Positions 1-47,625 of a stretch of DNA of 47,625 nucleotides are shown in pieces. Numbering within the stretch: the stretch's first letter is position 1; each line of letters opens with the position of its first letter. A program made the translations under genes and the position numbers. Under the pieces are notes generated by a model. The model made no database searches. It was not told where the DNA came from and worked only from the letters and a program-made list of their open reading frames with translations. This DNA is from Steroidobacter sp. (GTDB lineage: Bacteria; Pseudomonadota; Gammaproteobacteria; Steroidobacterales; Steroidobacteraceae). The stretch covers positions 1-47,625 of the forward strand of contig JAICPY010000025.1 of the NCBI GenBank assembly GCA_025929585.1. The letters are read 5' to 3'.

Positions 1-542
1 ACGGCGGTGAAGTCATCCGGCACATCGCAACGATCGCACTTCAGCGCATAGACAGTGAAGTGATAACGATGCACCCGCATGTCATTCCAGGGCGGGCAGG
101 GTCCATCGTAGCCGCGATACGTGCCCATCATGTCGGGGTCTTCAGCGAACCAGCCGGTGTAGTCGTTGATGCCTTGGCGAGAGCCTTTCGGTCCGCCGAG
201 ATCTTTCTTGCCGCCGGCGACGATGCCGCTGGAGCATTCGCCTGCCGCGATCTCATTCACAGATCCTGGGATGTCGACCATCACCCAATGGTAGAAGTCC
301 GCGCGCGGCAAACTGGCCGGCACGACACGACCTTCCTTGTTGACGTCATCGGGTTTACTCGGCGCGTCTGGGTCGACGCAGATCAATGCGAACGACCGTG
401 TTTGCGCCGGAGCGCCGCTCCACTTGAGATGGGGATTGTGATTGGCGGCAAGTCGGATATGCAGCACCGAATCGGGCGCACCGAAGGCGAACTGCTCTGG
501 AATACGCTCGTGGTCCAGAAAGCTGGCGGAGGTGAGGTGCAT
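1..542 (-). CDS. YbhB/YbcL (PEBP/Raf kinase inhibitor-like) family protein, C-terminus cut by window edge
   Basis: Reading leftwards from an ATG at 542, about 180 codons stay open to the window edge. The translation has bacterial phosphatidylethanolamine-binding-protein hallmarks: a CVDPDAP block, a DFYHWVMVDIP block, GINDYTGWF, and then YDGPCPPWND followed by HRYHFTVYAL. In this family these segments form the small anion/ligand-binding pocket; the cellular role of bacterial members is poorly defined and they are usually soluble. The last few C-terminal residues lie outside the window. The open frame on the plus strand over this region is a shadow. A heptad inverted repeat (617-716) separates it from rocD. 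Family assignment is firm; function is unknown. Confidence 0.9.
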   Translation of the reverse strand, partial: MHLTSASFLDHERIPEQFAFGAPDSVLHIRLAANHNPHLKWSGAPAQTRSFALICVDPDAPSKPDDVNKEGRVVPASLPRADFYHWVMVDIPGSVNEIAAGECSSGIVAGGKKDLGGPKGSRQGINDYTGWFAEDPDMMGTYRGYDGPCPPWNDMRVHRYHFTVYALKCDRCDVPDDFTA

Positions 543-616
543 GGCGGCCTCTTGAGTTCTACGAGATGGGAAGTGTGCCATCCAGAACCCGGTGGCGGCC
601 AGGAGGTTCCATCGGA

Positions 617-716
617 GAGAAGGCGATAGGCGATCGGGGATAGGGGATAGTCAGAGAGATCCGGAGTGAATCCGGCTTCTGACTATCGCCTATCGCCCAT
701 CCCCTATCGCCTTCTC
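617..716. repeat. Heptad inverted repeat, GGGGATA family
   Basis: The left arm (617-656) is made of GCGATAG/GGGGATA units ending in GTCAGAG. The right arm (677-716) is its imperfect reverse complement and begins TTCTGAC. The loop is about 20 nt and holds a small CCGGA/TCCGG stem. The paired arms span about 40 bp. It lies between the PEBP gene and the 3' end of rocD. TAG triplets recur at multiples of 7 on the strand entering each arm. Confidence 0.85.
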
Positions 717-721
717 ATCGA

Positions 722-1951
722 TCACGACGCTTTTGCCAACGCTTCGGAAGCGTCCAAAACCTGTTGAAACGTTTCCAGCGCCCAGTCTATTTGGGCCTTC
801 TCGATTACGAGGGGTGGTGCGAAGCGGATGACCGTGTCGTGCGTGTCCTTCGTGAGGATGCCTGCTTGCATGAGTCGTTCAGCGACTAAGCGCGCACTCA
901 CCCGTGTGGAGTCGAACTCGACTCCACACCACAAGCCCTTACCTCTCACGTCGCGAATCAACGGACTTTGGATGCGATGCAAGCCCGCGAGCAGGTAGTC
1001 GCCCAGCTCGCGGCTGCGTTCGATCAGTCCGTCCTTCTCCAACAATTCGAGAGCGGTCAGACCGACGGCCGATGCTAGTGGGCTGCCGCCGAAAGTGCTG
1101 CCGTGATCGCCTGGAGTGAACACGTCCATAACTTCGCGTCGTGCGAGAAATAGCGAGACCGGCAGAATGCCTCCACCTAGCGCCTTGCCAAGCACTACTG
1201 CGTCAGGCTTCACGTTCTCATGGTCGCAAGCGAGCATGCGCCCAGTGCGGCCAAGACCGGTTTGAACCTCATCGGCGATGAGCAACACACGATGCGCACG
1301 GCAAATCTCGGCGCATCGCGCCAAGTATCCCGGCGGCGGAATTCGGATGCCTGCTTCGCCCTGCATCGGCTCGATCAGGAATGCGGCGGTGTTCGGCGTG
1401 ATTACGCGCTCCAAAGCATCCGCATTTCCAAACGGCACGATGCGCACGCCCGGCATGAACGGACCGAAGCCATCGCGGTATTGAGCTTCGGTAGACAAAG
1501 CAATCGCCCCCAACGTGCGACCGTGGAAATTGCCTTCACAAGCAATGATCTGCGCCTCGTCTTCTTCGACGCCCTTGACCTTGTAGGCCCATTTACGCGC
1601 GGCCTTGATGGCTGTCTCCACTGCTTCTGCGCCGGTGTTCATCGGCAATGCCATATCCATTCCAGTCATCGCGCAGGCGCGTCGCAGGAACGGCTCCAGG
1701 CGATCCGTATCGAAGGCGCGGGAGACGATCGACAGTCTTTGTGCTTGGGCGCTGAGGGCGGCTAGGAGCGCCGGGTGGGCGTGGCCGTGGCTGACCGCCG
1801 AGTACGCGCTCATCATGTCTAGATAGCGCGCGCCGTCCGTATCCCAGACGAACACGCCTTCACCGCGAACCAATGTCACGGGAAGCGGCGCGTAATTTCT
1901 CGCGCACACGCCGTGATCCGAACCCTTCGCCCCGAACGCAGTGTTATTCAT
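722..1951 (-). CDS. rocD: Ornithine aminotransferase (ornithine--oxo-acid transaminase)
   Basis: A 409-residue class III PLP-dependent aminotransferase. Visible motifs are NTGAEAVETAIKAARKW (cofactor phosphate region), IADEVQTGLGRTG (Asp contacting the PLP ring), GKALGGG with the Schiff-base lysine, and HGSTFGGSPLA. The N-terminal NYAPLPVTLVRGEGVFVWD block is typical of RocD rather than ArgD. The family transfers the delta-amino group of ornithine to 2-oxoglutarate, giving glutamate semialdehyde/P5C, which the nearby proC product can reduce to proline. The frame stays open upstream to 2575, but that part is antisense to the alpha/beta hydrolase, so the ATG at 1951 is chosen. Acetylornithine aminotransferase is a less likely alternative. 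Confidence 0.9.
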   Translation of the reverse strand: MNNTAFGAKGSDHGVCARNYAPLPVTLVRGEGVFVWDTDGARYLDMMSAYSAVSHGHAHPALLAALSAQAQRLSIVSRAFDTDRLEPFLRRACAMTGMDMALPMNTGAEAVETAIKAARKWAYKVKGVEEDEAQIIACEGNFHGRTLGAIALSTEAQYRDGFGPFMPGVRIVPFGNADALERVITPNTAAFLIEPMQGEAGIRIPPPGYLARCAEICRAHRVLLIADEVQTGLGRTGRMLACDHENVKPDAVVLGKALGGGILPVSLFLARREVMDVFTPGDHGSTFGGSPLASAVGLTALELLEKDGLIERSRELGDYLLAGLHRIQSPLIRDVRGKGLWCGVEFDSTRVSARLVAERLMQAGILTKDTHDTVIRFAPPLVIEKAQIDWALETFQQVLDASEALAKAS

Positions 1952-2095
1952 TTGTCTCGCCCGAATCTGTAGACGGGTCGCGTCACCGGAAGTGACATTG
2001 CCGACGCATGGTAGCTTACCGATCTTGCGCATGGCCATCAGGCGCTGTCCGAATCGAGCGTGACGATAAGGGAGCAGTTTGGTTACTCTCGACCA

Positions 2096-2743
2096 ATGAT
2101 CGACGTCGCACACACTTCCAGCCAATCCCTCGCGATTCCAGGCCCCAGAGGAGAACTGGAAGCACTGATCGACGCACCGGAAAGCGGCGCTCACTCGCAA
2201 ATTGCCGTGATCTGCCACCCGCACCCGTTGCATGGCGGCACGATGACCAACAAGGTCGCCCATATGCTCGGCAAGTCGTTCAACGCGGTGGGAGCCTCGG
2301 CGGTGCGATTCAATTTTCGAGGCGTGGGCCGCAGCGCAGGGGAGTATGCGCACGGGATCGGTGAGACCGAAGACGCGCTGGCGGTTGTGGATTGGGCTCG
2401 CATTCGCTGGCCTGGCGCACAGATTTGGATCGCGGGTTTTTCCTTCGGCGGCGCTGTGGCGATCCGCGCCGCAGGCGAGCGGCAGGTGCAAAGATTGATC
2501 ACTGTCGCGCCGGCAGTAGATCGAGTCGAAGTCTCGGCGGATAAATTGCCGCGCTGCCCCTGGTTGGTGATTCAAGGCGATGCAGACGAAGTCGTCCCCG
2601 CCGCAAGCGTGAGCTCGTGGCTAGATTCCATACCTCTTTCGCCCGATCTCGTCCTACTGCCCGGAGTCGGCCACTACTTCCATGGCAAGTTGAATGAGTT
2701 GAAGCATGAGGTTGTTGCCTGGCTTCAACGGCAACAAGGGTGA
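2096..2743 (+). CDS. Alpha/beta hydrolase (COG2945-type)
   Basis: A 215-residue single-domain alpha/beta hydrolase with an oxyanion-hole segment CHPHPLHGGTM and a conserved FNFRGVGRSAGEY block. The nucleophile elbow is GFSFGG, the acid is in GDADEVVP, and the catalytic His is in GVGHYFHGKL. The set matches the small cytosolic family often annotated as an uncharacterised hydrolase; the substrate is unknown. An in-frame GTG at 2060 would add 12 residues, but the ATG at 2096 gives the expected family N-terminus. The stop TGA (2741-2743) is the first TGA of a heptad array, with further TGAs at 2748 and 2755. It is divergent from rocD. Confidence 0.85.
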   Translation: MIDVAHTSSQSLAIPGPRGELEALIDAPESGAHSQIAVICHPHPLHGGTMTNKVAHMLGKSFNAVGASAVRFNFRGVGRSAGEYAHGIGETEDALAVVDWARIRWPGAQIWIAGFSFGGAVAIRAAGERQVQRLITVAPAVDRVEVSADKLPRCPWLVIQGDADEVVPAASVSSWLDSIPLSPDLVLLPGVGHYFHGKLNELKHEVVAWLQRQQG

Positions 2744-2919
2744 CGGGTGACGAGTGACCGGTGGCCAGGAGGAGCGCAAAGGCACACCTTCCGATCCGGT
2801 TCCTGATTTTGCAAACTTCGAGACAGGGCTTGAAGTTGTGGAGCACTACTCTCACTCTCACCCGTCACCCGTCACCCGTCACCCGTCACCCGTCACCCGT
2901 CACCTCGTCACCTGTCACT
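2738..2919. repeat. Heptad inverted repeat, GTGACGG family, with long loop
   Basis: The left arm (2738-2767) carries GTGACGG/GTGACGA/GTGACCG units. The right arm (2857-2919) carries about nine CGTCACC-type units. The loop is about 90 nt. The left arm contains the alpha/beta hydrolase stop codon. The right arm ends about 11 nt before the start of the TerB-like gene and leaves no visible Shine-Dalgarno sequence for it. The arms are unequal, the right being about twice as long. Confidence 0.85.
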
Positions 2920-2930
2920 GACCTTTAGCA

Positions 2931-3380
2931 ATGATCACCTCTCTAAAAAAACTCTTCAGCACCGAACCTGCAGTGACACGAGTTCTGGAGACCAAGGAGC
3001 CGTTGGAGTTGGCGACGGCGGCCTTGTTGCTCGAATTGGCGCGCTCGGATTTTTCGGAATCCGATCAGGAAGTGGAGGCGATCAAACATGTGCTGCAGCG
3101 CCGCTTTGGACTGCAAGACGAGGCGCTGAATGCACTGGTCGAGGACGCGACGCGGCGTGCGGATACTGCTGTATCGCTGCATGAATTTACACATCGGCTG
3201 AACCGGGAATTACCCGAGGACGACAAGCTGCACATCGTGGAGATGTTGTGGCGAGTGAGTCACGCGGATGGCCGCATCGATAAGCACGAAGAGCATCTGA
3301 TTCAGCGGATTGCAGGCTTGCTGCACATCTCCGACCGCGATCGGGTCAGGCTGAAATTGAAGGTGGTGGTGGGGGATTGA
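2931..3380 (+). CDS. TerB-like (tellurite-resistance TerB fold) protein
   Basis: A 149-residue, all-helical acidic protein. The core ATAALLLELARSDFSESDQEV, then LHIVEMLWRVSHADGRIDKHE and IQRIAGLLHISDRDRVRLK, is the TerB/DjlA-N-type repeat in which acidic residues (DxEV, DGxID) form a metal-binding site. Soluble proteins of this type are widespread and mostly uncharacterised; I would not infer tellurite resistance. The ATG at 2931 directly follows a heptad repeat arm and has no evident ribosome-binding site. A short hairpin and another heptad element follow the stop. Confidence 0.8.
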   Translation: MITSLKKLFSTEPAVTRVLETKEPLELATAALLLELARSDFSESDQEVEAIKHVLQRRFGLQDEALNALVEDATRRADTAVSLHEFTHRLNRELPEDDKLHIVEMLWRVSHADGRIDKHEEHLIQRIAGLLHISDRDRVRLKLKVVVGD

Positions 3381-3387
3381 GCAGAAC

Positions 3388-3405
3388 GCCCGATCTCAGT
3401 CGGGC
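3388..3405 (+). terminator. Terminator-like hairpin without T-tract
   Basis: GCCCGA (3388-3393) pairs perfectly with TCGGGC (3400-3405) around a 6-nt loop, 7 nt after the TerB-like stop. No run of T follows, so it may be only a 3'-end stabilising hairpin. Confidence 0.4.
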
Positions 3406-3415
3406 TGTGAATGAC

Positions 3416-3487
3416 GTGTAAGGTGTAGGCGTGTAGCGCCGAAGGCCTGCGTGTCTATTCTGAGCTCTACACGTTACACGCGTTCAC
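3416..3487. repeat. Heptad inverted repeat, GTGTAGG family
   Basis: The left arm reads GTGTAAG-GTGTAGG-CGTGTAG. The right arm (about 3463-3487) reads CTCTACACGTTACACGCG and is complementary. The unit is 7 bases and contains TAA or TAG. It lies between the convergent TerB-like and HU genes. Confidence 0.7.
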
Positions 3488-3531
3488 TTAGACACAGCAT
3501 TGCGAACGTACATCCCTGTACTGTCGAGGCG

Positions 3532-3556
3532 AGTCCGACACATGAAGTATCGGACT
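3532..3556. terminator. Hairpin downstream of the HU gene
   Basis: AGTCCGA (3532-3538) pairs with TCGGACT (3550-3556) around an 11-nt loop, 47 nt beyond the HU stop. There is no T-tract on either strand, so terminator function is uncertain. Confidence 0.35.
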
Positions 3557-3602
3557 GCCTGACCGATCTGTGGCGCAGCCGCTGCGGCGCCGGAACGGAT
3601 CC

Positions 3603-3914
3603 TTAGTTCACCATTTCCTTGAGGTTCTTCAGCGCAGCAATGCGCACTTTCTTGCTGGCGGGCTTCGCCTTGAACATCATTTTCTCACCGGTGAAGGGAT
3701 TGACGCCTTCACGTGCTTTGGTTGCAGGCTTCTTGACGACCTTCATCTTCAGCAAACCGGGAAGCGTGAACAGCCCCGAGCCCTTCAGGCTCTTCTTCAC
3801 GACGCCGCCCAGGGATTCGAACACATCGGACACCTGCTTCTTGGCAAGTCCCGTGTCTTTAGAAATCTGGGCAAGGATCTCCGATTTGGTCGGCGCTGCG
3901 TTCTTCTTTGCCAT
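3603..3914 (-). CDS. HU-family DNA-binding protein
   Basis: A 103-residue nucleoid protein of the HU/IHF fold. The N-terminal part (TKSEILAQISKDTGLAKKQV) is the helical dimerisation half. The beta-arm region has GLLKMKVVKKPATKAREGVN followed by PFTGEKMMFKAKPASKKVRI. The arm carries the usual N-P/F-T-G-E pattern that kinks DNA. It is about 12 residues longer than E. coli HU because of a Lys/Ala-rich N-terminus and a KNLKEMVN tail. The start is well supported by AGGAGA about 7 nt upstream on the minus strand, and a sigma70-type promoter is visible at 3990-4018. Confidence 0.92.
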   Translation of the reverse strand: MAKKNAAPTKSEILAQISKDTGLAKKQVSDVFESLGGVVKKSLKGSGLFTLPGLLKMKVVKKPATKAREGVNPFTGEKMMFKAKPASKKVRIAALKNLKEMVN

Positions 3915-3989
3915 TTGTAATCTCCTGTGTGAGTGACGAATCGCGCCGTCTAATGCTGATCGGTCGCGTACGAATTCAAGTCGCGCGGG

Positions 3990-4018
3990 AAAATAGCATA
4001 AGATTTAGCGCGGATTAA
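3990..4018 (-). promoter_or_regulatory. Putative sigma70 promoter of the HU gene
   Basis: On the minus strand TTAATC (4018-4013) is followed after 17 nt by TATTTT (3995-3990). The element lies in an A/T-rich patch and about 75 nt upstream of the HU start codon. Inferred from spacing and composition only. Confidence 0.4.
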
Positions 4019-4103
4019 GCAGCGCAAGCGTTTTTTTGCCTATTTTTTAAGGCTCAGACGCATTTGGCGAGCGATTCGTCGTCCACTTGCGACTTTCGCT
4101 GCA

Positions 4104-4592
4104 CTAATTCGAATGAAACTCACGCTTGAACTTCACCTCGATCGGTGTCGTTTGCCCGCTCGGCGTGACAGTGATGTCGAAGACCAATATCTCGGTTCCA
4201 CTGATCGACACTTCGCCGATGTAATAAATCGCTTCACCCTCCGAGACGCGCCGCATCTCCAAATTCTTGAGTTGTCCGTTGAGGTTGTACGCGTCGACCT
4301 CGACTTGCCCCTCAACCGGTTTGCGCGGCGCATTAGGGGCTTCCTTATGCAGGATAGTGACGTTCAGCATGACACGATTCGTGCTGCGTTGGATCCCATA
4401 AGCGCGCGCGACGTCTTGGGTCAGCGTATCGGTTCGCAGCGCATTGAAATGAACCTCGTAATCGCCTTCCTCCTTGAACGTCTGGTCGCTAGGCATCGCA
4501 GGCGCGACACTTCGGTCGCCGGCATCGCCGCAACCCATGAGCGAAAACGCCATCAGGCATGTGCTCAACCAGCCGAATGTTGTTCTTTTCAT
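4104..4592 (-). CDS. DUF4426 domain lipoprotein
   Basis: 162 residues. It begins with a positively charged signal peptide and a lipobox-like LMGC, so Cys21 is the likely lipidated residue. The mature part is a beta-rich DUF4426 domain (GDYEVHFNALRTDTL ... YGIQRSTNRVMLNVTILHK ... IEVKFKREF). Its function is unknown; in Pseudomonas a homologue sits in the same yggT/proC/pilT neighbourhood. Here it lies 83 nt downstream of yggT on the same strand. The start has GGAGAC about 8 nt upstream. Expected location is the periplasmic face of a membrane. Confidence 0.85.
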   Translation of the reverse strand: MKRTTFGWLSTCLMAFSLMGCGDAGDRSVAPAMPSDQTFKEEGDYEVHFNALRTDTLTQDVARAYGIQRSTNRVMLNVTILHKEAPNAPRKPVEGQVEVDAYNLNGQLKNLEMRRVSEGEAIYYIGEVSISGTEILVFDITVTPSGQTTPIEVKFKREFHSN

Positions 4593-4675
4593 GCGCTTGT
4601 CTCCGCGATAATCAAAACGTCTCGACTATAGACCAATCTTTTCGGCCCTGACCCTAGTAGGTTCCCCCGGGTAGC

Positions 4676-5209
4676 TCAGGTGATCAAGATGTACAGAGCC
4701 TGTAGACCGATGATGACGAAGAGGGCAGAAAGGTCGATACCGGCGATCGGCGGGATGATGCGCCGAACAGGAGCCAAAATGGGGTCGCAGATGCTCGCCA
4801 GCAATGCGGCGCCGGGGCTATAAGCGCCAGGAGCGATCCAGCTCAGCAGGATGTAGAGGAGGATGGCAAAGGTGTAGAACTGCAGGATCGTCAACAGCAA
4901 ATTCAACAGCGCCACCTGAATGAATTCACCGAGCACATCGACCCAGGGATAGGCGCCGAGCAGCCACAGCACGGCAGTCGCAGCGAATTGAACTACTAGC
5001 AGCGCGACAATCGACGAGGTGTCGATCTTTCCAATGGGCGGCAGAATCCGCCGCAGCGGGAGCACCAAAGGATTGGTCAACCGGATCACCGCTTGCGAGA
5101 GTTGGTTACGCGAATCCGCACGCACGAGCGGCAACAACACCCGTAGCAAGAACACGGTAACCAGCAGGACCTGCAGTAGGGTGCGGACGATAAAGATCAG
5201 GGCATCCAT
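4676..5209 (-). CDS. yggT: YggT family integral membrane protein
   Basis: 177 residues comprising two tandem YGGT domains. Each has a hydrophobic segment, then a proline/arginine-rich turn (NPLVLPLRRILPPIGKID; DPILAPVRRIIPPIAGID), then a second hydrophobic segment, giving about four to five membrane spans. The family is implicated in osmotic tolerance and membrane organisation and is commonly linked to proC/yggS, as here. The start at 5209 is separated from the proC stop by a composite repeat region (5214-5326). Confidence 0.93.
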   Translation of the reverse strand: MDALIFIVRTLLQVLLVTVFLLRVLLPLVRADSRNQLSQAVIRLTNPLVLPLRRILPPIGKIDTSSIVALLVVQFAATAVLWLLGAYPWVDVLGEFIQVALLNLLLTILQFYTFAILLYILLSWIAPGAYSPGAALLASICDPILAPVRRIIPPIAGIDLSALFVIIGLQALYILIT

Positions 5210-5213
5210 CGGA

Positions 5214-5326
5214 TCGTGTGTTCGTGAGTGTAGAGGTGTAAAGGTGCGGAGCTCAGAGATAGTTGGCAGTTGACTGTTGACAGTGAGAGGTGTGGATCAA
5301 CACTGTTGACCGATTCCCGATTCTCA
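5214..5326. repeat. Composite heptad repeat between proC and yggT
   Basis: Three unit types are juxtaposed: GTGTAGA/GTGTAAA units (5228-5246), GTTGACT/GTTGACA units (5263-5286) and GAATCGG units read on the minus strand (5309-5325, overlapping the proC stop). A short GTTGACAG...CTGTTGAC pairing is possible. It looks like a degenerate mosaic of several elements of the kind seen elsewhere in the window. Confidence 0.55.
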
Positions 5327-6145
5327 TCCCTTGCCGAATTCTTCAGCTAACTCGGCCGAGCGGCGTGCGGCCGCGCTAATCGCTTCGGCGAACGTCACGC
5401 GTATCCGATTCGATTCGAGGTGCCGCATCGCGGCTTCGGTGGTGCCGCCCTTCGACGTCACTTGCTCTCTCAAGACGGCTGGGCTTTCGGTGTCCTCGCG
5501 CGCCATGAGACCGGAACCATACGCGGTTTCGGTAGCGAGCCTTCGGCTGATGTCGCGAGGCAGGCCAAGTGCCACGCCAGCATCCTCCATCATCTCGATG
5601 AGCAAAAAGATATAGGCAGGTCCGCTGCCGGATACGGCCGTCACTACATCCATTTGCGGCTCATCGGTTAGCCACAACGTCGCGCCAACCGCATTGAGGA
5701 TGTCCTGCGCGATCTTACGGTGCTCGGCAGAGACCTTGCTCGGCGCAAACAACGCAGTCATTCCGCAGCCCTGCAGGGCCGGCCGATTCGGCATACATCG
5801 TACGACCGGCGCACCGCCGGACCAGCGTTCGATGTCGCTTGCGCGGATGCCCGCAGCCACGGAGATGAGTAGCTTGCTCGTCGCGTGCAGTTCTTTCGCA
5901 ATACCTTGAGTGACATTACGCAGTTCCTGCGGCTTCACCGCGAGGACAATAACGTCGGCTCGCTGCGCGGCCTCCACATTGCTATGAGCAATGTTTACGC
6001 CATACGTGGATTTCAACAGCTCGAGCTGCGCCGCGACCGGATCCGCGACAGAAATATTCGCCGCAGCATGACCGCGCGCGATCAAGCCGCCGATCAGGCT
6101 GCGAGCCATATTGCCGCCGCCGATGAAAGATAGGGAGAGAGGCAT
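5324..6145 (-). CDS. proC: Pyrroline-5-carboxylate reductase
   Basis: 273 residues, the usual length for ProC. The N-terminal Rossmann motif is FIGGGNMARSLIGG. The central block VLAVKPQE and the CMPNRPA segment are typical. The C-terminal helical dimerisation domain has TAVSGSGPAYIFLLIE and EQVTSKGGTTEAA. It catalyses NAD(P)H-dependent reduction of P5C to proline in the cytosol. It lies between yggS and yggT on the same strand, each boundary carrying a repeat element. Its P5C substrate could come from the RocD encoded at 722-1951. Confidence 0.96.
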   Translation of the reverse strand: MPLSLSFIGGGNMARSLIGGLIARGHAAANISVADPVAAQLELLKSTYGVNIAHSNVEAAQRADVIVLAVKPQELRNVTQGIAKELHATSKLLISVAAGIRASDIERWSGGAPVVRCMPNRPALQGCGMTALFAPSKVSAEHRKIAQDILNAVGATLWLTDEPQMDVVTAVSGSGPAYIFLLIEMMEDAGVALGLPRDISRRLATETAYGSGLMAREDTESPAVLREQVTSKGGTTEAAMRHLESNRIRVTFAEAISAAARRSAELAEEFGKG

Positions 6146-6153
6146 GGGAGGGG

Positions 6154-6351
6154 AGTCTACAGTCTGCAGTCTGTAGCGGAGAAGAAGAAAAGCTCGCGCA
6201 GGGAGTCCCTAGTCTCGACCCAAAGGGGAGAAGGACGAGTCCATAGTCTGCAGTCCGCAGTCTGTAGCCAGACGAGAGAGATCTGCACGTGACGCCCGAT
6301 CAGTGTGCTCGTTTCTGGCTGTGGACTACGGACTGCGGACTATGGACTAGC
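6154..6351. repeat. Heptad inverted repeat, AGTCTGC family, with an extra left arm
   Basis: The main hairpin pairs 6236-6271 (AGTCCAT-AGTCTGC-AGTCCGC units ending in GCCAGA) with 6313-6351 (beginning TTCTGGC) over about 38 bp around a 41-nt loop. Every mismatch between the arms is a transition. An additional left-type arm lies at 6154-6176 and a fragment at 6201-6219. The right arm contains the yggS stop TAG (6347-6349). It fills the yggS-proC gap. Confidence 0.88.
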
Positions 6352-7060
6352 TGTCCGGCTCGCGATCTCGCGCGCCGAACAACGCTGTCCCTATCCGCAC
6401 CAACGTCGACCCCGCCGCGATCGCTGCTTCGAGGTCATCGGACATGCCCATAGATAAGGTGTCGAGCGAGAGGCCTGCTGCCAGTAGCTCCTGCTCGCAT
6501 TGGAAAAGTTTGTCGAACCACGCCTTCTGAGCTTCGAAGGTTGTTTCGGGCGGTGGAATGCACATCAGTCCGCGCAGCTTCAATCGCGGTAACTCGTTTA
6601 CTTTGCGTGCGAGTGCCAATGCTTGTGCCGGTGGGATGCCGCCTTTGCCCGGTTCATCCTCCAGGCGCACTTGGATGCAGACTTGCAAGGGAGGCGCGTG
6701 ATCTGGGCGTTGATCGTTCAGGCGCAGGGCGATGCGCTCGCGATCGAGCGTGTGAGCCCAAGCAAAATTCTCCGCGACGCTGCGCGTCTTGTTCGATTGC
6801 AGTTGGCCGGTGAAATGCCAGGTGAGATCGAGCTCGGAAAGCTCGGCCAATTTAGGCAAGGCTTCCTGTAGATAGTTTTCGCCGAATTCCCGCTGGCCGC
6901 ACTCCGCCAGCGTCCGGATGGCCTGTGCGGGTTGACCCTTACTGATCGCAAGCAGCCGAACATCATCGGCGTAGCGGCCCGATTTAGATGCTGCGGATGC
7001 GATGCGCGTCCGGGTTTGAGCGAAGCGATTTCGCAGATGATCGCGATCCATTGAGCTCAT
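6347..7060 (-). CDS. yggS: YggS-family PLP homeostasis protein (PLPBP)
   Basis: 237 residues from the ATG at 7060. An internal ATG at 7051 is an alternative, and the frame is open to 7126. This is a type III fold PLP-binding protein. The Schiff-base lysine is K41 in LLAISKGQP, followed by FGENYLQEA, WHFTGQLQSNK, and the C-terminal SMGMSDDLEAAIAAGSTLVRIG phosphate-binding stretch. The family buffers vitamin B6 and affects amino-acid metabolism and is not itself known as an enzyme. It is co-oriented with proC and yggT and divergent from pilT. The stop lies within a repeat arm. Confidence 0.94.
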   Translation of the reverse strand: MSSMDRDHLRNRFAQTRTRIASAASKSGRYADDVRLLAISKGQPAQAIRTLAECGQREFGENYLQEALPKLAELSELDLTWHFTGQLQSNKTRSVAENFAWAHTLDRERIALRLNDQRPDHAPPLQVCIQVRLEDEPGKGGIPPAQALALARKVNELPRLKLRGLMCIPPPETTFEAQKAWFDKLFQCEQELLAAGLSLDTLSMGMSDDLEAAIAAGSTLVRIGTALFGARDREPDS

Positions 7061-7201
7061 CTGTGGTTGGCTAGTGCACGGCCCGTGCGATCGCGGTGAG
7101 CCCCGGATGCACCAGGTTGAGGGCAATTTCGAGCGCGAATTGCGCCGTCGAACATGCGGTTCAGCGTCGGCCTAAGTGGAAACTGCGGACTAGTTAACAT
7201 A

Positions 7202-7228
7202 TTGGGCTCGATACCGCTCCGCTATACT
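7202..7228 (+). promoter_or_regulatory. Candidate promoter for pilT in the yggS-pilT divergent region
   Basis: The 300-nt divergent region 7061-7360 holds TTGGGC (7202-7207) and TATACT (7223-7228) separated by 15 nt, a slightly short sigma70 spacing. The pilT start is about 130 nt downstream and has GAGGAAG at 7348-7354. A lone right-type repeat fragment (7183-7193) lies just upstream. Nothing else was recognised here. Confidence 0.3.
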
Positions 7229-7360
7229 TCCTGACGCTTGTCTCGAGGCTCGCGATGCATTTTTGCGGTCGTTTTCCCCGGTAGGCGCACCTAAGTCCGT
7301 GCTGTCGTGACGATGAGTTGAAACGATGCGCCCCGCTGGGCGTGATTGAGGAAGTAATTC

Positions 7361-8401
7361 ATGCCTGTCGATATCGCGCAGCTACTTGCGTTCGCCGTGA
7401 AGAATAACGCGTCCGATCTGCACCTGTCCGCAGGTGTGCCGCCAATGATCCGCGTGGACGGCGACATGAAGCGCGTCAACATGCCTGCACTGACACATAA
7501 AGAAGTGCACAGCATGGTGTACGACATCATGAACGACAAACAGCGCAAGGCTTACGAGGAATTCTACGAGACCGATTTCTCCTTCGAAATACCGAAGCTC
7601 GCGCGCTTTCGTGTGAACGCTTTCAATCAAAGCCGCGGCGCCGCCGCCGTGTTCAGGACGATTCCGTCTTTGATCATGTCGTTGGACGATCTGAATGCGC
7701 CGAAGATATTCAAAGACCTCTCGATGCAGCCTCGTGGTCTCGTCTTGGTAACCGGACCGACCGGTTCCGGTAAGTCCACGACACTTGCCGCGATGGTCAA
7801 TTACGTCAACGACAACAAGCCCGATCACATCATCACGATCGAAGATCCGATCGAGTTCGTCCACGAGAGCAAACGCTCGCTAGTCAACCAACGCGAAGTG
7901 CATCGCGACACGCTCGGCTTCAGTGAAGCGTTGCGTTCAGCTTTGCGCGAAGACCCCGACGTGGTTCTAGTCGGCGAAATGCGCGATCTGGAAACGATCC
8001 GTCTCGCGCTGACCGCTGCGGAAACCGGGCACTTGGTGTTCGGTACGCTGCACACGAGCTCTGCCGCGAAGACTATCGATCGTATTGTCGATGTTTTCCC
8101 GTCGGCCGAAAAAGAGATGGTCCGAACGATGTTGTCCGAGTCGCTGCGCGCCGCGATCTCTCAGTCGCTTCTAAAGCGCATTGGCGGCGGCCGCGTTGCA
8201 GCGCACGAGATCATGATCGGTACGCCTGCGATCCGAAATCTGATTCGCGAAGGCAAGATCGCGCAAATGTACTCCGCGATTCAGACTGGCCAGAAAGATG
8301 GCATGCAGACCCTCGATCAATGTTTGACCGAACTGCTGCAGAAGGGCATTGTCACCAAGGAAGAAGCCCGGTTCAGAGCGCAGAACAAGGACGCGTTCTG
8401 A
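7361..8401 (+). CDS. pilT: Type IV pilus retraction ATPase PilT
   Basis: A 346-residue hexameric secretion-type ATPase. The N-terminal PAS-like domain (ASDLHLSAGVPP) precedes the RecA-like domain. Walker A is GPTGSGKST (132-140), the Asp box is IITIEDPIEF, Walker B is VVLVGEMRDLET, and the His box is HLVFGTLHTSSA. The C-terminal AIRNLIREGK motif is the signature of true PilT and is needed for retraction in characterised homologues. It acts at the inner-membrane base of the pilus, powering disassembly and twitching. Ribosome-binding site GAGGAAG is 6 nt upstream. Confidence 0.97.
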   Translation: MPVDIAQLLAFAVKNNASDLHLSAGVPPMIRVDGDMKRVNMPALTHKEVHSMVYDIMNDKQRKAYEEFYETDFSFEIPKLARFRVNAFNQSRGAAAVFRTIPSLIMSLDDLNAPKIFKDLSMQPRGLVLVTGPTGSGKSTTLAAMVNYVNDNKPDHIITIEDPIEFVHESKRSLVNQREVHRDTLGFSEALRSALREDPDVVLVGEMRDLETIRLALTAAETGHLVFGTLHTSSAAKTIDRIVDVFPSAEKEMVRTMLSESLRAAISQSLLKRIGGGRVAAHEIMIGTPAIRNLIREGKIAQMYSAIQTGQKDGMQTLDQCLTELLQKGIVTKEEARFRAQNKDAF

Positions 8402-8411
8402 GACTATGAAG

Positions 8412-8460
8412 CGGAGAGGGGATAGGGGATGGGGGATAGTGGGATCGGCTTTCGCCGATC
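8412..8460 (+). repeat. Single heptad arm (GGGGATA) followed by a short hairpin, pilT-pilU gap
   Basis: 8412-8440 reads GGGGATA-GGGGATG-GGGGATAG in the left-arm orientation, with no matching right arm. A 7-bp hairpin follows at once (GATCGGC 8443-8449 with GCCGATC 8454-8460, loop TTTC), then a T-rich stretch. It may act as an attenuator between pilT and pilU, or be a decayed element. Confidence 0.55.
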
Positions 8461-8518
8461 ATGCTTTCTTGTTTCAGCGAACGGCTGACAGCTGGCACAG
8501 CGACTTGCGGAGCTCCTG

Positions 8519-9682
8519 ATGGAACGCGAACAAGCTATTAAGCTGATGCAGGATCTGCTCAAGCGGCTCGTCGACCGCAAGGGTTCGGACCTGTTCATCA
8601 CTTCCGGTTTTCCTCCGGCCATCAAGGTCGACGGTGAAATTCGTCCACAGTCAGAGCGCGTGCTGACACCCGAGCAGAGTGCGGTGCTCGTCCGCTCGAT
8701 CATGAACGATAAGCAGACTCGCGAATTCGATGCGAGCAAGGAATGTAATTTCGCAATCGCTCCGGTCGGTATCGGGCGCTTCCGTGTGAGCGCATTCGTG
8801 CAGCAGGGTCTGATCGGCTGCGTCGTGCGTACGATCAACGCGAAGATTCCGACGCTCGAAGACATGCAGCTGCCGCCCATCCTCAAAGACATCGTGATGA
8901 CGAAGCGCGGATTGTGCATCGTCGTCGGTGGTACCGGCTCGGGTAAATCAACCACCTTGGCTGCGATGGTGAACTATCGCAACGAGAAAAGCCGCGGTCA
9001 CATTATTACGATCGAAGATCCCGTCGAGTATGTGCACAACCACAAAGGCTGCGTGATCACGCATCGTGAAGTGGGTGTCGACACCGAGAGCTGGCACATG
9101 GCGCTCAAGAACACGTTGCGCCAAGCTCCGGATGTCATCCTCATCGGCGAAATCCGCGATCGCGAGACGATGGAGTACGGCATCCAGTTTGCGGAAACCG
9201 GACACTTAGTGCTTGCGACACTGCACGCGAACAGCGCGAACCAAGCACTGGACCGCATCATCAACTTCTTCCCTGAAGAACGCCGCGAGCAGCTGTTGAT
9301 GGATTTGTCGTTGAACATTCGCTCATTGATATCGCAGCGCCTGATCCCACGCGAGAACGGCACTGGTCGCGTAGCTGCGATGGAGATCATGCTCAATTCG
9401 CCGCTGATCGCAGACCTGGTGTTCAAGGGCGAAGTCGCGGCCATCAAGGAAGTCATGGCCAAGTCGAACCGGCTGGGCATGAAGACCTTCGACCAAGCGC
9501 TATTCGAGCTGTACGAGTCCGGGCTCATCTCCTATGAAGATGCGCTGCGCAATTCGGACTCGAAGAACGAAGTACGCCTGCGCATCAAGCTCGAGAGTAA
9601 GCGCGAGATGAAGATTTCCGACGAGGCAGGCAACAGCCTGCGCATCATGGAAGAGGAAGTGGAAGGGGTAATTGGAAGATAG
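8519..9682 (+). CDS. pilU: PilT-dependent retraction ATPase PilU
   Basis: 387 residues, longer than PilT as usual for PilU. It has an N-terminal KGSDLFITSGFPP domain. Walker A is GGTGSGKST, the Asp box is IITIEDPVEY, Walker B is VILIGEIRDRET, and the His box is HLVLATLHANS. It lacks the AIRNLIRE motif and ends in an acidic tail (EAGNSLRIMEEEVEGVIG). In characterised species PilU supports PilT-driven retraction and needs PilT. GGAG lies 6 nt upstream of the start. It is the second of three tandem family members. Confidence 0.94.
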   Translation: MEREQAIKLMQDLLKRLVDRKGSDLFITSGFPPAIKVDGEIRPQSERVLTPEQSAVLVRSIMNDKQTREFDASKECNFAIAPVGIGRFRVSAFVQQGLIGCVVRTINAKIPTLEDMQLPPILKDIVMTKRGLCIVVGGTGSGKSTTLAAMVNYRNEKSRGHIITIEDPVEYVHNHKGCVITHREVGVDTESWHMALKNTLRQAPDVILIGEIRDRETMEYGIQFAETGHLVLATLHANSANQALDRIINFFPEERREQLLMDLSLNIRSLISQRLIPRENGTGRVAAMEIMLNSPLIADLVFKGEVAAIKEVMAKSNRLGMKTFDQALFELYESGLISYEDALRNSDSKNEVRLRIKLESKREMKISDEAGNSLRIMEEEVEGVIGR

Positions 9683-9686
9683 GGAT

Positions 9687-9772
9687 CGTGACTCGTGAAT
9701 CGTGATTAGCGGGTCGCAAGAGCGTAACCTATGCTTGTTCTTGCGACTCACTACCCGCGAATCACTAGTCAC
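9687..9772. repeat. Heptad inverted repeat, CGTGATT family
   Basis: The left arm (9687-9722) reads GTGACTC-GTGAATC-GTGATTA and ends in GCAAGAGC. The right arm (9736-9772) is its complement, beginning TTCTTGC. The loop is about 13 nt. It sits between pilU and its paralogue. Confidence 0.85.
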
Positions 9773-9786
9773 ATCTTGAGGTGGAT

Positions 9787-10905
9787 ATGAGCGCGGAAGG
9801 CGAAGCAGTCGATGGTGAAGTGAACGCGGCGGAGGACCGGCAGGTCGTCCTCAATACGAAGCCGTTGTTCAAGCTGATGGTCGACAAGCGCGCGTCGGAC
9901 CTGTTCTTTACCTCGTACGCGCCGATCAAGATCAAAATCGAAGGCCAGATTTTTCCGGTCAACAAACAGATGTTGACGCCGGAAGTCGTGCGTCAAGCCG
10001 CATACGGCCTCATGACTCAAGAGCAGATCGAAGCTTTCAACGAAGAGCTGGAAATCGACTTCGCGATCTCCGAGCCGGGATTGGGGCGCTTCCGCATCAA
10101 CGTCTTTCATCAGCGCGGCAATCCAGCGATGGTGCTTCGTTACATCACGGCCGACATGCCGCGGCTCGATGATTTGGGTCTGCCGGACATTCTCAAAGAT
10201 CTGATGATGATGAAGCGCGGGCTCTTGCTGATGGTCGGCGCCACCGGCTCAGGCAAGTCAACGACGCTTGCCTCGATGCTCAATTATCGCAACGAGAATT
10301 CGTCCGACCACATCATCACCATCGAAGATCCGATCGAGTTCTTGCACTCGAACAAGAAGTCCATCATCAATCAGCGCGAAGTCGGTCTCGACACGAAGTC
10401 CTACGCGCGCGCCCTGCGCAGCGCGATGCGTGCCGCACCCGACGTGCTGCTGATCGGTGAGATCCGCGATCGCGAGACGATGGAGTCCGCCATCATGCTC
10501 GCCGGTACAGGCCACCTCGTTCTTGCGACGCTCCACGCAAACAACGCGGCCGAAACGCTCGACCGCATCATCAACATGTTCCCGCTGGATCAGCACACGC
10601 AGATTTTCTTGGACTTATCGCAGTACTTGCGCGCCATCATCGCGCAGCGCCTCGTGCCGGGTAAGAACAAGCGCCGTGTGGCGGCGGTCGAGCTGCTGAT
10701 CAATACGCCGCACGTGCAAGAACTAATCAAGAAGGGCGATGTGCTCGGTGCAAAAGAAGCGCTGCGCACGAGCTCGGAAAAAGGCATGCAGCATTTCGAC
10801 ACTGCGCTGTACGAGCTTTACCGCGCCGGCAGGATCACGATGGAAGATGCGCTCGCGTACGCGGATTCGCGCACGAACTTGGAAGCGAAGATCAACTTCG
10901 GGTAG
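9787..10905 (+). CDS. Third PilT/PilU-family ATPase (PilU-like paralogue)
   Basis: 372 residues from the ATG at 9787, which has GAGGTGG just upstream; an in-frame GTG at 9781 is less likely. It is a full-length family member: KRASDLFFTSYAPIK N-domain, Walker A GATGSGKST, Asp box IITIEDPIEF, Walker B VLLIGEIRDRET and His box HLVLATLHANNA. It resembles PilU more than PilT: no AIRNLIRE motif, and a similar C-terminal ELYRAGRITMEDALAYADS stretch. It starts with an acidic extension of about 20 residues. Likely role is an accessory pilus retraction motor that may form mixed complexes with PilT/PilU; this is inferred from similarity only. Confidence 0.88.
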   Translation: MSAEGEAVDGEVNAAEDRQVVLNTKPLFKLMVDKRASDLFFTSYAPIKIKIEGQIFPVNKQMLTPEVVRQAAYGLMTQEQIEAFNEELEIDFAISEPGLGRFRINVFHQRGNPAMVLRYITADMPRLDDLGLPDILKDLMMMKRGLLLMVGATGSGKSTTLASMLNYRNENSSDHIITIEDPIEFLHSNKKSIINQREVGLDTKSYARALRSAMRAAPDVLLIGEIRDRETMESAIMLAGTGHLVLATLHANNAAETLDRIINMFPLDQHTQIFLDLSQYLRAIIAQRLVPGKNKRRVAAVELLINTPHVQELIKKGDVLGAKEALRTSSEKGMQHFDTALYELYRAGRITMEDALAYADSRTNLEAKINFG

Positions 10906-10907
10906 AA

Positions 10908-11057
10908 GGTGACAAGTGGCGGGTGACGAGTGACGGGGCAAGAGCCGCGTTACCTCGATCAGCGTCACGGATCTAGGTAGCTCAATAAAGAAGGTAGGCA
11001 AGCTGCGCCATCGCTTGAATTTGGAGCGGAATCTTCTATCTTCTTGCCCGTCACCCG
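10908..11057. repeat. Heptad inverted repeat, GTGACGG family, between convergent genes
   Basis: The left arm (10908-10944) carries GTGACAA/GTGACGA/GTGACGG units ending GGGCAAGAG. The right arm (11041-11057) begins TTCTTGCCCGTCACCC. The loop is about 96 nt. The right arm supplies the TGA stop (11051-11053) of the PyrK-like gene. The element serves two convergent 3' ends. Confidence 0.8.
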
Positions 11058-11923
11058 AATACCTGCTGCGCATCGAACACGGGCCCATCCACACAAACTC
11101 GCTTCATCGCTGGACCTTGCGGCGTTTCGACGCGTACGGCGCAGCCCGCGCAGCCACCGACGGCGCAGGCCATGAATTCCTCGAGTGAAACTTGGCAGGG
11201 AATGCCGAATCGCTTGGCGACATTTGCGGCGGCTTTCAACATCACCGTCGGGCCGCAGGCAAACATCTCCACCTGCGATAATGTGTGTTCGTCCAGCGAA
11301 TCGAGCCACGCTGCAGCCAGATCGGTAACGTAGCCTTCGAAGCAGCCCGGAAATCCTGCGAACGAAGCGAGTCGGCTCGGGATGCCCCATTCGTCCAGCA
11401 TGGGCATGCAGGCGATCGTCCCGTCCGGCATGCCAGGCACTAGGATCGTCGAGGGCCTCGCTCGAAATGGAAATGGGATTTCCGATCCCATCATCACGAG
11501 CGGCTTCCAATCGGCATCCGTGCGCTCACGCAGTTCTTCCGCCAGGAAGATCATTGGGGGAATACCGACGCCGCCACCCACCAGCAGGGCGAGGGGGCGC
11601 TGCGGATGCGGCACGAAGCCATTACCGATCGGCCCCAAACAACTGATGCGATCACCGACGCGCTTGCGCGATAGCAATTCCAAGCCTTGGCCGACGATCT
11701 TGTAGAGCACTTCGATCGTCTCTCGCTCGGCGTTCGCACGCATGATCGACAAGGGTCGACGCATCGGCAGCGATTCATCGCACGTCAGATGCACGAACGA
11801 TCCGGCTTGCGCACGCCGCGCGCACTTCGGCGCTTTCAACTTCAGGATGAACTGCTCGCCCTCGAAGCGCTCATGCGCGAGCACCTCGGCGTCTTCGAGG
11901 AAGATGGTGGAGCGATGGGGCAT
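11051..11923 (-). CDS. PyrK-like dihydroorotate dehydrogenase electron-transfer subunit
   Basis: 290 residues of the ferredoxin-reductase type. The FAD-binding barrel has MRRPLSIM, a nucleotide-binding segment VGGGVGIPPMIFLAEELRE follows, and FACGPTVMLKAAA lies near the C-terminus. The tail carries four cysteines, C-x4-C-x2-C-x15-C (from CAVGGCAGCA), followed by DGPVF, the PyrK [2Fe-2S] signature. In class 1B systems PyrK passes electrons from PyrD to NAD+. No pyrD is adjacent here; pyrB lies 99 nt upstream on the same strand. The partner could be encoded elsewhere, or the protein may serve another oxidoreductase. Its stop is in a repeat arm. Confidence 0.82.
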   Translation of the reverse strand: MPHRSTIFLEDAEVLAHERFEGEQFILKLKAPKCARRAQAGSFVHLTCDESLPMRRPLSIMRANAERETIEVLYKIVGQGLELLSRKRVGDRISCLGPIGNGFVPHPQRPLALLVGGGVGIPPMIFLAEELRERTDADWKPLVMMGSEIPFPFRARPSTILVPGMPDGTIACMPMLDEWGIPSRLASFAGFPGCFEGYVTDLAAAWLDSLDEHTLSQVEMFACGPTVMLKAAANVAKRFGIPCQVSLEEFMACAVGGCAGCAVRVETPQGPAMKRVCVDGPVFDAQQVFG

Positions 11924-11932
11924 GGGGGAGAT

Positions 11933-12024
11933 AGTCTACAGTCTGCAGTCCGTAGTCTGCAGCCAGAGTGTAAGGTGCGCCGTTACATCGAGCATTTCCG
12001 TTCTGACCTGCGGACTGCGGACTT
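11933..12024. repeat. Heptad inverted repeat, AGTCTGC family
   Basis: The left arm (11933-11967) carries AGTCTAC-AGTCTGC-AGTCCGT-AGTCTGC ending GCCAGAG. The right arm (12001-12024) begins TTCTGACCTGCGG. The loop is about 33 nt. It lies between pyrB and the PyrK-like gene and contributes the pyrB stop TAA (12023-12025). Confidence 0.85.
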
Positions 12025-13009
12025 ACTGAAACTGTCTCCTTGCCTGCACGTTGCGCGAGATGGTTGCGAGTACCGCCATGCGTACGGCGACGCCGTTGGC
12101 GACCTGGCGTTGGATGACGGATTGCGAGCCGTCGGCGACGTTGCTGGCGATCTCCACATCGCGATTCATGGGACCGGGATGCATGACGATTGCATCCGGC
12201 CGAGCCTTGCGCAAGCGCTCCATCGTGATGCCGAATTGATCATGGTAGGCGGATTCGTCGGGAATCTGAGCGCTACTCATGCGCTCGCGCTGAATTCGCA
12301 AGGCCATCACGACATCGACACCTTGAATCGCTCGATCGATGTCTGTTTCACGGATGGCGCCAGGGAATTCTCGAGGCTTCGGCATCAGGTAATCGTCGGG
12401 CGCTGCGATTCGAATCTCTTTCACGCCGAGCGTGGACAACACTTGCCAAGCTGAGCGTGCAACGCGCGAGTGAGCGATGTCGCCGGCGATCAGCACGCTG
12501 ACTTTCGTAAGATCGCCCTTCATCTGTCGAATGGTGAGCGCATCGAGCAACCCTTGAGTTGGATGCGACAGATGTGCCTCACCGGCGTTCAGGATGCAGA
12601 CATGCGGTGCGACATGCTGAGCGACGTACGCGGGTAAGCCGGGCTCGGCATCGCGCATCACGAGAATGTCTGCATGCATTGCTTGCAGCGTATAGATCGT
12701 GTCGAGCACCGTCTCGCCCTTGACGCGCGAGGAGGTTTGCATATCGAGGTTCACGACCTCGGCACCAAGGCGTTGAGCTGCGATCTCGAACGACACGCGC
12801 GTGCGGGTGCTCGGCTCGAAGAACAGGTTCGCGACGGTGTGACCTGCGAGACTTTGATCGCGCGCCGGTAACTCACCAGGGGGGCGCACATAGAACTGAG
12901 CCAAGTCCAATATGGCCGTGATCTCCTCGCGCGTGAGTCCTTCGAGCGTGATGAGATGGCGTAAGCGGCCCTCCGCATCGCGCTGTATCGTTGCGCCAAG
13001 ATCGGTCAT
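12023..13009 (-). CDS. pyrB: Aspartate carbamoyltransferase catalytic chain
   Basis: 328 residues. The carbamoyl-phosphate site EPSTRTR is at 65-71 in FFEPSTRTRVSFEIAAQRLG, followed by HPTQGLLD and a C-terminal MHPGPMNRDVEI block. It catalyses formation of carbamoyl-aspartate in pyrimidine synthesis and acts as a cytosolic trimer. Its length and sequence are like the Pseudomonas-type PyrB. No pyrI is seen, and no pyrC or pseudo-dihydroorotase follows; a PyrK-like gene does instead. ruvX lies 133 nt upstream on the same strand. Confidence 0.96.
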   Translation of the reverse strand: MTDLGATIQRDAEGRLRHLITLEGLTREEITAILDLAQFYVRPPGELPARDQSLAGHTVANLFFEPSTRTRVSFEIAAQRLGAEVVNLDMQTSSRVKGETVLDTIYTLQAMHADILVMRDAEPGLPAYVAQHVAPHVCILNAGEAHLSHPTQGLLDALTIRQMKGDLTKVSVLIAGDIAHSRVARSAWQVLSTLGVKEIRIAAPDDYLMPKPREFPGAIRETDIDRAIQGVDVVMALRIQRERMSSAQIPDESAYHDQFGITMERLRKARPDAIVMHPGPMNRDVEIASNVADGSQSVIQRQVANGVAVRMAVLATISRNVQARRQFQ

Positions 13010-13019
13010 AGGTAAATGC

Positions 13020-13124
13020 TAAGTCTGCAGCGGTTTAGTCCTTGGTCCACGGCAAGCGTGCGGATGCGCCGATCGGCTTTCCACTTCTGGCTGCAGACTA
13101 ATGACTGCAGACTACGGACTTTCA
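13020..13124. repeat. Heptad inverted repeat, AGTCTGC family, degenerate left arm
   Basis: The right arm (13084-13124) is intact: TTCTGGCTGCAGACT, then units to ACGGACTTTC. The left arm (13020-13050) keeps only AAGTCTGCAG, TTAGTCC and TTGGTCC at the expected spacing. It lies between ruvX and pyrB. Confidence 0.65.
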
Positions 13125-13142
13125 TTCTCATCTCTCCTCTAC

Positions 13143-13613
13143 CTACACTTGCTGCGCACCCGCCTCATTCTCCAGCCATCGTTCCAGGAGAATCCGCGCT
13201 GCGATCATGTCGATGTCTTCGCGCGAGGCGCGTTTGCGCTTCAATCCCTGCGAGCGCGCGTCGCGGATCTGCTCGCTCGCTTCGCGGGAACTGAGACGTT
13301 CATCCACGAGTGCGACGGGTTGTGCGTACCGGGATTTCAATTCGATCGCGAAGGTCCGACTCGCTTCGGTCAGCGCAGTCGGCGTGTCGTCCATATTATA
13401 GGGTAGGCCCACGACGAACTGGCGCGGCCGATACTCTTCCACCAGGCGATCGATCTGCGTCCAGGGCACAGCAGGCGTGCACTGTAGGGTCGAGAGAGGT
13501 CGGGCAGTGCGTGTCAGAGTGTCGCCTGAAGCAACACCGATACGCCGCGTGCCGTAATCGAAAGCGAGGATGATTTTCGGTGCAGAGGGCGGTGCACCGG
13601 CGTCTAACATCAA
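13143..13613 (-). CDS. ruvX: RuvX/YqgF Holliday-junction resolvase-like pre-16S rRNA nuclease
   Basis: 156 residues with an RNase H-like fold. The first acidic residue is D19 in LAFDYGTRRIG. VVGLPYNMDDTPT and the DERLSSREA motif follow. The family processes the 5' end of 16S rRNA (YqgF) and was earlier proposed as an alternative Holliday-junction resolvase. Its start overlaps the yqgE stop by 4 nt, so the two are translationally coupled. The C-terminus EDIDMIAARILLERWLE is normal. Confidence 0.93.
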   Translation of the reverse strand: MMLDAGAPPSAPKIILAFDYGTRRIGVASGDTLTRTARPLSTLQCTPAVPWTQIDRLVEEYRPRQFVVGLPYNMDDTPTALTEASRTFAIELKSRYAQPVALVDERLSSREASEQIRDARSQGLKRKRASREDIDMIAARILLERWLENEAGAQQV

Positions 13614-14173
13614 GCGTGTCCCACGTGTGGGCTAATCGTCGCGAGGTCGATGCCGAGAAGGCGACCGGCGGCGCGCCAGCGTTGCTCGAAAGGCGTATCG
13701 AACAGGATCTTCTCATCGCAAGGGGCCGTGAGCCAGGCATTCTGGGCGATCTCGGTTTCCAGCTGTCCTGCCGCCCAGCCCGCATAGCCAAGGGCGACGA
13801 GCGCGGTTTGCGGTCCGGTTCCCGCCGCCATAGCGCTCAGAATGTCAGGCGAGGTCGTCACCTGAATGCGCGATGAGATTTGTTTGCTGTGCTCCCAGGC
13901 ACCTCCGACATGGTGCACCACGAAGCCGCGATCGGTTTGCACCGGGCCACCTTGGAGTACCTGCTGGTGCCCGGTGACTCCTTCGACGATCGGCATTTTC
14001 AGCTGCTCGAAGACATCTGCAAGACGCATCTGCAACGGCCGATTGATGATGATCCCTAGTGCGCCTTCCGCGTTGTGCTCCCAAATGAAGGTCACCGTCT
14101 GCGCAAAGTTCGCATCTGCGAGCGCCGGCATCGCGATCAAGAACTGGTTAGTGAGGAAGTCAGGGCTCGCCAT
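13610..14173 (-). CDS. yqgE: YqgE/AlgH family protein (DUF179)
   Basis: 187 residues from the ATG at 14173, where the family N-terminus (SPDFLTNQFLIAMPAL) begins. A GTG at 14206 would add 11 residues. Conserved blocks are FAQTVTFIWEHNAEGALGIIINRP, GGPVQTDRGFVVH and VALGYAGWAAGQLE. Its molecular function is not established; genomic linkage with ruvX is very widespread and holds here by a 4-nt overlap. Soluble. Confidence 0.93.
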   Translation of the reverse strand: MASPDFLTNQFLIAMPALADANFAQTVTFIWEHNAEGALGIIINRPLQMRLADVFEQLKMPIVEGVTGHQQVLQGGPVQTDRGFVVHHVGGAWEHSKQISSRIQVTTSPDILSAMAAGTGPQTALVALGYAGWAAGQLETEIAQNAWLTAPCDEKILFDTPFEQRWRAAGRLLGIDLATISPHVGHA

Positions 14174-14268
14174 GATCAGCAAGTATCCCGTCGGAGCCGG
14201 ACTCACTCAAGGGAAAACCTCGGCAAATGTCGGGGGGATCACACTACGGACGCCCCGAGCGTGCCGAA

Positions 14269-14363
14269 GAGTCCGTAGTCCCCAGTCTGCAGTCCACAGC
14301 AGGAAGCGGCGCGCACCGCGCCTCCCTCTGGCTGCGGACCACGGACTACAGACTATGGACTTT
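14269..14363. repeat. Heptad inverted repeat, AGTCTGC family
   Basis: The left arm (14269-14300) reads AGTCCGT-AGTCCCC-AGTCTGC-AGTCCAC followed by AGCAGG. The right arm (14325-14363) begins CTCTGGCTGCGGACC. The loop of about 20 nt contains GCGCGCACCGCGC. The tonB stop TAG (14353-14355) is in the right arm. Confidence 0.85.
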
Positions 14364-15246
14364 CGCCCTCCAGAAACTGCCACTCATACGCGAACCGCAG
14401 CTCGCGGTACTGTTTGCTGAGCTCGCTCGGGAACGGGTCGAAGGGGGAGGCGAGGCGGAGGATAGAGAGTGCGGCTTGGTCGACTTCCTTGCGGCCGCTG
14501 GAGCGGCGGATGATCGCATCCCCAAGAGTGCCGTCCGCGTTGATCGAGACTTCGAGGACGGGGTTGCTCGTCTCGCCACGGTTACGAATTTGCTGCGGGA
14601 AGTTGAGTGTCCCCAGGCGCTCGACCTTGCGACGCCAACCATCCAAGTATGGAGCGAGTTTGGACTGCCTGGTGTTCGGTACAACTTCGTACGTGCCGTC
14701 GGATTTCAGGCCGCGCAGCCGAAGTGTGGTGTCGGTCGCGTGAGTCGCAATCGGGCGCGGCGCGGTTGGCGAGAGTGCGATGGGGGCTTGTGTGTCCTGA
14801 GCGGGCTTGTCTTCACCGCTGCGGTACTCCACTTCGCTACGATCGCTGCGGCTGCTGACGATTTCCTTCGATTGCTGGCCTTCGACTCTTTCGCGAAATT
14901 CCGAGCTATTGCCGTCTGGAACGCCGGCTTGCTGAGCTGCCATCACTGAGGAAGCCGGGTTCGCGGGTCGCACGCGTTCATCGGTCGTGCCCGAGCCCTC
15001 CTGATTGCGCTGCGCTAGATATTGCGCATTCAAGTTATCCGCCGCGCGCGTGTCCACGCCTGTCAGCAATAGAACCTCAAGCGTGGGCAGACGTCGGTCC
15101 TTCACGCTCGGAATCGCGAAGGTCACCCCGAGAATGACGATCCCGTGAAACAGCGCCGCGAGAAACAACGTCGTCGTGATCCGGTCCTTGACGGGCGCCA
15201 GACCTTCATTGCCTTCGAGCGGGAGCGTGGATTCGGGGGAAGACAT
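14353..15246 (-). CDS. tonB: TonB-family energy transducer
   Basis: 297 residues. One N-terminal membrane anchor (about 25-45, TLFLAALFHGIVILGVTFAI) carries a membrane-embedded His. A low-complexity periplasmic linker follows, then a TonB C-terminal domain (about 205-290: YLDGWRRKVERLGTLNFP, NPVLEVSINADGTLGDAIIRRSSG, LSILRLASPFDPFP). Such proteins pass proton-motive force from ExbBD to outer-membrane receptors. A TonB gene at this position, next to gshB and pilG, matches P. aeruginosa tonB3, which has been linked to twitching motility. The stop codon comes from a repeat arm. Confidence 0.9.
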   Translation of the reverse strand: MSSPESTLPLEGNEGLAPVKDRITTTLFLAALFHGIVILGVTFAIPSVKDRRLPTLEVLLLTGVDTRAADNLNAQYLAQRNQEGSGTTDERVRPANPASSVMAAQQAGVPDGNSSEFRERVEGQQSKEIVSSRSDRSEVEYRSGEDKPAQDTQAPIALSPTAPRPIATHATDTTLRLRGLKSDGTYEVVPNTRQSKLAPYLDGWRRKVERLGTLNFPQQIRNRGETSNPVLEVSINADGTLGDAIIRRSSGRKEVDQAALSILRLASPFDPFPSELSKQYRELRFAYEWQFLEGESP

Positions 15247-15257
15247 GGCGGAGAGAA

Positions 15258-15397
15258 GCCGATAGGGGATAGGGGATAGGGGATAGTCAGAGGAAGAGTT
15301 TGCGCGGCAGCGAAATGGCGATCGATGCGGTGAATGATGATTCGAGCAGTGCCGATGTTTTTCTGACCATCCCCTATCCCCTATCCCCTATCGCCTT
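15258..15397. repeat. Heptad inverted repeat, GGGGATA family, overlapping the end of gshB
   Basis: The left arm (15258-15292) is CGATAGG-GGATAGG-GGATAGG-GGATAG ending TCAGAGG. The right arm (15361-15397) begins TTCTGACCATCCCC. The loop is about 68 nt. The last codons of gshB (15374-15397) lie inside the right arm, and translation passes two TAGs out of frame before stopping at the third. Confidence 0.88.
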
Positions 15398-16348
15398 CAA
15401 TCTTCTCTCAATCGCTTCCATCAACAATCCTGCGATTTCAGTGCCGAATTGTTTATCGAGCTCTCGGACGCCGGTGGGGCTCGTCACGTTGATCTCAGTA
15501 ACGAAGCCGCCAATCACGTCGAGGCCGACGAATAACATGCCGTGCTTGCGCAGCGTAGGTCCGATTTGATTCACCAGCCAACGATCGCGTTCATTGAGCT
15601 CGCGACCTTCTCCTCGCGCGCCGGCCGCGAGATTGCCGCGATTGTCCGACTCGGTCGGGATGCGAGCGAGCGCGTAGGGTGCAGGCTCGCCATCGATGAC
15701 TAAGATGCGCGTATCGCCGGTCGAGACGATGTCAGGGATGTATTTCTGCACGATCGCGAAGCGCGTGCCGTATTCCGTCAGCGTCTCGAAAATGACATTT
15801 GCATTCTTGTCGCCGCGTTCCACGACGAAAATCGAGCGCCCTCCCATCCCATGCAGTGGTTTGCAGACGATGCGCAGTTGTTCGCGTAAGAACGCATGCA
15901 TGTCCGGCATATCGCGTGTGATCAACGTCGGCGCGCAGCACTGCGGGAACCAGGCGGTGAACACCTTCTCGTTCATGTCTCTCAATCCTTGAGGTCGGTT
16001 CACGATCAGCGCACCTTGCTCCTCAGCCCGATCGAGAATGTACGTCGTATAGATATATTCCATGTCGAATGGCGGATCCTTGCGCATCAACACGGCGTCG
16101 AACTCGCCCAGTTTCGCAATCTTTGCTTCGCCTAAGTCGAACCAGCTCTTGGAGTCGTCCCTGACTGTCACGGGTCGAAGCCGCCCAAAGGCGACGCCAT
16201 CCTGGAGCCAAAGATCTTTCTGCTCCGCGTACAGCAATTCCCAGCCGCGCTTCTGAGCCGCCAGCAACATCGCCAACGTCGTGTCTTTCGCCGGTTTGAT
16301 AGACGAAATGGGATCCATGACGACGACAAGGCGGATGGGGGAAGGCAT
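15374..16348 (-). CDS. gshB: Glutathione synthetase
   Basis: 324 residues from the ATG at 16348; the frame is open to 16459, but that part runs into a heptad repeat. The N-terminal VVVMDPISSIKPAKDTT is diagnostic. The ATP-grasp part has RKDPPFDMEYIYTTYILD, KPLHGMGGRSIFVV and GLDVIGGFVTEINVTSPTG. It ligates glycine to gamma-glutamylcysteine in the cytosol. Its final residues (AIGDRG) are encoded by repeat units, so the C-terminus is set by the repeat. It is divergent from pilG across a region of about 480 nt. Confidence 0.96.
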   Translation of the reverse strand: MPSPIRLVVVMDPISSIKPAKDTTLAMLLAAQKRGWELLYAEQKDLWLQDGVAFGRLRPVTVRDDSKSWFDLGEAKIAKLGEFDAVLMRKDPPFDMEYIYTTYILDRAEEQGALIVNRPQGLRDMNEKVFTAWFPQCCAPTLITRDMPDMHAFLREQLRIVCKPLHGMGGRSIFVVERGDKNANVIFETLTEYGTRFAIVQKYIPDIVSTGDTRILVIDGEPAPYALARIPTESDNRGNLAAGARGEGRELNERDRWLVNQIGPTLRKHGMLFVGLDVIGGFVTEINVTSPTGVRELDKQFGTEIAGLLMEAIERRLKAIGDRG

Positions 16349-16396
16349 TGAACTGATGGCCTGCTGGTTGGTGAACGATTGCCGTTGCGAGCCTAG

Positions 16397-16468
16397 GTTG
16401 ACGGTTGACCGTTGGCGGCCAGAAGGCGGAGCAAGCGCTTCTCCCACTCTTGCTGTCAACCGTCAACG
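16397..16468. repeat. Heptad inverted repeat, GTTGACG family
   Basis: The left arm (16397-16427) is GGTTGAC-GGTTGAC-CGTTGGC ending GGCCAGAAG. The right arm (16449-16468) reads CTTGCTGTCAACCGTCAACG. The loop is about 22 nt, AGGCGGAGCAAGCGCTTCTC. It is unusual in lying at the 5' end of gshB rather than at a 3' end. Confidence 0.8.
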
Positions 16469-16501
16469 CGTCACGAGCCGGCTGCGCCCGCTAGTGACGC
16501 A

Positions 16502-16517
16502 TTTCACGCTCGTGAAA
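16502..16517. promoter_or_regulatory. Operator-like perfect palindrome in the gshB-pilG divergent region
   Basis: TTTCACG-CT-CGTGAAA is a perfect 7-bp dyad with a 2-nt spacer. A looser TATAGG (16541-16546) ... CCTATA (16565-16570) dyad follows. The geometry suits a dimeric transcription factor site. The rest of the 480-nt gap (16349-16829) holds a heptad hairpin and a possible small ORF. Confidence 0.35.
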
Positions 16518-16704
16518 CAGCCATGTGACGGGCTTCATAGTATAGGAGTGCGGCCAATGGCGGCCCTATAACCAATATGTTAAAAGTTTCGACCATCGCG
16601 CAAGTCCTTGAAGGACGCCCTGATCGCGACTGCGGCGAGCTGGTTCGAATCCCAGCGGCCAAGTGGCGAAAACGGGGCGCTAAAGCGTATCCAAGGATGT
16701 GTCG

Positions 16705-16842
16705 ATGCTCGATCTGGAGTTCAAGCGCTTGGCGCATCGAGCTGTCGACCTGGCGAGAAGTCAGTGTGCACGAGATTTGCGATTAGCAGACTTAAGGTCG
16801 CGCACCATGCGCGCCTATGAGGAAAGCCGATGGAGAATTTAG
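16705..16842 (+). CDS. Possible small ORF (45 aa) overlapping the pilG start
   Basis: The ATG at 16705 is preceded by AAGGA at 7-nt spacing, a good ribosome-binding site, and the frame runs 45 codons to a TAG overlapping pilG by 13 nt. The product is basic and probably helical (LDLEFKRLAHRAVDLARSQ ... SRTMRAYEESRWRI). I recognise no family. It could be a real small protein or leader coupling translation into pilG, or chance. Codon use is like the neighbours. Confidence 0.3.
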   Translation: MLDLEFKRLAHRAVDLARSQCARDLRLADLRSRTMRAYEESRWRI

Positions 16843-17243
16843 CGACGACCAACACCGCGAGGCTCGCGGGTTTGAAGGTCCTGGTGATCGACGACAGCAA
16901 GACTATCCGCCGCACCGCGGAAACCTTGCTGTCCAAGGAAGGCTGCGAGGTCTTTACGGCGGTGGACGGCTTCGATGCCTTGTCGAAAATTGCCGATCAT
17001 CAACCGGACATCGTGTTCGTCGACATCATGATGCCGCGCTTGGATGGCTATCAGACCTGTTCGCTAATCAAACACAACAAAGTGTTTCGTTCGATCCCCG
17101 TCATCATGCTTTCGAGCAAGGATGGTTTATTCGACCGAGCACGAGGACGCATCGTGGGTTCTGAACATTACCTCACGAAGCCGTTTACCAAAGATGAACT
17201 GCTGAATGCTATCGAGACTCACGTCGGTGCACTCGCAAGGTAA
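16830..17243 (+). CDS. pilG: Twitching motility response regulator PilG
   Basis: A 137-residue stand-alone receiver domain. The acidic pocket and phospho-acceptor are in VLVIDDSKTIRR and VFVDIMMPRLDGYQ, the switch Ser in VIMLSSKDG, and the conserved Lys in YLTKPFTKDEL. The N-terminal extension MENLATTNTARLAGLK is like PilG. In the Pil-Chp system PilG is phosphorylated by ChpA and promotes pilus extension and cAMP signalling. First gene of the pil-chp operon; pilH follows after about 45 nt. Confidence 0.95.
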   Translation: MENLATTNTARLAGLKVLVIDDSKTIRRTAETLLSKEGCEVFTAVDGFDALSKIADHQPDIVFVDIMMPRLDGYQTCSLIKHNKVFRSIPVIMLSSKDGLFDRARGRIVGSEHYLTKPFTKDELLNAIETHVGALAR

Positions 17244-17288
17244 ATACACATGCCCGGACATGCCGCAGCGACTCGCTCGGAGCAAGGT

Positions 17289-17654
17289 ATGGCATTGATT
17301 TTGATCGTCGATGATTCGCCAACCGAAGTTCACGTCATGCAAAAGGCGTTGGAACGGCATGGCTATCAAACCGCGTCCGCCGGCGATGGCGCCGAAGCGA
17401 TTCGCAAAGCGAAAGAAATGAAGCCAGATCTGATCTTCATGGACGTCGTGATGCCTGGGGTCAACGGTTTCCAAGCGACGCGCAAGCTCGCCTCGGACCC
17501 CGATACCAAATCGATTCCCGTGATCATGGTGACTTCGAAGGACCAAGAGACCGATCGAATCTGGGGCATGCGCCAGGGCGCGATCGACTATCTGGTCAAA
17601 CCGGTGTCGATGGATAAGCTGATCGAGAAGGCCCAGGCCGCGCTCGCGGGCTAA
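17289..17654 (+). CDS. pilH: Twitching motility response regulator PilH
   Basis: A 121-residue receiver domain starting at ALILIVDDSPTEVHVMQKAL, with the phospho-Asp in LIFMDVVMPGVNGFQATRKL, VIMVTSKDQETDR, and Lys in YLVKPVSMDKL. The ATG at 17289 (AGCAAGG upstream) matches the family start; the frame opens 13 codons earlier at 17250. In the characterised pathway PilH acts as a second, antagonistic or phosphate-sink regulator to PilG. pilI begins 5 nt after its stop. Confidence 0.95.
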   Translation: MALILIVDDSPTEVHVMQKALERHGYQTASAGDGAEAIRKAKEMKPDLIFMDVVMPGVNGFQATRKLASDPDTKSIPVIMVTSKDQETDRIWGMRQGAIDYLVKPVSMDKLIEKAQAALAG

Positions 17655-17658
17655 ACAC

Positions 17659-18225
17659 ATGAGCGGGAGTGCAAATCTCAGATCGCTGCGCGATAAACCG
17701 TTCGAGCTCCTGCGTGAGCTGGAAAGGCTTGCGCGCGTCGCGCTCACGGGCCAAGGCCGTGGCGTTGCGACCGAGCGCGAGTGGGTCGGCGTTGCCTTTC
17801 GGTTGAGCTCGGAAAACTTCCTCGTCGCGCGTGAAGAGACGCGCGAGGTGCTCGGGTTTCCCTCTGTCGTAACGCGGGTGCCAGGCTCGAAGGATTGGAT
17901 TCGCGGCATCGCGAACGTGCGAGGACAGTTATTGCCGGTCGTGGATTTGCGCGCGTTCCTGGGCGGTGGGGTCACGAACACCGGGCGTAGCACGCGCGTC
18001 TTGGTGGCAAATCATCGTGAAGTGCCGGCGGGATTGCTCGTGGATGAGGTCCTCGGGTTTCGCCGCTTCGCAGACGGTGAATTCTCCGCTGTCACTCCGC
18101 CGACGATTGCTCGATGCGATCGGTATCTAGCCGGCGCATTTCGGCGTGGCACCGAAAGCTGGCCCGTATTCAGCCTGCGCTCCCTGCTGGAGAGCGCGGA
18201 ATTTCTGCAGGCCGCGGCCTCTTGA
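17659..18225 (+). CDS. pilI: CheW-like adaptor PilI
   Basis: A 188-residue CheW-domain protein. Recognisable are WVGVAFRLSSENFLVAREETREVLGFP, the RVPGSKDWIRGIANVRGQLLPVVDLR core and the LLVDEVLGFRRF segment. It should couple the receptor PilJ to the kinase ChpA at the inner membrane. It lies between pilH and pilJ; 93 nt separate it from pilJ with nothing recognisable in the gap. Confidence 0.93.
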   Translation: MSGSANLRSLRDKPFELLRELERLARVALTGQGRGVATEREWVGVAFRLSSENFLVAREETREVLGFPSVVTRVPGSKDWIRGIANVRGQLLPVVDLRAFLGGGVTNTGRSTRVLVANHREVPAGLLVDEVLGFRRFADGEFSAVTPPTIARCDRYLAGAFRRGTESWPVFSLRSLLESAEFLQAAAS

Positions 18226-18318
18226 GTCGCGCCTGAATGGACACGCACGTGATCGGATACAAATACATCACCCGCCGCTCGCGCGAACGCGCGAACGCCG
18301 CAACAGCGAGGCCTCGCC

Positions 18319-20391
18319 ATGGCCGAAACTAAGACGTACGGCGTCCGGTTTCTGCCGGCGCTCATGACTGTTGCCCTGATTTGCGTCGCGCTGGCAGCGG
18401 CTTTGCTCGCATACACAGGCCAGAAAACCGGATCGGGCACCACCGACCCGCACCAGATCAATGAGCTCTTGGCTTTGTCGCAGAAGATGCCGTTGCAGGG
18501 CGTGACTGCGCTTGCCGGCGACTCCGCTGCTTTCGATGCGCTCTCGCAATCGCGTGCCCGCTTCTCGACCCTGGCGGAATCTCTTGGAACAGACGTGCAG
18601 AGCTTCAAAGCCTCGACTGAGCTGCTCAAGCATAGTCAGGCAGTGCTCGGCGGGCGCGAGCCGATCGAAGCGGTCAATAAGGCAGCAACGCAAGTTCGCG
18701 CCATGGTGCCGCAACTGCTGCAAAGCCTGGGCAACATCGCAAGCGCCCTGGGCTCGCCGAACATTGACGGTATGGCACGTCATCTGGAGCGTTTCGAGCT
18801 CACCGGACAACGAATTCAGCAGGACATGGATGCATTGGCGGGCGGCATCGGTGACTCGACGCGCATCGCACGTCGCCTTGCCGACAGCAATGACTATATG
18901 GGTCAGGTGATCGGCGGCCTGGGCGGCCAAGATGCAGGTTTAGGCCTGCCAAGAGTCTCCGGCGCAGAGGCCGAGGCCCAGTTCAAAGTGACCAACGCCT
19001 TGTACGGTCAGCTCAGCGAGCAACTGCGTGTTGCGATCAGCTCCGCCGACCGCGTGCGTGTTGCGCGCGAAGCAGGTGTTGCCCTCGCAGCAAGCGGCAA
19101 TCAAGTCTATTCGCAATTCGAGAGCCGAGTCGGCGTCGCCGAAACCGGTGCGCCCGGCATCCTGAGCGATTCGAAAATTCCGCTGGGACTGCTCACCGGC
19201 GCGATCCTCACGCTATTCCTGATGATCTTGCTTCATGCGAAGAGCGGCAACATCCGCAAAGCGATGGAGCAGCAAGCAAGCAAAAACGAACGCAACCAAG
19301 AAGCCATCCTGCGCTTGCTCGATGAATTATCGAGCTTGGCAGACGGCGATCTTACCGTTCAGGCGACGGTGACCGAAGACATCACCGGCGCGATCGCAGA
19401 TTCGATCAACTATGCAATCGAAGCGTTGCGTGAGCTGGTTGCAACGATCAGCAACTCCGCAATCACTTTGGACGCCGCTGCCAAGCAAACACAGGCCTCG
19501 GCAGGGCACCTCGCCAAGGCTTCGGTCGCGCAATCCAAGCAAATCGTGCTGGCTTCCGAATCCGTGGCCGCGATGGCAGCTTCTACCGAAGAAGTGTCCG
19601 GAAATGCCGAGCGTTCCTCCGACGTCGCACGTCACTCGGTCGACGTCGCTCACAAGGGCGGCGATGCGGTGCGTCGCACGATCGATGGCATGAACGCGAT
19701 TCGCGAAACCATTCAGGAAACCTCCAAACGCATCAAGCGGCTGGGTGAAAGCTCGCAAGAAATCGGCAACATCGTCGAGCTCATCAACGATATTGCCGAG
19801 CAAACCAACATCCTGGCGCTGAACGCTTCCATTCAAGCCTCGATGGCGGGTGAATCGGGCCGCGGTTTCGCAGTCGTCGCCGATGAAGTGCAGCGCCTCG
19901 CGGAGCGCGCCGCGAACGCAACCAAGCAGATCGAAGTGCTGGTGCGCACCATTCAGGCCGATACGAACGAAGCGGTCGTATCGATGGAGCGCAGCACGAC
20001 GGACGTCGTCGGTGGAGCGTTGCTTGCCGAGAACGCCGGTGCGGCACTCGAGGAAATCGAGCAAGTGTCGAATCAGATCGCAAGCTTGGTGCAAAACATT
20101 TCCGCAAGCTCGCGTCAGCAAGCCTCTGCCGCGCAAAACATCGCGCGCAACATGCAAGTGCTGCGCGAGATCAGCTCGCAGACCGCCGAGAATTCAGCGG
20201 CGACCTCGAACTCCGTCGGCAAGCTCGCTGAGCTTTCGGCACAGCTTCGTAAATCGGTCGCTGGATTCCGTCTACCCGATAACGCCTCCGGTGGTACGGC
20301 ATTGCTCACCGATCCGACCAAGAAGTCGGCGCCTGCTGTTGCACCGGTAGGTCGTCCAGCTCCGAAGAAAGTCAGTGGCCTTGCCAGCTGA
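18319..20391 (+). CDS. pilJ: Methyl-accepting chemotaxis-like receptor PilJ
   Basis: 690 residues. Transmembrane segments are at about 10-33 and 287-307, enclosing a periplasmic PilJ-type sensor of helical bundles. A HAMP-like stretch (LADGDLTVQATVTEDITG) and a long coiled-coil signalling domain follow, with a hairpin tip near 494 (EQTNILALNASIQAS). The tip carries PilJ-specific Ser/Gln instead of the usual NAAIEAARAGE. It senses pilus-related input and controls ChpA through PilI/ChpC. No methyltransferase (pilK) or methylesterase (chpB) gene accompanies it in this window. Confidence 0.95.
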   Translation: MAETKTYGVRFLPALMTVALICVALAAALLAYTGQKTGSGTTDPHQINELLALSQKMPLQGVTALAGDSAAFDALSQSRARFSTLAESLGTDVQSFKASTELLKHSQAVLGGREPIEAVNKAATQVRAMVPQLLQSLGNIASALGSPNIDGMARHLERFELTGQRIQQDMDALAGGIGDSTRIARRLADSNDYMGQVIGGLGGQDAGLGLPRVSGAEAEAQFKVTNALYGQLSEQLRVAISSADRVRVAREAGVALAASGNQVYSQFESRVGVAETGAPGILSDSKIPLGLLTGAILTLFLMILLHAKSGNIRKAMEQQASKNERNQEAILRLLDELSSLADGDLTVQATVTEDITGAIADSINYAIEALRELVATISNSAITLDAAAKQTQASAGHLAKASVAQSKQIVLASESVAAMAASTEEVSGNAERSSDVARHSVDVAHKGGDAVRRTIDGMNAIRETIQETSKRIKRLGESSQEIGNIVELINDIAEQTNILALNASIQASMAGESGRGFAVVADEVQRLAERAANATKQIEVLVRTIQADTNEAVVSMERSTTDVVGGALLAENAGAALEEIEQVSNQIASLVQNISASSRQQASAAQNIARNMQVLREISSQTAENSAATSNSVGKLAELSAQLRKSVAGFRLPDNASGGTALLTDPTKKSAPAVAPVGRPAPKKVSGLAS

Positions 20392-20430
20392 TCGAGGAGC
20401 CATGATGTCGATGACGCACAAACTCCGCGG

Positions 20431-20538
20431 GAAGGGCTGGAGGCTGAAGGCTGGAGGCTCGCGCAAAGCAGCAGGCGTTACCGCCATCTGCTGCGAAACC
20501 GTGCCTTTCATCGTCCGCCGTCCCCCGTCCGCCGTTCA
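20431..20538. repeat. Chimeric heptad element between pilJ and chpA
   Basis: The left arm (20431-20460) is GGCTGGA-GGCTGAA-GGCTGGA-GGCTCGC. The right arm (20511-20538) is CGTCCGC-CGTCCCC-CGTCCGC-CGTTCAC. Both are 7-base arrays but are not complementary to each other. An inner stem does pair (GCAGCAG 20467-20473 with CTGCTGC 20488-20494). Two different unit families are therefore joined around one core. Confidence 0.6.
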
Positions 20539-20585
20539 CATTAGCGGCGCGTCCCTCGCTGCTCCTGCACAGGCTGTCTGAACTC

Positions 20586-23500
20586 ATGGCCGAGGTTTCA
20601 TCCCAAACTCTGCATATCGTCGCGCGTGAGCTTGCGAGCGAGCTCAACGATGCTCGGGCCGCGCTCGAGACGTTCGGCGAGCAGCAAGAGAACTTGGCGT
20701 TGTTACGCAAGTGCAACGAACACTTGCATTCGGTGCATGGCGCGCTGCGTGTGGCCGAGGTTTACGGTGCCGCGCTGCTTGCCGAGGAGATGGGGCAGGT
20801 CGCGAAGTACCTGATCGACCATTTCGCCGAGAAGCGTCACCTTGCCGAAGGTCTCGATGCCCTGATGCGCTCGATGGTGCAGTTGCCGACGTATCTGGAG
20901 CGCGTGCTCAGCGGCGGTCGCGACATGGCGCTGGTGTTGTTGCCCTTGCTCAACGATTTGCGTGCAGTGCGCGGTCATGCGTTGCTGTCCGAAGGGACAC
21001 TGCTGCTGTTGAACTTGAGCTCGGATCAACAAGCGCGCCCCGTGCAGTCGCCTACCGGCGAAGGCGCGATGACAGTTTCGCAATGGGCGCGGAAGCTCCG
21101 CACTCGCTTCCAACTGGGCTTGCTCGGCTGGATCAAAGGCGAGCGCGTCGATCAGAACCTCGAAATTCTTTCGCGCTCTGCCGAGAAGCTCGAGCAGGTG
21201 GCGACGACACAACCGGTATTCCAGTTGTGGTGGGTTGTCGGTGCGGTGCTCGAAGCTATGCGCGAAGGCGGCTTGGAAGGCAGCGCCTCGGTCAAGCGAT
21301 TGCTGGGCCAAGCCGATCGCGAGCTGAAACGCTTGTACGAGCAAGGCGAAACGCGGTATTCGGATTCACCGCCGCTCGAGCTGTTGAATAATCTTCTCTA
21401 CTACGTTGCTCGGGCTCGCAGCACTGGCTCACGTGTGTCCGCGGTGCGTGCTTCGTTCCGGCTGAGCGAGCTGCTGCCGGTCGACGATCAAGTCGAGCAA
21501 GCGCGCGAAAGCTTGTCCGCGCCGTCGGTCAAGCTGATGAAGACCGTCGCTGCGGCAATCAAAGAAGACCTGGGGCGCGTGAAAGATGCGCTCGATATGT
21601 TCGTCCGCCAAGGCGGCACGCAAGTCGATGAGCTTGCGCCGCAGCTCGAGTTGTTGAAGAAAATCGGCGATACGCTTGGCGTGCTCGGACTCGGCGAATT
21701 GCGCGACAAAGTGCAAGCCGAAACGAACGATCTGCAAGGCATCGTGGCACAACGCAGCGCGGCGAACGAAGGCACGTTGCTGCGTATGGCCGCAACGCTC
21801 ATCAAAGTAGAGGACAGCCTCGATGAGCAGCTGGTCGGCATGATCGTACCTTCGAGCGCCGAATCCGGTGCGCCAGCGAAGCCTGCCGGTCCCGAAGAGA
21901 TCGAATTCAGGCAAGTGGCCGAAGCGGTCTTACGCGAATGCATCGTCAATATGGCGCGCATCAAGGAAGCGATTGCGTTGTCGGTCGAAAAACCGCGCGA
22001 GGCGCAAGCCGCAGATCAAATCCCGGCGTTGATGCGCGGCATCACGGCTGGATTGCTGATGCTGGGCAAGACGCGCGCCGTGGAAATCATGGAAGGTATC
22101 GAGCGCTCGCTGGGGCAGTTCATCGGCACCGATGGCATGACTTTGCCGCAAGAGGCAGTCGACCGGCTCGCGGACGCGATCGTCGCTGTCGAGTACTACA
22201 TGGAAACGATTCAGGCCGGTCGTACCGATCCTTGGTACATGCTGGACAACGCCGAGACTTGCCTGCGATTCCTAGCCGACACTCAACCCGTTCCTCGTGG
22301 CATGGAGTACGAGGACAACGGCGATCATATCCGTACACTCGTTATCGAGCCGCTGTCACAGACGGTCGCGGCGCCGACCGAGCACGAGCGCACTGCCGTA
22401 CTGGATCCTTCGAATCCCGCGCAACGCTTCGCACCGACTCAGCCCCTTGCTCCAGCGGCGAAACCCGCGCAACCTGCCGCGGCGCCGGTTGCAAAGGCCG
22501 TCGATCGCGAAATCGATCCGGAGTTCTTGGAGCTCTTCATCGAGGAGGCAAAGGACGAGATCACGAAGTTGAAGCAGCTGTTCCCGCTGTGGGACGAGAA
22601 CCCGCAGGATCAGGAATCGCTCACCAACGTACGACGTTCCTTCCACACGTTGAAAGGCAGCGGCCGCATGGTCGGAGCGGTATTGATCGGTGAGTTCGCC
22701 TGGTCGATCGAGAATCTGCTCAATCGCGTGATCAACAAGACGCTCGATCGCACGCCAGACATGATGGGGCTGTTGCGAGAAGCGGTCGCAGCGGTACCCG
22801 AATTGGTTGAGCAGCTCGAAAGCGGGCGCGCACCACAAGTCGATATCGCGCGCATCATTGCGCAAGCGAACGAGATTGCCGGCGTGCGTCCGAACGCGCC
22901 CGCCTCGGGTGTAACTGCGACATCAGCTCCCGCGCCTGCGATCGTGCGGCCGCCGGTGCTGACGGAAGCAGCGCCGGCACCCGCTAAGCCGGCTGAAAAA
23001 AAAACAGCCGCAGTGCCCATGGATCCAACCCTCCACGACATCTACAGCAAAGAAACCGCGGGCCATCTCGCGATCATTCGTGAGTTCATAGACGCCTGCG
23101 CGCTCAGCGCTCCGCCGTTCGTAGTGACGGAGGATTTGCATCGCTCGTGTCACACGCTCAGCGGCACGGCCAAAACGGCCGGTGCTCGTCACGGCATCAA
23201 GATTGCAGAGCCCCTGAATCGTTACGTTCGCAAGCTTTACGACAACTCGATCGGTCTTCCGCCGGTCGGATTGCAGGCGCTAAAAGACTCGGTCGATGCG
23301 ATTCAGAAAGTCGTCGATCACATCCACGAAGACACGGGTTTTTTCTTGGATCACGACCGCATCGTTGCCCGGCTGACGGAGCTCGAGCACGCAATCGACG
23401 TGGAGATATCGCGGCTCGCGGAAACCATCGACGTCACCACGGCAATGCCTGTGTTGCGCGAGACTGCCGAGGTTCCTGAACGATATCCGAACTTCGATCG

Positions 23501-26500
23501 CGCTCCCGATCCCGCAGCCGCTCCTCCAGATATGCTGTCGGTGACCGATGTGTTCTCCGCAGATAGTTTCGAAGCGACGCTCAACGCGAACGATGTGGTC
23601 GAGATCGAGCCTACGGATGCCTCCGCGCTCGACATGCTGCACTGGAGCTTCGATAACTTCCCAGCTGAGAAGACGGATAACGAAGCGACGATGACGGTCA
23701 CCGGAGCGGACCAAGCACCTGAACCGCCTGCATTGGATCCTCCGGCAGAGAATGTAGACAAACTGTTCAAGGAAGTTCAGGACGTCGAGATCACGAGCAA
23801 CACCCTGGCACGTTTGATCGTTACTGGGCGCGACGACATCGTGGTCGAAACGGCCGCGTGGGCTGCAGAGTTCGAGGCTCCGATGTTGGCCGAGGCATCG
23901 CCGCTCGAGATTACCCAGTCCGTCGCCGATGAAGGCCAGACCGTTCAGCGTCCGGCGTTGAAATTGGACGAGCCCGCGGCGGCTACCCCAGAAGAAGAAA
24001 TCGAGATTAGTGCGGAAGATTTCGCTCAGGATTTCGTCGAGCACGAATATTTGGATGGGGAGGCGCCTTCCGACACTGTGCGTCAGCCCAAGCTGTCCGT
24101 ACCCGAAAGCTCGCCGACAATCGCCGTACCGGAGCTTCGCGACACTTCGCAAACGATCACAGCTTCCGAGCTCGATGAGAGTCAGTTGAAGGATGCTGCG
24201 TTCGCCGACTTTGACGCCCTGGGCGCCGATGCGATCGAGAACGAGTTCGTCGCCAGCGAAATGGTCGAGCCTACGCAGGAACCCGACATTGCGATGGAGT
24301 TCGGTGCCGCAACGGACTCCGAGTTCGCGCATCCCGCCGTGCCCGCCGTGGTTGATTCGCAAGATGCCGAGCTGGCGGCTATCGCGGCTTCTTTCGAAGC
24401 GGAGCTTCAGGCCGCTGAAGAGCCAGTTGAAACACTGCAACCCGCCGAAGAGGACGCGCCAGCGTCGATCGCTGCCCCTGTTGAGCCGCAGCCAGTAGTA
24501 ACGTCGCCGCCTATTGCTGCTATTAAACCTCCAGCAGCGACTCCGGCGCCGCCACCTGCTCCACCGGTAATCGAAGAAGAAGTCGTGGACGAAGACTTCG
24601 ATGCCGAGGTCGCCGCGATCTTTACTGATGAGGCAACCGAGCTGCTCGAAACGGCAGATCGTTCTTTGTCGGATTGGATTCGCGATCGAAGTAACACCGC
24701 GCTGGCCTTCGAGCTGAAGCGCGCCCTGCACACTCTGAAAGGCGGCGCGCGCATGGCCGGGATTCGTGCAATGGGCGATCTGAGCCATGAGCTCGAAACC
24801 TTCATGCAGCTGATCGAGAACGGTCAGATCCCGGCAGAGCAACCCGTGTTCGATGCGCTTCAGGCCAGCTTGGATGAGCTGCACCAGATGCGCGATACCG
24901 TGAGCCAAGGCGGCCGCTGCCGCACCGCGCGCGGATTGATCAATCGCATTCGTGGATTGGCTGGACAGCCGATCGATGAACCGCACACCGAGTCAGCGCC
25001 AGCGCCCGCTACATCCGCAGAACCTGCACTTGAGCCCCAGATCACCTCTACGGCCGAAGCACCATCGATACCGCAGAGCATCGATACTTCTGAGGTTTCC
25101 GAGGACTATTCGTTCGAACCTGATGCGGTTTCGCAGACGGACATCGTTCCCGTACTGACGGAGCCAATGGCGGAGGCACTCGAGGAAGCGTCGACGGATT
25201 CAATCGGCGATGAAATGGACATCGATGTCGAGTTCGGCGCCGATGAGCTTGGCGCTGCCGCTCCGCGCGAATCCGTTCGAGTCGAAGATCCACCCGAGCA
25301 CATCGCAACCGGCGTGCACACGGCAATCGACGTCGCAGCACTGCAACCTGATCTGCCGCCCGATGAGGGCGATCAAGATGCTGGAATGCCTGAGTTCACT
25401 GCGCCTGCACTGCCACCGGGGCGTGAACCACAGGTGCAAGAGCGGCAGGAATTCGCGCGTGTCGATGCGGATTTGCTCGACACTCTGCTGAACAACGCCG
25501 GCGAAGTGAGCATCTTCCGCTCGCGCTTAGAACAACAGGTCTCATCCATCGAGTTCAACCTCGCAGAGCTTGGCCGCACGGTCACGCGTCTGAAGGATCA
25601 GCTACGCAAGCTCGAGCTCGAAACCGAAGCACAAATCCTGCATCGGCACGAAGAGGAGCATCCAGGCCGTGCGGATTTCGATCCGCTCGAGTTGGATCGC
25701 TACTCGACCATTCAGCAGCTCTCGCGAGCTTTCGCCGAATCGGTCAGCGACGTCGGCAGCATCGAAGGATTGCTGGAAAATCTAACGCGCGAAGCGCAGA
25801 ACCTTCTGCTCCAACAATCGCGCGTAGTCACCGAATTGCAGAACGGGCTCATGCGCACGCGCATGGTGCCGTTCCAGCGGCACGTGCAGCGATTGACACG
25901 ACTGGTGCGACAAGTCGCTGCCGACACCAATAAGCGTGCTGAGCTTGTAGTGGTCGGTGCATCGGGCGAGCTCGATCGGCAAGTGCTCGAGCGCATGTTG
26001 CCGCCGTTCGAGCACATGCTGCGCAACTCTGTCGTGCATGGCATCGAGGATCCGCAGGAGCGCGTAGCGAACGGCAAGCCCGAAGGCGGCACGATCAAAG
26101 TCGGCCTGCATCGCGAAGGCTCCGAGATGGTCATCGTGTTGGAAGACGATGGTCGTGGAATTGACGTCAAAGCAGTGCGCGAGCGCGCAAAGTCACGCGG
26201 ATTGATTCCGCAGGGACGTGTGCTGAGCGACGAAGAAGCGCTGCAATTGATTCTCGAGCCTGGTTTTAGTACCGCAAGCTCGGTTACGCAACATGCCGGC
26301 CGCGGTGTCGGCATGGACGTCGTCGTCACGGAAATCAAAAAGCTCGGCGGCGCACTCGTGACCGAAACGAAGCCGGGTCAAGGCACGAAGTTCACGATCC
26401 GTCTGCCGTTCACGCTTGCTATTACGCAGGCGCTGATCGTACGTACCGGTGAAGAGCTTTATGCACTGCCATTGCCGAGCGTCGAGGGTGTCGCCCGCGT

Positions 26501-27263
26501 GCCTCGCTCGGAAGTTGAAAAACACTTGAGCGAAGAAACTCCGACGTTCTCGTACGGCGGTCAGGTCTACCGCTTCCAGCATTTGGGCGCGTTCGTCGGC
26601 GGCGGGCCGTCCGTTCTGCCCGAGATGGACGTGTCGGTGCCGCTGCTGCTCATTCGTGCGGGCGAGCATTCGACCGCCATCGTCACGGACGAGTTGGTCG
26701 GTAGCCGCGAGATGGTGGTGAAATCCGTCGGCCCGCAAATCGCGACGATCCGCGGTATTGCCGGCGCTACGATTTTGGGCGACGGACGCATCGTCATCAT
26801 TCTGGATATGGCAACGCTGGTGCGTTCGGATTGGCGCAGCAGAGGCGCACTCGAAACTCAGCTGCCGAAGGAAGATAAGCGTACGTTCGCGCTGGTGGTG
26901 GACGACTCCATTACCGTGCGTCGCGTGACGCAGCGGCTGCTCGAACGCAACGGCATGAAAGTAATGACCGCGAAGGATGGCGTCGATGCATTGTCGATTC
27001 TGCAAGACAACGTACCCGACATCATCTTGCTCGACATCGAAATGCCTCGCATGGACGGTTACGAGTTCGCGAGCCACGTGCGCGCCGATGAAAGATTCTC
27101 GGATATACCGATTGTGATGATCACCTCACGCGTCGGCGAAAAACACCGCGCCCGTGCGATCGAAATCGGCGTGAACGATTATCTGGGTAAGCCGTATCAA
27201 GAGAACCAGCTACTCGATGCAATTCACCCACTCGTCGAAGCCCGACGCAGAAGGGCATCATGA
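20586..27263 (+). CDS. chpA: Hybrid chemotaxis histidine kinase ChpA (CheA-type, multi-Hpt)
   Basis: 2225 residues. The N-terminal FimL/Hpt-like region has H48 in HSVHGALRVAEVYGA with His where Hpt domains usually have Lys. Canonical phosphotransfer sites follow at H687 (FHTLKGSGRM), H856 (CHTLSGTAKTAG) and H1382 (LHTLKGGARMAG). These are separated by acidic, proline-rich linkers. The CheA module follows: dimerisation helices, HATPase (N box MLRNSVVHGIED, G boxes EDDGRGID and GRGVGMDVV, about 1780-1935), a CheW-like domain, and a C-terminal receiver with D2150 (LLDIEMPRMDGYE). It is shorter than the roughly 2470-residue P. aeruginosa protein and has fewer clear Hpt domains. It phosphorylates PilG/PilH. 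Confidence 0.95.
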   Translation: MAEVSSQTLHIVARELASELNDARAALETFGEQQENLALLRKCNEHLHSVHGALRVAEVYGAALLAEEMGQVAKYLIDHFAEKRHLAEGLDALMRSMVQLPTYLERVLSGGRDMALVLLPLLNDLRAVRGHALLSEGTLLLLNLSSDQQARPVQSPTGEGAMTVSQWARKLRTRFQLGLLGWIKGERVDQNLEILSRSAEKLEQVATTQPVFQLWWVVGAVLEAMREGGLEGSASVKRLLGQADRELKRLYEQGETRYSDSPPLELLNNLLYYVARARSTGSRVSAVRASFRLSELLPVDDQVEQARESLSAPSVKLMKTVAAAIKEDLGRVKDALDMFVRQGGTQVDELAPQLELLKKIGDTLGVLGLGELRDKVQAETNDLQGIVAQRSAANEGTLLRMAATLIKVEDSLDEQLVGMIVPSSAESGAPAKPAGPEEIEFRQVAEAVLRECIVNMARIKEAIALSVEKPREAQAADQIPALMRGITAGLLMLGKTRAVEIMEGIERSLGQFIGTDGMTLPQEAVDRLADAIVAVEYYMETIQAGRTDPWYMLDNAETCLRFLADTQPVPRGMEYEDNGDHIRTLVIEPLSQTVAAPTEHERTAVLDPSNPAQRFAPTQPLAPAAKPAQPAAAPVAKAVDREIDPEFLELFIEEAKDEITKLKQLFPLWDENPQDQESLTNVRRSFHTLKGSGRMVGAVLIGEFAWSIENLLNRVINKTLDRTPDMMGLLREAVAAVPELVEQLESGRAPQVDIARIIAQANEIAGVRPNAPASGVTATSAPAPAIVRPPVLTEAAPAPAKPAEKKTAAVPMDPTLHDIYSKETAGHLAIIREFIDACALSAPPFVVTEDLHRSCHTLSGTAKTAGARHGIKIAEPLNRYVRKLYDNSIGLPPVGLQALKDSVDAIQKVVDHIHEDTGFFLDHDRIVARLTELEHAIDVEISRLAETIDVTTAMPVLRETAEVPERYPNFDRAPDPAAAPPDMLSVTDVFSADSFEATLNANDVVEIEPTDASALDMLHWSFDNFPAEKTDNEATMTVTGADQAPEPPALDPPAENVDKLFKEVQDVEITSNTLARLIVTGRDDIVVETAAWAAEFEAPMLAEASPLEITQSVADEGQTVQRPALKLDEPAAATPEEEIEISAEDFAQDFVEHEYLDGEAPSDTVRQPKLSVPESSPTIAVPELRDTSQTITASELDESQLKDAAFADFDALGADAIENEFVASEMVEPTQEPDIAMEFGAATDSEFAHPAVPAVVDSQDAELAAIAASFEAELQAAEEPVETLQPAEEDAPASIAAPVEPQPVVTSPPIAAIKPPAATPAPPPAPPVIEEEVVDEDFDAEVAAIFTDEATELLETADRSLSDWIRDRSNTALAFELKRALHTLKGGARMAGIRAMGDLSHELETFMQLIENGQIPAEQPVFDALQASLDELHQMRDTVSQGGRCRTARGLINRIRGLAGQPIDEPHTESAPAPATSAEPALEPQITSTAEAPSIPQSIDTSEVSEDYSFEPDAVSQTDIVPVLTEPMAEALEEASTDSIGDEMDIDVEFGADELGAAAPRESVRVEDPPEHIATGVHTAIDVAALQPDLPPDEGDQDAGMPEFTAPALPPGREPQVQERQEFARVDADLLDTLLNNAGEVSIFRSRLEQQVSSIEFNLAELGRTVTRLKDQLRKLELETEAQILHRHEEEHPGRADFDPLELDRYSTIQQLSRAFAESVSDVGSIEGLLENLTREAQNLLLQQSRVVTELQNGLMRTRMVPFQRHVQRLTRLVRQVAADTNKRAELVVVGASGELDRQVLERMLPPFEHMLRNSVVHGIEDPQERVANGKPEGGTIKVGLHREGSEMVIVLEDDGRGIDVKAVRERAKSRGLIPQGRVLSDEEALQLILEPGFSTASSVTQHAGRGVGMDVVVTEIKKLGGALVTETKPGQGTKFTIRLPFTLAITQALIVRTGEELYALPLPSVEGVARVPRSEVEKHLSEETPTFSYGGQVYRFQHLGAFVGGGPSVLPEMDVSVPLLLIRAGEHSTAIVTDELVGSREMVVKSVGPQIATIRGIAGATILGDGRIVIILDMATLVRSDWRSRGALETQLPKEDKRTFALVVDDSITVRRVTQRLLERNGMKVMTAKDGVDALSILQDNVPDIILLDIEMPRMDGYEFASHVRADERFSDIPIVMITSRVGEKHRARAIEIGVNDYLGKPYQENQLLDAIHPLVEARRRRAS

Positions 27264-27269
27264 GGAAAA

Positions 27270-27424
27270 TGGTTGACGGTTGACAGTTGGCTGTTGACAG
27301 CCAGAAAAGAGCACGCAACCTTTTTTGCCGTCAACCGTCAACCGTCAACCGTCAACCGTCAACCGTCAACCGTCAACCGTCAACCGTCAACCGTCAACCG
27401 TCAACCGTCAACCGTCAACCGTCC
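27270..27424. repeat. Expanded heptad array, GTCAACC family (13 perfect copies)
   Basis: The left arm (27270-27303) holds four degenerate GTTGACG/GTTGACA units ending AGCCAGAAAA. The right arm (27328-27418) is 13 uninterrupted identical copies of CCGTCAA, ending 7 nt before the chpC ATG. The loop is about 24 nt with a T6 run. It is the longest pure array in the window. Read rightwards it has no stop codon in any frame, because one 21-nt period cycles through all frames; read leftwards each frame meets TGA every 21 nt. Confidence 0.95.
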
Positions 27425-27425
27425 C

Positions 27426-27899
27426 ATGAGTGACATCCCCGCCCACGAGCTCTACAGCCTGCTGATCCCGCTGACGCAGGAGCGGCTCATCGTGCCACGC
27501 GCTTGCGTCGCAGAAGTCATTACCTGGCAGGCGCCGGAAAGAATGGAAGGCGCGCCGCCCTGGTATCTCGGAACGATTCACTGGAGCGGACGCGCTGTTC
27601 CGGTGATCTCTTTCGAGGCAGCCTGTGGTCAAGCATTGCCTGTGCCAGGCACGCGCACGCGCATCGTGGTGTTCGTTGCTTTGGGCAATCACATCACCAG
27701 CGGCTACTTCGGCGTAATCACACAAGGCTTCCCGCAGCTCGTGCGCGTCAACGGCGACGTCGTCAAATCCGATCCCAGCCGCAGCTTCCCCGAGCGCGGC
27801 CCGATCCTGTGCCAAGTGCGCATGCTGAACGAATCACCACTGATTCCGGATTTCGAGCATTTGGAAGAAATGATTAGTGAGGAAACGCGCGCCGCGTAG
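27426..27899 (+). CDS. chpC: CheW-like protein ChpC
   Basis: A 157-residue CheW-domain protein (YSLLIPLTQERLIVPRACVAEV, PPWYLGTIHWSGRAVPVISFE). It follows chpA, as chpC does in P. aeruginosa, where chpB (CheB-like) lies between them; chpB is absent here. It probably links further receptors to ChpA. The ATG at 27426 follows directly on a heptad array, so there is no Shine-Dalgarno sequence. The frame is open upstream through the array, where it would encode STVNRQP repeats; I regard this as untranslated. Convergent with rsmE. Confidence 0.85.
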   Translation: MSDIPAHELYSLLIPLTQERLIVPRACVAEVITWQAPERMEGAPPWYLGTIHWSGRAVPVISFEAACGQALPVPGTRTRIVVFVALGNHITSGYFGVITQGFPQLVRVNGDVVKSDPSRSFPERGPILCQVRMLNESPLIPDFEHLEEMISEETRAA

Positions 27900-27900
27900 C

Positions 27901-28007
27901 GGTAATGCATAGGGGCAATGATTAGGGGTAGGGGATAGCAAGAAGTGAGACCCAGAAAAATTTCGCTCTTTTCTGAACTATCCCCTACCCCCTATTCATT
28001 ACCCCCT
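27901..28007. repeat. Heptad-like inverted repeat between convergent chpC and rsmE
   Basis: The left arm (27901-27939) reads GGTAATGCATAGGGGCAATG, then ATTAGGGGTAGGGGATAG. The right arm (27971-28007) reads TTCTGAACTATCCCC and on to TTACCCCCTTCC. An inner CAGAAAA/TTTTCTG stem closes a short loop. The two arms are nearly fully complementary; units are mainly 7 bases (GGGGATA, GGGGTA variants) with a TAATGCAT/TAATGAAT block outside. Confidence 0.85.
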
Positions 28008-28009
28008 TC

Positions 28010-28744
28010 CTACTGCAGGTCTCCCCACAACGCCTGCAGCACCGATAGTGCCACGACCGCAGCCGTTTCAGTTCGCAGGACTCGAGGACCTAGGCGCACG
28101 GGCGTAAAGCCTGCGGTGCGTGCCGCGCTGAGCTCATCGTCGTCGAGTCCGCCTTCCGGTCCGATCAGAAGCTCTACTTTGGTCGGCAAGCTGGCTAAGC
28201 CTGCGAGAGAACCTGGTGCGGACGGGCTGAGCACGAGTCGCATGCCTTCCTTTCGCACGTTCGAGAAATAGTCACGCAACGGTGTAGGCGTGCTGACCGC
28301 GGGAACGCGAGTGCGACCGCATTGCTCGCAGGCGCCGATCACGATACCGCGCCAATGCCCTTGCTTCTTTGCCGCTTGCTTATCATCCAAGCGAACGACA
28401 CTGCGCGCCGTCAGCACGGGTGCAATTGCGGTGACCCCCAGTTCGGTTGCCTTCTGCAACGTCCAGTCCATCCGCTCACCTCGAGAGATTCCTTGGATGA
28501 GTGTGATCTTCAGCGGCGACTCCGCCGTTCCAGGGGTTTGATGCATGAGCTTCACGCTCACTGCATCGCCTTCCACTCGACTGATCTCGCTTTGATACTC
28601 ACCGCCTGAGCCGTCGAACACTGTCAGCGGCGCACCTTCGCGCATTCGCAGTACGCGCGCGACGTGATAGGCACCAGCGGACGGCAGGCGTACCTCACCG
28701 CCAACATTCAAAGGACCTTCGCAGAAGATTCGATTTAGGCGCAT
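28010..28744 (-). CDS. rsmE: 16S rRNA (uracil1498-N3)-methyltransferase
   Basis: A 244-residue SPOUT-class methyltransferase starting at MRLNRIFCEGPL. The N-terminal PUA-like domain (HVARVLRMREGAPLTVFDGSG) precedes the knotted C-terminal domain with the SAM-binding motifs LLIGPEGGLDDDEL and LGPRVLRTETAAVVAL. QKATELGVTAIAPVLTARSV is also typical. It methylates U1498 of 16S rRNA. The frame extends upstream into a repeat region but the ATG at 28744 fits the family. Position after the chp genes is conserved with Pseudomonas. Confidence 0.95.
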   Translation of the reverse strand: MRLNRIFCEGPLNVGGEVRLPSAGAYHVARVLRMREGAPLTVFDGSGGEYQSEISRVEGDAVSVKLMHQTPGTAESPLKITLIQGISRGERMDWTLQKATELGVTAIAPVLTARSVVRLDDKQAAKKQGHWRGIVIGACEQCGRTRVPAVSTPTPLRDYFSNVRKEGMRLVLSPSAPGSLAGLASLPTKVELLIGPEGGLDDDELSAARTAGFTPVRLGPRVLRTETAAVVALSVLQALWGDLQ

Positions 28745-28750
28745 TGGAGA

Positions 28751-28968
28751 GGGTGACAGGGTGACGGGTGACGAGTGACGGGCAAGCGGGGTAAAGGGCG
28801 TGCGGAGGTGTAGCCGTGTAGAGGTCAGAGTAGGCGTGCCTATCGTGACCGACACAATGTGTGTACATCCATACGTCATCTACACACGTCCGATATTCTG
28901 ACCCGTCACTCATCACCCGTCACCCGTCACGTTCTTCCGGGCTGTCACTCGTCACCTGAGCCCGTGCC
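28751..28968. repeat. Nested heptad elements in the rsmE-ampD divergent region
   Basis: An outer GTGACGG-family left arm (28751-28783) pairs with a right arm of CGTCACY units (28901-28968, interrupted by GTTCTTCCGGG). Inside lies a second pair with GTGTAGA units: 28805-28830 ending GGTCAGAG, and 28879-28904 with TCTACACACG ... TTCTGACC. Almost the whole 240-nt divergent promoter region is thus repeat sequence. No other promoter element was recognised. Confidence 0.75.
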
Positions 28969-28984
28969 TGGCATCATCGTCAAA

Positions 28985-29563
28985 ATGCAGCGTCATCGCC
29001 CACTATCCATCGATGTGTCGACCGGTCTTCTCGAGCCGGCGCGGCAAGTTGCTTCGCCGAATCATGATCCTCGGCCGGACGGGACGATGGCGGAGCTCAT
29101 TCTCGTGCATGGCATCAGTTTGCCGCCCGGTGAGTATGGCGGCCCGTGGATCGATCGGTTGTTCACCAATTCGCTGCCGAGCCACGTCCATCCTTACTTC
29201 GCGACGGTCGCAAACTTGAAGGTGTCTTCGCATTTGCTCATTCGACGCGATGGCGAGTTGGTGCAATACGTGCCTTTTCACCGCCGCGCATGGCATGCCG
29301 GCGCATCCAGCTACTTAGGTCGCGAGCGCTGTAACGATTATTCGATCGGTATCGAATTGGAAGGCTGCGATGAAGCCGCTTACGAACCAGTGCAATACGC
29401 GAGGCTTACGGATGTGATCGTGGCACTGTGCGCCGTCTATCCGGCGTTGTCATGCGATCGCATTGCCGGGCACAGCGATGTCTCTCCGGGACGCAAAACT
29501 GATCCGGGCACGGCATTCGATTGGCCGCGTCTTCGCGCGATGATTCGCTCACGCGCCGCATGA
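28985..29563 (+). CDS. ampD: 1,6-anhydro-N-acetylmuramyl-L-alanine amidase AmpD
   Basis: 192 residues from the ATG at 28985. N-acetylmuramoyl-L-alanine amidase fold with zinc ligands matching E. coli AmpD: H42 (LVHGISLPPGEYGG), H163 (GHSDVSPGRKTDPG) and D173 in the same motif, with a catalytic-type Glu in SIGIELEG. It is cytosolic (no signal peptide) and cleaves the stem peptide from anhydro-muropeptides during wall recycling; in some relatives this affects AmpC beta-lactamase induction, but no ampE, ampC or ampR is seen nearby. It overlaps the next gene by 4 nt. Confidence 0.94.
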   Translation: MQRHRPLSIDVSTGLLEPARQVASPNHDPRPDGTMAELILVHGISLPPGEYGGPWIDRLFTNSLPSHVHPYFATVANLKVSSHLLIRRDGELVQYVPFHRRAWHAGASSYLGRERCNDYSIGIELEGCDEAAYEPVQYARLTDVIVALCAVYPALSCDRIAGHSDVSPGRKTDPGTAFDWPRLRAMIRSRAA

Positions 29564-30426
29564 AGACGTTCCTAACCCAGTTTTTGCTGATCTTTCTGTG
29601 GCTCGGGACGTGCTCGATTTCCAGTGCGGCGACGAAACAACCGAGTCCGCCGTTCTCGAGGATTGTCAGCCTCGCTCCACATTTGACCGAGCTGGCTTTC
29701 GCTGCAGGCGCAGGCGATCGAATATACGGAACGGTCGAGTACAGTGATTACCCAGAAGCAGCCAAATCCATTCCGCGAGTGGGGGATGCCTTCCTGGTCG
29801 ATTTCGAGAGGATCCTCGCAATCGCTCCCGATGCCGTTCTGGCATGGGATACCGGAACGCCCCAACAAACGATCGCACGACTTCGCGAGCTCGGTTTGCA
29901 TGTAGAAGTGTTTTCGACGCAGCGCATCCAGGACATCGTTGCCGAGTTGCGTCGTTTAGGTAAGCTCGCCGGCACTGAACGCATTGCGCAGAGTGCGGCG
30001 GCGCAATTCGAGAGCGACATGGAAGGCTTGCGGACCCAGTATCGTGATCGAGCGCGCGTCACGGTGTTTTTACAGATCAACGATCGACCGCTTTATACCG
30101 TCAACGGCGCACAGATCATCAGCGAAGTTGCGAATCTATGTGGCGGAACGAATGTGTTTGCGAATTTGAACGAGCTTGCGCCTGCGATAGGCGAAGAGGC
30201 AGTGATCGCTTCAGACCCCGAGGTCATCGTCTCGACGGATGAGACCGTTCCCGATCCAATGGCTCGCTGGAGGTCGTGGAGGAGCATGCGGGCGGTGCGT
30301 GCGGGCAATCTCTTCAGTCTGCCTTCCGATGACCTCGCACGTCCGACGATGCGATTGGTGAGCGGCGCACGTGCGATGTGTCGGGCTTTAGACACTGCAC
30401 GGGCGAGGCTCGTAAAACGTGATTAG
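29560..30426 (+). CDS. Periplasmic cobalamin-binding protein, BtuF-like
   Basis: 288 residues starting at the ATG that overlaps the ampD stop (ATGA). A Sec signal peptide (MKTFLTQFLLIFLWLG ... SSAA) precedes a cluster A-III solute-binding fold: RIVSLAPHLTELAFAAGAGD, YPEAAKSIPRVGDAF, APDAVLAWDTGTPQQTI, and a C-terminal LVSGARAMCRAL. The family delivers cobalamin to the BtuCD importer; no btuCD lies in this window. Coupling to ampD is odd functionally and may reflect only operon packing. The stop TAG (30424-30426) is part of a CGTGATTAG repeat unit. Confidence 0.82.
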   Translation: MKTFLTQFLLIFLWLGTCSISSAATKQPSPPFSRIVSLAPHLTELAFAAGAGDRIYGTVEYSDYPEAAKSIPRVGDAFLVDFERILAIAPDAVLAWDTGTPQQTIARLRELGLHVEVFSTQRIQDIVAELRRLGKLAGTERIAQSAAAQFESDMEGLRTQYRDRARVTVFLQINDRPLYTVNGAQIISEVANLCGGTNVFANLNELAPAIGEEAVIASDPEVIVSTDETVPDPMARWRSWRSMRAVRAGNLFSLPSDDLARPTMRLVSGARAMCRALDTARARLVKRD

Positions 30427-30480
30427 CGCCAGGATAGCAACAGCTCGTCTGACGACCCGCTAGTCACGAATCACGGTCAC
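30416..30480. repeat. Heptad inverted repeat, CGTGATT family
   Basis: The left arm (30416-30429) reads AACGTGATTAGCGCC and supplies the btuF-like stop. The right arm (30456-30480) reads CCCGCTAGTCACGAATCACGG. It uses the same unit as the pilU element at 9687-9772 but is shorter on the left. Confidence 0.65.
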
Positions 30481-30484
30481 TTAC

Positions 30485-30510
30485 AGCGATGGTCGCACCC
30501 CGCCATCGCT
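30485..30510. terminator. Hairpin upstream of the symporter gene
   Basis: AGCGATGG (30485-30492) pairs perfectly with CCATCGCT (30503-30510) around a 10-nt loop. No T-tract follows. It could end the ampD-btuF transcript or lie in the leader of the symporter gene. Confidence 0.35.
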
Positions 30511-30562
30511 CTCATGTAGCATCGCCGATCCGGCCTGAGTCCGATGACTGCTGAAGGAGACT

Positions 30563-32017
30563 ATGGCGCGATCTGCCGTCATCCAACTTGCGCTGCTCGC
30601 TTTCGTCGCGTTACTGATTGTGATCGCGTCGTGGTCGGGACGCCGCACGCATCACGCCGCTGATTTTCTAGTGGCGAGTCGGCGTTTAGGCGGGTTGCTG
30701 ACAGCTGCGGGCTATGTCGGCAGCGCAAGCAACGCCTGGATCCTGACCTTGGTTGCCTCTGCTGCCTTCGCGTGGGGTTTGTCCGCGATTTGGCTCTGGG
30801 GATCCTTCGTATTCAGCTGCCTCGTGAGCATGCTCTACATTGCGCCTCGCTTGCGCCCAATTGCAGCCGGGCAGGGTGCCCAGACCTTGACTCAAGTGAT
30901 CAGCGCGGATTCGGGCGATCGCCTGCAACCGCTGATCACACGATCCGCGGCAGTCATTTCGGTACTGTTCCTGATATTGCAAAGTGCTGTTCTGGTGCGC
31001 GCCGCGGCCGAGCTGTTGCACATGGATTCGCAGTTCGACGTTGCTCGCATCGTAACGCTCAGTGTGGTGCTGGTCACAGCGTGCGTGCTCATCGGCGGCT
31101 TGCGCGCGGCGAGTGTGTGCGATGGTGTTCAGGCCGCGCTGATGGCTTGTGTAGCATTGCTGCTGCCCATTCCCGCATTCTTTGCACTAGGTCAGTGGGA
31201 CATGCTGGTTTCGAGCATCGGCGTCATGAGTCCAGAGCTCAGCGATTGGTTTAGCGGTAAGAGCGGCGTCGTTGCACTGGCATTTTCCGCCGGTGGGTTC
31301 GCATTGGGATTCGCGATCTCAGGTCAACCGCATGCAATGGTGCGATTGCTCGCTGTGAAAGATGACGCCGCTTCGCGCCGGGCAGGATGGCTGGCCTTCG
31401 CATGGACGATTATCGTTCTAGCAGCCGTGATCGTAGCGGGTTGGTGCGCACGCTTGCTCTACGATGGACTTCAACATCCCGAACAAGCGTTCTACGCGCT
31501 AGCAATCCGTCTATTGCCGCCGTGGCTAGGGGCATTGTTCGTGATGGCCTTGTTTGTTGCTCTGGTGCTGAGTCTCGCAAGCCCAATGCTCGCGTTGGCC
31601 TCCCAACTTTCCCTCGATCTACGCCGCTCGACTTCAGCGCACTCGATATCGCTAACGCGCGTTCTCCTGGCTCTTGTCGGAGTAGCCACGATCTTCACCG
31701 CAACGCTCATGCCGATAAACATTCTGGATCACGCTCTACTCGCGTTCACAGCGATCGGCGCATCGTTCGGACCGCTTCTACTCGTGCGGCTGAGCGGTAA
31801 ACGCTTGCGACCCGGATCGGTTCTCGGCGCGATGTGGGCTGGATTCACGCTCAGCGTGCTGTTCCATCTATTGCCGGATTCTCCCGGCGACTTTCTAGAA
31901 CGCGTCCTGCCATTCGTTGCCGCACTAGGCATTGCTCTGAGCGGCGGCGAACGCCGGCGCAATCCGGATCGCGCCGATCGAGCACAGGAGACGGTGCATG
32001 ATCGGATTCCGATCTGA
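30563..32017 (+). CDS. Sodium:solute symporter family protein (PutP-like)
   Basis: 484 residues, strongly hydrophobic, with about 12-13 membrane spans. The N-terminal AADFLVASRRLGGLLTAAGY and VGSASNAWILTLVASAAFAW match the SSS family pattern of PutP-type carriers, as do GALFVMALFVALVLSLASPM and LIGGLRAASVCDGVQA. It probably couples Na+ entry to uptake of an organic solute in the inner membrane; the substrate (proline, pantothenate or other) cannot be told. AAGGAG 6 nt upstream supports the start. The C-terminus is charged (GGERRRNPDRADRAQE). Stand-alone gene. Confidence 0.85.
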   Translation: MARSAVIQLALLAFVALLIVIASWSGRRTHHAADFLVASRRLGGLLTAAGYVGSASNAWILTLVASAAFAWGLSAIWLWGSFVFSCLVSMLYIAPRLRPIAAGQGAQTLTQVISADSGDRLQPLITRSAAVISVLFLILQSAVLVRAAAELLHMDSQFDVARIVTLSVVLVTACVLIGGLRAASVCDGVQAALMACVALLLPIPAFFALGQWDMLVSSIGVMSPELSDWFSGKSGVVALAFSAGGFALGFAISGQPHAMVRLLAVKDDAASRRAGWLAFAWTIIVLAAVIVAGWCARLLYDGLQHPEQAFYALAIRLLPPWLGALFVMALFVALVLSLASPMLALASQLSLDLRRSTSAHSISLTRVLLALVGVATIFTATLMPINILDHALLAFTAIGASFGPLLLVRLSGKRLRPGSVLGAMWAGFTLSVLFHLLPDSPGDFLERVLPFVAALGIALSGGERRRNPDRADRAQETVHDRIPI

Positions 32018-32029
32018 GGACGAGATGTC

Positions 32030-32062
32030 TTTAGTCTGTAGTCCCTAGTCCGCAGGTCAGAG
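32030..32062 (+). repeat. Left-type heptad arm (AGTCTGC family) before the ATL gene
   Basis: TTAGTCTG-TAGTCCC-TAGTCCG ends in CAGGTCAGAG, the usual inner block of a left arm. No right arm follows within 100 nt; the nearest right-type arm is at 32532-32580, beyond the ATL gene. Confidence 0.7.
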
Positions 32063-32072
32063 ATGAAGGGAG

Positions 32073-32525
32073 ATGGCAGTCACGCGTAGAAACGAGAGCA
32101 GTGCTAAACAAACGGCGCAGTCCAAGCAGGTACGAGCTCCGACTAATGCAGAGCTCATCCTTGCGGCAGTTGCCCGCATTCCACGCGGCAGGGTCAGTAC
32201 ATACGGAGCCGTCGCGGAGCTAGCGGGATTGCCCCGTCGAGCACGGCTCGTTGGCACAGTGCTGAGGCAGACGCCAAGCGCTCGGCGAATTCCTTGGTTT
32301 CGCGTCATGAATGCCGGTGGACGTATCTCCTTTCCTCTTGGGAGCGATGCTTACGCAAGGCAGATGAGGAAACTCGAGGATGAAGGCGTCATTTTCATCG
32401 GTGGGCGAGTAGATCTCACTCAATACGGCTGGCCGGCAAGCGTCTCGTCTCTGGATGAATTCCTTTGGAGCCCTGACGCTGCCGTCGCCCCGTGCACAAG
32501 ACGAAGGCCCCGCCGCAGTCGCTGA
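32073..32525 (+). CDS. Alkyltransferase-like protein (MGMT family, Cys replaced by Trp)
   Basis: 150 residues with the DNA-binding half of O6-alkylguanine-DNA alkyltransferase: the helix-turn-helix region IPRGRVSTYGAVAELAG, then LRQTPSARRIPWFRVMNAGGRIS. Where the true enzyme has P-C-H-R-V this protein has P-W-F-R-V, so it cannot accept alkyl groups. In characterised ATL proteins the family flags O6-alkylguanine for nucleotide excision repair. It has an N-terminal Lys/Gln-rich tail and a C-terminal Arg-rich tail (TRRRPRRSR). It is flanked by left-type and right-type repeat arms. GGGAG lies directly before the ATG. Confidence 0.85.
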   Translation: MAVTRRNESSAKQTAQSKQVRAPTNAELILAAVARIPRGRVSTYGAVAELAGLPRRARLVGTVLRQTPSARRIPWFRVMNAGGRISFPLGSDAYARQMRKLEDEGVIFIGGRVDLTQYGWPASVSSLDEFLWSPDAAVAPCTRRRPRRSR

Positions 32526-32531
32526 GGGCTT

Positions 32532-32580
32532 ACCTGCAGACTGCAGACTGCAGACTGTGGACTACAGACCACGGACTCGG
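32532..32580 (+). repeat. Right-type heptad arm (AGTCTGC family) after the ATL gene
   Basis: CTGCAGA-CTGCAGA-CTGCAGA-CTGTGGA-CTACAGA-CCACGGA runs in the right-arm orientation 6 nt after the ATL stop. It is complementary to 32030-32062. The TTCTG inner block is not conserved. Confidence 0.75.
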
Positions 32581-32657
32581 GAAGGCCTTAACCCTTTTCT
32601 CACGTCCTGTCGTTTACCTCTCCTACAAGGGGCTATTTCCCCTTCTGGGAGAGACCA

Positions 32658-34415
32658 ATGAAGAATATGTCACGTCGTGGGTCAGTCGTTCTTGCGGCCG
32701 CGGTGTTGGCTGCGTGTGCTGCGCCGCGCGATACCAATCAACAGGAGGTCGTGGCAGGTGAGCTTCACGAGAAAGAAGCGAAAGCAGTCGACGCAGATCT
32801 GGCGAAATCGGAGGCCAGGAATGTACAGGTACCAGTGGAGTTGAATGTCGCCCTGCCGCCGCCGCAAGCCGACATGACGTTGGCGAGATCCAGCTCTGCG
32901 GCCATTTCGGCACCCGCCTTTTCGGCTGCCCCGTGTTGCGTTCCGACATATCAGCAGCCAACGAATACCGAACGCTATCAGCATCAAGATGACAATCCGG
33001 TCAAGCTCGTGAGCGAGCATCCTGTCTCGACGTTTTCCATCGACGTCGACACGGGCGCGTACGCAAACGTGCGTCGGTTCTTGAACGCCGGGCAGTTGCC
33101 GCCGCAAGACGCGGTTCGTGTCGAGGAATTGATCAATTACTTCGACTATCAATATCAAGCGTCGGCCAATCAAAATGTCCCATTCAGTGTTGCAACCGAG
33201 ATGGCTGCCGCACCTTGGAATAGGGAAGCCCTGCTACTGAGAATCGGCATCAAGGGCATGGAAGTGGATGTCGAGAATCGTCCGGCAGCGAACTTGGTGT
33301 TCCTAATCGATGTCTCTGGCTCGATGCAATCGCCGGATAAACTGCCGCTGCTGAAGAATGCGTTCAGTTTGCTTGCGCAACAACTCACGCCCCGCGATCG
33401 AGTCTCGATGGTCGTTTATGCCGGTAGCTCGGGCGTCGTGCTCGAACCGACGTCCGGCGATCAGAAGCGCCAGATTCTGGATGCGATCGGGCGACTGGAA
33501 GCGGGCGGCTCGACGAACGGTGCCGAAGGCATCGAACGGGCCTATGAGCTGGCGCGTGCAGCTCATATCGAAGGCGGCATCAACCGAGTCGTGCTAGCAA
33601 CCGACGGTGACTTCAACGTCGGCGTCGTCGACTTCGAAGCGCTGATCGACAAAGCGGAGCGCGAGCGCGAATCCGGAGTCGCATTGACGACGCTGGGATT
33701 CGGAACGGGTAACTACAACGATCGATTGCTCGAGCGTCTAGCAGATGCGGGTAACGGCAACTATTCCTACATCGACACCGTGGCAGAGGCACGTAAAGTC
33801 TTGGTGTCGGAGTTGTCATCCACTTTGCTGACCATAGCCAAGGACGTGAAGATCCAAGTGGAATTCAACCCGGCGGAAGTGCTCGAGTACCGATTGATCG
33901 GCTATGAGAATCGCGTGCTCGCGCGAGAAGATTTCAACAACGACAAAGTCGATGCGGGCGAAATTGGCGCGGGTCATCGGGTAACGGCGCTGTACGAAAT
34001 CGTGCCCGTTGGCGCGAAGGGACGAGTGGATGAGTTGCGATATTCACAGGAGCGTCCCGCGGCTTCAAAACGTGGCGAGCTTGCGCACGTACGCCTTCGC
34101 TTCAAGACTCCGCAGGGCGATTCGAGCCGACTGCTCGAGTATCCAGTGCGCAAGGCTGCCGCACGATCGCTTGCACAGACTTCGGATGATTTTCGATTTG
34201 CCGTCGGGGTCGCCGCGTTCGGTCAGCTGCTTCGGGGTGGCAAATACATGGAAGCCTTTGATTACGGCGAGGTTCACAGCCTGGCTGAAAGCGGGCTCGG
34301 GATAGATCCTCACGGATACCGTCGTGAGTTCTTGAGCTTGGTCAAGGCGGCCGATTCGCTCAGCGGCGGCCCAGAGCAGAGGGTGGAGCAGAGGGTAGGG
34401 CAGATTGCGGAATAG
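32658..34415 (+). CDS. VWA-domain lipoprotein with DUF3520-type C-terminus (YfbK-like)
   Basis: 585 residues. A signal peptide with a lipobox-like LAAC indicates a lipoprotein. A low-complexity stretch is followed by the DDNPVKLVSEHPVSTFSIDV block typical of the YfbK family. A von Willebrand A domain has an intact MIDAS motif DVSGSM (D218-x-S220-x-S222). The C-terminal half (DVKIQVEFNPAEVLEYRLIG ... GAGHRVTALYEI) is the DUF3520-like domain. It probably mediates metal-dependent protein contacts at the periplasmic face of a membrane. It precedes an ECF sigma/anti-sigma pair, a linkage suggesting envelope-related regulation. GGGAGAG lies upstream of the ATG. Confidence 0.88.
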   Translation: MKNMSRRGSVVLAAAVLAACAAPRDTNQQEVVAGELHEKEAKAVDADLAKSEARNVQVPVELNVALPPPQADMTLARSSSAAISAPAFSAAPCCVPTYQQPTNTERYQHQDDNPVKLVSEHPVSTFSIDVDTGAYANVRRFLNAGQLPPQDAVRVEELINYFDYQYQASANQNVPFSVATEMAAAPWNREALLLRIGIKGMEVDVENRPAANLVFLIDVSGSMQSPDKLPLLKNAFSLLAQQLTPRDRVSMVVYAGSSGVVLEPTSGDQKRQILDAIGRLEAGGSTNGAEGIERAYELARAAHIEGGINRVVLATDGDFNVGVVDFEALIDKAERERESGVALTTLGFGTGNYNDRLLERLADAGNGNYSYIDTVAEARKVLVSELSSTLLTIAKDVKIQVEFNPAEVLEYRLIGYENRVLAREDFNNDKVDAGEIGAGHRVTALYEIVPVGAKGRVDELRYSQERPAASKRGELAHVRLRFKTPQGDSSRLLEYPVRKAAARSLAQTSDDFRFAVGVAAFGQLLRGGKYMEAFDYGEVHSLAESGLGIDPHGYRREFLSLVKAADSLSGGPEQRVEQRVGQIAE

Positions 34416-34460
34416 CTGGAAGATGCCAACAGCGATTGATGGTTCGGGCGACCGGAGGCT

Positions 34461-34489
34461 GCAATGCGGCGTACGCGGCATCGCATTGC
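34461..34489 (+). terminator. Stable hairpin between the VWA and sigma-factor genes
   Basis: GCAATGCG (34461-34468) pairs with CGCATTGC (34482-34489) around a 13-nt loop that itself contains GCGTACGC. No T-run follows. It lies in the 128-nt gap and could attenuate read-through into the sigma gene or mark an operator. Confidence 0.4.
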
Positions 34490-34543
34490 GAAGGTCTGAC
34501 GTTGCGGACGACGCGGAGTCTCATCTTCTTGTAGTCTAACCAC

Positions 34544-35209
34544 ATGGATCTTGCTCCGGCTTCAAATCAATCATCGGCGCAAAGCGCGGCTGCTGCTGTT
34601 GCGCCGGTGACTGTTTCCGAAGCAGATATACGCTCGTTGGCGGATGACGCAGCATTGATGCTGCGCTACCGGAAAGGAGATTTAAGAGCATTCGAGATCC
34701 TGTATGCGAAGCACAAAGCACCGTTGTATCGTTATCTGCTGCGCACATGCCGAGATCAGGAGACCGCGAGCGATCTGTTTCAGGAAGTCTGGGGTAAAGT
34801 GATTGCGAGCCGCGAGCGGTACGAAGTACGCGCGCAGTTCAACACCTTCCTATACCGAATCGCACACAACTGTGCGATTGACTACTTCCGCCGTGCCGGC
34901 CGCAGGCATGAAGGCAGAGCGCAGGACGTGGATGATATTGCCGAAGAGTTGCCTGGTGCCGAACAAGCTCATCCCGATGTGGCGCTTTCGGAAGCTCAAA
35001 TGAAAGCGGAGTTTCGCCGCGCACTCGATCAGTTGCCGCCCGAGCAGCGAGACGTGTTCGTGCTGTATGAGGAAAGTGGGTTGAGTCTGGAGGAAATTGG
35101 CAAGATCACGGGCGTGGCAATGGAAACCGCGAAGAGCCGCTTGAGGTATGCAGTCTCGAAGCTGCGCGCCGCGCTGAAGCAACATCAACCCGCGAGTGCC
35201 CAGACATGA
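34544..35209 (+). CDS. ECF-family RNA polymerase sigma factor
   Basis: 221 residues. Region 2 has LMLRYRKGDLRAFEILYAKH, YRYLLRTCRDQETASDLFQEVW and FNTFLYRIAHNCAIDYFRR. Region 4 has LPPEQRDVFVLYEESGLSLEEIGKITG, then METAKSRLRYAVSKLR (helix-turn-helix for the -35 element). The N-terminus carries an Ala/Ser-rich extension of about 30 residues. Its stop overlaps the start of the next gene by 4 nt, the usual layout of a sigma/anti-sigma pair. Its target promoters are unknown; the upstream VWA gene is a candidate. Confidence 0.93.
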   Translation: MDLAPASNQSSAQSAAAAVAPVTVSEADIRSLADDAALMLRYRKGDLRAFEILYAKHKAPLYRYLLRTCRDQETASDLFQEVWGKVIASRERYEVRAQFNTFLYRIAHNCAIDYFRRAGRRHEGRAQDVDDIAEELPGAEQAHPDVALSEAQMKAEFRRALDQLPPEQRDVFVLYEESGLSLEEIGKITGVAMETAKSRLRYAVSKLRAALKQHQPASAQT

Positions 35210-36081
35210 GCGGCTCAATCGAAGACAAGGATTTCGAGCAGTATCTACAGCGAAAGTCGCCTGTGTCCGAGCACTATCATTCGCTTGACGGCATCGAGCC
35301 TCCGCCCGATCTTGACGAGAAGATCCTGGCAAAGGCCGCAGCGGAAGTACGCTCGCCGCTGGCAGAGAAGTCACGTGCTTGGAAAAAATGGAGCGTCCCG
35401 GTAGCACTTGCAGCATCCACAGTCATTGCGGTTTCCATCGTGCTCGAGAGCGGCGTGCGACACGAGATCACTACGTCGAATGCGCCCTCGGTTGTGCATT
35501 CGGAGCGCACGGTAGCTGAACCCGCAACGCCGGACGCAATTGAGCCAGCTGCGCCGGCAATGAATCAAACGCCGGCCACCGAGAGAGCCACGCGAGGAGA
35601 CGATCAAAAGGTGGTCGATGTAGATATCGCTCCTCGTCCAGCGTTCGCGCCGCAAGTGGAGGTACCCGATGCGCAGATGCAAGCGCTAGCCAAGAAGGCG
35701 GAGCAAAAGGCGGAGGAAACCGAGCGCGCACCCGATGTGATCGATTCGGTGGCAGAAGAGCGTGTTGCCGAAACGGCGGTCGAAAGCTCATCGCAGCGGT
35801 CGCCTACTCCAGCTTCCCAATACGCGACCGTGAGCAGCAGACGCGCCGTAGCGCCCCCACCGGCGGCAGTTCGCGACCTGGACCATGCTGCAGATGCTAC
35901 TGCAGTCGCATCAGCAGCACCTGCGCAGTACACGCATGATCCCAAAGCTTGGCTCGCGCACATTCGAAACCTGCGTGAACAAGGTGACGATGTGCAGGCC
36001 GATACGGCATGGAAACTATTCGAAGCCGCATTCCCGGACTTCGCTGTTGCGGAAGACGATCTGGCTCGACCGAAAAAGTAG
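35206..36081 (+). CDS. Probable membrane-anchored anti-sigma factor
   Basis: 291 residues, overlapping the sigma gene by 4 nt. A cytoplasmic N-terminal part of about 60 residues without a zinc HxxxCxxC motif precedes a single transmembrane helix (about 62-80, WSVPVALAASTVIAVSIVL). A long low-complexity region rich in Ala, Pro and Glu follows, then a short C-terminal segment HDPKAWLAHIRNLREQGDDV with WKLFEAAFPDF. That segment resembles the tails of hypothetical proteins commonly paired with such sigma factors. Anti-sigma function is inferred from context and topology; I recognise no characterised domain. Confidence 0.6.
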   Translation: MSGSIEDKDFEQYLQRKSPVSEHYHSLDGIEPPPDLDEKILAKAAAEVRSPLAEKSRAWKKWSVPVALAASTVIAVSIVLESGVRHEITTSNAPSVVHSERTVAEPATPDAIEPAAPAMNQTPATERATRGDDQKVVDVDIAPRPAFAPQVEVPDAQMQALAKKAEQKAEETERAPDVIDSVAEERVAETAVESSSQRSPTPASQYATVSSRRAVAPPPAAVRDLDHAADATAVASAAPAQYTHDPKAWLAHIRNLREQGDDVQADTAWKLFEAAFPDFAVAEDDLARPKK

Positions 36082-36148
36082 AAGCCGCGTAGCAGCAGAT
36101 GGCGCGACATCACCCAGTGCTGGGGCGGCGCGAGGCAGGGAAGATGAC

Positions 36149-36240
36149 TCTCGCAAAGCCCGCGAAGGCCGCAAAGGAAGCTGATCAAGATGTCATGATT
36201 GTCGATCTTAATCTTGGCGTGCTTGGCGTGCTTCGCGAGA
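36149..36240. repeat. Inverted repeat of 9-base units (CGCRAAGSC type)
   Basis: The left arm (36149-36181) is CTCGCAAAG-CCCGCGAAG-GCCGCAAAG. The right arm (36208-36240) is its complement, CTTGGCGTG-CTTGGCGTG-CTTCGCGAG. The loop is about 26 nt. It lies in the 287-nt gap between the anti-sigma gene and the histidine kinase gene. An 85-codon frame crossing it is rejected as a gene. Confidence 0.75.
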
Positions 36241-36368
36241 TGTTCTTCTCGCTCAAGCGACGAGTGCCCTGCGACACTACGGTTCTGCGGGCGCTTCTTC
36301 TCCCCCTTATCCTTGAACCAGAGCACCCGTTGCGAGAACTCTCTTATCGCGCCTGATAGCGCACTAAA

Positions 36369-37661
36369 CTAAGCATCCGCAGCCACTGCGATTCTGGGTA
36401 GGTAAATCCGAACGGTCGTGCCGCAGCCCAGTGTGCTCTCGATCTCTAGCTGGCCGCCGCAGCGCGAAATGATCTGATCGACGATCACTAGGCCCAACCC
36501 TGTGCCGTTTTCGCCTTTAGTCGTGAAGAACGGCTCGAATGCTTTGCGGCGCGTGGCCTCGTCCATGCCGCAGCCAGTATCCGAGACCGCAATCTCCACG
36601 TACGTAGCGGTCTCGCCGGCTTCCGCTTCGATGACTGCGTCGCGCAAGGTGATCTTCAAGCGTCCCTCGCTCGCCATTGCATCACGTGCATTGAGTACGA
36701 GATTCAAGAGCGCGCGCTCGAGCTGACCTGGATCGATCAAGACGCGTCCTGCGCGCTCATCGAGATCCAACTCCAGTTTGACGGCTTTGCCTAACAGCAC
36801 ATCGAACATCTTTGCGAGGTTCTCAATGACGTTCAAAGGATCCAGAACCCGTGGCGAGACCGGTTCGTCCTTACCAAAACTCATGACTTCCTGGGTCAGT
36901 TTGCGGCCCCGCTCCAATGCATCGATGATGCGTTGGGAATACTGATCGGCTTGTGCGGGCAAGTCGGGTACGCGACGCAGTAACTCTGCGAAACCCAAGG
37001 CTGCGCCGACGATGCCGCGAAAATCGTGAGCAATTCCCGCTGCCATACGGCCGACCGCTTCCATCCGGTTCAGCTCCATTAGATGGCGTTGATACGCTTG
37101 CAGCACCGATTCCGCGTTGAGATGCTCGTGCTCTCCGTAAAGGCGCGCGATGGTGTCGGCAACCGTGCCGGCGAATGCACATTCGTCATCGCTCCAGGTT
37201 CGCGGCTTTCCGACGTGTTCATGGCAGACGATGCCCACGAGATTTCCTTCCACGTAAATGGGCGCATCGAGCATGGAAGTGATGCCGAGGGGTTGCAGAT
37301 AGGCTTCGCGCATTTGCTGCGTCGTTGCGGATCCGAGGGCATCGTTAGCGATAATCGCTCGATGCTGACTCATCGCCTCGAAATATGCTGGAAAGTCTTG
37401 CCTGCGCAGGATGGCGCCTTGGAAAAACTCATGGTCCGAACGCTGGAGCAGATAGCGGCAGCGAAGCGCACGTCCTTCGTCGATGAGCGTCCACACGCCG
37501 ATGCGTTCGACTTGTAATGCCTGCAACGCGAGCTCCGCGAGCGATAGCCAGAGCTCGCGCAATGACTGTCCGGCCGTGGCATGCAGGCGGGCCATCTCTA
37601 GCCGCGCCTCACCGAGGGCCAAAGATTGGCTCCGAGCTATCTTGTTATGTTCCGCCGCCAT
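36369..37661 (-). CDS. Soluble sensor histidine kinase with GAF domain
   Basis: 430 residues without transmembrane segments. The N-terminal GAF domain (about 25-175) has LALQALQVERIGVWTLIDEG and LDAPIYVEGNLVGIVCHEHV. The HisKA part has the phospho-acceptor H212 in AAGIAHDFRG. The HATPase has the N box LLNLVLNARDAM, G1 DTGCGM, the F box FEPFFTTKG and G2 GTGLGLVI. This H-D-F-R subtype is typical of the NtrB-like/HisKA_4 class. No response regulator is adjacent, so it is an orphan kinase; the signal is probably a small cytosolic ligand or redox cue. It is divergent from the yqhA-like gene. Confidence 0.92.
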   Translation of the reverse strand: MAAEHNKIARSQSLALGEARLEMARLHATAGQSLRELWLSLAELALQALQVERIGVWTLIDEGRALRCRYLLQRSDHEFFQGAILRRQDFPAYFEAMSQHRAIIANDALGSATTQQMREAYLQPLGITSMLDAPIYVEGNLVGIVCHEHVGKPRTWSDDECAFAGTVADTIARLYGEHEHLNAESVLQAYQRHLMELNRMEAVGRMAAGIAHDFRGIVGAALGFAELLRRVPDLPAQADQYSQRIIDALERGRKLTQEVMSFGKDEPVSPRVLDPLNVIENLAKMFDVLLGKAVKLELDLDERAGRVLIDPGQLERALLNLVLNARDAMASEGRLKITLRDAVIEAEAGETATYVEIAVSDTGCGMDEATRRKAFEPFFTTKGENGTGLGLVIVDQIISRCGGQLEIESTLGCGTTVRIYLPRIAVAADA

Positions 37662-37718
37662 GCGGCCTCCGCTGCTCGCCTAGGGTTCGATGTGGCCGCG
37701 TGGTTGTTTGGGCCGACT

Positions 37719-37735
37719 CTACGCTTCGAGCGTAG
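37719..37735. other. Hairpin in the divergent region between kinase and YqhA-like genes
   Basis: CTACGCT (37719-37725) pairs with AGCGTAG (37729-37735) around TCG. The 227-nt divergent region 37662-37888 shows no heptad repeat and no clear promoter. Confidence 0.35.
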
Positions 37736-37888
37736 CGGACGCCAATAGCGGTACAGACCTACGCAAAACCCCCAAGTCCGGTCGGCGTTCTCGACGAAAG
37801 CCAGTGGCGCCCGCATGCTTCAAGAGCCAAAAGACTCGTAAAGCCATACCCGTTAGAATGCGCTGCGCTGTCCGAAGAGGCTGAATGA

Positions 37889-38395
37889 ATGGAAAAGACG
37901 ATCGAGAGGCTGTTGTTTGCGAGCCGGTGGATATTGGCTCCCATCTATCTGGGCATGTCGCTGGCGCTGGTCGCCTTGGGCATCAAATTCTTTATGGAGC
38001 TGTACCACCTCATGTTCCACGTGGTGGAGATGGCCGAATCGGACCTGGTGCTCGTTCTGCTAGCGATGGTCGACATGGTCCTCGTCGGCAGCCTGATCAT
38101 CATGGTGATGTTTTCCGGTTACGAAAACTTCGTGTCCCGGCTGGATGTGGAGGAAGGTACCGAAAAGCTAGGCTGGCTCGGCAAGCTGGATGCCAACTCG
38201 CTCAAGCTCAAGGTCGCGTCCTCGATCGTCGCCATCTCCTCCATTCATCTATTGAGAGCGTTCATGGAGGTGCCCGGACACAAAAGCGAATCTCTGTTTT
38301 GGTACGTGATCATCCATCTCACCTTCGTGGTCTCAGCCGTGATGATGGGAGTGCTGGATAGAATCTCGTTCGCGGGGCATAGGCATAAGGATTAG
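37889..38395 (+). CDS. UPF0114 / YqhA family membrane protein
   Basis: 168 residues beginning [20 protein letters not shown]. Four hydrophobic segments are visible, including [21 protein letters not shown] and the C-terminal [30 protein letters not shown] and [18 protein letters not shown] are signature stretches. It is an inner-membrane protein of unknown function, full length. The TAG stop abuts a GTGATGAAG repeat array, shared with the convergent msrB gene. Confidence 0.9.
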
Positions 38396-38504
38396 TGATG
38401 AAGGTGATGCAGGTGATGTAAGTGATGAACGTAATGGAGGTCAGATTTAAGAGCGACGCCTCTTGCCTACATCACTTCCATCACCTTCATCACTTACGTC
38501 ACGT
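38394..38504. repeat. Inverted repeat of 9-base units (GTGATGAAG) between yqhA-like gene and msrB
   Basis: The left arm (38394-38455) is AGTGATGAA-GGTGATGCA-GGTGATGTA-AGTGATGAA, ending GGTCAGATTTAAGAG. The right arm (38460-38504) is CTCTTGCC, then TACATCACTTCCATCACC and on to TTACGTCACG. The loop is only a few nt. The right arm contains the msrB stop TGA (38499-38501), and the left arm begins at the yqhA-like stop. Confidence 0.88.
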
Positions 38505-38963
38505 CGCTTGATCCGCCACGAACTTCATCGACACCGAATTCAAACAATATCGCTTGTGAGTGGGCGGGGGGCCGTCGTCGAATACGTGGCCGAGGTGTGC
38601 ATCGCAGCGTTGGCAGCGGATCTCGACGCGGATCATGCCGTGGCTCTCATCGATAATTTCGGCGATGTGATCCACATCGAACGGTTTAGTGAAGCTCGGC
38701 CAACCGGTGCCCGATTCGAACTTTGCATCCGCTTTGAACAGCGGCAGTGAACATAGACGGCAGGTGTAGACACCCGCCGTCTTGTTGTTCAACAGCGTGC
38801 CGCAGAACGGTGGTTCCGTCCCTTGATTCAAAATCACTCGGCGCTCTTCGGGCGTGAGTTGCTGCGCGAGTATCTCGCGTTGAGCCGTATCGAGCGGGCG
38901 CAAATCGTGCCCACTCGCCGAGCGTTCAGGTACCGGCTTTCGCGAAGTCGTTCGTCGTTGCAT
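38499..38963 (-). CDS. msrB: Peptide-methionine (R)-S-oxide reductase MsrB
   Basis: 154 residues. Zinc-binding pairs are in YTCRLCSLPLF and RCQRCDAHLGHVF, the substrate segment is FESGTGWPSF, and the resolving/catalytic region is RYCLNSVSMKF with the catalytic Cys. It reduces methionine-R-sulfoxide using thioredoxin. It overlaps the upstream thioredoxin gene by 38 nt, in a different frame, and no later start is available before the conserved core. This fits co-production of the reductant and its client. No signal peptide, so cytosolic. Confidence 0.94.
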   Translation of the reverse strand: MQRRTTSRKPVPERSASGHDLRPLDTAQREILAQQLTPEERRVILNQGTEPPFCGTLLNNKTAGVYTCRLCSLPLFKADAKFESGTGWPSFTKPFDVDHIAEIIDESHGMIRVEIRCQRCDAHLGHVFDDGPPPTHKRYCLNSVSMKFVADQAT

Positions 38964-39300
38964 GTCGTGATTCCTCGGGCTTCTGCGCGGCGTCCAGCAG
39001 CGCAGAGCGTAACGCGCTTTCCTGCTGCAAGCCGGTCAGGCGTTTGACTAACTCGCCGTTGCGGAACAACAGAAGCGTAGGTATGGAGGTGATGCCGTAT
39101 CTGACTGCGAGTTGCTCGTTGTCATCGACATTGACCTTGAACACACGATACGCGCTTCCGGCATCCGAATCGACCCGCTCGAGAATCGGTAACTGCACTC
39201 GGCACGGCCCGCACCATGGCGCCCAAAAATCGACCAGCACCGGTACTTTGAATTCTTTCAACGTCGCATCGAAATTGCTGCCATTGAGCTCTGTAATCAC
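38926..39300 (-). CDS. Thioredoxin
   Basis: A 124-residue thioredoxin fold with the active site FWAPWCGPCR, cis-proline region GITSIPTLLLFRNGE, and a typical N-terminal ITELNGSNFDATL. It starts at a GTG (39300) preceded by GGAG at 6-nt spacing. It carries about 15 extra polar residues at the C-terminus (PEESRHATTNDFAKAG), the part overlapping msrB. It probably donates electrons to MsrB. The gene symbol is not assigned because a housekeeping trxA may lie elsewhere. Confidence 0.92.
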   Translation of the reverse strand: MITELNGSNFDATLKEFKVPVLVDFWAPWCGPCRVQLPILERVDSDAGSAYRVFKVNVDDNEQLAVRYGITSIPTLLLFRNGELVKRLTGLQQESALRSALLDAAQKPEESRHATTNDFAKAGT

Positions 39301-39449
39301 AAAAAACTCCTCGCCGAAGCCGTCGGCATCGCTCTATCGGGCCTCGCTGCACATTGGCAGCCATCGCCTCGAAATAGACCTGAGTTTGAGGATTTCAATC
39401 GCGCAAAGGCGAGGCAAGACAGTGATGGCGGGGATTCACGGATGAGGGA

Positions 39450-39547
39450 TGGTGACGAGTGACGGGTGACGAGCAAGAAATATCAAAAGCACTCCAGCAT
39501 CCGCCTTTCTCTTACCCGTCACCGGTCACCCGTCACCCGTCACCTCA
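39450..39547. repeat. Heptad inverted repeat, GTGACGG family
   Basis: The left arm (39450-39480) is GGTGACGAGTGACGGGTGAC, then GAGCAAGAAA. The right arm (39507-39547) is TTTCTCTTACCCGTCACC with further CGTCACC units. The loop is about 26 nt. It lies just after the APC permease stop, upstream of the thioredoxin gene; the minus-strand TGA of the permease is 2 nt outside the array. Confidence 0.85.
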
Positions 39548-41002
39548 TCTTCCTTCCGCTCTCAACTTACTATTCCGATACCCGTACGCCGCGTAAATCG
39601 AGAACCCTAGGGCCGTCCAAATGAGCAGGCGCCACCAGGTATCGGCAGGGAGGAAATAGGTCATTCCGCCGCAGACGAGTGCACCGAGCACGCACGTGAC
39701 CGGAGCGAAAGGAACGCGGAAAGGGCGAGGCGTGTCGGGACGCGTGTAGCGCAGTACTAGTACTCCGATACAAACGGCCGTGAATGCGAGCAAGATGCCG
39801 ATCGAAATCAACTCTCCGAGAACGTTGAGCGGAAAGAGGCCTGCGAACAAAGCCGCAAGTACGACCGTCCACGCCGTGGCGACATGCGGGGTGCGATAAG
39901 TGGGGTGTACTTTGCGTACGACAGGTGGGAGCAAACCGTCTTCGCTCATTGCGAGAAAGATACGAGGCTGTCCCAGCAGGGACATGAGAATGACTGAAGT
40001 CATGCCGGCGATGGCTCCCAGCTTCACCAGACTCGCGAGCCATGACAATTCCGGATGGGCATCAAGCGCCACTGCCACTGGGGCGGGTGCGTTGAGTGCA
40101 GGATAGGGAACCATGCCGGTCATCACCGCGGCCATTGCGATGTACAGGATCGATGAGATTACCAGCGCCGCGAGAATGCCGAGCGGCACATCGCGCTTTG
40201 GATTACGCGCCTCACGCGCTGTCGTCGATGCGGCGTCGAAACCGACATAAGAGAAGAAAATGATTCCCGCGCCCTGCAGAACGCCGCTCCAACCGAACTC
40301 ACCGAACTTGCCAGTGTTCTCCGGGATGTAAGGAGCCCAATTCGATGTGTCCACGAACGCGAGGCCCGCCGCGATGAACACGAGGATCACCAATACCTTG
40401 ATGACTACCATTACGTTATTCGCAGTGGAGGATTCGCGCACACCCACGTAGCACACCGAGCCGAGCGCGACGATGATCAATACCGCCGGTAAGTTGATGA
40501 TTGCGCCAGTAAGGCCTAAAGAGCCGTCCTCGCCTTTGCCGAAAGGCGCATTGATCAGTGCGGAAGGCAGTTGAATACCCCAATCGCCGAGGATATTGAC
40601 GACATACTCGGACCAGCCGACTGCGACCGCGGAAGCTGACATCAGATATTCCAGTGACAGATTCCAGCCGATGATCCAGGCGATCGCTTCACCCAGCGTC
40701 GCGTAAGAGTAGGTGTAAGCGCTGCCGGAGACGGGAATCATCGCAGCGAACTCGGCATAACAAATCGCAGCAAATGCCGATCCGATGGCGGCGATCAGCA
40801 GCGCCAGAGTGAGCGCGGGGCCGGCATGATTCGCGGCGACGGTGCCGGTGAGAATGAAAATGCCGGTACCGATCGTGGATCCGAGCCCGATGGCTGTCAG
40901 CGATCGCGCCGTCAGCACGCGTTTCAACTTAGGCGCGGACTCGAGGTCCCGTACGATCGAATCGATGGATCGTACCGCGAACATTCGTTTCAGCACGGAC
41001 AT
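39545..41002 (-). CDS. APC-family amino acid permease
   Basis: 485 residues from the ATG at 41002 (GAGG upstream on the minus strand). About 12 membrane spans. The signature is LTAIGLGSTIGTGIFILTG (broken helix 1 binding the amino acid), followed by CYAEFAAMIPVSGSAYTYSYATLGE and FFSYVGFDAASTTAREARNPKRDVP (helix 6). It is close to the cationic/YfnA type (YPALNAPAPVAVALD; GLLPPVVRKVHPTYRTPH). An inner-membrane importer or exchanger; the amino acid is not determinable. Confidence 0.9.
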   Translation of the reverse strand: MSVLKRMFAVRSIDSIVRDLESAPKLKRVLTARSLTAIGLGSTIGTGIFILTGTVAANHAGPALTLALLIAAIGSAFAAICYAEFAAMIPVSGSAYTYSYATLGEAIAWIIGWNLSLEYLMSASAVAVGWSEYVVNILGDWGIQLPSALINAPFGKGEDGSLGLTGAIINLPAVLIIVALGSVCYVGVRESSTANNVMVVIKVLVILVFIAAGLAFVDTSNWAPYIPENTGKFGEFGWSGVLQGAGIIFFSYVGFDAASTTAREARNPKRDVPLGILAALVISSILYIAMAAVMTGMVPYPALNAPAPVAVALDAHPELSWLASLVKLGAIAGMTSVILMSLLGQPRIFLAMSEDGLLPPVVRKVHPTYRTPHVATAWTVVLAALFAGLFPLNVLGELISIGILLAFTAVCIGVLVLRYTRPDTPRPFRVPFAPVTCVLGALVCGGMTYFLPADTWWRLLIWTALGFSIYAAYGYRNSKLRAEGR

Positions 41003-41161
41003 GCAGGACCTCGTTTTTCTACTTTGCCGCAATCGTATGAATCGCATGAAAGAGCGTACAGGGTAGCGAGCCGCAGATAAACGCCCGCTCGGATTGCATA
41101 CGATCCGCCTCGCTCAGATCCGACGAAAGTCCGTCGCCATCCTGCCGTATCATTACGGCGC

Positions 41162-42577
41162 ATGCTCGACGATGAAACAAGCCTACCGACTCCGATCCCG
41201 AACAGTTACTGGGTCGTGCCCGGCCGCCTGCTCGCGGGCGAGTACCCCGGCTCAACCTCGCGCGCCGACGCCATGCAGCGGCTCGAGCGTCTCCTCGCCG
41301 CCGGAGTCACCAGCTTTCTGGATCTCACCGAAGAGGAGGAGCTCCCGGCTTATCAAGGCCTGCTCGGTAAGCTCACCGAGCAGCCGATACGGCATCGGCG
41401 ATGGTCGATCAGTGATCACAGCATCCCTGAGTCCGACAAGCGCATGGCCGATATTCTCGATTATTTGGACTCGGAGCTGCGTGCCGGACGCTGCGTTTAC
41501 GTGCACTGTCGCGCCGGCATCGGGCGAACCGGCACCACGATCGCATGTCATCTCGTGCGCACCGGCCTTACCAATGAAGCGGCACTCGAGCGTCTGCAGG
41601 ATCTATGGCGCTTGTGTGCGCGATCAAAGAACTGGCCGCGTGTGCCTGAAACCGAGGACCAAATCCAGTTCGTGCGCACGTGGCGTGATCGTGCGAACCC
41701 CCCTGGCGCTGATGTCGACTTGCGAGCGCGTTACGAAGGCGCTCTCGTCGGACTTGCGATCGCAGATGCCTTAGCGACGGCTGTTGCCACCAGTGGGTTC
41801 GATCCGGCGACGTTGACGGCACGAGCACGAGAAACAAGCGCGTGGACGAGTGGCGCGGATACGGCCATGACTCGTTGCGTCGTCGAAAGTTTGATCGCAC
41901 GCGGCGCACACGACCCCGCCGATCAATTACAGCGCTATCTCGATTGGACGCGCAGCACGGTGATTGCGATTCCGCCGGAATTGAAACGGGCATTGGCGGT
42001 ATGGCAATGGTCGAAGAAAGTCCAAGCTGGTTCGCACGATCCGAAAAATCTCGATCCTCATTCACTGGCGCGCACCTTGGGGCCGGTTTTGCACTCGAGT
42101 ACCGATCCGGGCGCGGCGATCGAGTTGGCGCTCGAGGTCTCGCGCACGACTCAACAATCACCCGTCGTTTTGGATCTATGCCGTGTCTGGGCAGCCATGT
42201 TCATCGACGCCTTGCACGGTACGCCGAAGACGCAACTCGATACGCGCTCCGGCGCAACGATGCGCCTGGTTAGCAGGCGAGTGTTGAAGCCTCCGGTGCG
42301 TGCGTTGCTTGCAGGCAAGTCGAGATCGGAAGGTGAAATGGCCGACGATGCAATATCCGTGACCGAGCATGCACATGCACAATTCGCCGCGGCCGACAAT
42401 TTCAAAGACGCGGTTCTGCGCTGCCTCACACAGCGCAAGGCGCTCGCGAGTGCCGCTGCGCTCTGCGGCGCATTGGCCGGTGCTCACTACGGCATCGATG
42501 CGATTCCGGCCGAGTGGCGTTCCAGATTGCCGGACGAACCCGCGCTGCGATCGCTCGCGCGCCATTGCTTGCACTAA
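41162..42577 (+). CDS. Fusion of tyrosine/dual-specificity phosphatase with a degenerate ADP-ribosylglycohydrolase domain
   Basis: 471 residues. Residues 1-175 form a cysteine-phosphatase domain with N-terminal NSYWVVPGRLLAGEYPG, general acid candidate D85 (SISDHSIPE) and P-loop HCRAGIGRTG (C116, R122). Residues about 188-465 follow the ARH/DraG plan (YEGALVGLAIADALA ... CGALAGAHYGIDAIPAEW). The metal-binding T-D-D-T is GADT (231-234), and the second D-x-D-T before GALAGA is replaced by ALASAA. Phosphatase activity is therefore likely, while classical ADP-ribose hydrolysis is doubtful. It heads a tight operon, 6 nt before the metallopeptidase gene. Confidence 0.82.
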   Translation: MLDDETSLPTPIPNSYWVVPGRLLAGEYPGSTSRADAMQRLERLLAAGVTSFLDLTEEEELPAYQGLLGKLTEQPIRHRRWSISDHSIPESDKRMADILDYLDSELRAGRCVYVHCRAGIGRTGTTIACHLVRTGLTNEAALERLQDLWRLCARSKNWPRVPETEDQIQFVRTWRDRANPPGADVDLRARYEGALVGLAIADALATAVATSGFDPATLTARARETSAWTSGADTAMTRCVVESLIARGAHDPADQLQRYLDWTRSTVIAIPPELKRALAVWQWSKKVQAGSHDPKNLDPHSLARTLGPVLHSSTDPGAAIELALEVSRTTQQSPVVLDLCRVWAAMFIDALHGTPKTQLDTRSGATMRLVSRRVLKPPVRALLAGKSRSEGEMADDAISVTEHAHAQFAAADNFKDAVLRCLTQRKALASAAALCGALAGAHYGIDAIPAEWRSRLPDEPALRSLARHCLH

Positions 42578-42583
42578 CCACTC

Positions 42584-43651
42584 ATGGCTGCGCGCAAACG
42601 ACGAAGACCTTCTACGAAGAGCCATCGTAAGACGCGACGCGAACCAGCATGGACTCGACTGAGTGACGAGGATTTGCTGAACGTGCGCTTCTGCGACTTG
42701 AAGGTGTCACTGCGCAGTCCGCCGATTCAGCGCGCGATGCGCAACATCTATAGCGAGCTCAAGCGGCGTGGCATTCGACTTCGCCCGCATGTATGGCTGT
42801 CGGTGGAATGGTTTTCGCCCGATGGGATTCCGGGCATCGCGATTCCCTTCTACATGGCTCATCCGAGGCTGATGCGGCTCGAGCGCCAGATCATGGGCGA
42901 AGTCGAAGGCGGAAATGCGAATTGGCTGATGCGCATCCTGCGACATGAAGTCGGTCATGCCATCGACAATGCGTTTCGCTTGCGGCGTCGTAAAGGATGG
43001 CGAAAGACTTTCGGCAAGGCTTCGGCGCCCTACCCAGATATGTATCGGGTGCGCCCCGCAAGCCGTAGCTACGTACTACACCTCGGTCATTGGTACGCTC
43101 AGAGCCATCCGACCGAAGACTTCGCCGAAACGTTCGCTGTTTGGATGCAGCCGAAGTCGCGCTGGCGACGGGAGTATCAAGGCTGGCCGGCGCTCGCGAA
43201 GCTCGAGTACGTGGATTGGCTGATGAATGAGATTCGCGGCGAAAAGCCGCGCGTCGATAATCGCGACTTCGTCGAGCCGCTGAGCGACAACACCCGCACC
43301 CTCGGGGAGCACTACCGCAATAAGCAAGCGCGATACGAGATCGATGTGCCGGATGCCTATGACTTGCGATTGAAGCGTGTATTCGGCAAACGCACCCCAG
43401 GCAAACGCAACTTGCGAGCCAGTACCTTCGTTCGCGAATCTCGCCCGCAGCTCGAGCGTTTGTTGATGCGGCGCTCGCGTTTGTATCCTTATCTAGTGCA
43501 CCATGTGCTCAGAGCCGTGATACAACGGTGCCGCGAGTTGGATTTGGTAGTCGATACATCCAAGCGGGAGGCGAAGCGCGCAGTGCTCGGCCTGCTGGAG
43601 CGGATCATGCTCGACATCCTGCGACGCGATCAGGAGCGATACACGCTATGA
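42584..43651 (+). CDS. Putative zinc-binding metallopeptidase
   Basis: 355 residues, very basic. HEVGH at 121-125 is a gluzincin-type zinc motif, and EDFAE at 178-182 (HPTEDFAETFAVWMQP) could give the third ligand and is characteristic of the putative zinc-binding metallopeptidase family. The N-terminus is Arg/Lys-rich (MAARKRRRPSTKSHRKTRRE) and lacks a signal peptide. The C-terminal half (RPQLERLLMRRSRLYPYLVH ... ERIMLDILRRDQERYTL) is helical and unassigned. Its substrate is unknown. It lies between the phosphatase fusion (6 nt upstream) and an ATP-grasp gene (13 nt downstream), suggesting it trims or removes what the ligase adds. Confidence 0.8.
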   Translation: MAARKRRRPSTKSHRKTRREPAWTRLSDEDLLNVRFCDLKVSLRSPPIQRAMRNIYSELKRRGIRLRPHVWLSVEWFSPDGIPGIAIPFYMAHPRLMRLERQIMGEVEGGNANWLMRILRHEVGHAIDNAFRLRRRKGWRKTFGKASAPYPDMYRVRPASRSYVLHLGHWYAQSHPTEDFAETFAVWMQPKSRWRREYQGWPALAKLEYVDWLMNEIRGEKPRVDNRDFVEPLSDNTRTLGEHYRNKQARYEIDVPDAYDLRLKRVFGKRTPGKRNLRASTFVRESRPQLERLLMRRSRLYPYLVHHVLRAVIQRCRELDLVVDTSKREAKRAVLGLLERIMLDILRRDQERYTL

Positions 43652-43664
43652 AGAACTTCAACGT

Positions 43665-44696
43665 ATGAAGCCGCTGCGTGTGCTGGTGTTGATGCACGAA
43701 AGCCTCGTGCCGCCGCCAAGCCTCAAGGGCTATTCGGACAAGGAAATAGACGAGTTCAGGACCGAATATGACGTGATGGCCGCGCTGGAAAAGGCAGGCC
43801 ACACGGTGCAAGCGCTGGGACTGCAAGACAACCTTGCCGATCTACGAACCGCCATTTCGGATTGGAAGCCGGATATCGCGTTCAATTTGCTCGAAGAATT
43901 TCAAAGCATCGTCACCTACGATCAATACGTCGTGGCGTTCCTGGAGTTGATGAAGCAGCCTTACACCGGCTGCAATCCGCGCGGCATGATGATCTCGCGC
44001 GACAAAGCGCTCTCCAAGCAGATCCTTTCCTACCATCGCATCCCCACACCGGGCTTTGCCGTGTTTCGCAAGGGCAGGCGCTATCGCTTGCCGCGTCGGC
44101 TCAAGTTTCCGTTGTTCGTCAAATCGGTGACCGAAGATGCCTCGGTAGGCATTTCTCAAGCTTCGGTCGTCTCGGATGCCGAACGATTGAAGGAGCGCAT
44201 CGACTTTATTCACGAACAGACGAATTCCGATGCGCTCGTGGAGGAATACATCGAGGGGCGCGAGCTATACGTCGGTGTTCTCGGCAACGAGCGCTTGCGA
44301 ACGTTTCCGGTGTGGGAAATGGATTTCGGCACGTTACCCGAAGTCATGGCCGGCATTGCGACTCGAAAAGTAAAATGGGACCGCCGCTACCAGAAGAAAC
44401 ACGGCATCAGCACAGGCGCGGCGCAGAACCTGCCCGAGGGCTGCGCTGCCTATCTAGACAAACTGTCTAAGCGTATCTATCGAGCGTTATCCTTGAGCGG
44501 CTATGCGCGCATGGATTTTCGAATGCGTCCTGATGGCAGCGTTTACGTGCTCGAAGCCAATGCGAATCCGAATATCAGCCACAAAGAAGACTTCGCAGAC
44601 TCCGCCCAAGCCGCCGGCGTGACTTACGAGGCACTGCTAGAGCAAATCATTCGCCTGGGATGTAACTACCAGGCGGCATGGAGGCATGAGGAGTAG
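43665..44696 (+). CDS. ATP-grasp ligase, D-alanine--D-alanine ligase-like
   Basis: 343 residues. The N-terminal domain is LRVLVLMHESLVPPPSLKGY, DIAFNLLEEFQS and MKQPYTGCNPRGMMISRDK. The ATP-grasp core is FPLFVKSVTEDASVGISQ (nucleotide Lys and Ser/Gly loop), VEEYIEGRELYVGVLG, and metal ligands in YARMDFRMRPDGSVYVLEANANPN. It differs from Ddl by DASVGI in place of the usual Ddl loop and by the context, with no peptidoglycan genes nearby. It probably forms an amide bond between a carboxylate and an amine, such as an amino acid added to a peptide or protein. Third gene of the operon. Confidence 0.85.
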   Translation: MKPLRVLVLMHESLVPPPSLKGYSDKEIDEFRTEYDVMAALEKAGHTVQALGLQDNLADLRTAISDWKPDIAFNLLEEFQSIVTYDQYVVAFLELMKQPYTGCNPRGMMISRDKALSKQILSYHRIPTPGFAVFRKGRRYRLPRRLKFPLFVKSVTEDASVGISQASVVSDAERLKERIDFIHEQTNSDALVEEYIEGRELYVGVLGNERLRTFPVWEMDFGTLPEVMAGIATRKVKWDRRYQKKHGISTGAAQNLPEGCAAYLDKLSKRIYRALSLSGYARMDFRMRPDGSVYVLEANANPNISHKEDFADSAQAAGVTYEALLEQIIRLGCNYQAAWRHEE

Positions 44697-44749
44697 TGAC
44701 AAAGTGACGAAGTCAGAGCATGAGGCGTGTGGCCTGCGGCAAAGAGGCC

Positions 44750-44839
44750 CCCACCCTAACCCTCCCCCGCAAGCAGGGGAGGGAATCGAAAGGACCCACC
44801 TTAACCTGCTCCTGCAAGCAGGGGAGGGAATCAAAAGAA
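44750..44839. repeat. Tandem 45-bp direct repeat
   Basis: Two adjacent 45-nt copies (44750-44794 and 44795-44839) share CCCACCYTAACC, then GCAAGCAGGGGAGGGAATC and AAAGRA. Each holds an imperfect CTCCY...AGGGGAGGG hairpin. This resembles intergenic palindromic sequences common in proteobacterial genomes. Confidence 0.85.
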
Positions 44840-44852
44840 CTCAGAAGGATTC

Positions 44853-44874
44853 GCCTCTCCCTCTAGGGAGAGGC
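44853..44874. terminator. Perfect 10-bp hairpin
   Basis: GCCTCTCCCT (44853-44862) pairs with AGGGAGAGGC (44865-44874) around CT. It is followed by CGCGAGCGTAGCGGCGGGTG, a phrase typical of dispersed intergenic palindromes. No T-run. Confidence 0.5.
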
Positions 44875-44968
44875 CGCGAGCGTAGCGGCGGGTGAGGGTC
44901 TGCTTGCGCAACTCACCTCAGAAAGGCCGACGAACACACTTGACGTGAAACATCGCGCTCGATCCTCT

Positions 44969-44997
44969 TGCACGCTGCACGCTGCACGCTGCACGCG
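44969..44997. repeat. Four-copy heptad array (TGCACGC)
   Basis: TGCACGC is repeated four times (first copy at 44969), running into GTCTGAC, the inner block of the outer right arm. It is a further unit type within the nest and has no complementary partner array. Confidence 0.7.
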
Positions 44998-45038
44998 TCT
45001 GACGTCGTCACCTCGTCACCATATCAACCGCCACGCTG

Positions 45039-47132
45039 TCACCTCGTCACTCCTTCGCTCCCACCGGTCTCGCTGGTTCGCCTCGACGTCCACTTCTTCA
45101 TCCATGCCTCCACCTCCTTGTGCCACTGGATGCTGTTCGCGGGTCTCAAGATCCAATGGTTCTCGTCGGGATAGATCAATAGGCGGCTTGGAATGCCGCG
45201 CCGCTGTAATGCGGTGAACGTGGAAATGCCTTGGGAGTAGGGCACGCGGTAATCGCGTTGGCCGTGAATCACGAGCATGGGAGTGCGCCACTGGATGACC
45301 TGATTCACAGGATTGTGTTTCTCGAAATTCTCGGGCACCTCGAAAGGAGGGCCGCCATGCTCCCATTCGTCGAACCATAGTTCTTCGGTCGTATACGCCA
45401 TCGACCGGCTGTCGAATATGCCCGCATGATTGATTAGGCACTTGAATGGTTCCGACCAGTTGCCTGCGATCCAATTGATCATGTAGCCGCCATAGGATGC
45501 GCCGAGCGCGCATGCACGACCCGCATCGAGCCACGGGAATTTTTCTACTGCGGCTTCGAAACCCTTCTGGAGATCTTCCAAAGGTTTGCCGCCCCAGTCG
45601 CCGCTGATCGAATCAGTGAATGCTTGGCCGTACCCAGGCGAGCCGTGAAAGTCGATGAAGACCGGTGCGAAGCCCGCTCCTGCGTAGGTTTGCGGATTCC
45701 ATCGATAGCTCCACGCGTTCCCGAAAGAAACTTGCGGTCCTCCATGCACGATGAAAGCGATCGGATAACGGCGTTTCGCGTCGAAGTTCGCCGGGCGCAT
45801 CACGTAACCGTAAACGGTCTCGCCGTTCGCGCCTGCAAACGTAAATTGCTCCGGGTCTCCCATCGCCACAGCAGACAATGCGCTGGCGTTCAACTTGGGC
45901 AGCTCACGCACATCGCCGTTGCGGGGATTGAGCACTTGAAGTTCGGCAGGGGATTTCAGCGAGGCGAGCGAATACAGAATCTCCTTGTCACCGACACTGA
46001 ACGATTCCACGCGCCCCGGTCCGGTCAACATCGTCGGCTTGCCGGCCTTCACATCGATCGACCACAGCGGATGCTGGCCGAAATGATCGGCGGTCGCATA
46101 AAGGGTGCGGCTGTCCTTCGCGAACGACATGCTGGCGACTGAACGATCCCACGCATCGGTCAGGGCGCGACGTTGCCCGCTCTTACGGTCCATCACGACA
46201 ATGTGGAAACGATCGGCTTCGAAACCGGGACGCTTCATCGAGCGCCACGCGAGCAAGTTGTTATCTGGCGAGTACACGGGTTGCGCGTCCCAGGCGAGGT
46301 TCTCCTCCGTGAGATTCCGCAAGCCACCCCCATCCACCGCGACCTCATAGATATCGAAGTTTGTCGACCACGGTTCGGACTTACCTTTGATCCTGGCGTT
46401 GAAGGCAATCATCGAGCTGTCAGGCGAGAAGGCATACTCGCTTGCATCCCCGAACGGCTTGGAGGGAATGTCGGCATCGAGCGCATGGCTGACGGAGCGT
46501 GGTTCGCCCAGACGATTGCCCTCGATCTGCGCCACGAAGAGCTCGGAGTTGCGATGATCGCTCCAGGTATCCCAATGACGGATGAACACCCGGTCGAATG
46601 TCATGCCGCTTTCGGGTGAAGCCGCGCTCTTCTTCAGACGCTCACTGGTGCACGCGAGCGTCTCGCAGTCGCGAAAGACCTCCAGCGTAAATGCAATGCG
46701 GTTACCGTTCGGTGCAATCTGAAACGATCCAACGTCCAGTGGCAGGTCCGTGATTTGTTCCGCCTCGCCTCGCTGGCCCGTCAGGCGCCAGATTTGCGAG
46801 GAGCCGCTGCGCGTCGACAGAAAGTACACGTAAGCACCGTCCATCGACCATTGCGCCGAATGATCGTTTTCAGGATGAGTCGTCAGTCGACGAGGCTGTG
46901 CGCCTTTCGTGATCGCATCCACTATCCACAGATCGGTGCGCCCACGATTCGCGGCAACGTCTGTTTCCCGTAACGTGAACACCGCCCACTGCCCATCCGG
47001 AGATAGAGCAGGCTCGGAGACACGCTGAAGTCTGACGAGATGCTCGACTGAGAATGGCTCGTTATCTCGAGCGGTGGCGTAAGCACAGAAGAGCGCAGCG
47101 CACGCAAGTGCGAAGAGGCGAGACACGAGCAT
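45039..47132 (-). CDS. S9-family (prolyl oligopeptidase/acylaminoacyl peptidase-like) serine peptidase, exported
   Basis: 697 residues from the ATG at 47132 (GGAG 6 nt upstream). A signal peptide (MLVSRLFALACAALFCAYATA) directs export. A seven-bladed-propeller region (about 30-410, with repeated SPDG/WSMDG and TDLWIVD motifs) precedes the alpha/beta-hydrolase domain. The nucleophile is S546 in GASYGGYMINW, the acid is in VIHGQRDYRVP and the His in YPDENHWIL. FIVHGGPQVSFGNAWSYRWN is typical of S9C/DPP-type enzymes. It probably degrades peptides in the periplasm. Its stop is the second, in-frame TGA of a repeat arm. Confidence 0.93.
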   Translation of the reverse strand: MLVSRLFALACAALFCAYATARDNEPFSVEHLVRLQRVSEPALSPDGQWAVFTLRETDVAANRGRTDLWIVDAITKGAQPRRLTTHPENDHSAQWSMDGAYVYFLSTRSGSSQIWRLTGQRGEAEQITDLPLDVGSFQIAPNGNRIAFTLEVFRDCETLACTSERLKKSAASPESGMTFDRVFIRHWDTWSDHRNSELFVAQIEGNRLGEPRSVSHALDADIPSKPFGDASEYAFSPDSSMIAFNARIKGKSEPWSTNFDIYEVAVDGGGLRNLTEENLAWDAQPVYSPDNNLLAWRSMKRPGFEADRFHIVVMDRKSGQRRALTDAWDRSVASMSFAKDSRTLYATADHFGQHPLWSIDVKAGKPTMLTGPGRVESFSVGDKEILYSLASLKSPAELQVLNPRNGDVRELPKLNASALSAVAMGDPEQFTFAGANGETVYGYVMRPANFDAKRRYPIAFIVHGGPQVSFGNAWSYRWNPQTYAGAGFAPVFIDFHGSPGYGQAFTDSISGDWGGKPLEDLQKGFEAAVEKFPWLDAGRACALGASYGGYMINWIAGNWSEPFKCLINHAGIFDSRSMAYTTEELWFDEWEHGGPPFEVPENFEKHNPVNQVIQWRTPMLVIHGQRDYRVPYSQGISTFTALQRRGIPSRLLIYPDENHWILRPANSIQWHKEVEAWMKKWTSRRTSETGGSEGVTR

Positions 47133-47149
47133 CGCAAACTCCAAAGAAG

Positions 47150-47244
47150 TCTTTGGTCCGCAGTCTACAGTCCACCGCCGGAACCAAGAAGGGGCGCACT
47201 CATGGGCTCTGGCTGAAGACTACGGACTGCGGACTGTGGACTTG
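47150..47244. repeat. Heptad inverted repeat, AGTCTGC family
   Basis: The left arm (47150-47174) is TTTGGTCCGCAGTCTACAGTCC. The right arm (47207-47244) begins CTCTGGCTGAAGACTACGG and ends GTGGACTTGC. The loop of about 32 nt contains CAAGAAGGGGCGCACTC. It lies between the FIST gene 3' end and the S9 peptidase 5' end; the FIST stop TAG is immediately outside the arm. Confidence 0.82.
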
Positions 47245-47625
47245 CTATTTTTTCTCTCGAAACACCGCGAACGCACTTGTATACCCATGCAGATACGTTG
47301 CGTTCTGCACGGGTCCGATTTCGCCGGCGCAGAAAAATCCGCCGATGGGGATGTCGCACACTAGGCGGCGAAAGGCATTGCTGTCGTGATCCGCTTGGCC
47401 ATACAAGCCGGCGCCGCGGCCTTCGCATGAGAACAGCAACGCTCCGCTATCGCTCGTGATCGGGCGGGAGGCGGCATAACTGGTGAGGATACGTTCGAGA
47501 TCGTGCGCCGAGGTCGCGGCGTCGCGCAGATGAAATTGCACCACGCTGTTGCTCGGCACGTGCTCATTCACCCATAACGCGCCGCTTTGCGGATCCATGC
47601 CGAGGATGTTGCGAATCAAGAAGTC
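47245..47625 (-). CDS. FIST-domain signal-transduction protein, C-terminal part only
   Basis: The frame is open from the right window edge (DFLIRNILGMDPQSGALWVN) to the stop at 47245, giving 126 residues. It matches the FIST C-terminal domain: VVQFHLRDA, LLFSCEGRGAGLYGQADHD and IPIGGFFCAGEIGPV followed by LHGYTSAFAVFRE. FIST proteins are intracellular sensory domains thought to bind small ligands such as amino acids. The N-terminal part lies beyond the window. The internal ATG at 47619 is not the real start. Confidence 0.88.
   Translation of the reverse strand, partial: DFLIRNILGMDPQSGALWVNEHVPSNSVVQFHLRDAATSAHDLERILTSYAASRPITSDSGALLFSCEGRGAGLYGQADHDSNAFRRLVCDIPIGGFFCAGEIGPVQNATYLHGYTSAFAVFREKK

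Follow-up and report, generated by a model that had tools for sequence, protein, structure and literature searches.

Intergenic gaps of this Steroidobacter sp. genome (G000) carry inverted pairs of tandem arrays, which read inward in both arms with a unit of 7, 8 or 9 bp and belong to approximately 12 unit families, each recurring across the genome. On a modest balance of probability, these are dispersed, non-autonomous, REPIN-like miniature elements, the arms of which have been remodelled by slippage. In the window, the whole 47,625-nucleotide stretch analysed here, a search with patterns that overlook degenerate arms, such as those of the GTGTAGG element at 3416, found a unit array in 21 of the 33 gaps of at least 40 bp, compared with the approximately 25 boundaries estimated by the first-pass annotation; finding the mover would therefore explain many intergenic regions of such genomes. 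The elements in the window are as follows, with strand given where one was assigned:

617..716, GGGGATA-family element with arms at 617-655 and 678-716 and core GTCAGA
2738..2919, GTGACGG element; in 11 congeners, the corresponding gap measures between -4 and 48 bp
3416..3480, GTGTAGG element with short arms
6238..6348, AGTCYGY element with core GCCAGA and an additional left arm at 6155-6174
8413..8445, forward strand, GGGGATA-family left arm, 3' of a T2SSE-family (pilT-like) gene
9688..9772, CGTGATTAGCGGGT element with core GCAAGA; the orthologous site of congeners is empty or holds another family
10908..11055, GTGACGG element with core GCAAGA / TCTTGC
11934..12023, AGTCYGY element
13020..13120, degenerate AGTCTGC element
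14277..14361, AGTCYGY element
15255..15398, GGGGATA element with core GTCAGA and 95% arm complementarity
16397..16467, GTTGACG element
27271..27423, GTTGACG element; left arm of approximately 4 copies, right arm (27328-27423) a perfect array of 13.7 copies
27909..28006, GGGGGTAATGATT-family element with core GCAAGA
28759..28931, GTGACGG element with a GTGTAG-type arm within its loop
30419..30474, CGTGATT-family element
38394..38494, GTGATGAAG element with a 9-bp unit and core GTCAGA
39451..39544, GTGACGG element with core GCAAGA
44694..45050, GTGACGAA arms with an 8-bp unit and a spacer of approximately 285 bp; the first unit shares bases with the stop codon TAG (44694-44696)
47156..47241, AGTCYGY element

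Several assignments of the first-pass annotation changed in this list. The hairpin proposed at 8412 retains its left arm but its right arm is unrecognisable, the AGTCTGC hairpin at 6154 comprises two left arms and one right arm over 6154-6348, and the element at 27901, read as GGGGATA, belongs to the GGGGGTAATGATT family instead. The arms of the AGTCTGC hairpin placed at 32030 are present but lie 3' of two successive genes, the left arm 3' of one and the right arm (32536) 3' of the next, with a PF01035 gene (32073-32525) between them. Of 13 congeners, 10 have a strong match to this gene, and in G002 it lies directly 3' of an upstream gene, so that it is probably native rather than cargo of the two arms.

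The seven-base periodicity noted earlier is sharp in both the window and the sample covering 24% of the genome. Exact-match runs of at least 12 within the window numbered seven at lag 7, one at lag 9 and none at lags 4-6, 8 and 10-13, and in 506 kb of other contigs numbered 29 at lag 7, 11 at lag 8 and four at lag 9. Among 235 inverted repeats (arm at least 16, identity at least 80%; 948 kb searched), the best lag, counted where lag identity was at least 0.55, was 7 in 86, 9 in 32 and 8 in 23. The units are thus not all of seven bases, a distinction absent from the first-pass annotation, the one at 44694 being an 8-mer and that at 38394 a previously unlisted 9-mer. They are site-specific solely in the sense that each site draws from the approximately 12 families dispersed across the genome. 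Part of the same data had been inspected before the unit families and core were delimited, the pattern for family E is short, and reversed sequence is matched by several of the patterns as well (145 control loci), so that family counts are descriptive. The window gave no Rfam match at the gathering threshold, and among the matches listed in literature searches by repeat-unit strings all appeared unrelated, judged by title.

Within 1.21 Mb (24% of the genome), 138 left arrays had a convergent right array at most 220 nt away, compared with a single divergent arrangement, and both arms belonged to one unit family in 117 of the 138 pairs (20.5 expected), which bears out the earlier observation that the two arms nearly always share their unit. 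Convergent pairs numbered 120 against 7.0 under random placement, a null that also let arrays fall in genes and is thus generous to a mobile-element reading. These counts argue for dispersal. The same sample contained 67 left arrays with no inverted partner, and arrays of this kind also occur elsewhere, as GTGACGG arrays of G008 (L227-L230) and in L173 of another genome.

Arm pairing lies far above shuffled controls, as had been predicted. Pairing energies were -47.4 kcal/mol for own arms and -47.3 for arms swapped within a family, compared with -22.8 for swaps between families. Because own arms pair no better than within-family swaps, arm complementarity is a property of the unit family and is not coordinated within each element. 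Co-evolution of arms within elements was rejected, own-arm likeness showing no excess in six of seven families tested; the GGGGATA family showed a weak excess, reached by 1 of 60 permutations. The proposed common core accompanying a varying unit was also recovered, with the motif GYMAGA ending 66 of 114 left and 62 of 114 right arms and absent from the other 48 and 52.

Gaps with arrays exceeded the congener median by a median of 86.5 nt (12 gaps), compared with -12 for gaps without (7 gaps), although two of the latter, 3381-3602 and 7052-7360, are also far longer than those of congeners, the first being scored as without array while holding the unrecognised GTGTAGG element. The site 9683-9786 measures 104 bp in G000; among nine congeners, it is a gap of 8-17 bp in six, 77 bp without an element in one, 91 bp with AGCGGTT arms in G008, and 218 bp in G002, where an ACGGGG element is nested inside an ACGGAG element. 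Three unit families thus occupy one site in three species, and this is the one orthologous site at which sister species were found, as anticipated, to carry another unit in each arm. Because array-bearing gaps exceed congener lengths and six congeners are nearly empty at 9683-9786, the elements look inserted, and the presence of a different unit or nothing at the same spot in related species suggests slowly spreading elements. Three further genomes of the family also carry GGGGATA arms with the GTCAGA core (L224, L226 and L231), and a fourth such element, in L223, has GGGGATA arms without this core.

In the favoured interpretation, the whole element would spread rarely via a putative enzyme, after which loops would drift neutrally while arms are held near the family sequence, each arm possibly being lengthened and homogenised separately by replication slippage. 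Slippage of single arms is suggested by the perfect 13.7-copy arm at 27328 and by L281, which has 11 GGGAATC in the left arm and 12 GACTCCC (reverse complement GGGAGTC) in the right, with no GGGAGTC in the left arm and no GATTCCC in the right. The elements lie directly 3' of stop codons (median distance 7 nt to stops, 50 nt to starts) and are rare between divergent genes (14, compared with 33.7 expected). Copies may survive there because a transcribed hairpin would be harmless or mildly useful 3' of a stop codon and harmful in promoters.

Unpaired arrays and missing cores count against this interpretation, as do the loops. At an E value of 0.001, one of 100 loops (14 shorter loops excluded) matched another, in the non-heptad Y family, so that internal sequence common to copies, as in MITEs, was limited to this case; at 0.05 there were 17 matches, 15 of them 10-15 nt long. 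Unrelated loops weigh against transposition, which would as a rule produce some sibling loops, although the comparison covered 24% of the genome. Capture of loops from elsewhere was rejected, as five of 100 match elsewhere in the 1.21 Mb, some of these being nested arms. By eye, no target duplication was seen at the Pseudomonas gap between genes which we take to be priA and argS, the other empty sites being too diverged, and this may also count against a mobile reading.

Growth in situ is possible but unlikely. Here nothing would move: slippage in steps of 7-9 nt would enlarge a local hairpin seed 3' of a gene, and the arms would stay complementary because selection favours a stable 3' hairpin. 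This reading would agree with the unrelated loops, with the separate homogenisation of arms in L281 and at 27328-27423, with the direct, block-wise arrays of L173 and with the conservation of most sites between two Xanthomonas species. It does not account for units, ends and core that recur at tens of sites, for own arms that pair no better than within-family swaps, or for the six congener gaps at 9683-9786, which hold no seed.

Selected cis elements, serving as bidirectional terminators or as binding arrays for a chromosomal protein and disseminated through selection and recombination instead of transposition, are also improbable and rank next. In the GGGGATA family, arrays most often have four units (38 of 64), which would suit such a role, although four is the commonest number in this and the GCGGTTA family alone. 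Core variants of the left and right arms are often unlike within a single element, and in P. mosselii AGAAAAAGC occurs on either strand in 9 of 20 fetched sites, some having a terminator-like GCTTTTTCT before the right arm. Against this, terminator-like matches in 20 kb of the window numbered 21 (16.7 +- 5.0 in shuffles), a hairpin beside the core was found in 18% of cases, barely more than the 14% in shuffles, and approximately 12 unlike units per genome suit a single binding protein badly. At one Pseudomonas site, the element precedes a separate hairpin resembling an intrinsic terminator, which was found in all five species compared.

More doubtful again is a single, widespread mobile hairpin class in which a conserved core GYMAGA...TCTKRC would be read by a putative mover and 7-9-bp arrays would be exchangeable between families, uniting Xanthomonas heptamers, Geobacter octamers and Pseudomonas AGCTNCA elements as one system. 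The core test in P. mosselii gave 15 of 31 arms (4.3% in shuffles), a partly trivial result as the unit itself supplies GCAAG.

Candidate movers were sought among two enzyme groups. Y1_Tnp genes are present in 21 of the 60 genomes searched, including G000, the only Y1 transposase gene of which is flanked by a different, non-heptad inverted repeat; a RAYT link was rejected on this ground, and these flanks count against the mobile reading. An 8-bp CGCGGGTT inverted repeat brackets one Y1_Tnp gene of G008, and around those of G044 and G046 no periodic inverted repeat was seen whose 7-9-bp arrays belong to the families described here. RVT_1 genes numbered one in G000 and three in G007, and none were found in the array-carrying G008, G044 and G046, which disfavours a reverse-transcriptase link and makes very improbable template-directed unit addition to DNA ends by a telomerase-like, DRT10-like enzyme followed by end joining, even though this would account for the identical, inward-reading unit in both arms and DRT10 produces 9-nt repeats (PMC12632851).

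Parts of this pattern are already known. The first-pass annotation mentioned Xanthomonas-group heptamers of no described mechanism; no demonstrated mechanism was found, but paired heptamers in Xanthomonas (PMC4692102) and paired 7-9-mers in Geobacter metallireducens (PMC2700814) are in print as inverted array pairs. The GGGNATC heptamers of Xanthomonas and Nostoc are likewise 7-bp tandem, intergenic, close 3' of ORFs and few between divergent genes, with four units preferred and 70 and 75 convergent pairs in two Xanthomonas genomes (PMC4692102). Convergent pairing and an intergenic position 3' of ORFs recur in G000, which also has 15 matches to GGGAATC arrays. Unlike the GGGNATC heptamers, G000 holds approximately 12 families of 7, 8 and 9 bp with a common core, most of which (GTGACGG, GTTGACG, AGTCYGY, GTGATGAAG and others) misfit GGGNATC or GGGANTN, and an orthologous congener site can carry another family.

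The accessible part of the Geobacter metallireducens report describes classes whose sites hold five heptamers, three 8-9-mers or four octamers and mostly come as pairs, with variable distance between opposite-strand paired sites in classes 1 and 2, and reads them as possible IHF/HU binding sites (PMC2700814). On visual inspection, the class 2 unit TCTCCGTS given there looks similar to the ACGGAG element of G002. A core motif and an empty-site comparison, both present here, are absent from the description in that part (PMC2700814).

REPINs and BIMEs are likewise convergent doublets with a variable spacer, extragenic and 3' of genes (PMC3116915, PMC3733652), whereas the arms here are tandem arrays and not GTAG-tagged REPs, and no RAYT association was found in G000. 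GTAG occurs in 60 of 228 arms, frequently in AGTCYGY (24/42), GGGGGTA (12/12) and F (6/8) and rarely or never in B7 (0/44), A (4/36) and D (7/48). In a Pseudomonas survey, in which 15 of 30 loci were readable at the site, three sites (the presumed priA-argS gap and two more) held a heptad element, a REPIN-like doublet or neither, depending on the species, and this alternation suggests that the heptad elements occupy the REPIN niche. Scattered reports on Xanthomonas, Geobacter and the REPIN niche of Pseudomonas are thereby joined into one testable pattern, with species comparisons that show a site to be empty or to hold one unit family, another family or a REPIN-like doublet.

The window, the whole of contig C53 of a 5.13-Mb draft genome in 297 contigs, was analysed together with stretches of other contigs, amounting to 948 kb in an inverted-repeat scan and 1.21 Mb in an array scan blind to complementarity, with genes called by our own simple caller. 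Named best matches of the window's ProC protein came chiefly from gammaproteobacteria and in some cases from betaproteobacteria. The first-pass annotation had described intergenic hairpins with arms built from seven-base units, and these are real: exact repeat runs in the window fell at lag 7 in seven cases and lag 9 in one, with all others at multiples of 7, and arms had a period of 7, 8 or 9 in 141 of 235 inverted repeats in the 948 kb (86, 23 and 32, respectively). By our own unit patterns, a unit array was present in 21 of the 33 window gaps of at least 40 bp.

The 1.21 Mb held 423 arrays. A convergent right array lay within 220 nt of 138 left arrays, and 117 of these pairs were of the same family, against 20.5 expected from the margins; 67 left arrays were unpaired and one arrangement was divergent, these counts being descriptive because the unit families were defined from part of the same data. 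Over the 948 kb, 120 convergent pairs were observed where random placement, genes included, yields 7.0 ± 2.3; for divergent pairs the observed count was one, against 6.8. The 141 periodic inverted repeats lay between co-directional (77), convergent (25) or divergent (14) genes or touched coding sequence (25), where random intergenic placement of the intergenic ones predicts 60, 22 and 34 for the first three classes; their median distance was 7 nt to a stop codon and 50 nt to a start.

From the outside inwards, each element consists of an array, often the core GYMAGA (GTCAGA, GCCAGA, GCAAGA or GTAAGA), and a loop with a median of 39 nt after trimming, of which about the first ten bases past the core are purine-rich. 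Among 114 elements the core closed 66 left arms and 62 right arms, and at least one side in 88, against 1.65% in shuffled spacers. This architecture is common to units of 7, 8 and 9 bp (GTGACGG, GTGACGAG, GTGATGAAG), and elements or single arms also occur within another element's loop (window 28760-28931; L194 11742-11957 and L157, two other fetched stretches).

Arm pairing is a property of the family. Predicted folding energies were -47.4 kcal/mol for an element's own arms, -47.3 after swaps within a family, -22.8 between families and -23.3 for shuffled arms, and among the complementarity-blind arrays own arms were no more alike than those of different same-family elements in six of seven families tested. 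Four units is the usual array size in the GGGGATA family (38 of 64 arrays), and a perfect 13.7-copy array at 27328 is paired with a left arm that has only some four units. On another contig of the same genome (L281), 11 GGGAATC units on the left face 12 GACTCCC units on the right, the reverse complement of which is GGGAGTC, indicating that the arms expanded separately.

Compared with 12 same-genus stretches (1 to 12 congeners per gap), gaps with arrays exceeded the congener median by a median of 86.5 nt (n=12), against -12 for gaps without (n=7). One gap scored as without, 3381-3602 (+140), holds a GTGTAGG element missed by the unit patterns, and 7052-7360 is 192 nt longer and has no element. 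At 9683-9786, the interval is 8-17 bp in six of nine congeners and 77 bp, without an element, in another. The first-pass annotation's own expectation, that orthologous sites would carry a different unit in both arms, was borne out at this one site, where the source genome has a CGTGATT element, congener G008 an AGCGGTT element with AGTCAGA, and congener G002 an ACGGAG element enclosing an ACGGGG element. At 32031-32576 of the window, a symporter gene is followed by the left arm of an AGTCTGC element, with GTCAGAG, and the right arm comes after the next gene, a PF01035 alkyltransferase-like gene (32073-32525) that is probably native, since 10 of 13 congeners gave a strong match to it.

The elements are dispersed as families, gained or lost site by site and expanded arm by arm. 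Whole elements would be copied rarely by some mover, after which loops may drift neutrally and arms change by slippage. Loops are the weakest point of this reading: one of 100 matched another loop at E 0.001, a scarcity for which slow copying would account, as would the rival, growth in place.

Counts of genomes for unit families include the source genome. A 20-base GTGACGG pattern occurred in two of 60 genomes and five of 274 of the class, with 336 overlapping matches in the source genome and 44 in G008, where arrays in four fetched stretches showed no inverted pairing. GGGGATA occurred in four of 60 genomes, with the GTCAGA core in stretches L224, L226 and L231 and without it in the L223 element, and GGGAATC in two of 369. 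Stretch L173 (1420-1610), from a member of a different family within the class, holds at one place three arrays of 7-bp units in direct order, first TTGGTCA, then GTGACGG and then GTTGATT.

In Pseudomonas mosselii (L084, genome G331), a three-unit AGCTNCA pattern gave 60 overlapping matches, and by pattern 11 of 20 fetched array sites were convergent pairs and none divergent. At a Pseudomonas site following what is presumably priA, the 15 readable of 30 loci comprised two heptad elements, four REPIN-like doublets and nine with neither, one of which retained a single REP-like remnant by eye. Heptad elements and REPIN-like doublets alternated at two further sites in five species, at one of which the heptad element lies upstream of an intrinsic-terminator-like hairpin found in all five. 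The REPIN-like label rests partly on resemblance to consensus sequences. It also rests on the architecture given in PMC3116915.

The element class is real, striking and already partly described. Two xanthomonads are reported to have 186 and 183 GGGAATC repeats with 70 and 75 convergent pairs (PMC4692102), paired classes of 7-9-mers are listed for Geobacter (PMC2700814), REPINs and REPs are defined (PMC3116915, PMC3733652) and DRT10 is described (PMC12632851); within the part of the literature searched, no description of multi-unit families with a common core was recognised.

Other repeats were also observed. An inverted-repeat family of TCTCGCAGCGGCGC (L197 5007-5146, L184 15850-15970) has loops partly common between copies (34 nt at 85%) and, unlike the heptad families, is MITE-like. 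Three inverted repeats of G008 (L213 2229-2315, 5050-5147 and 7575-7675), with arms containing two 8-bp CGCGGGTT units, have a Y1_Tnp gene in their midst. An imperfect 45-bp tandem duplication containing CCCGCAAGCAGGGGAGGG (window 44750-44837) is a separate repeat class.
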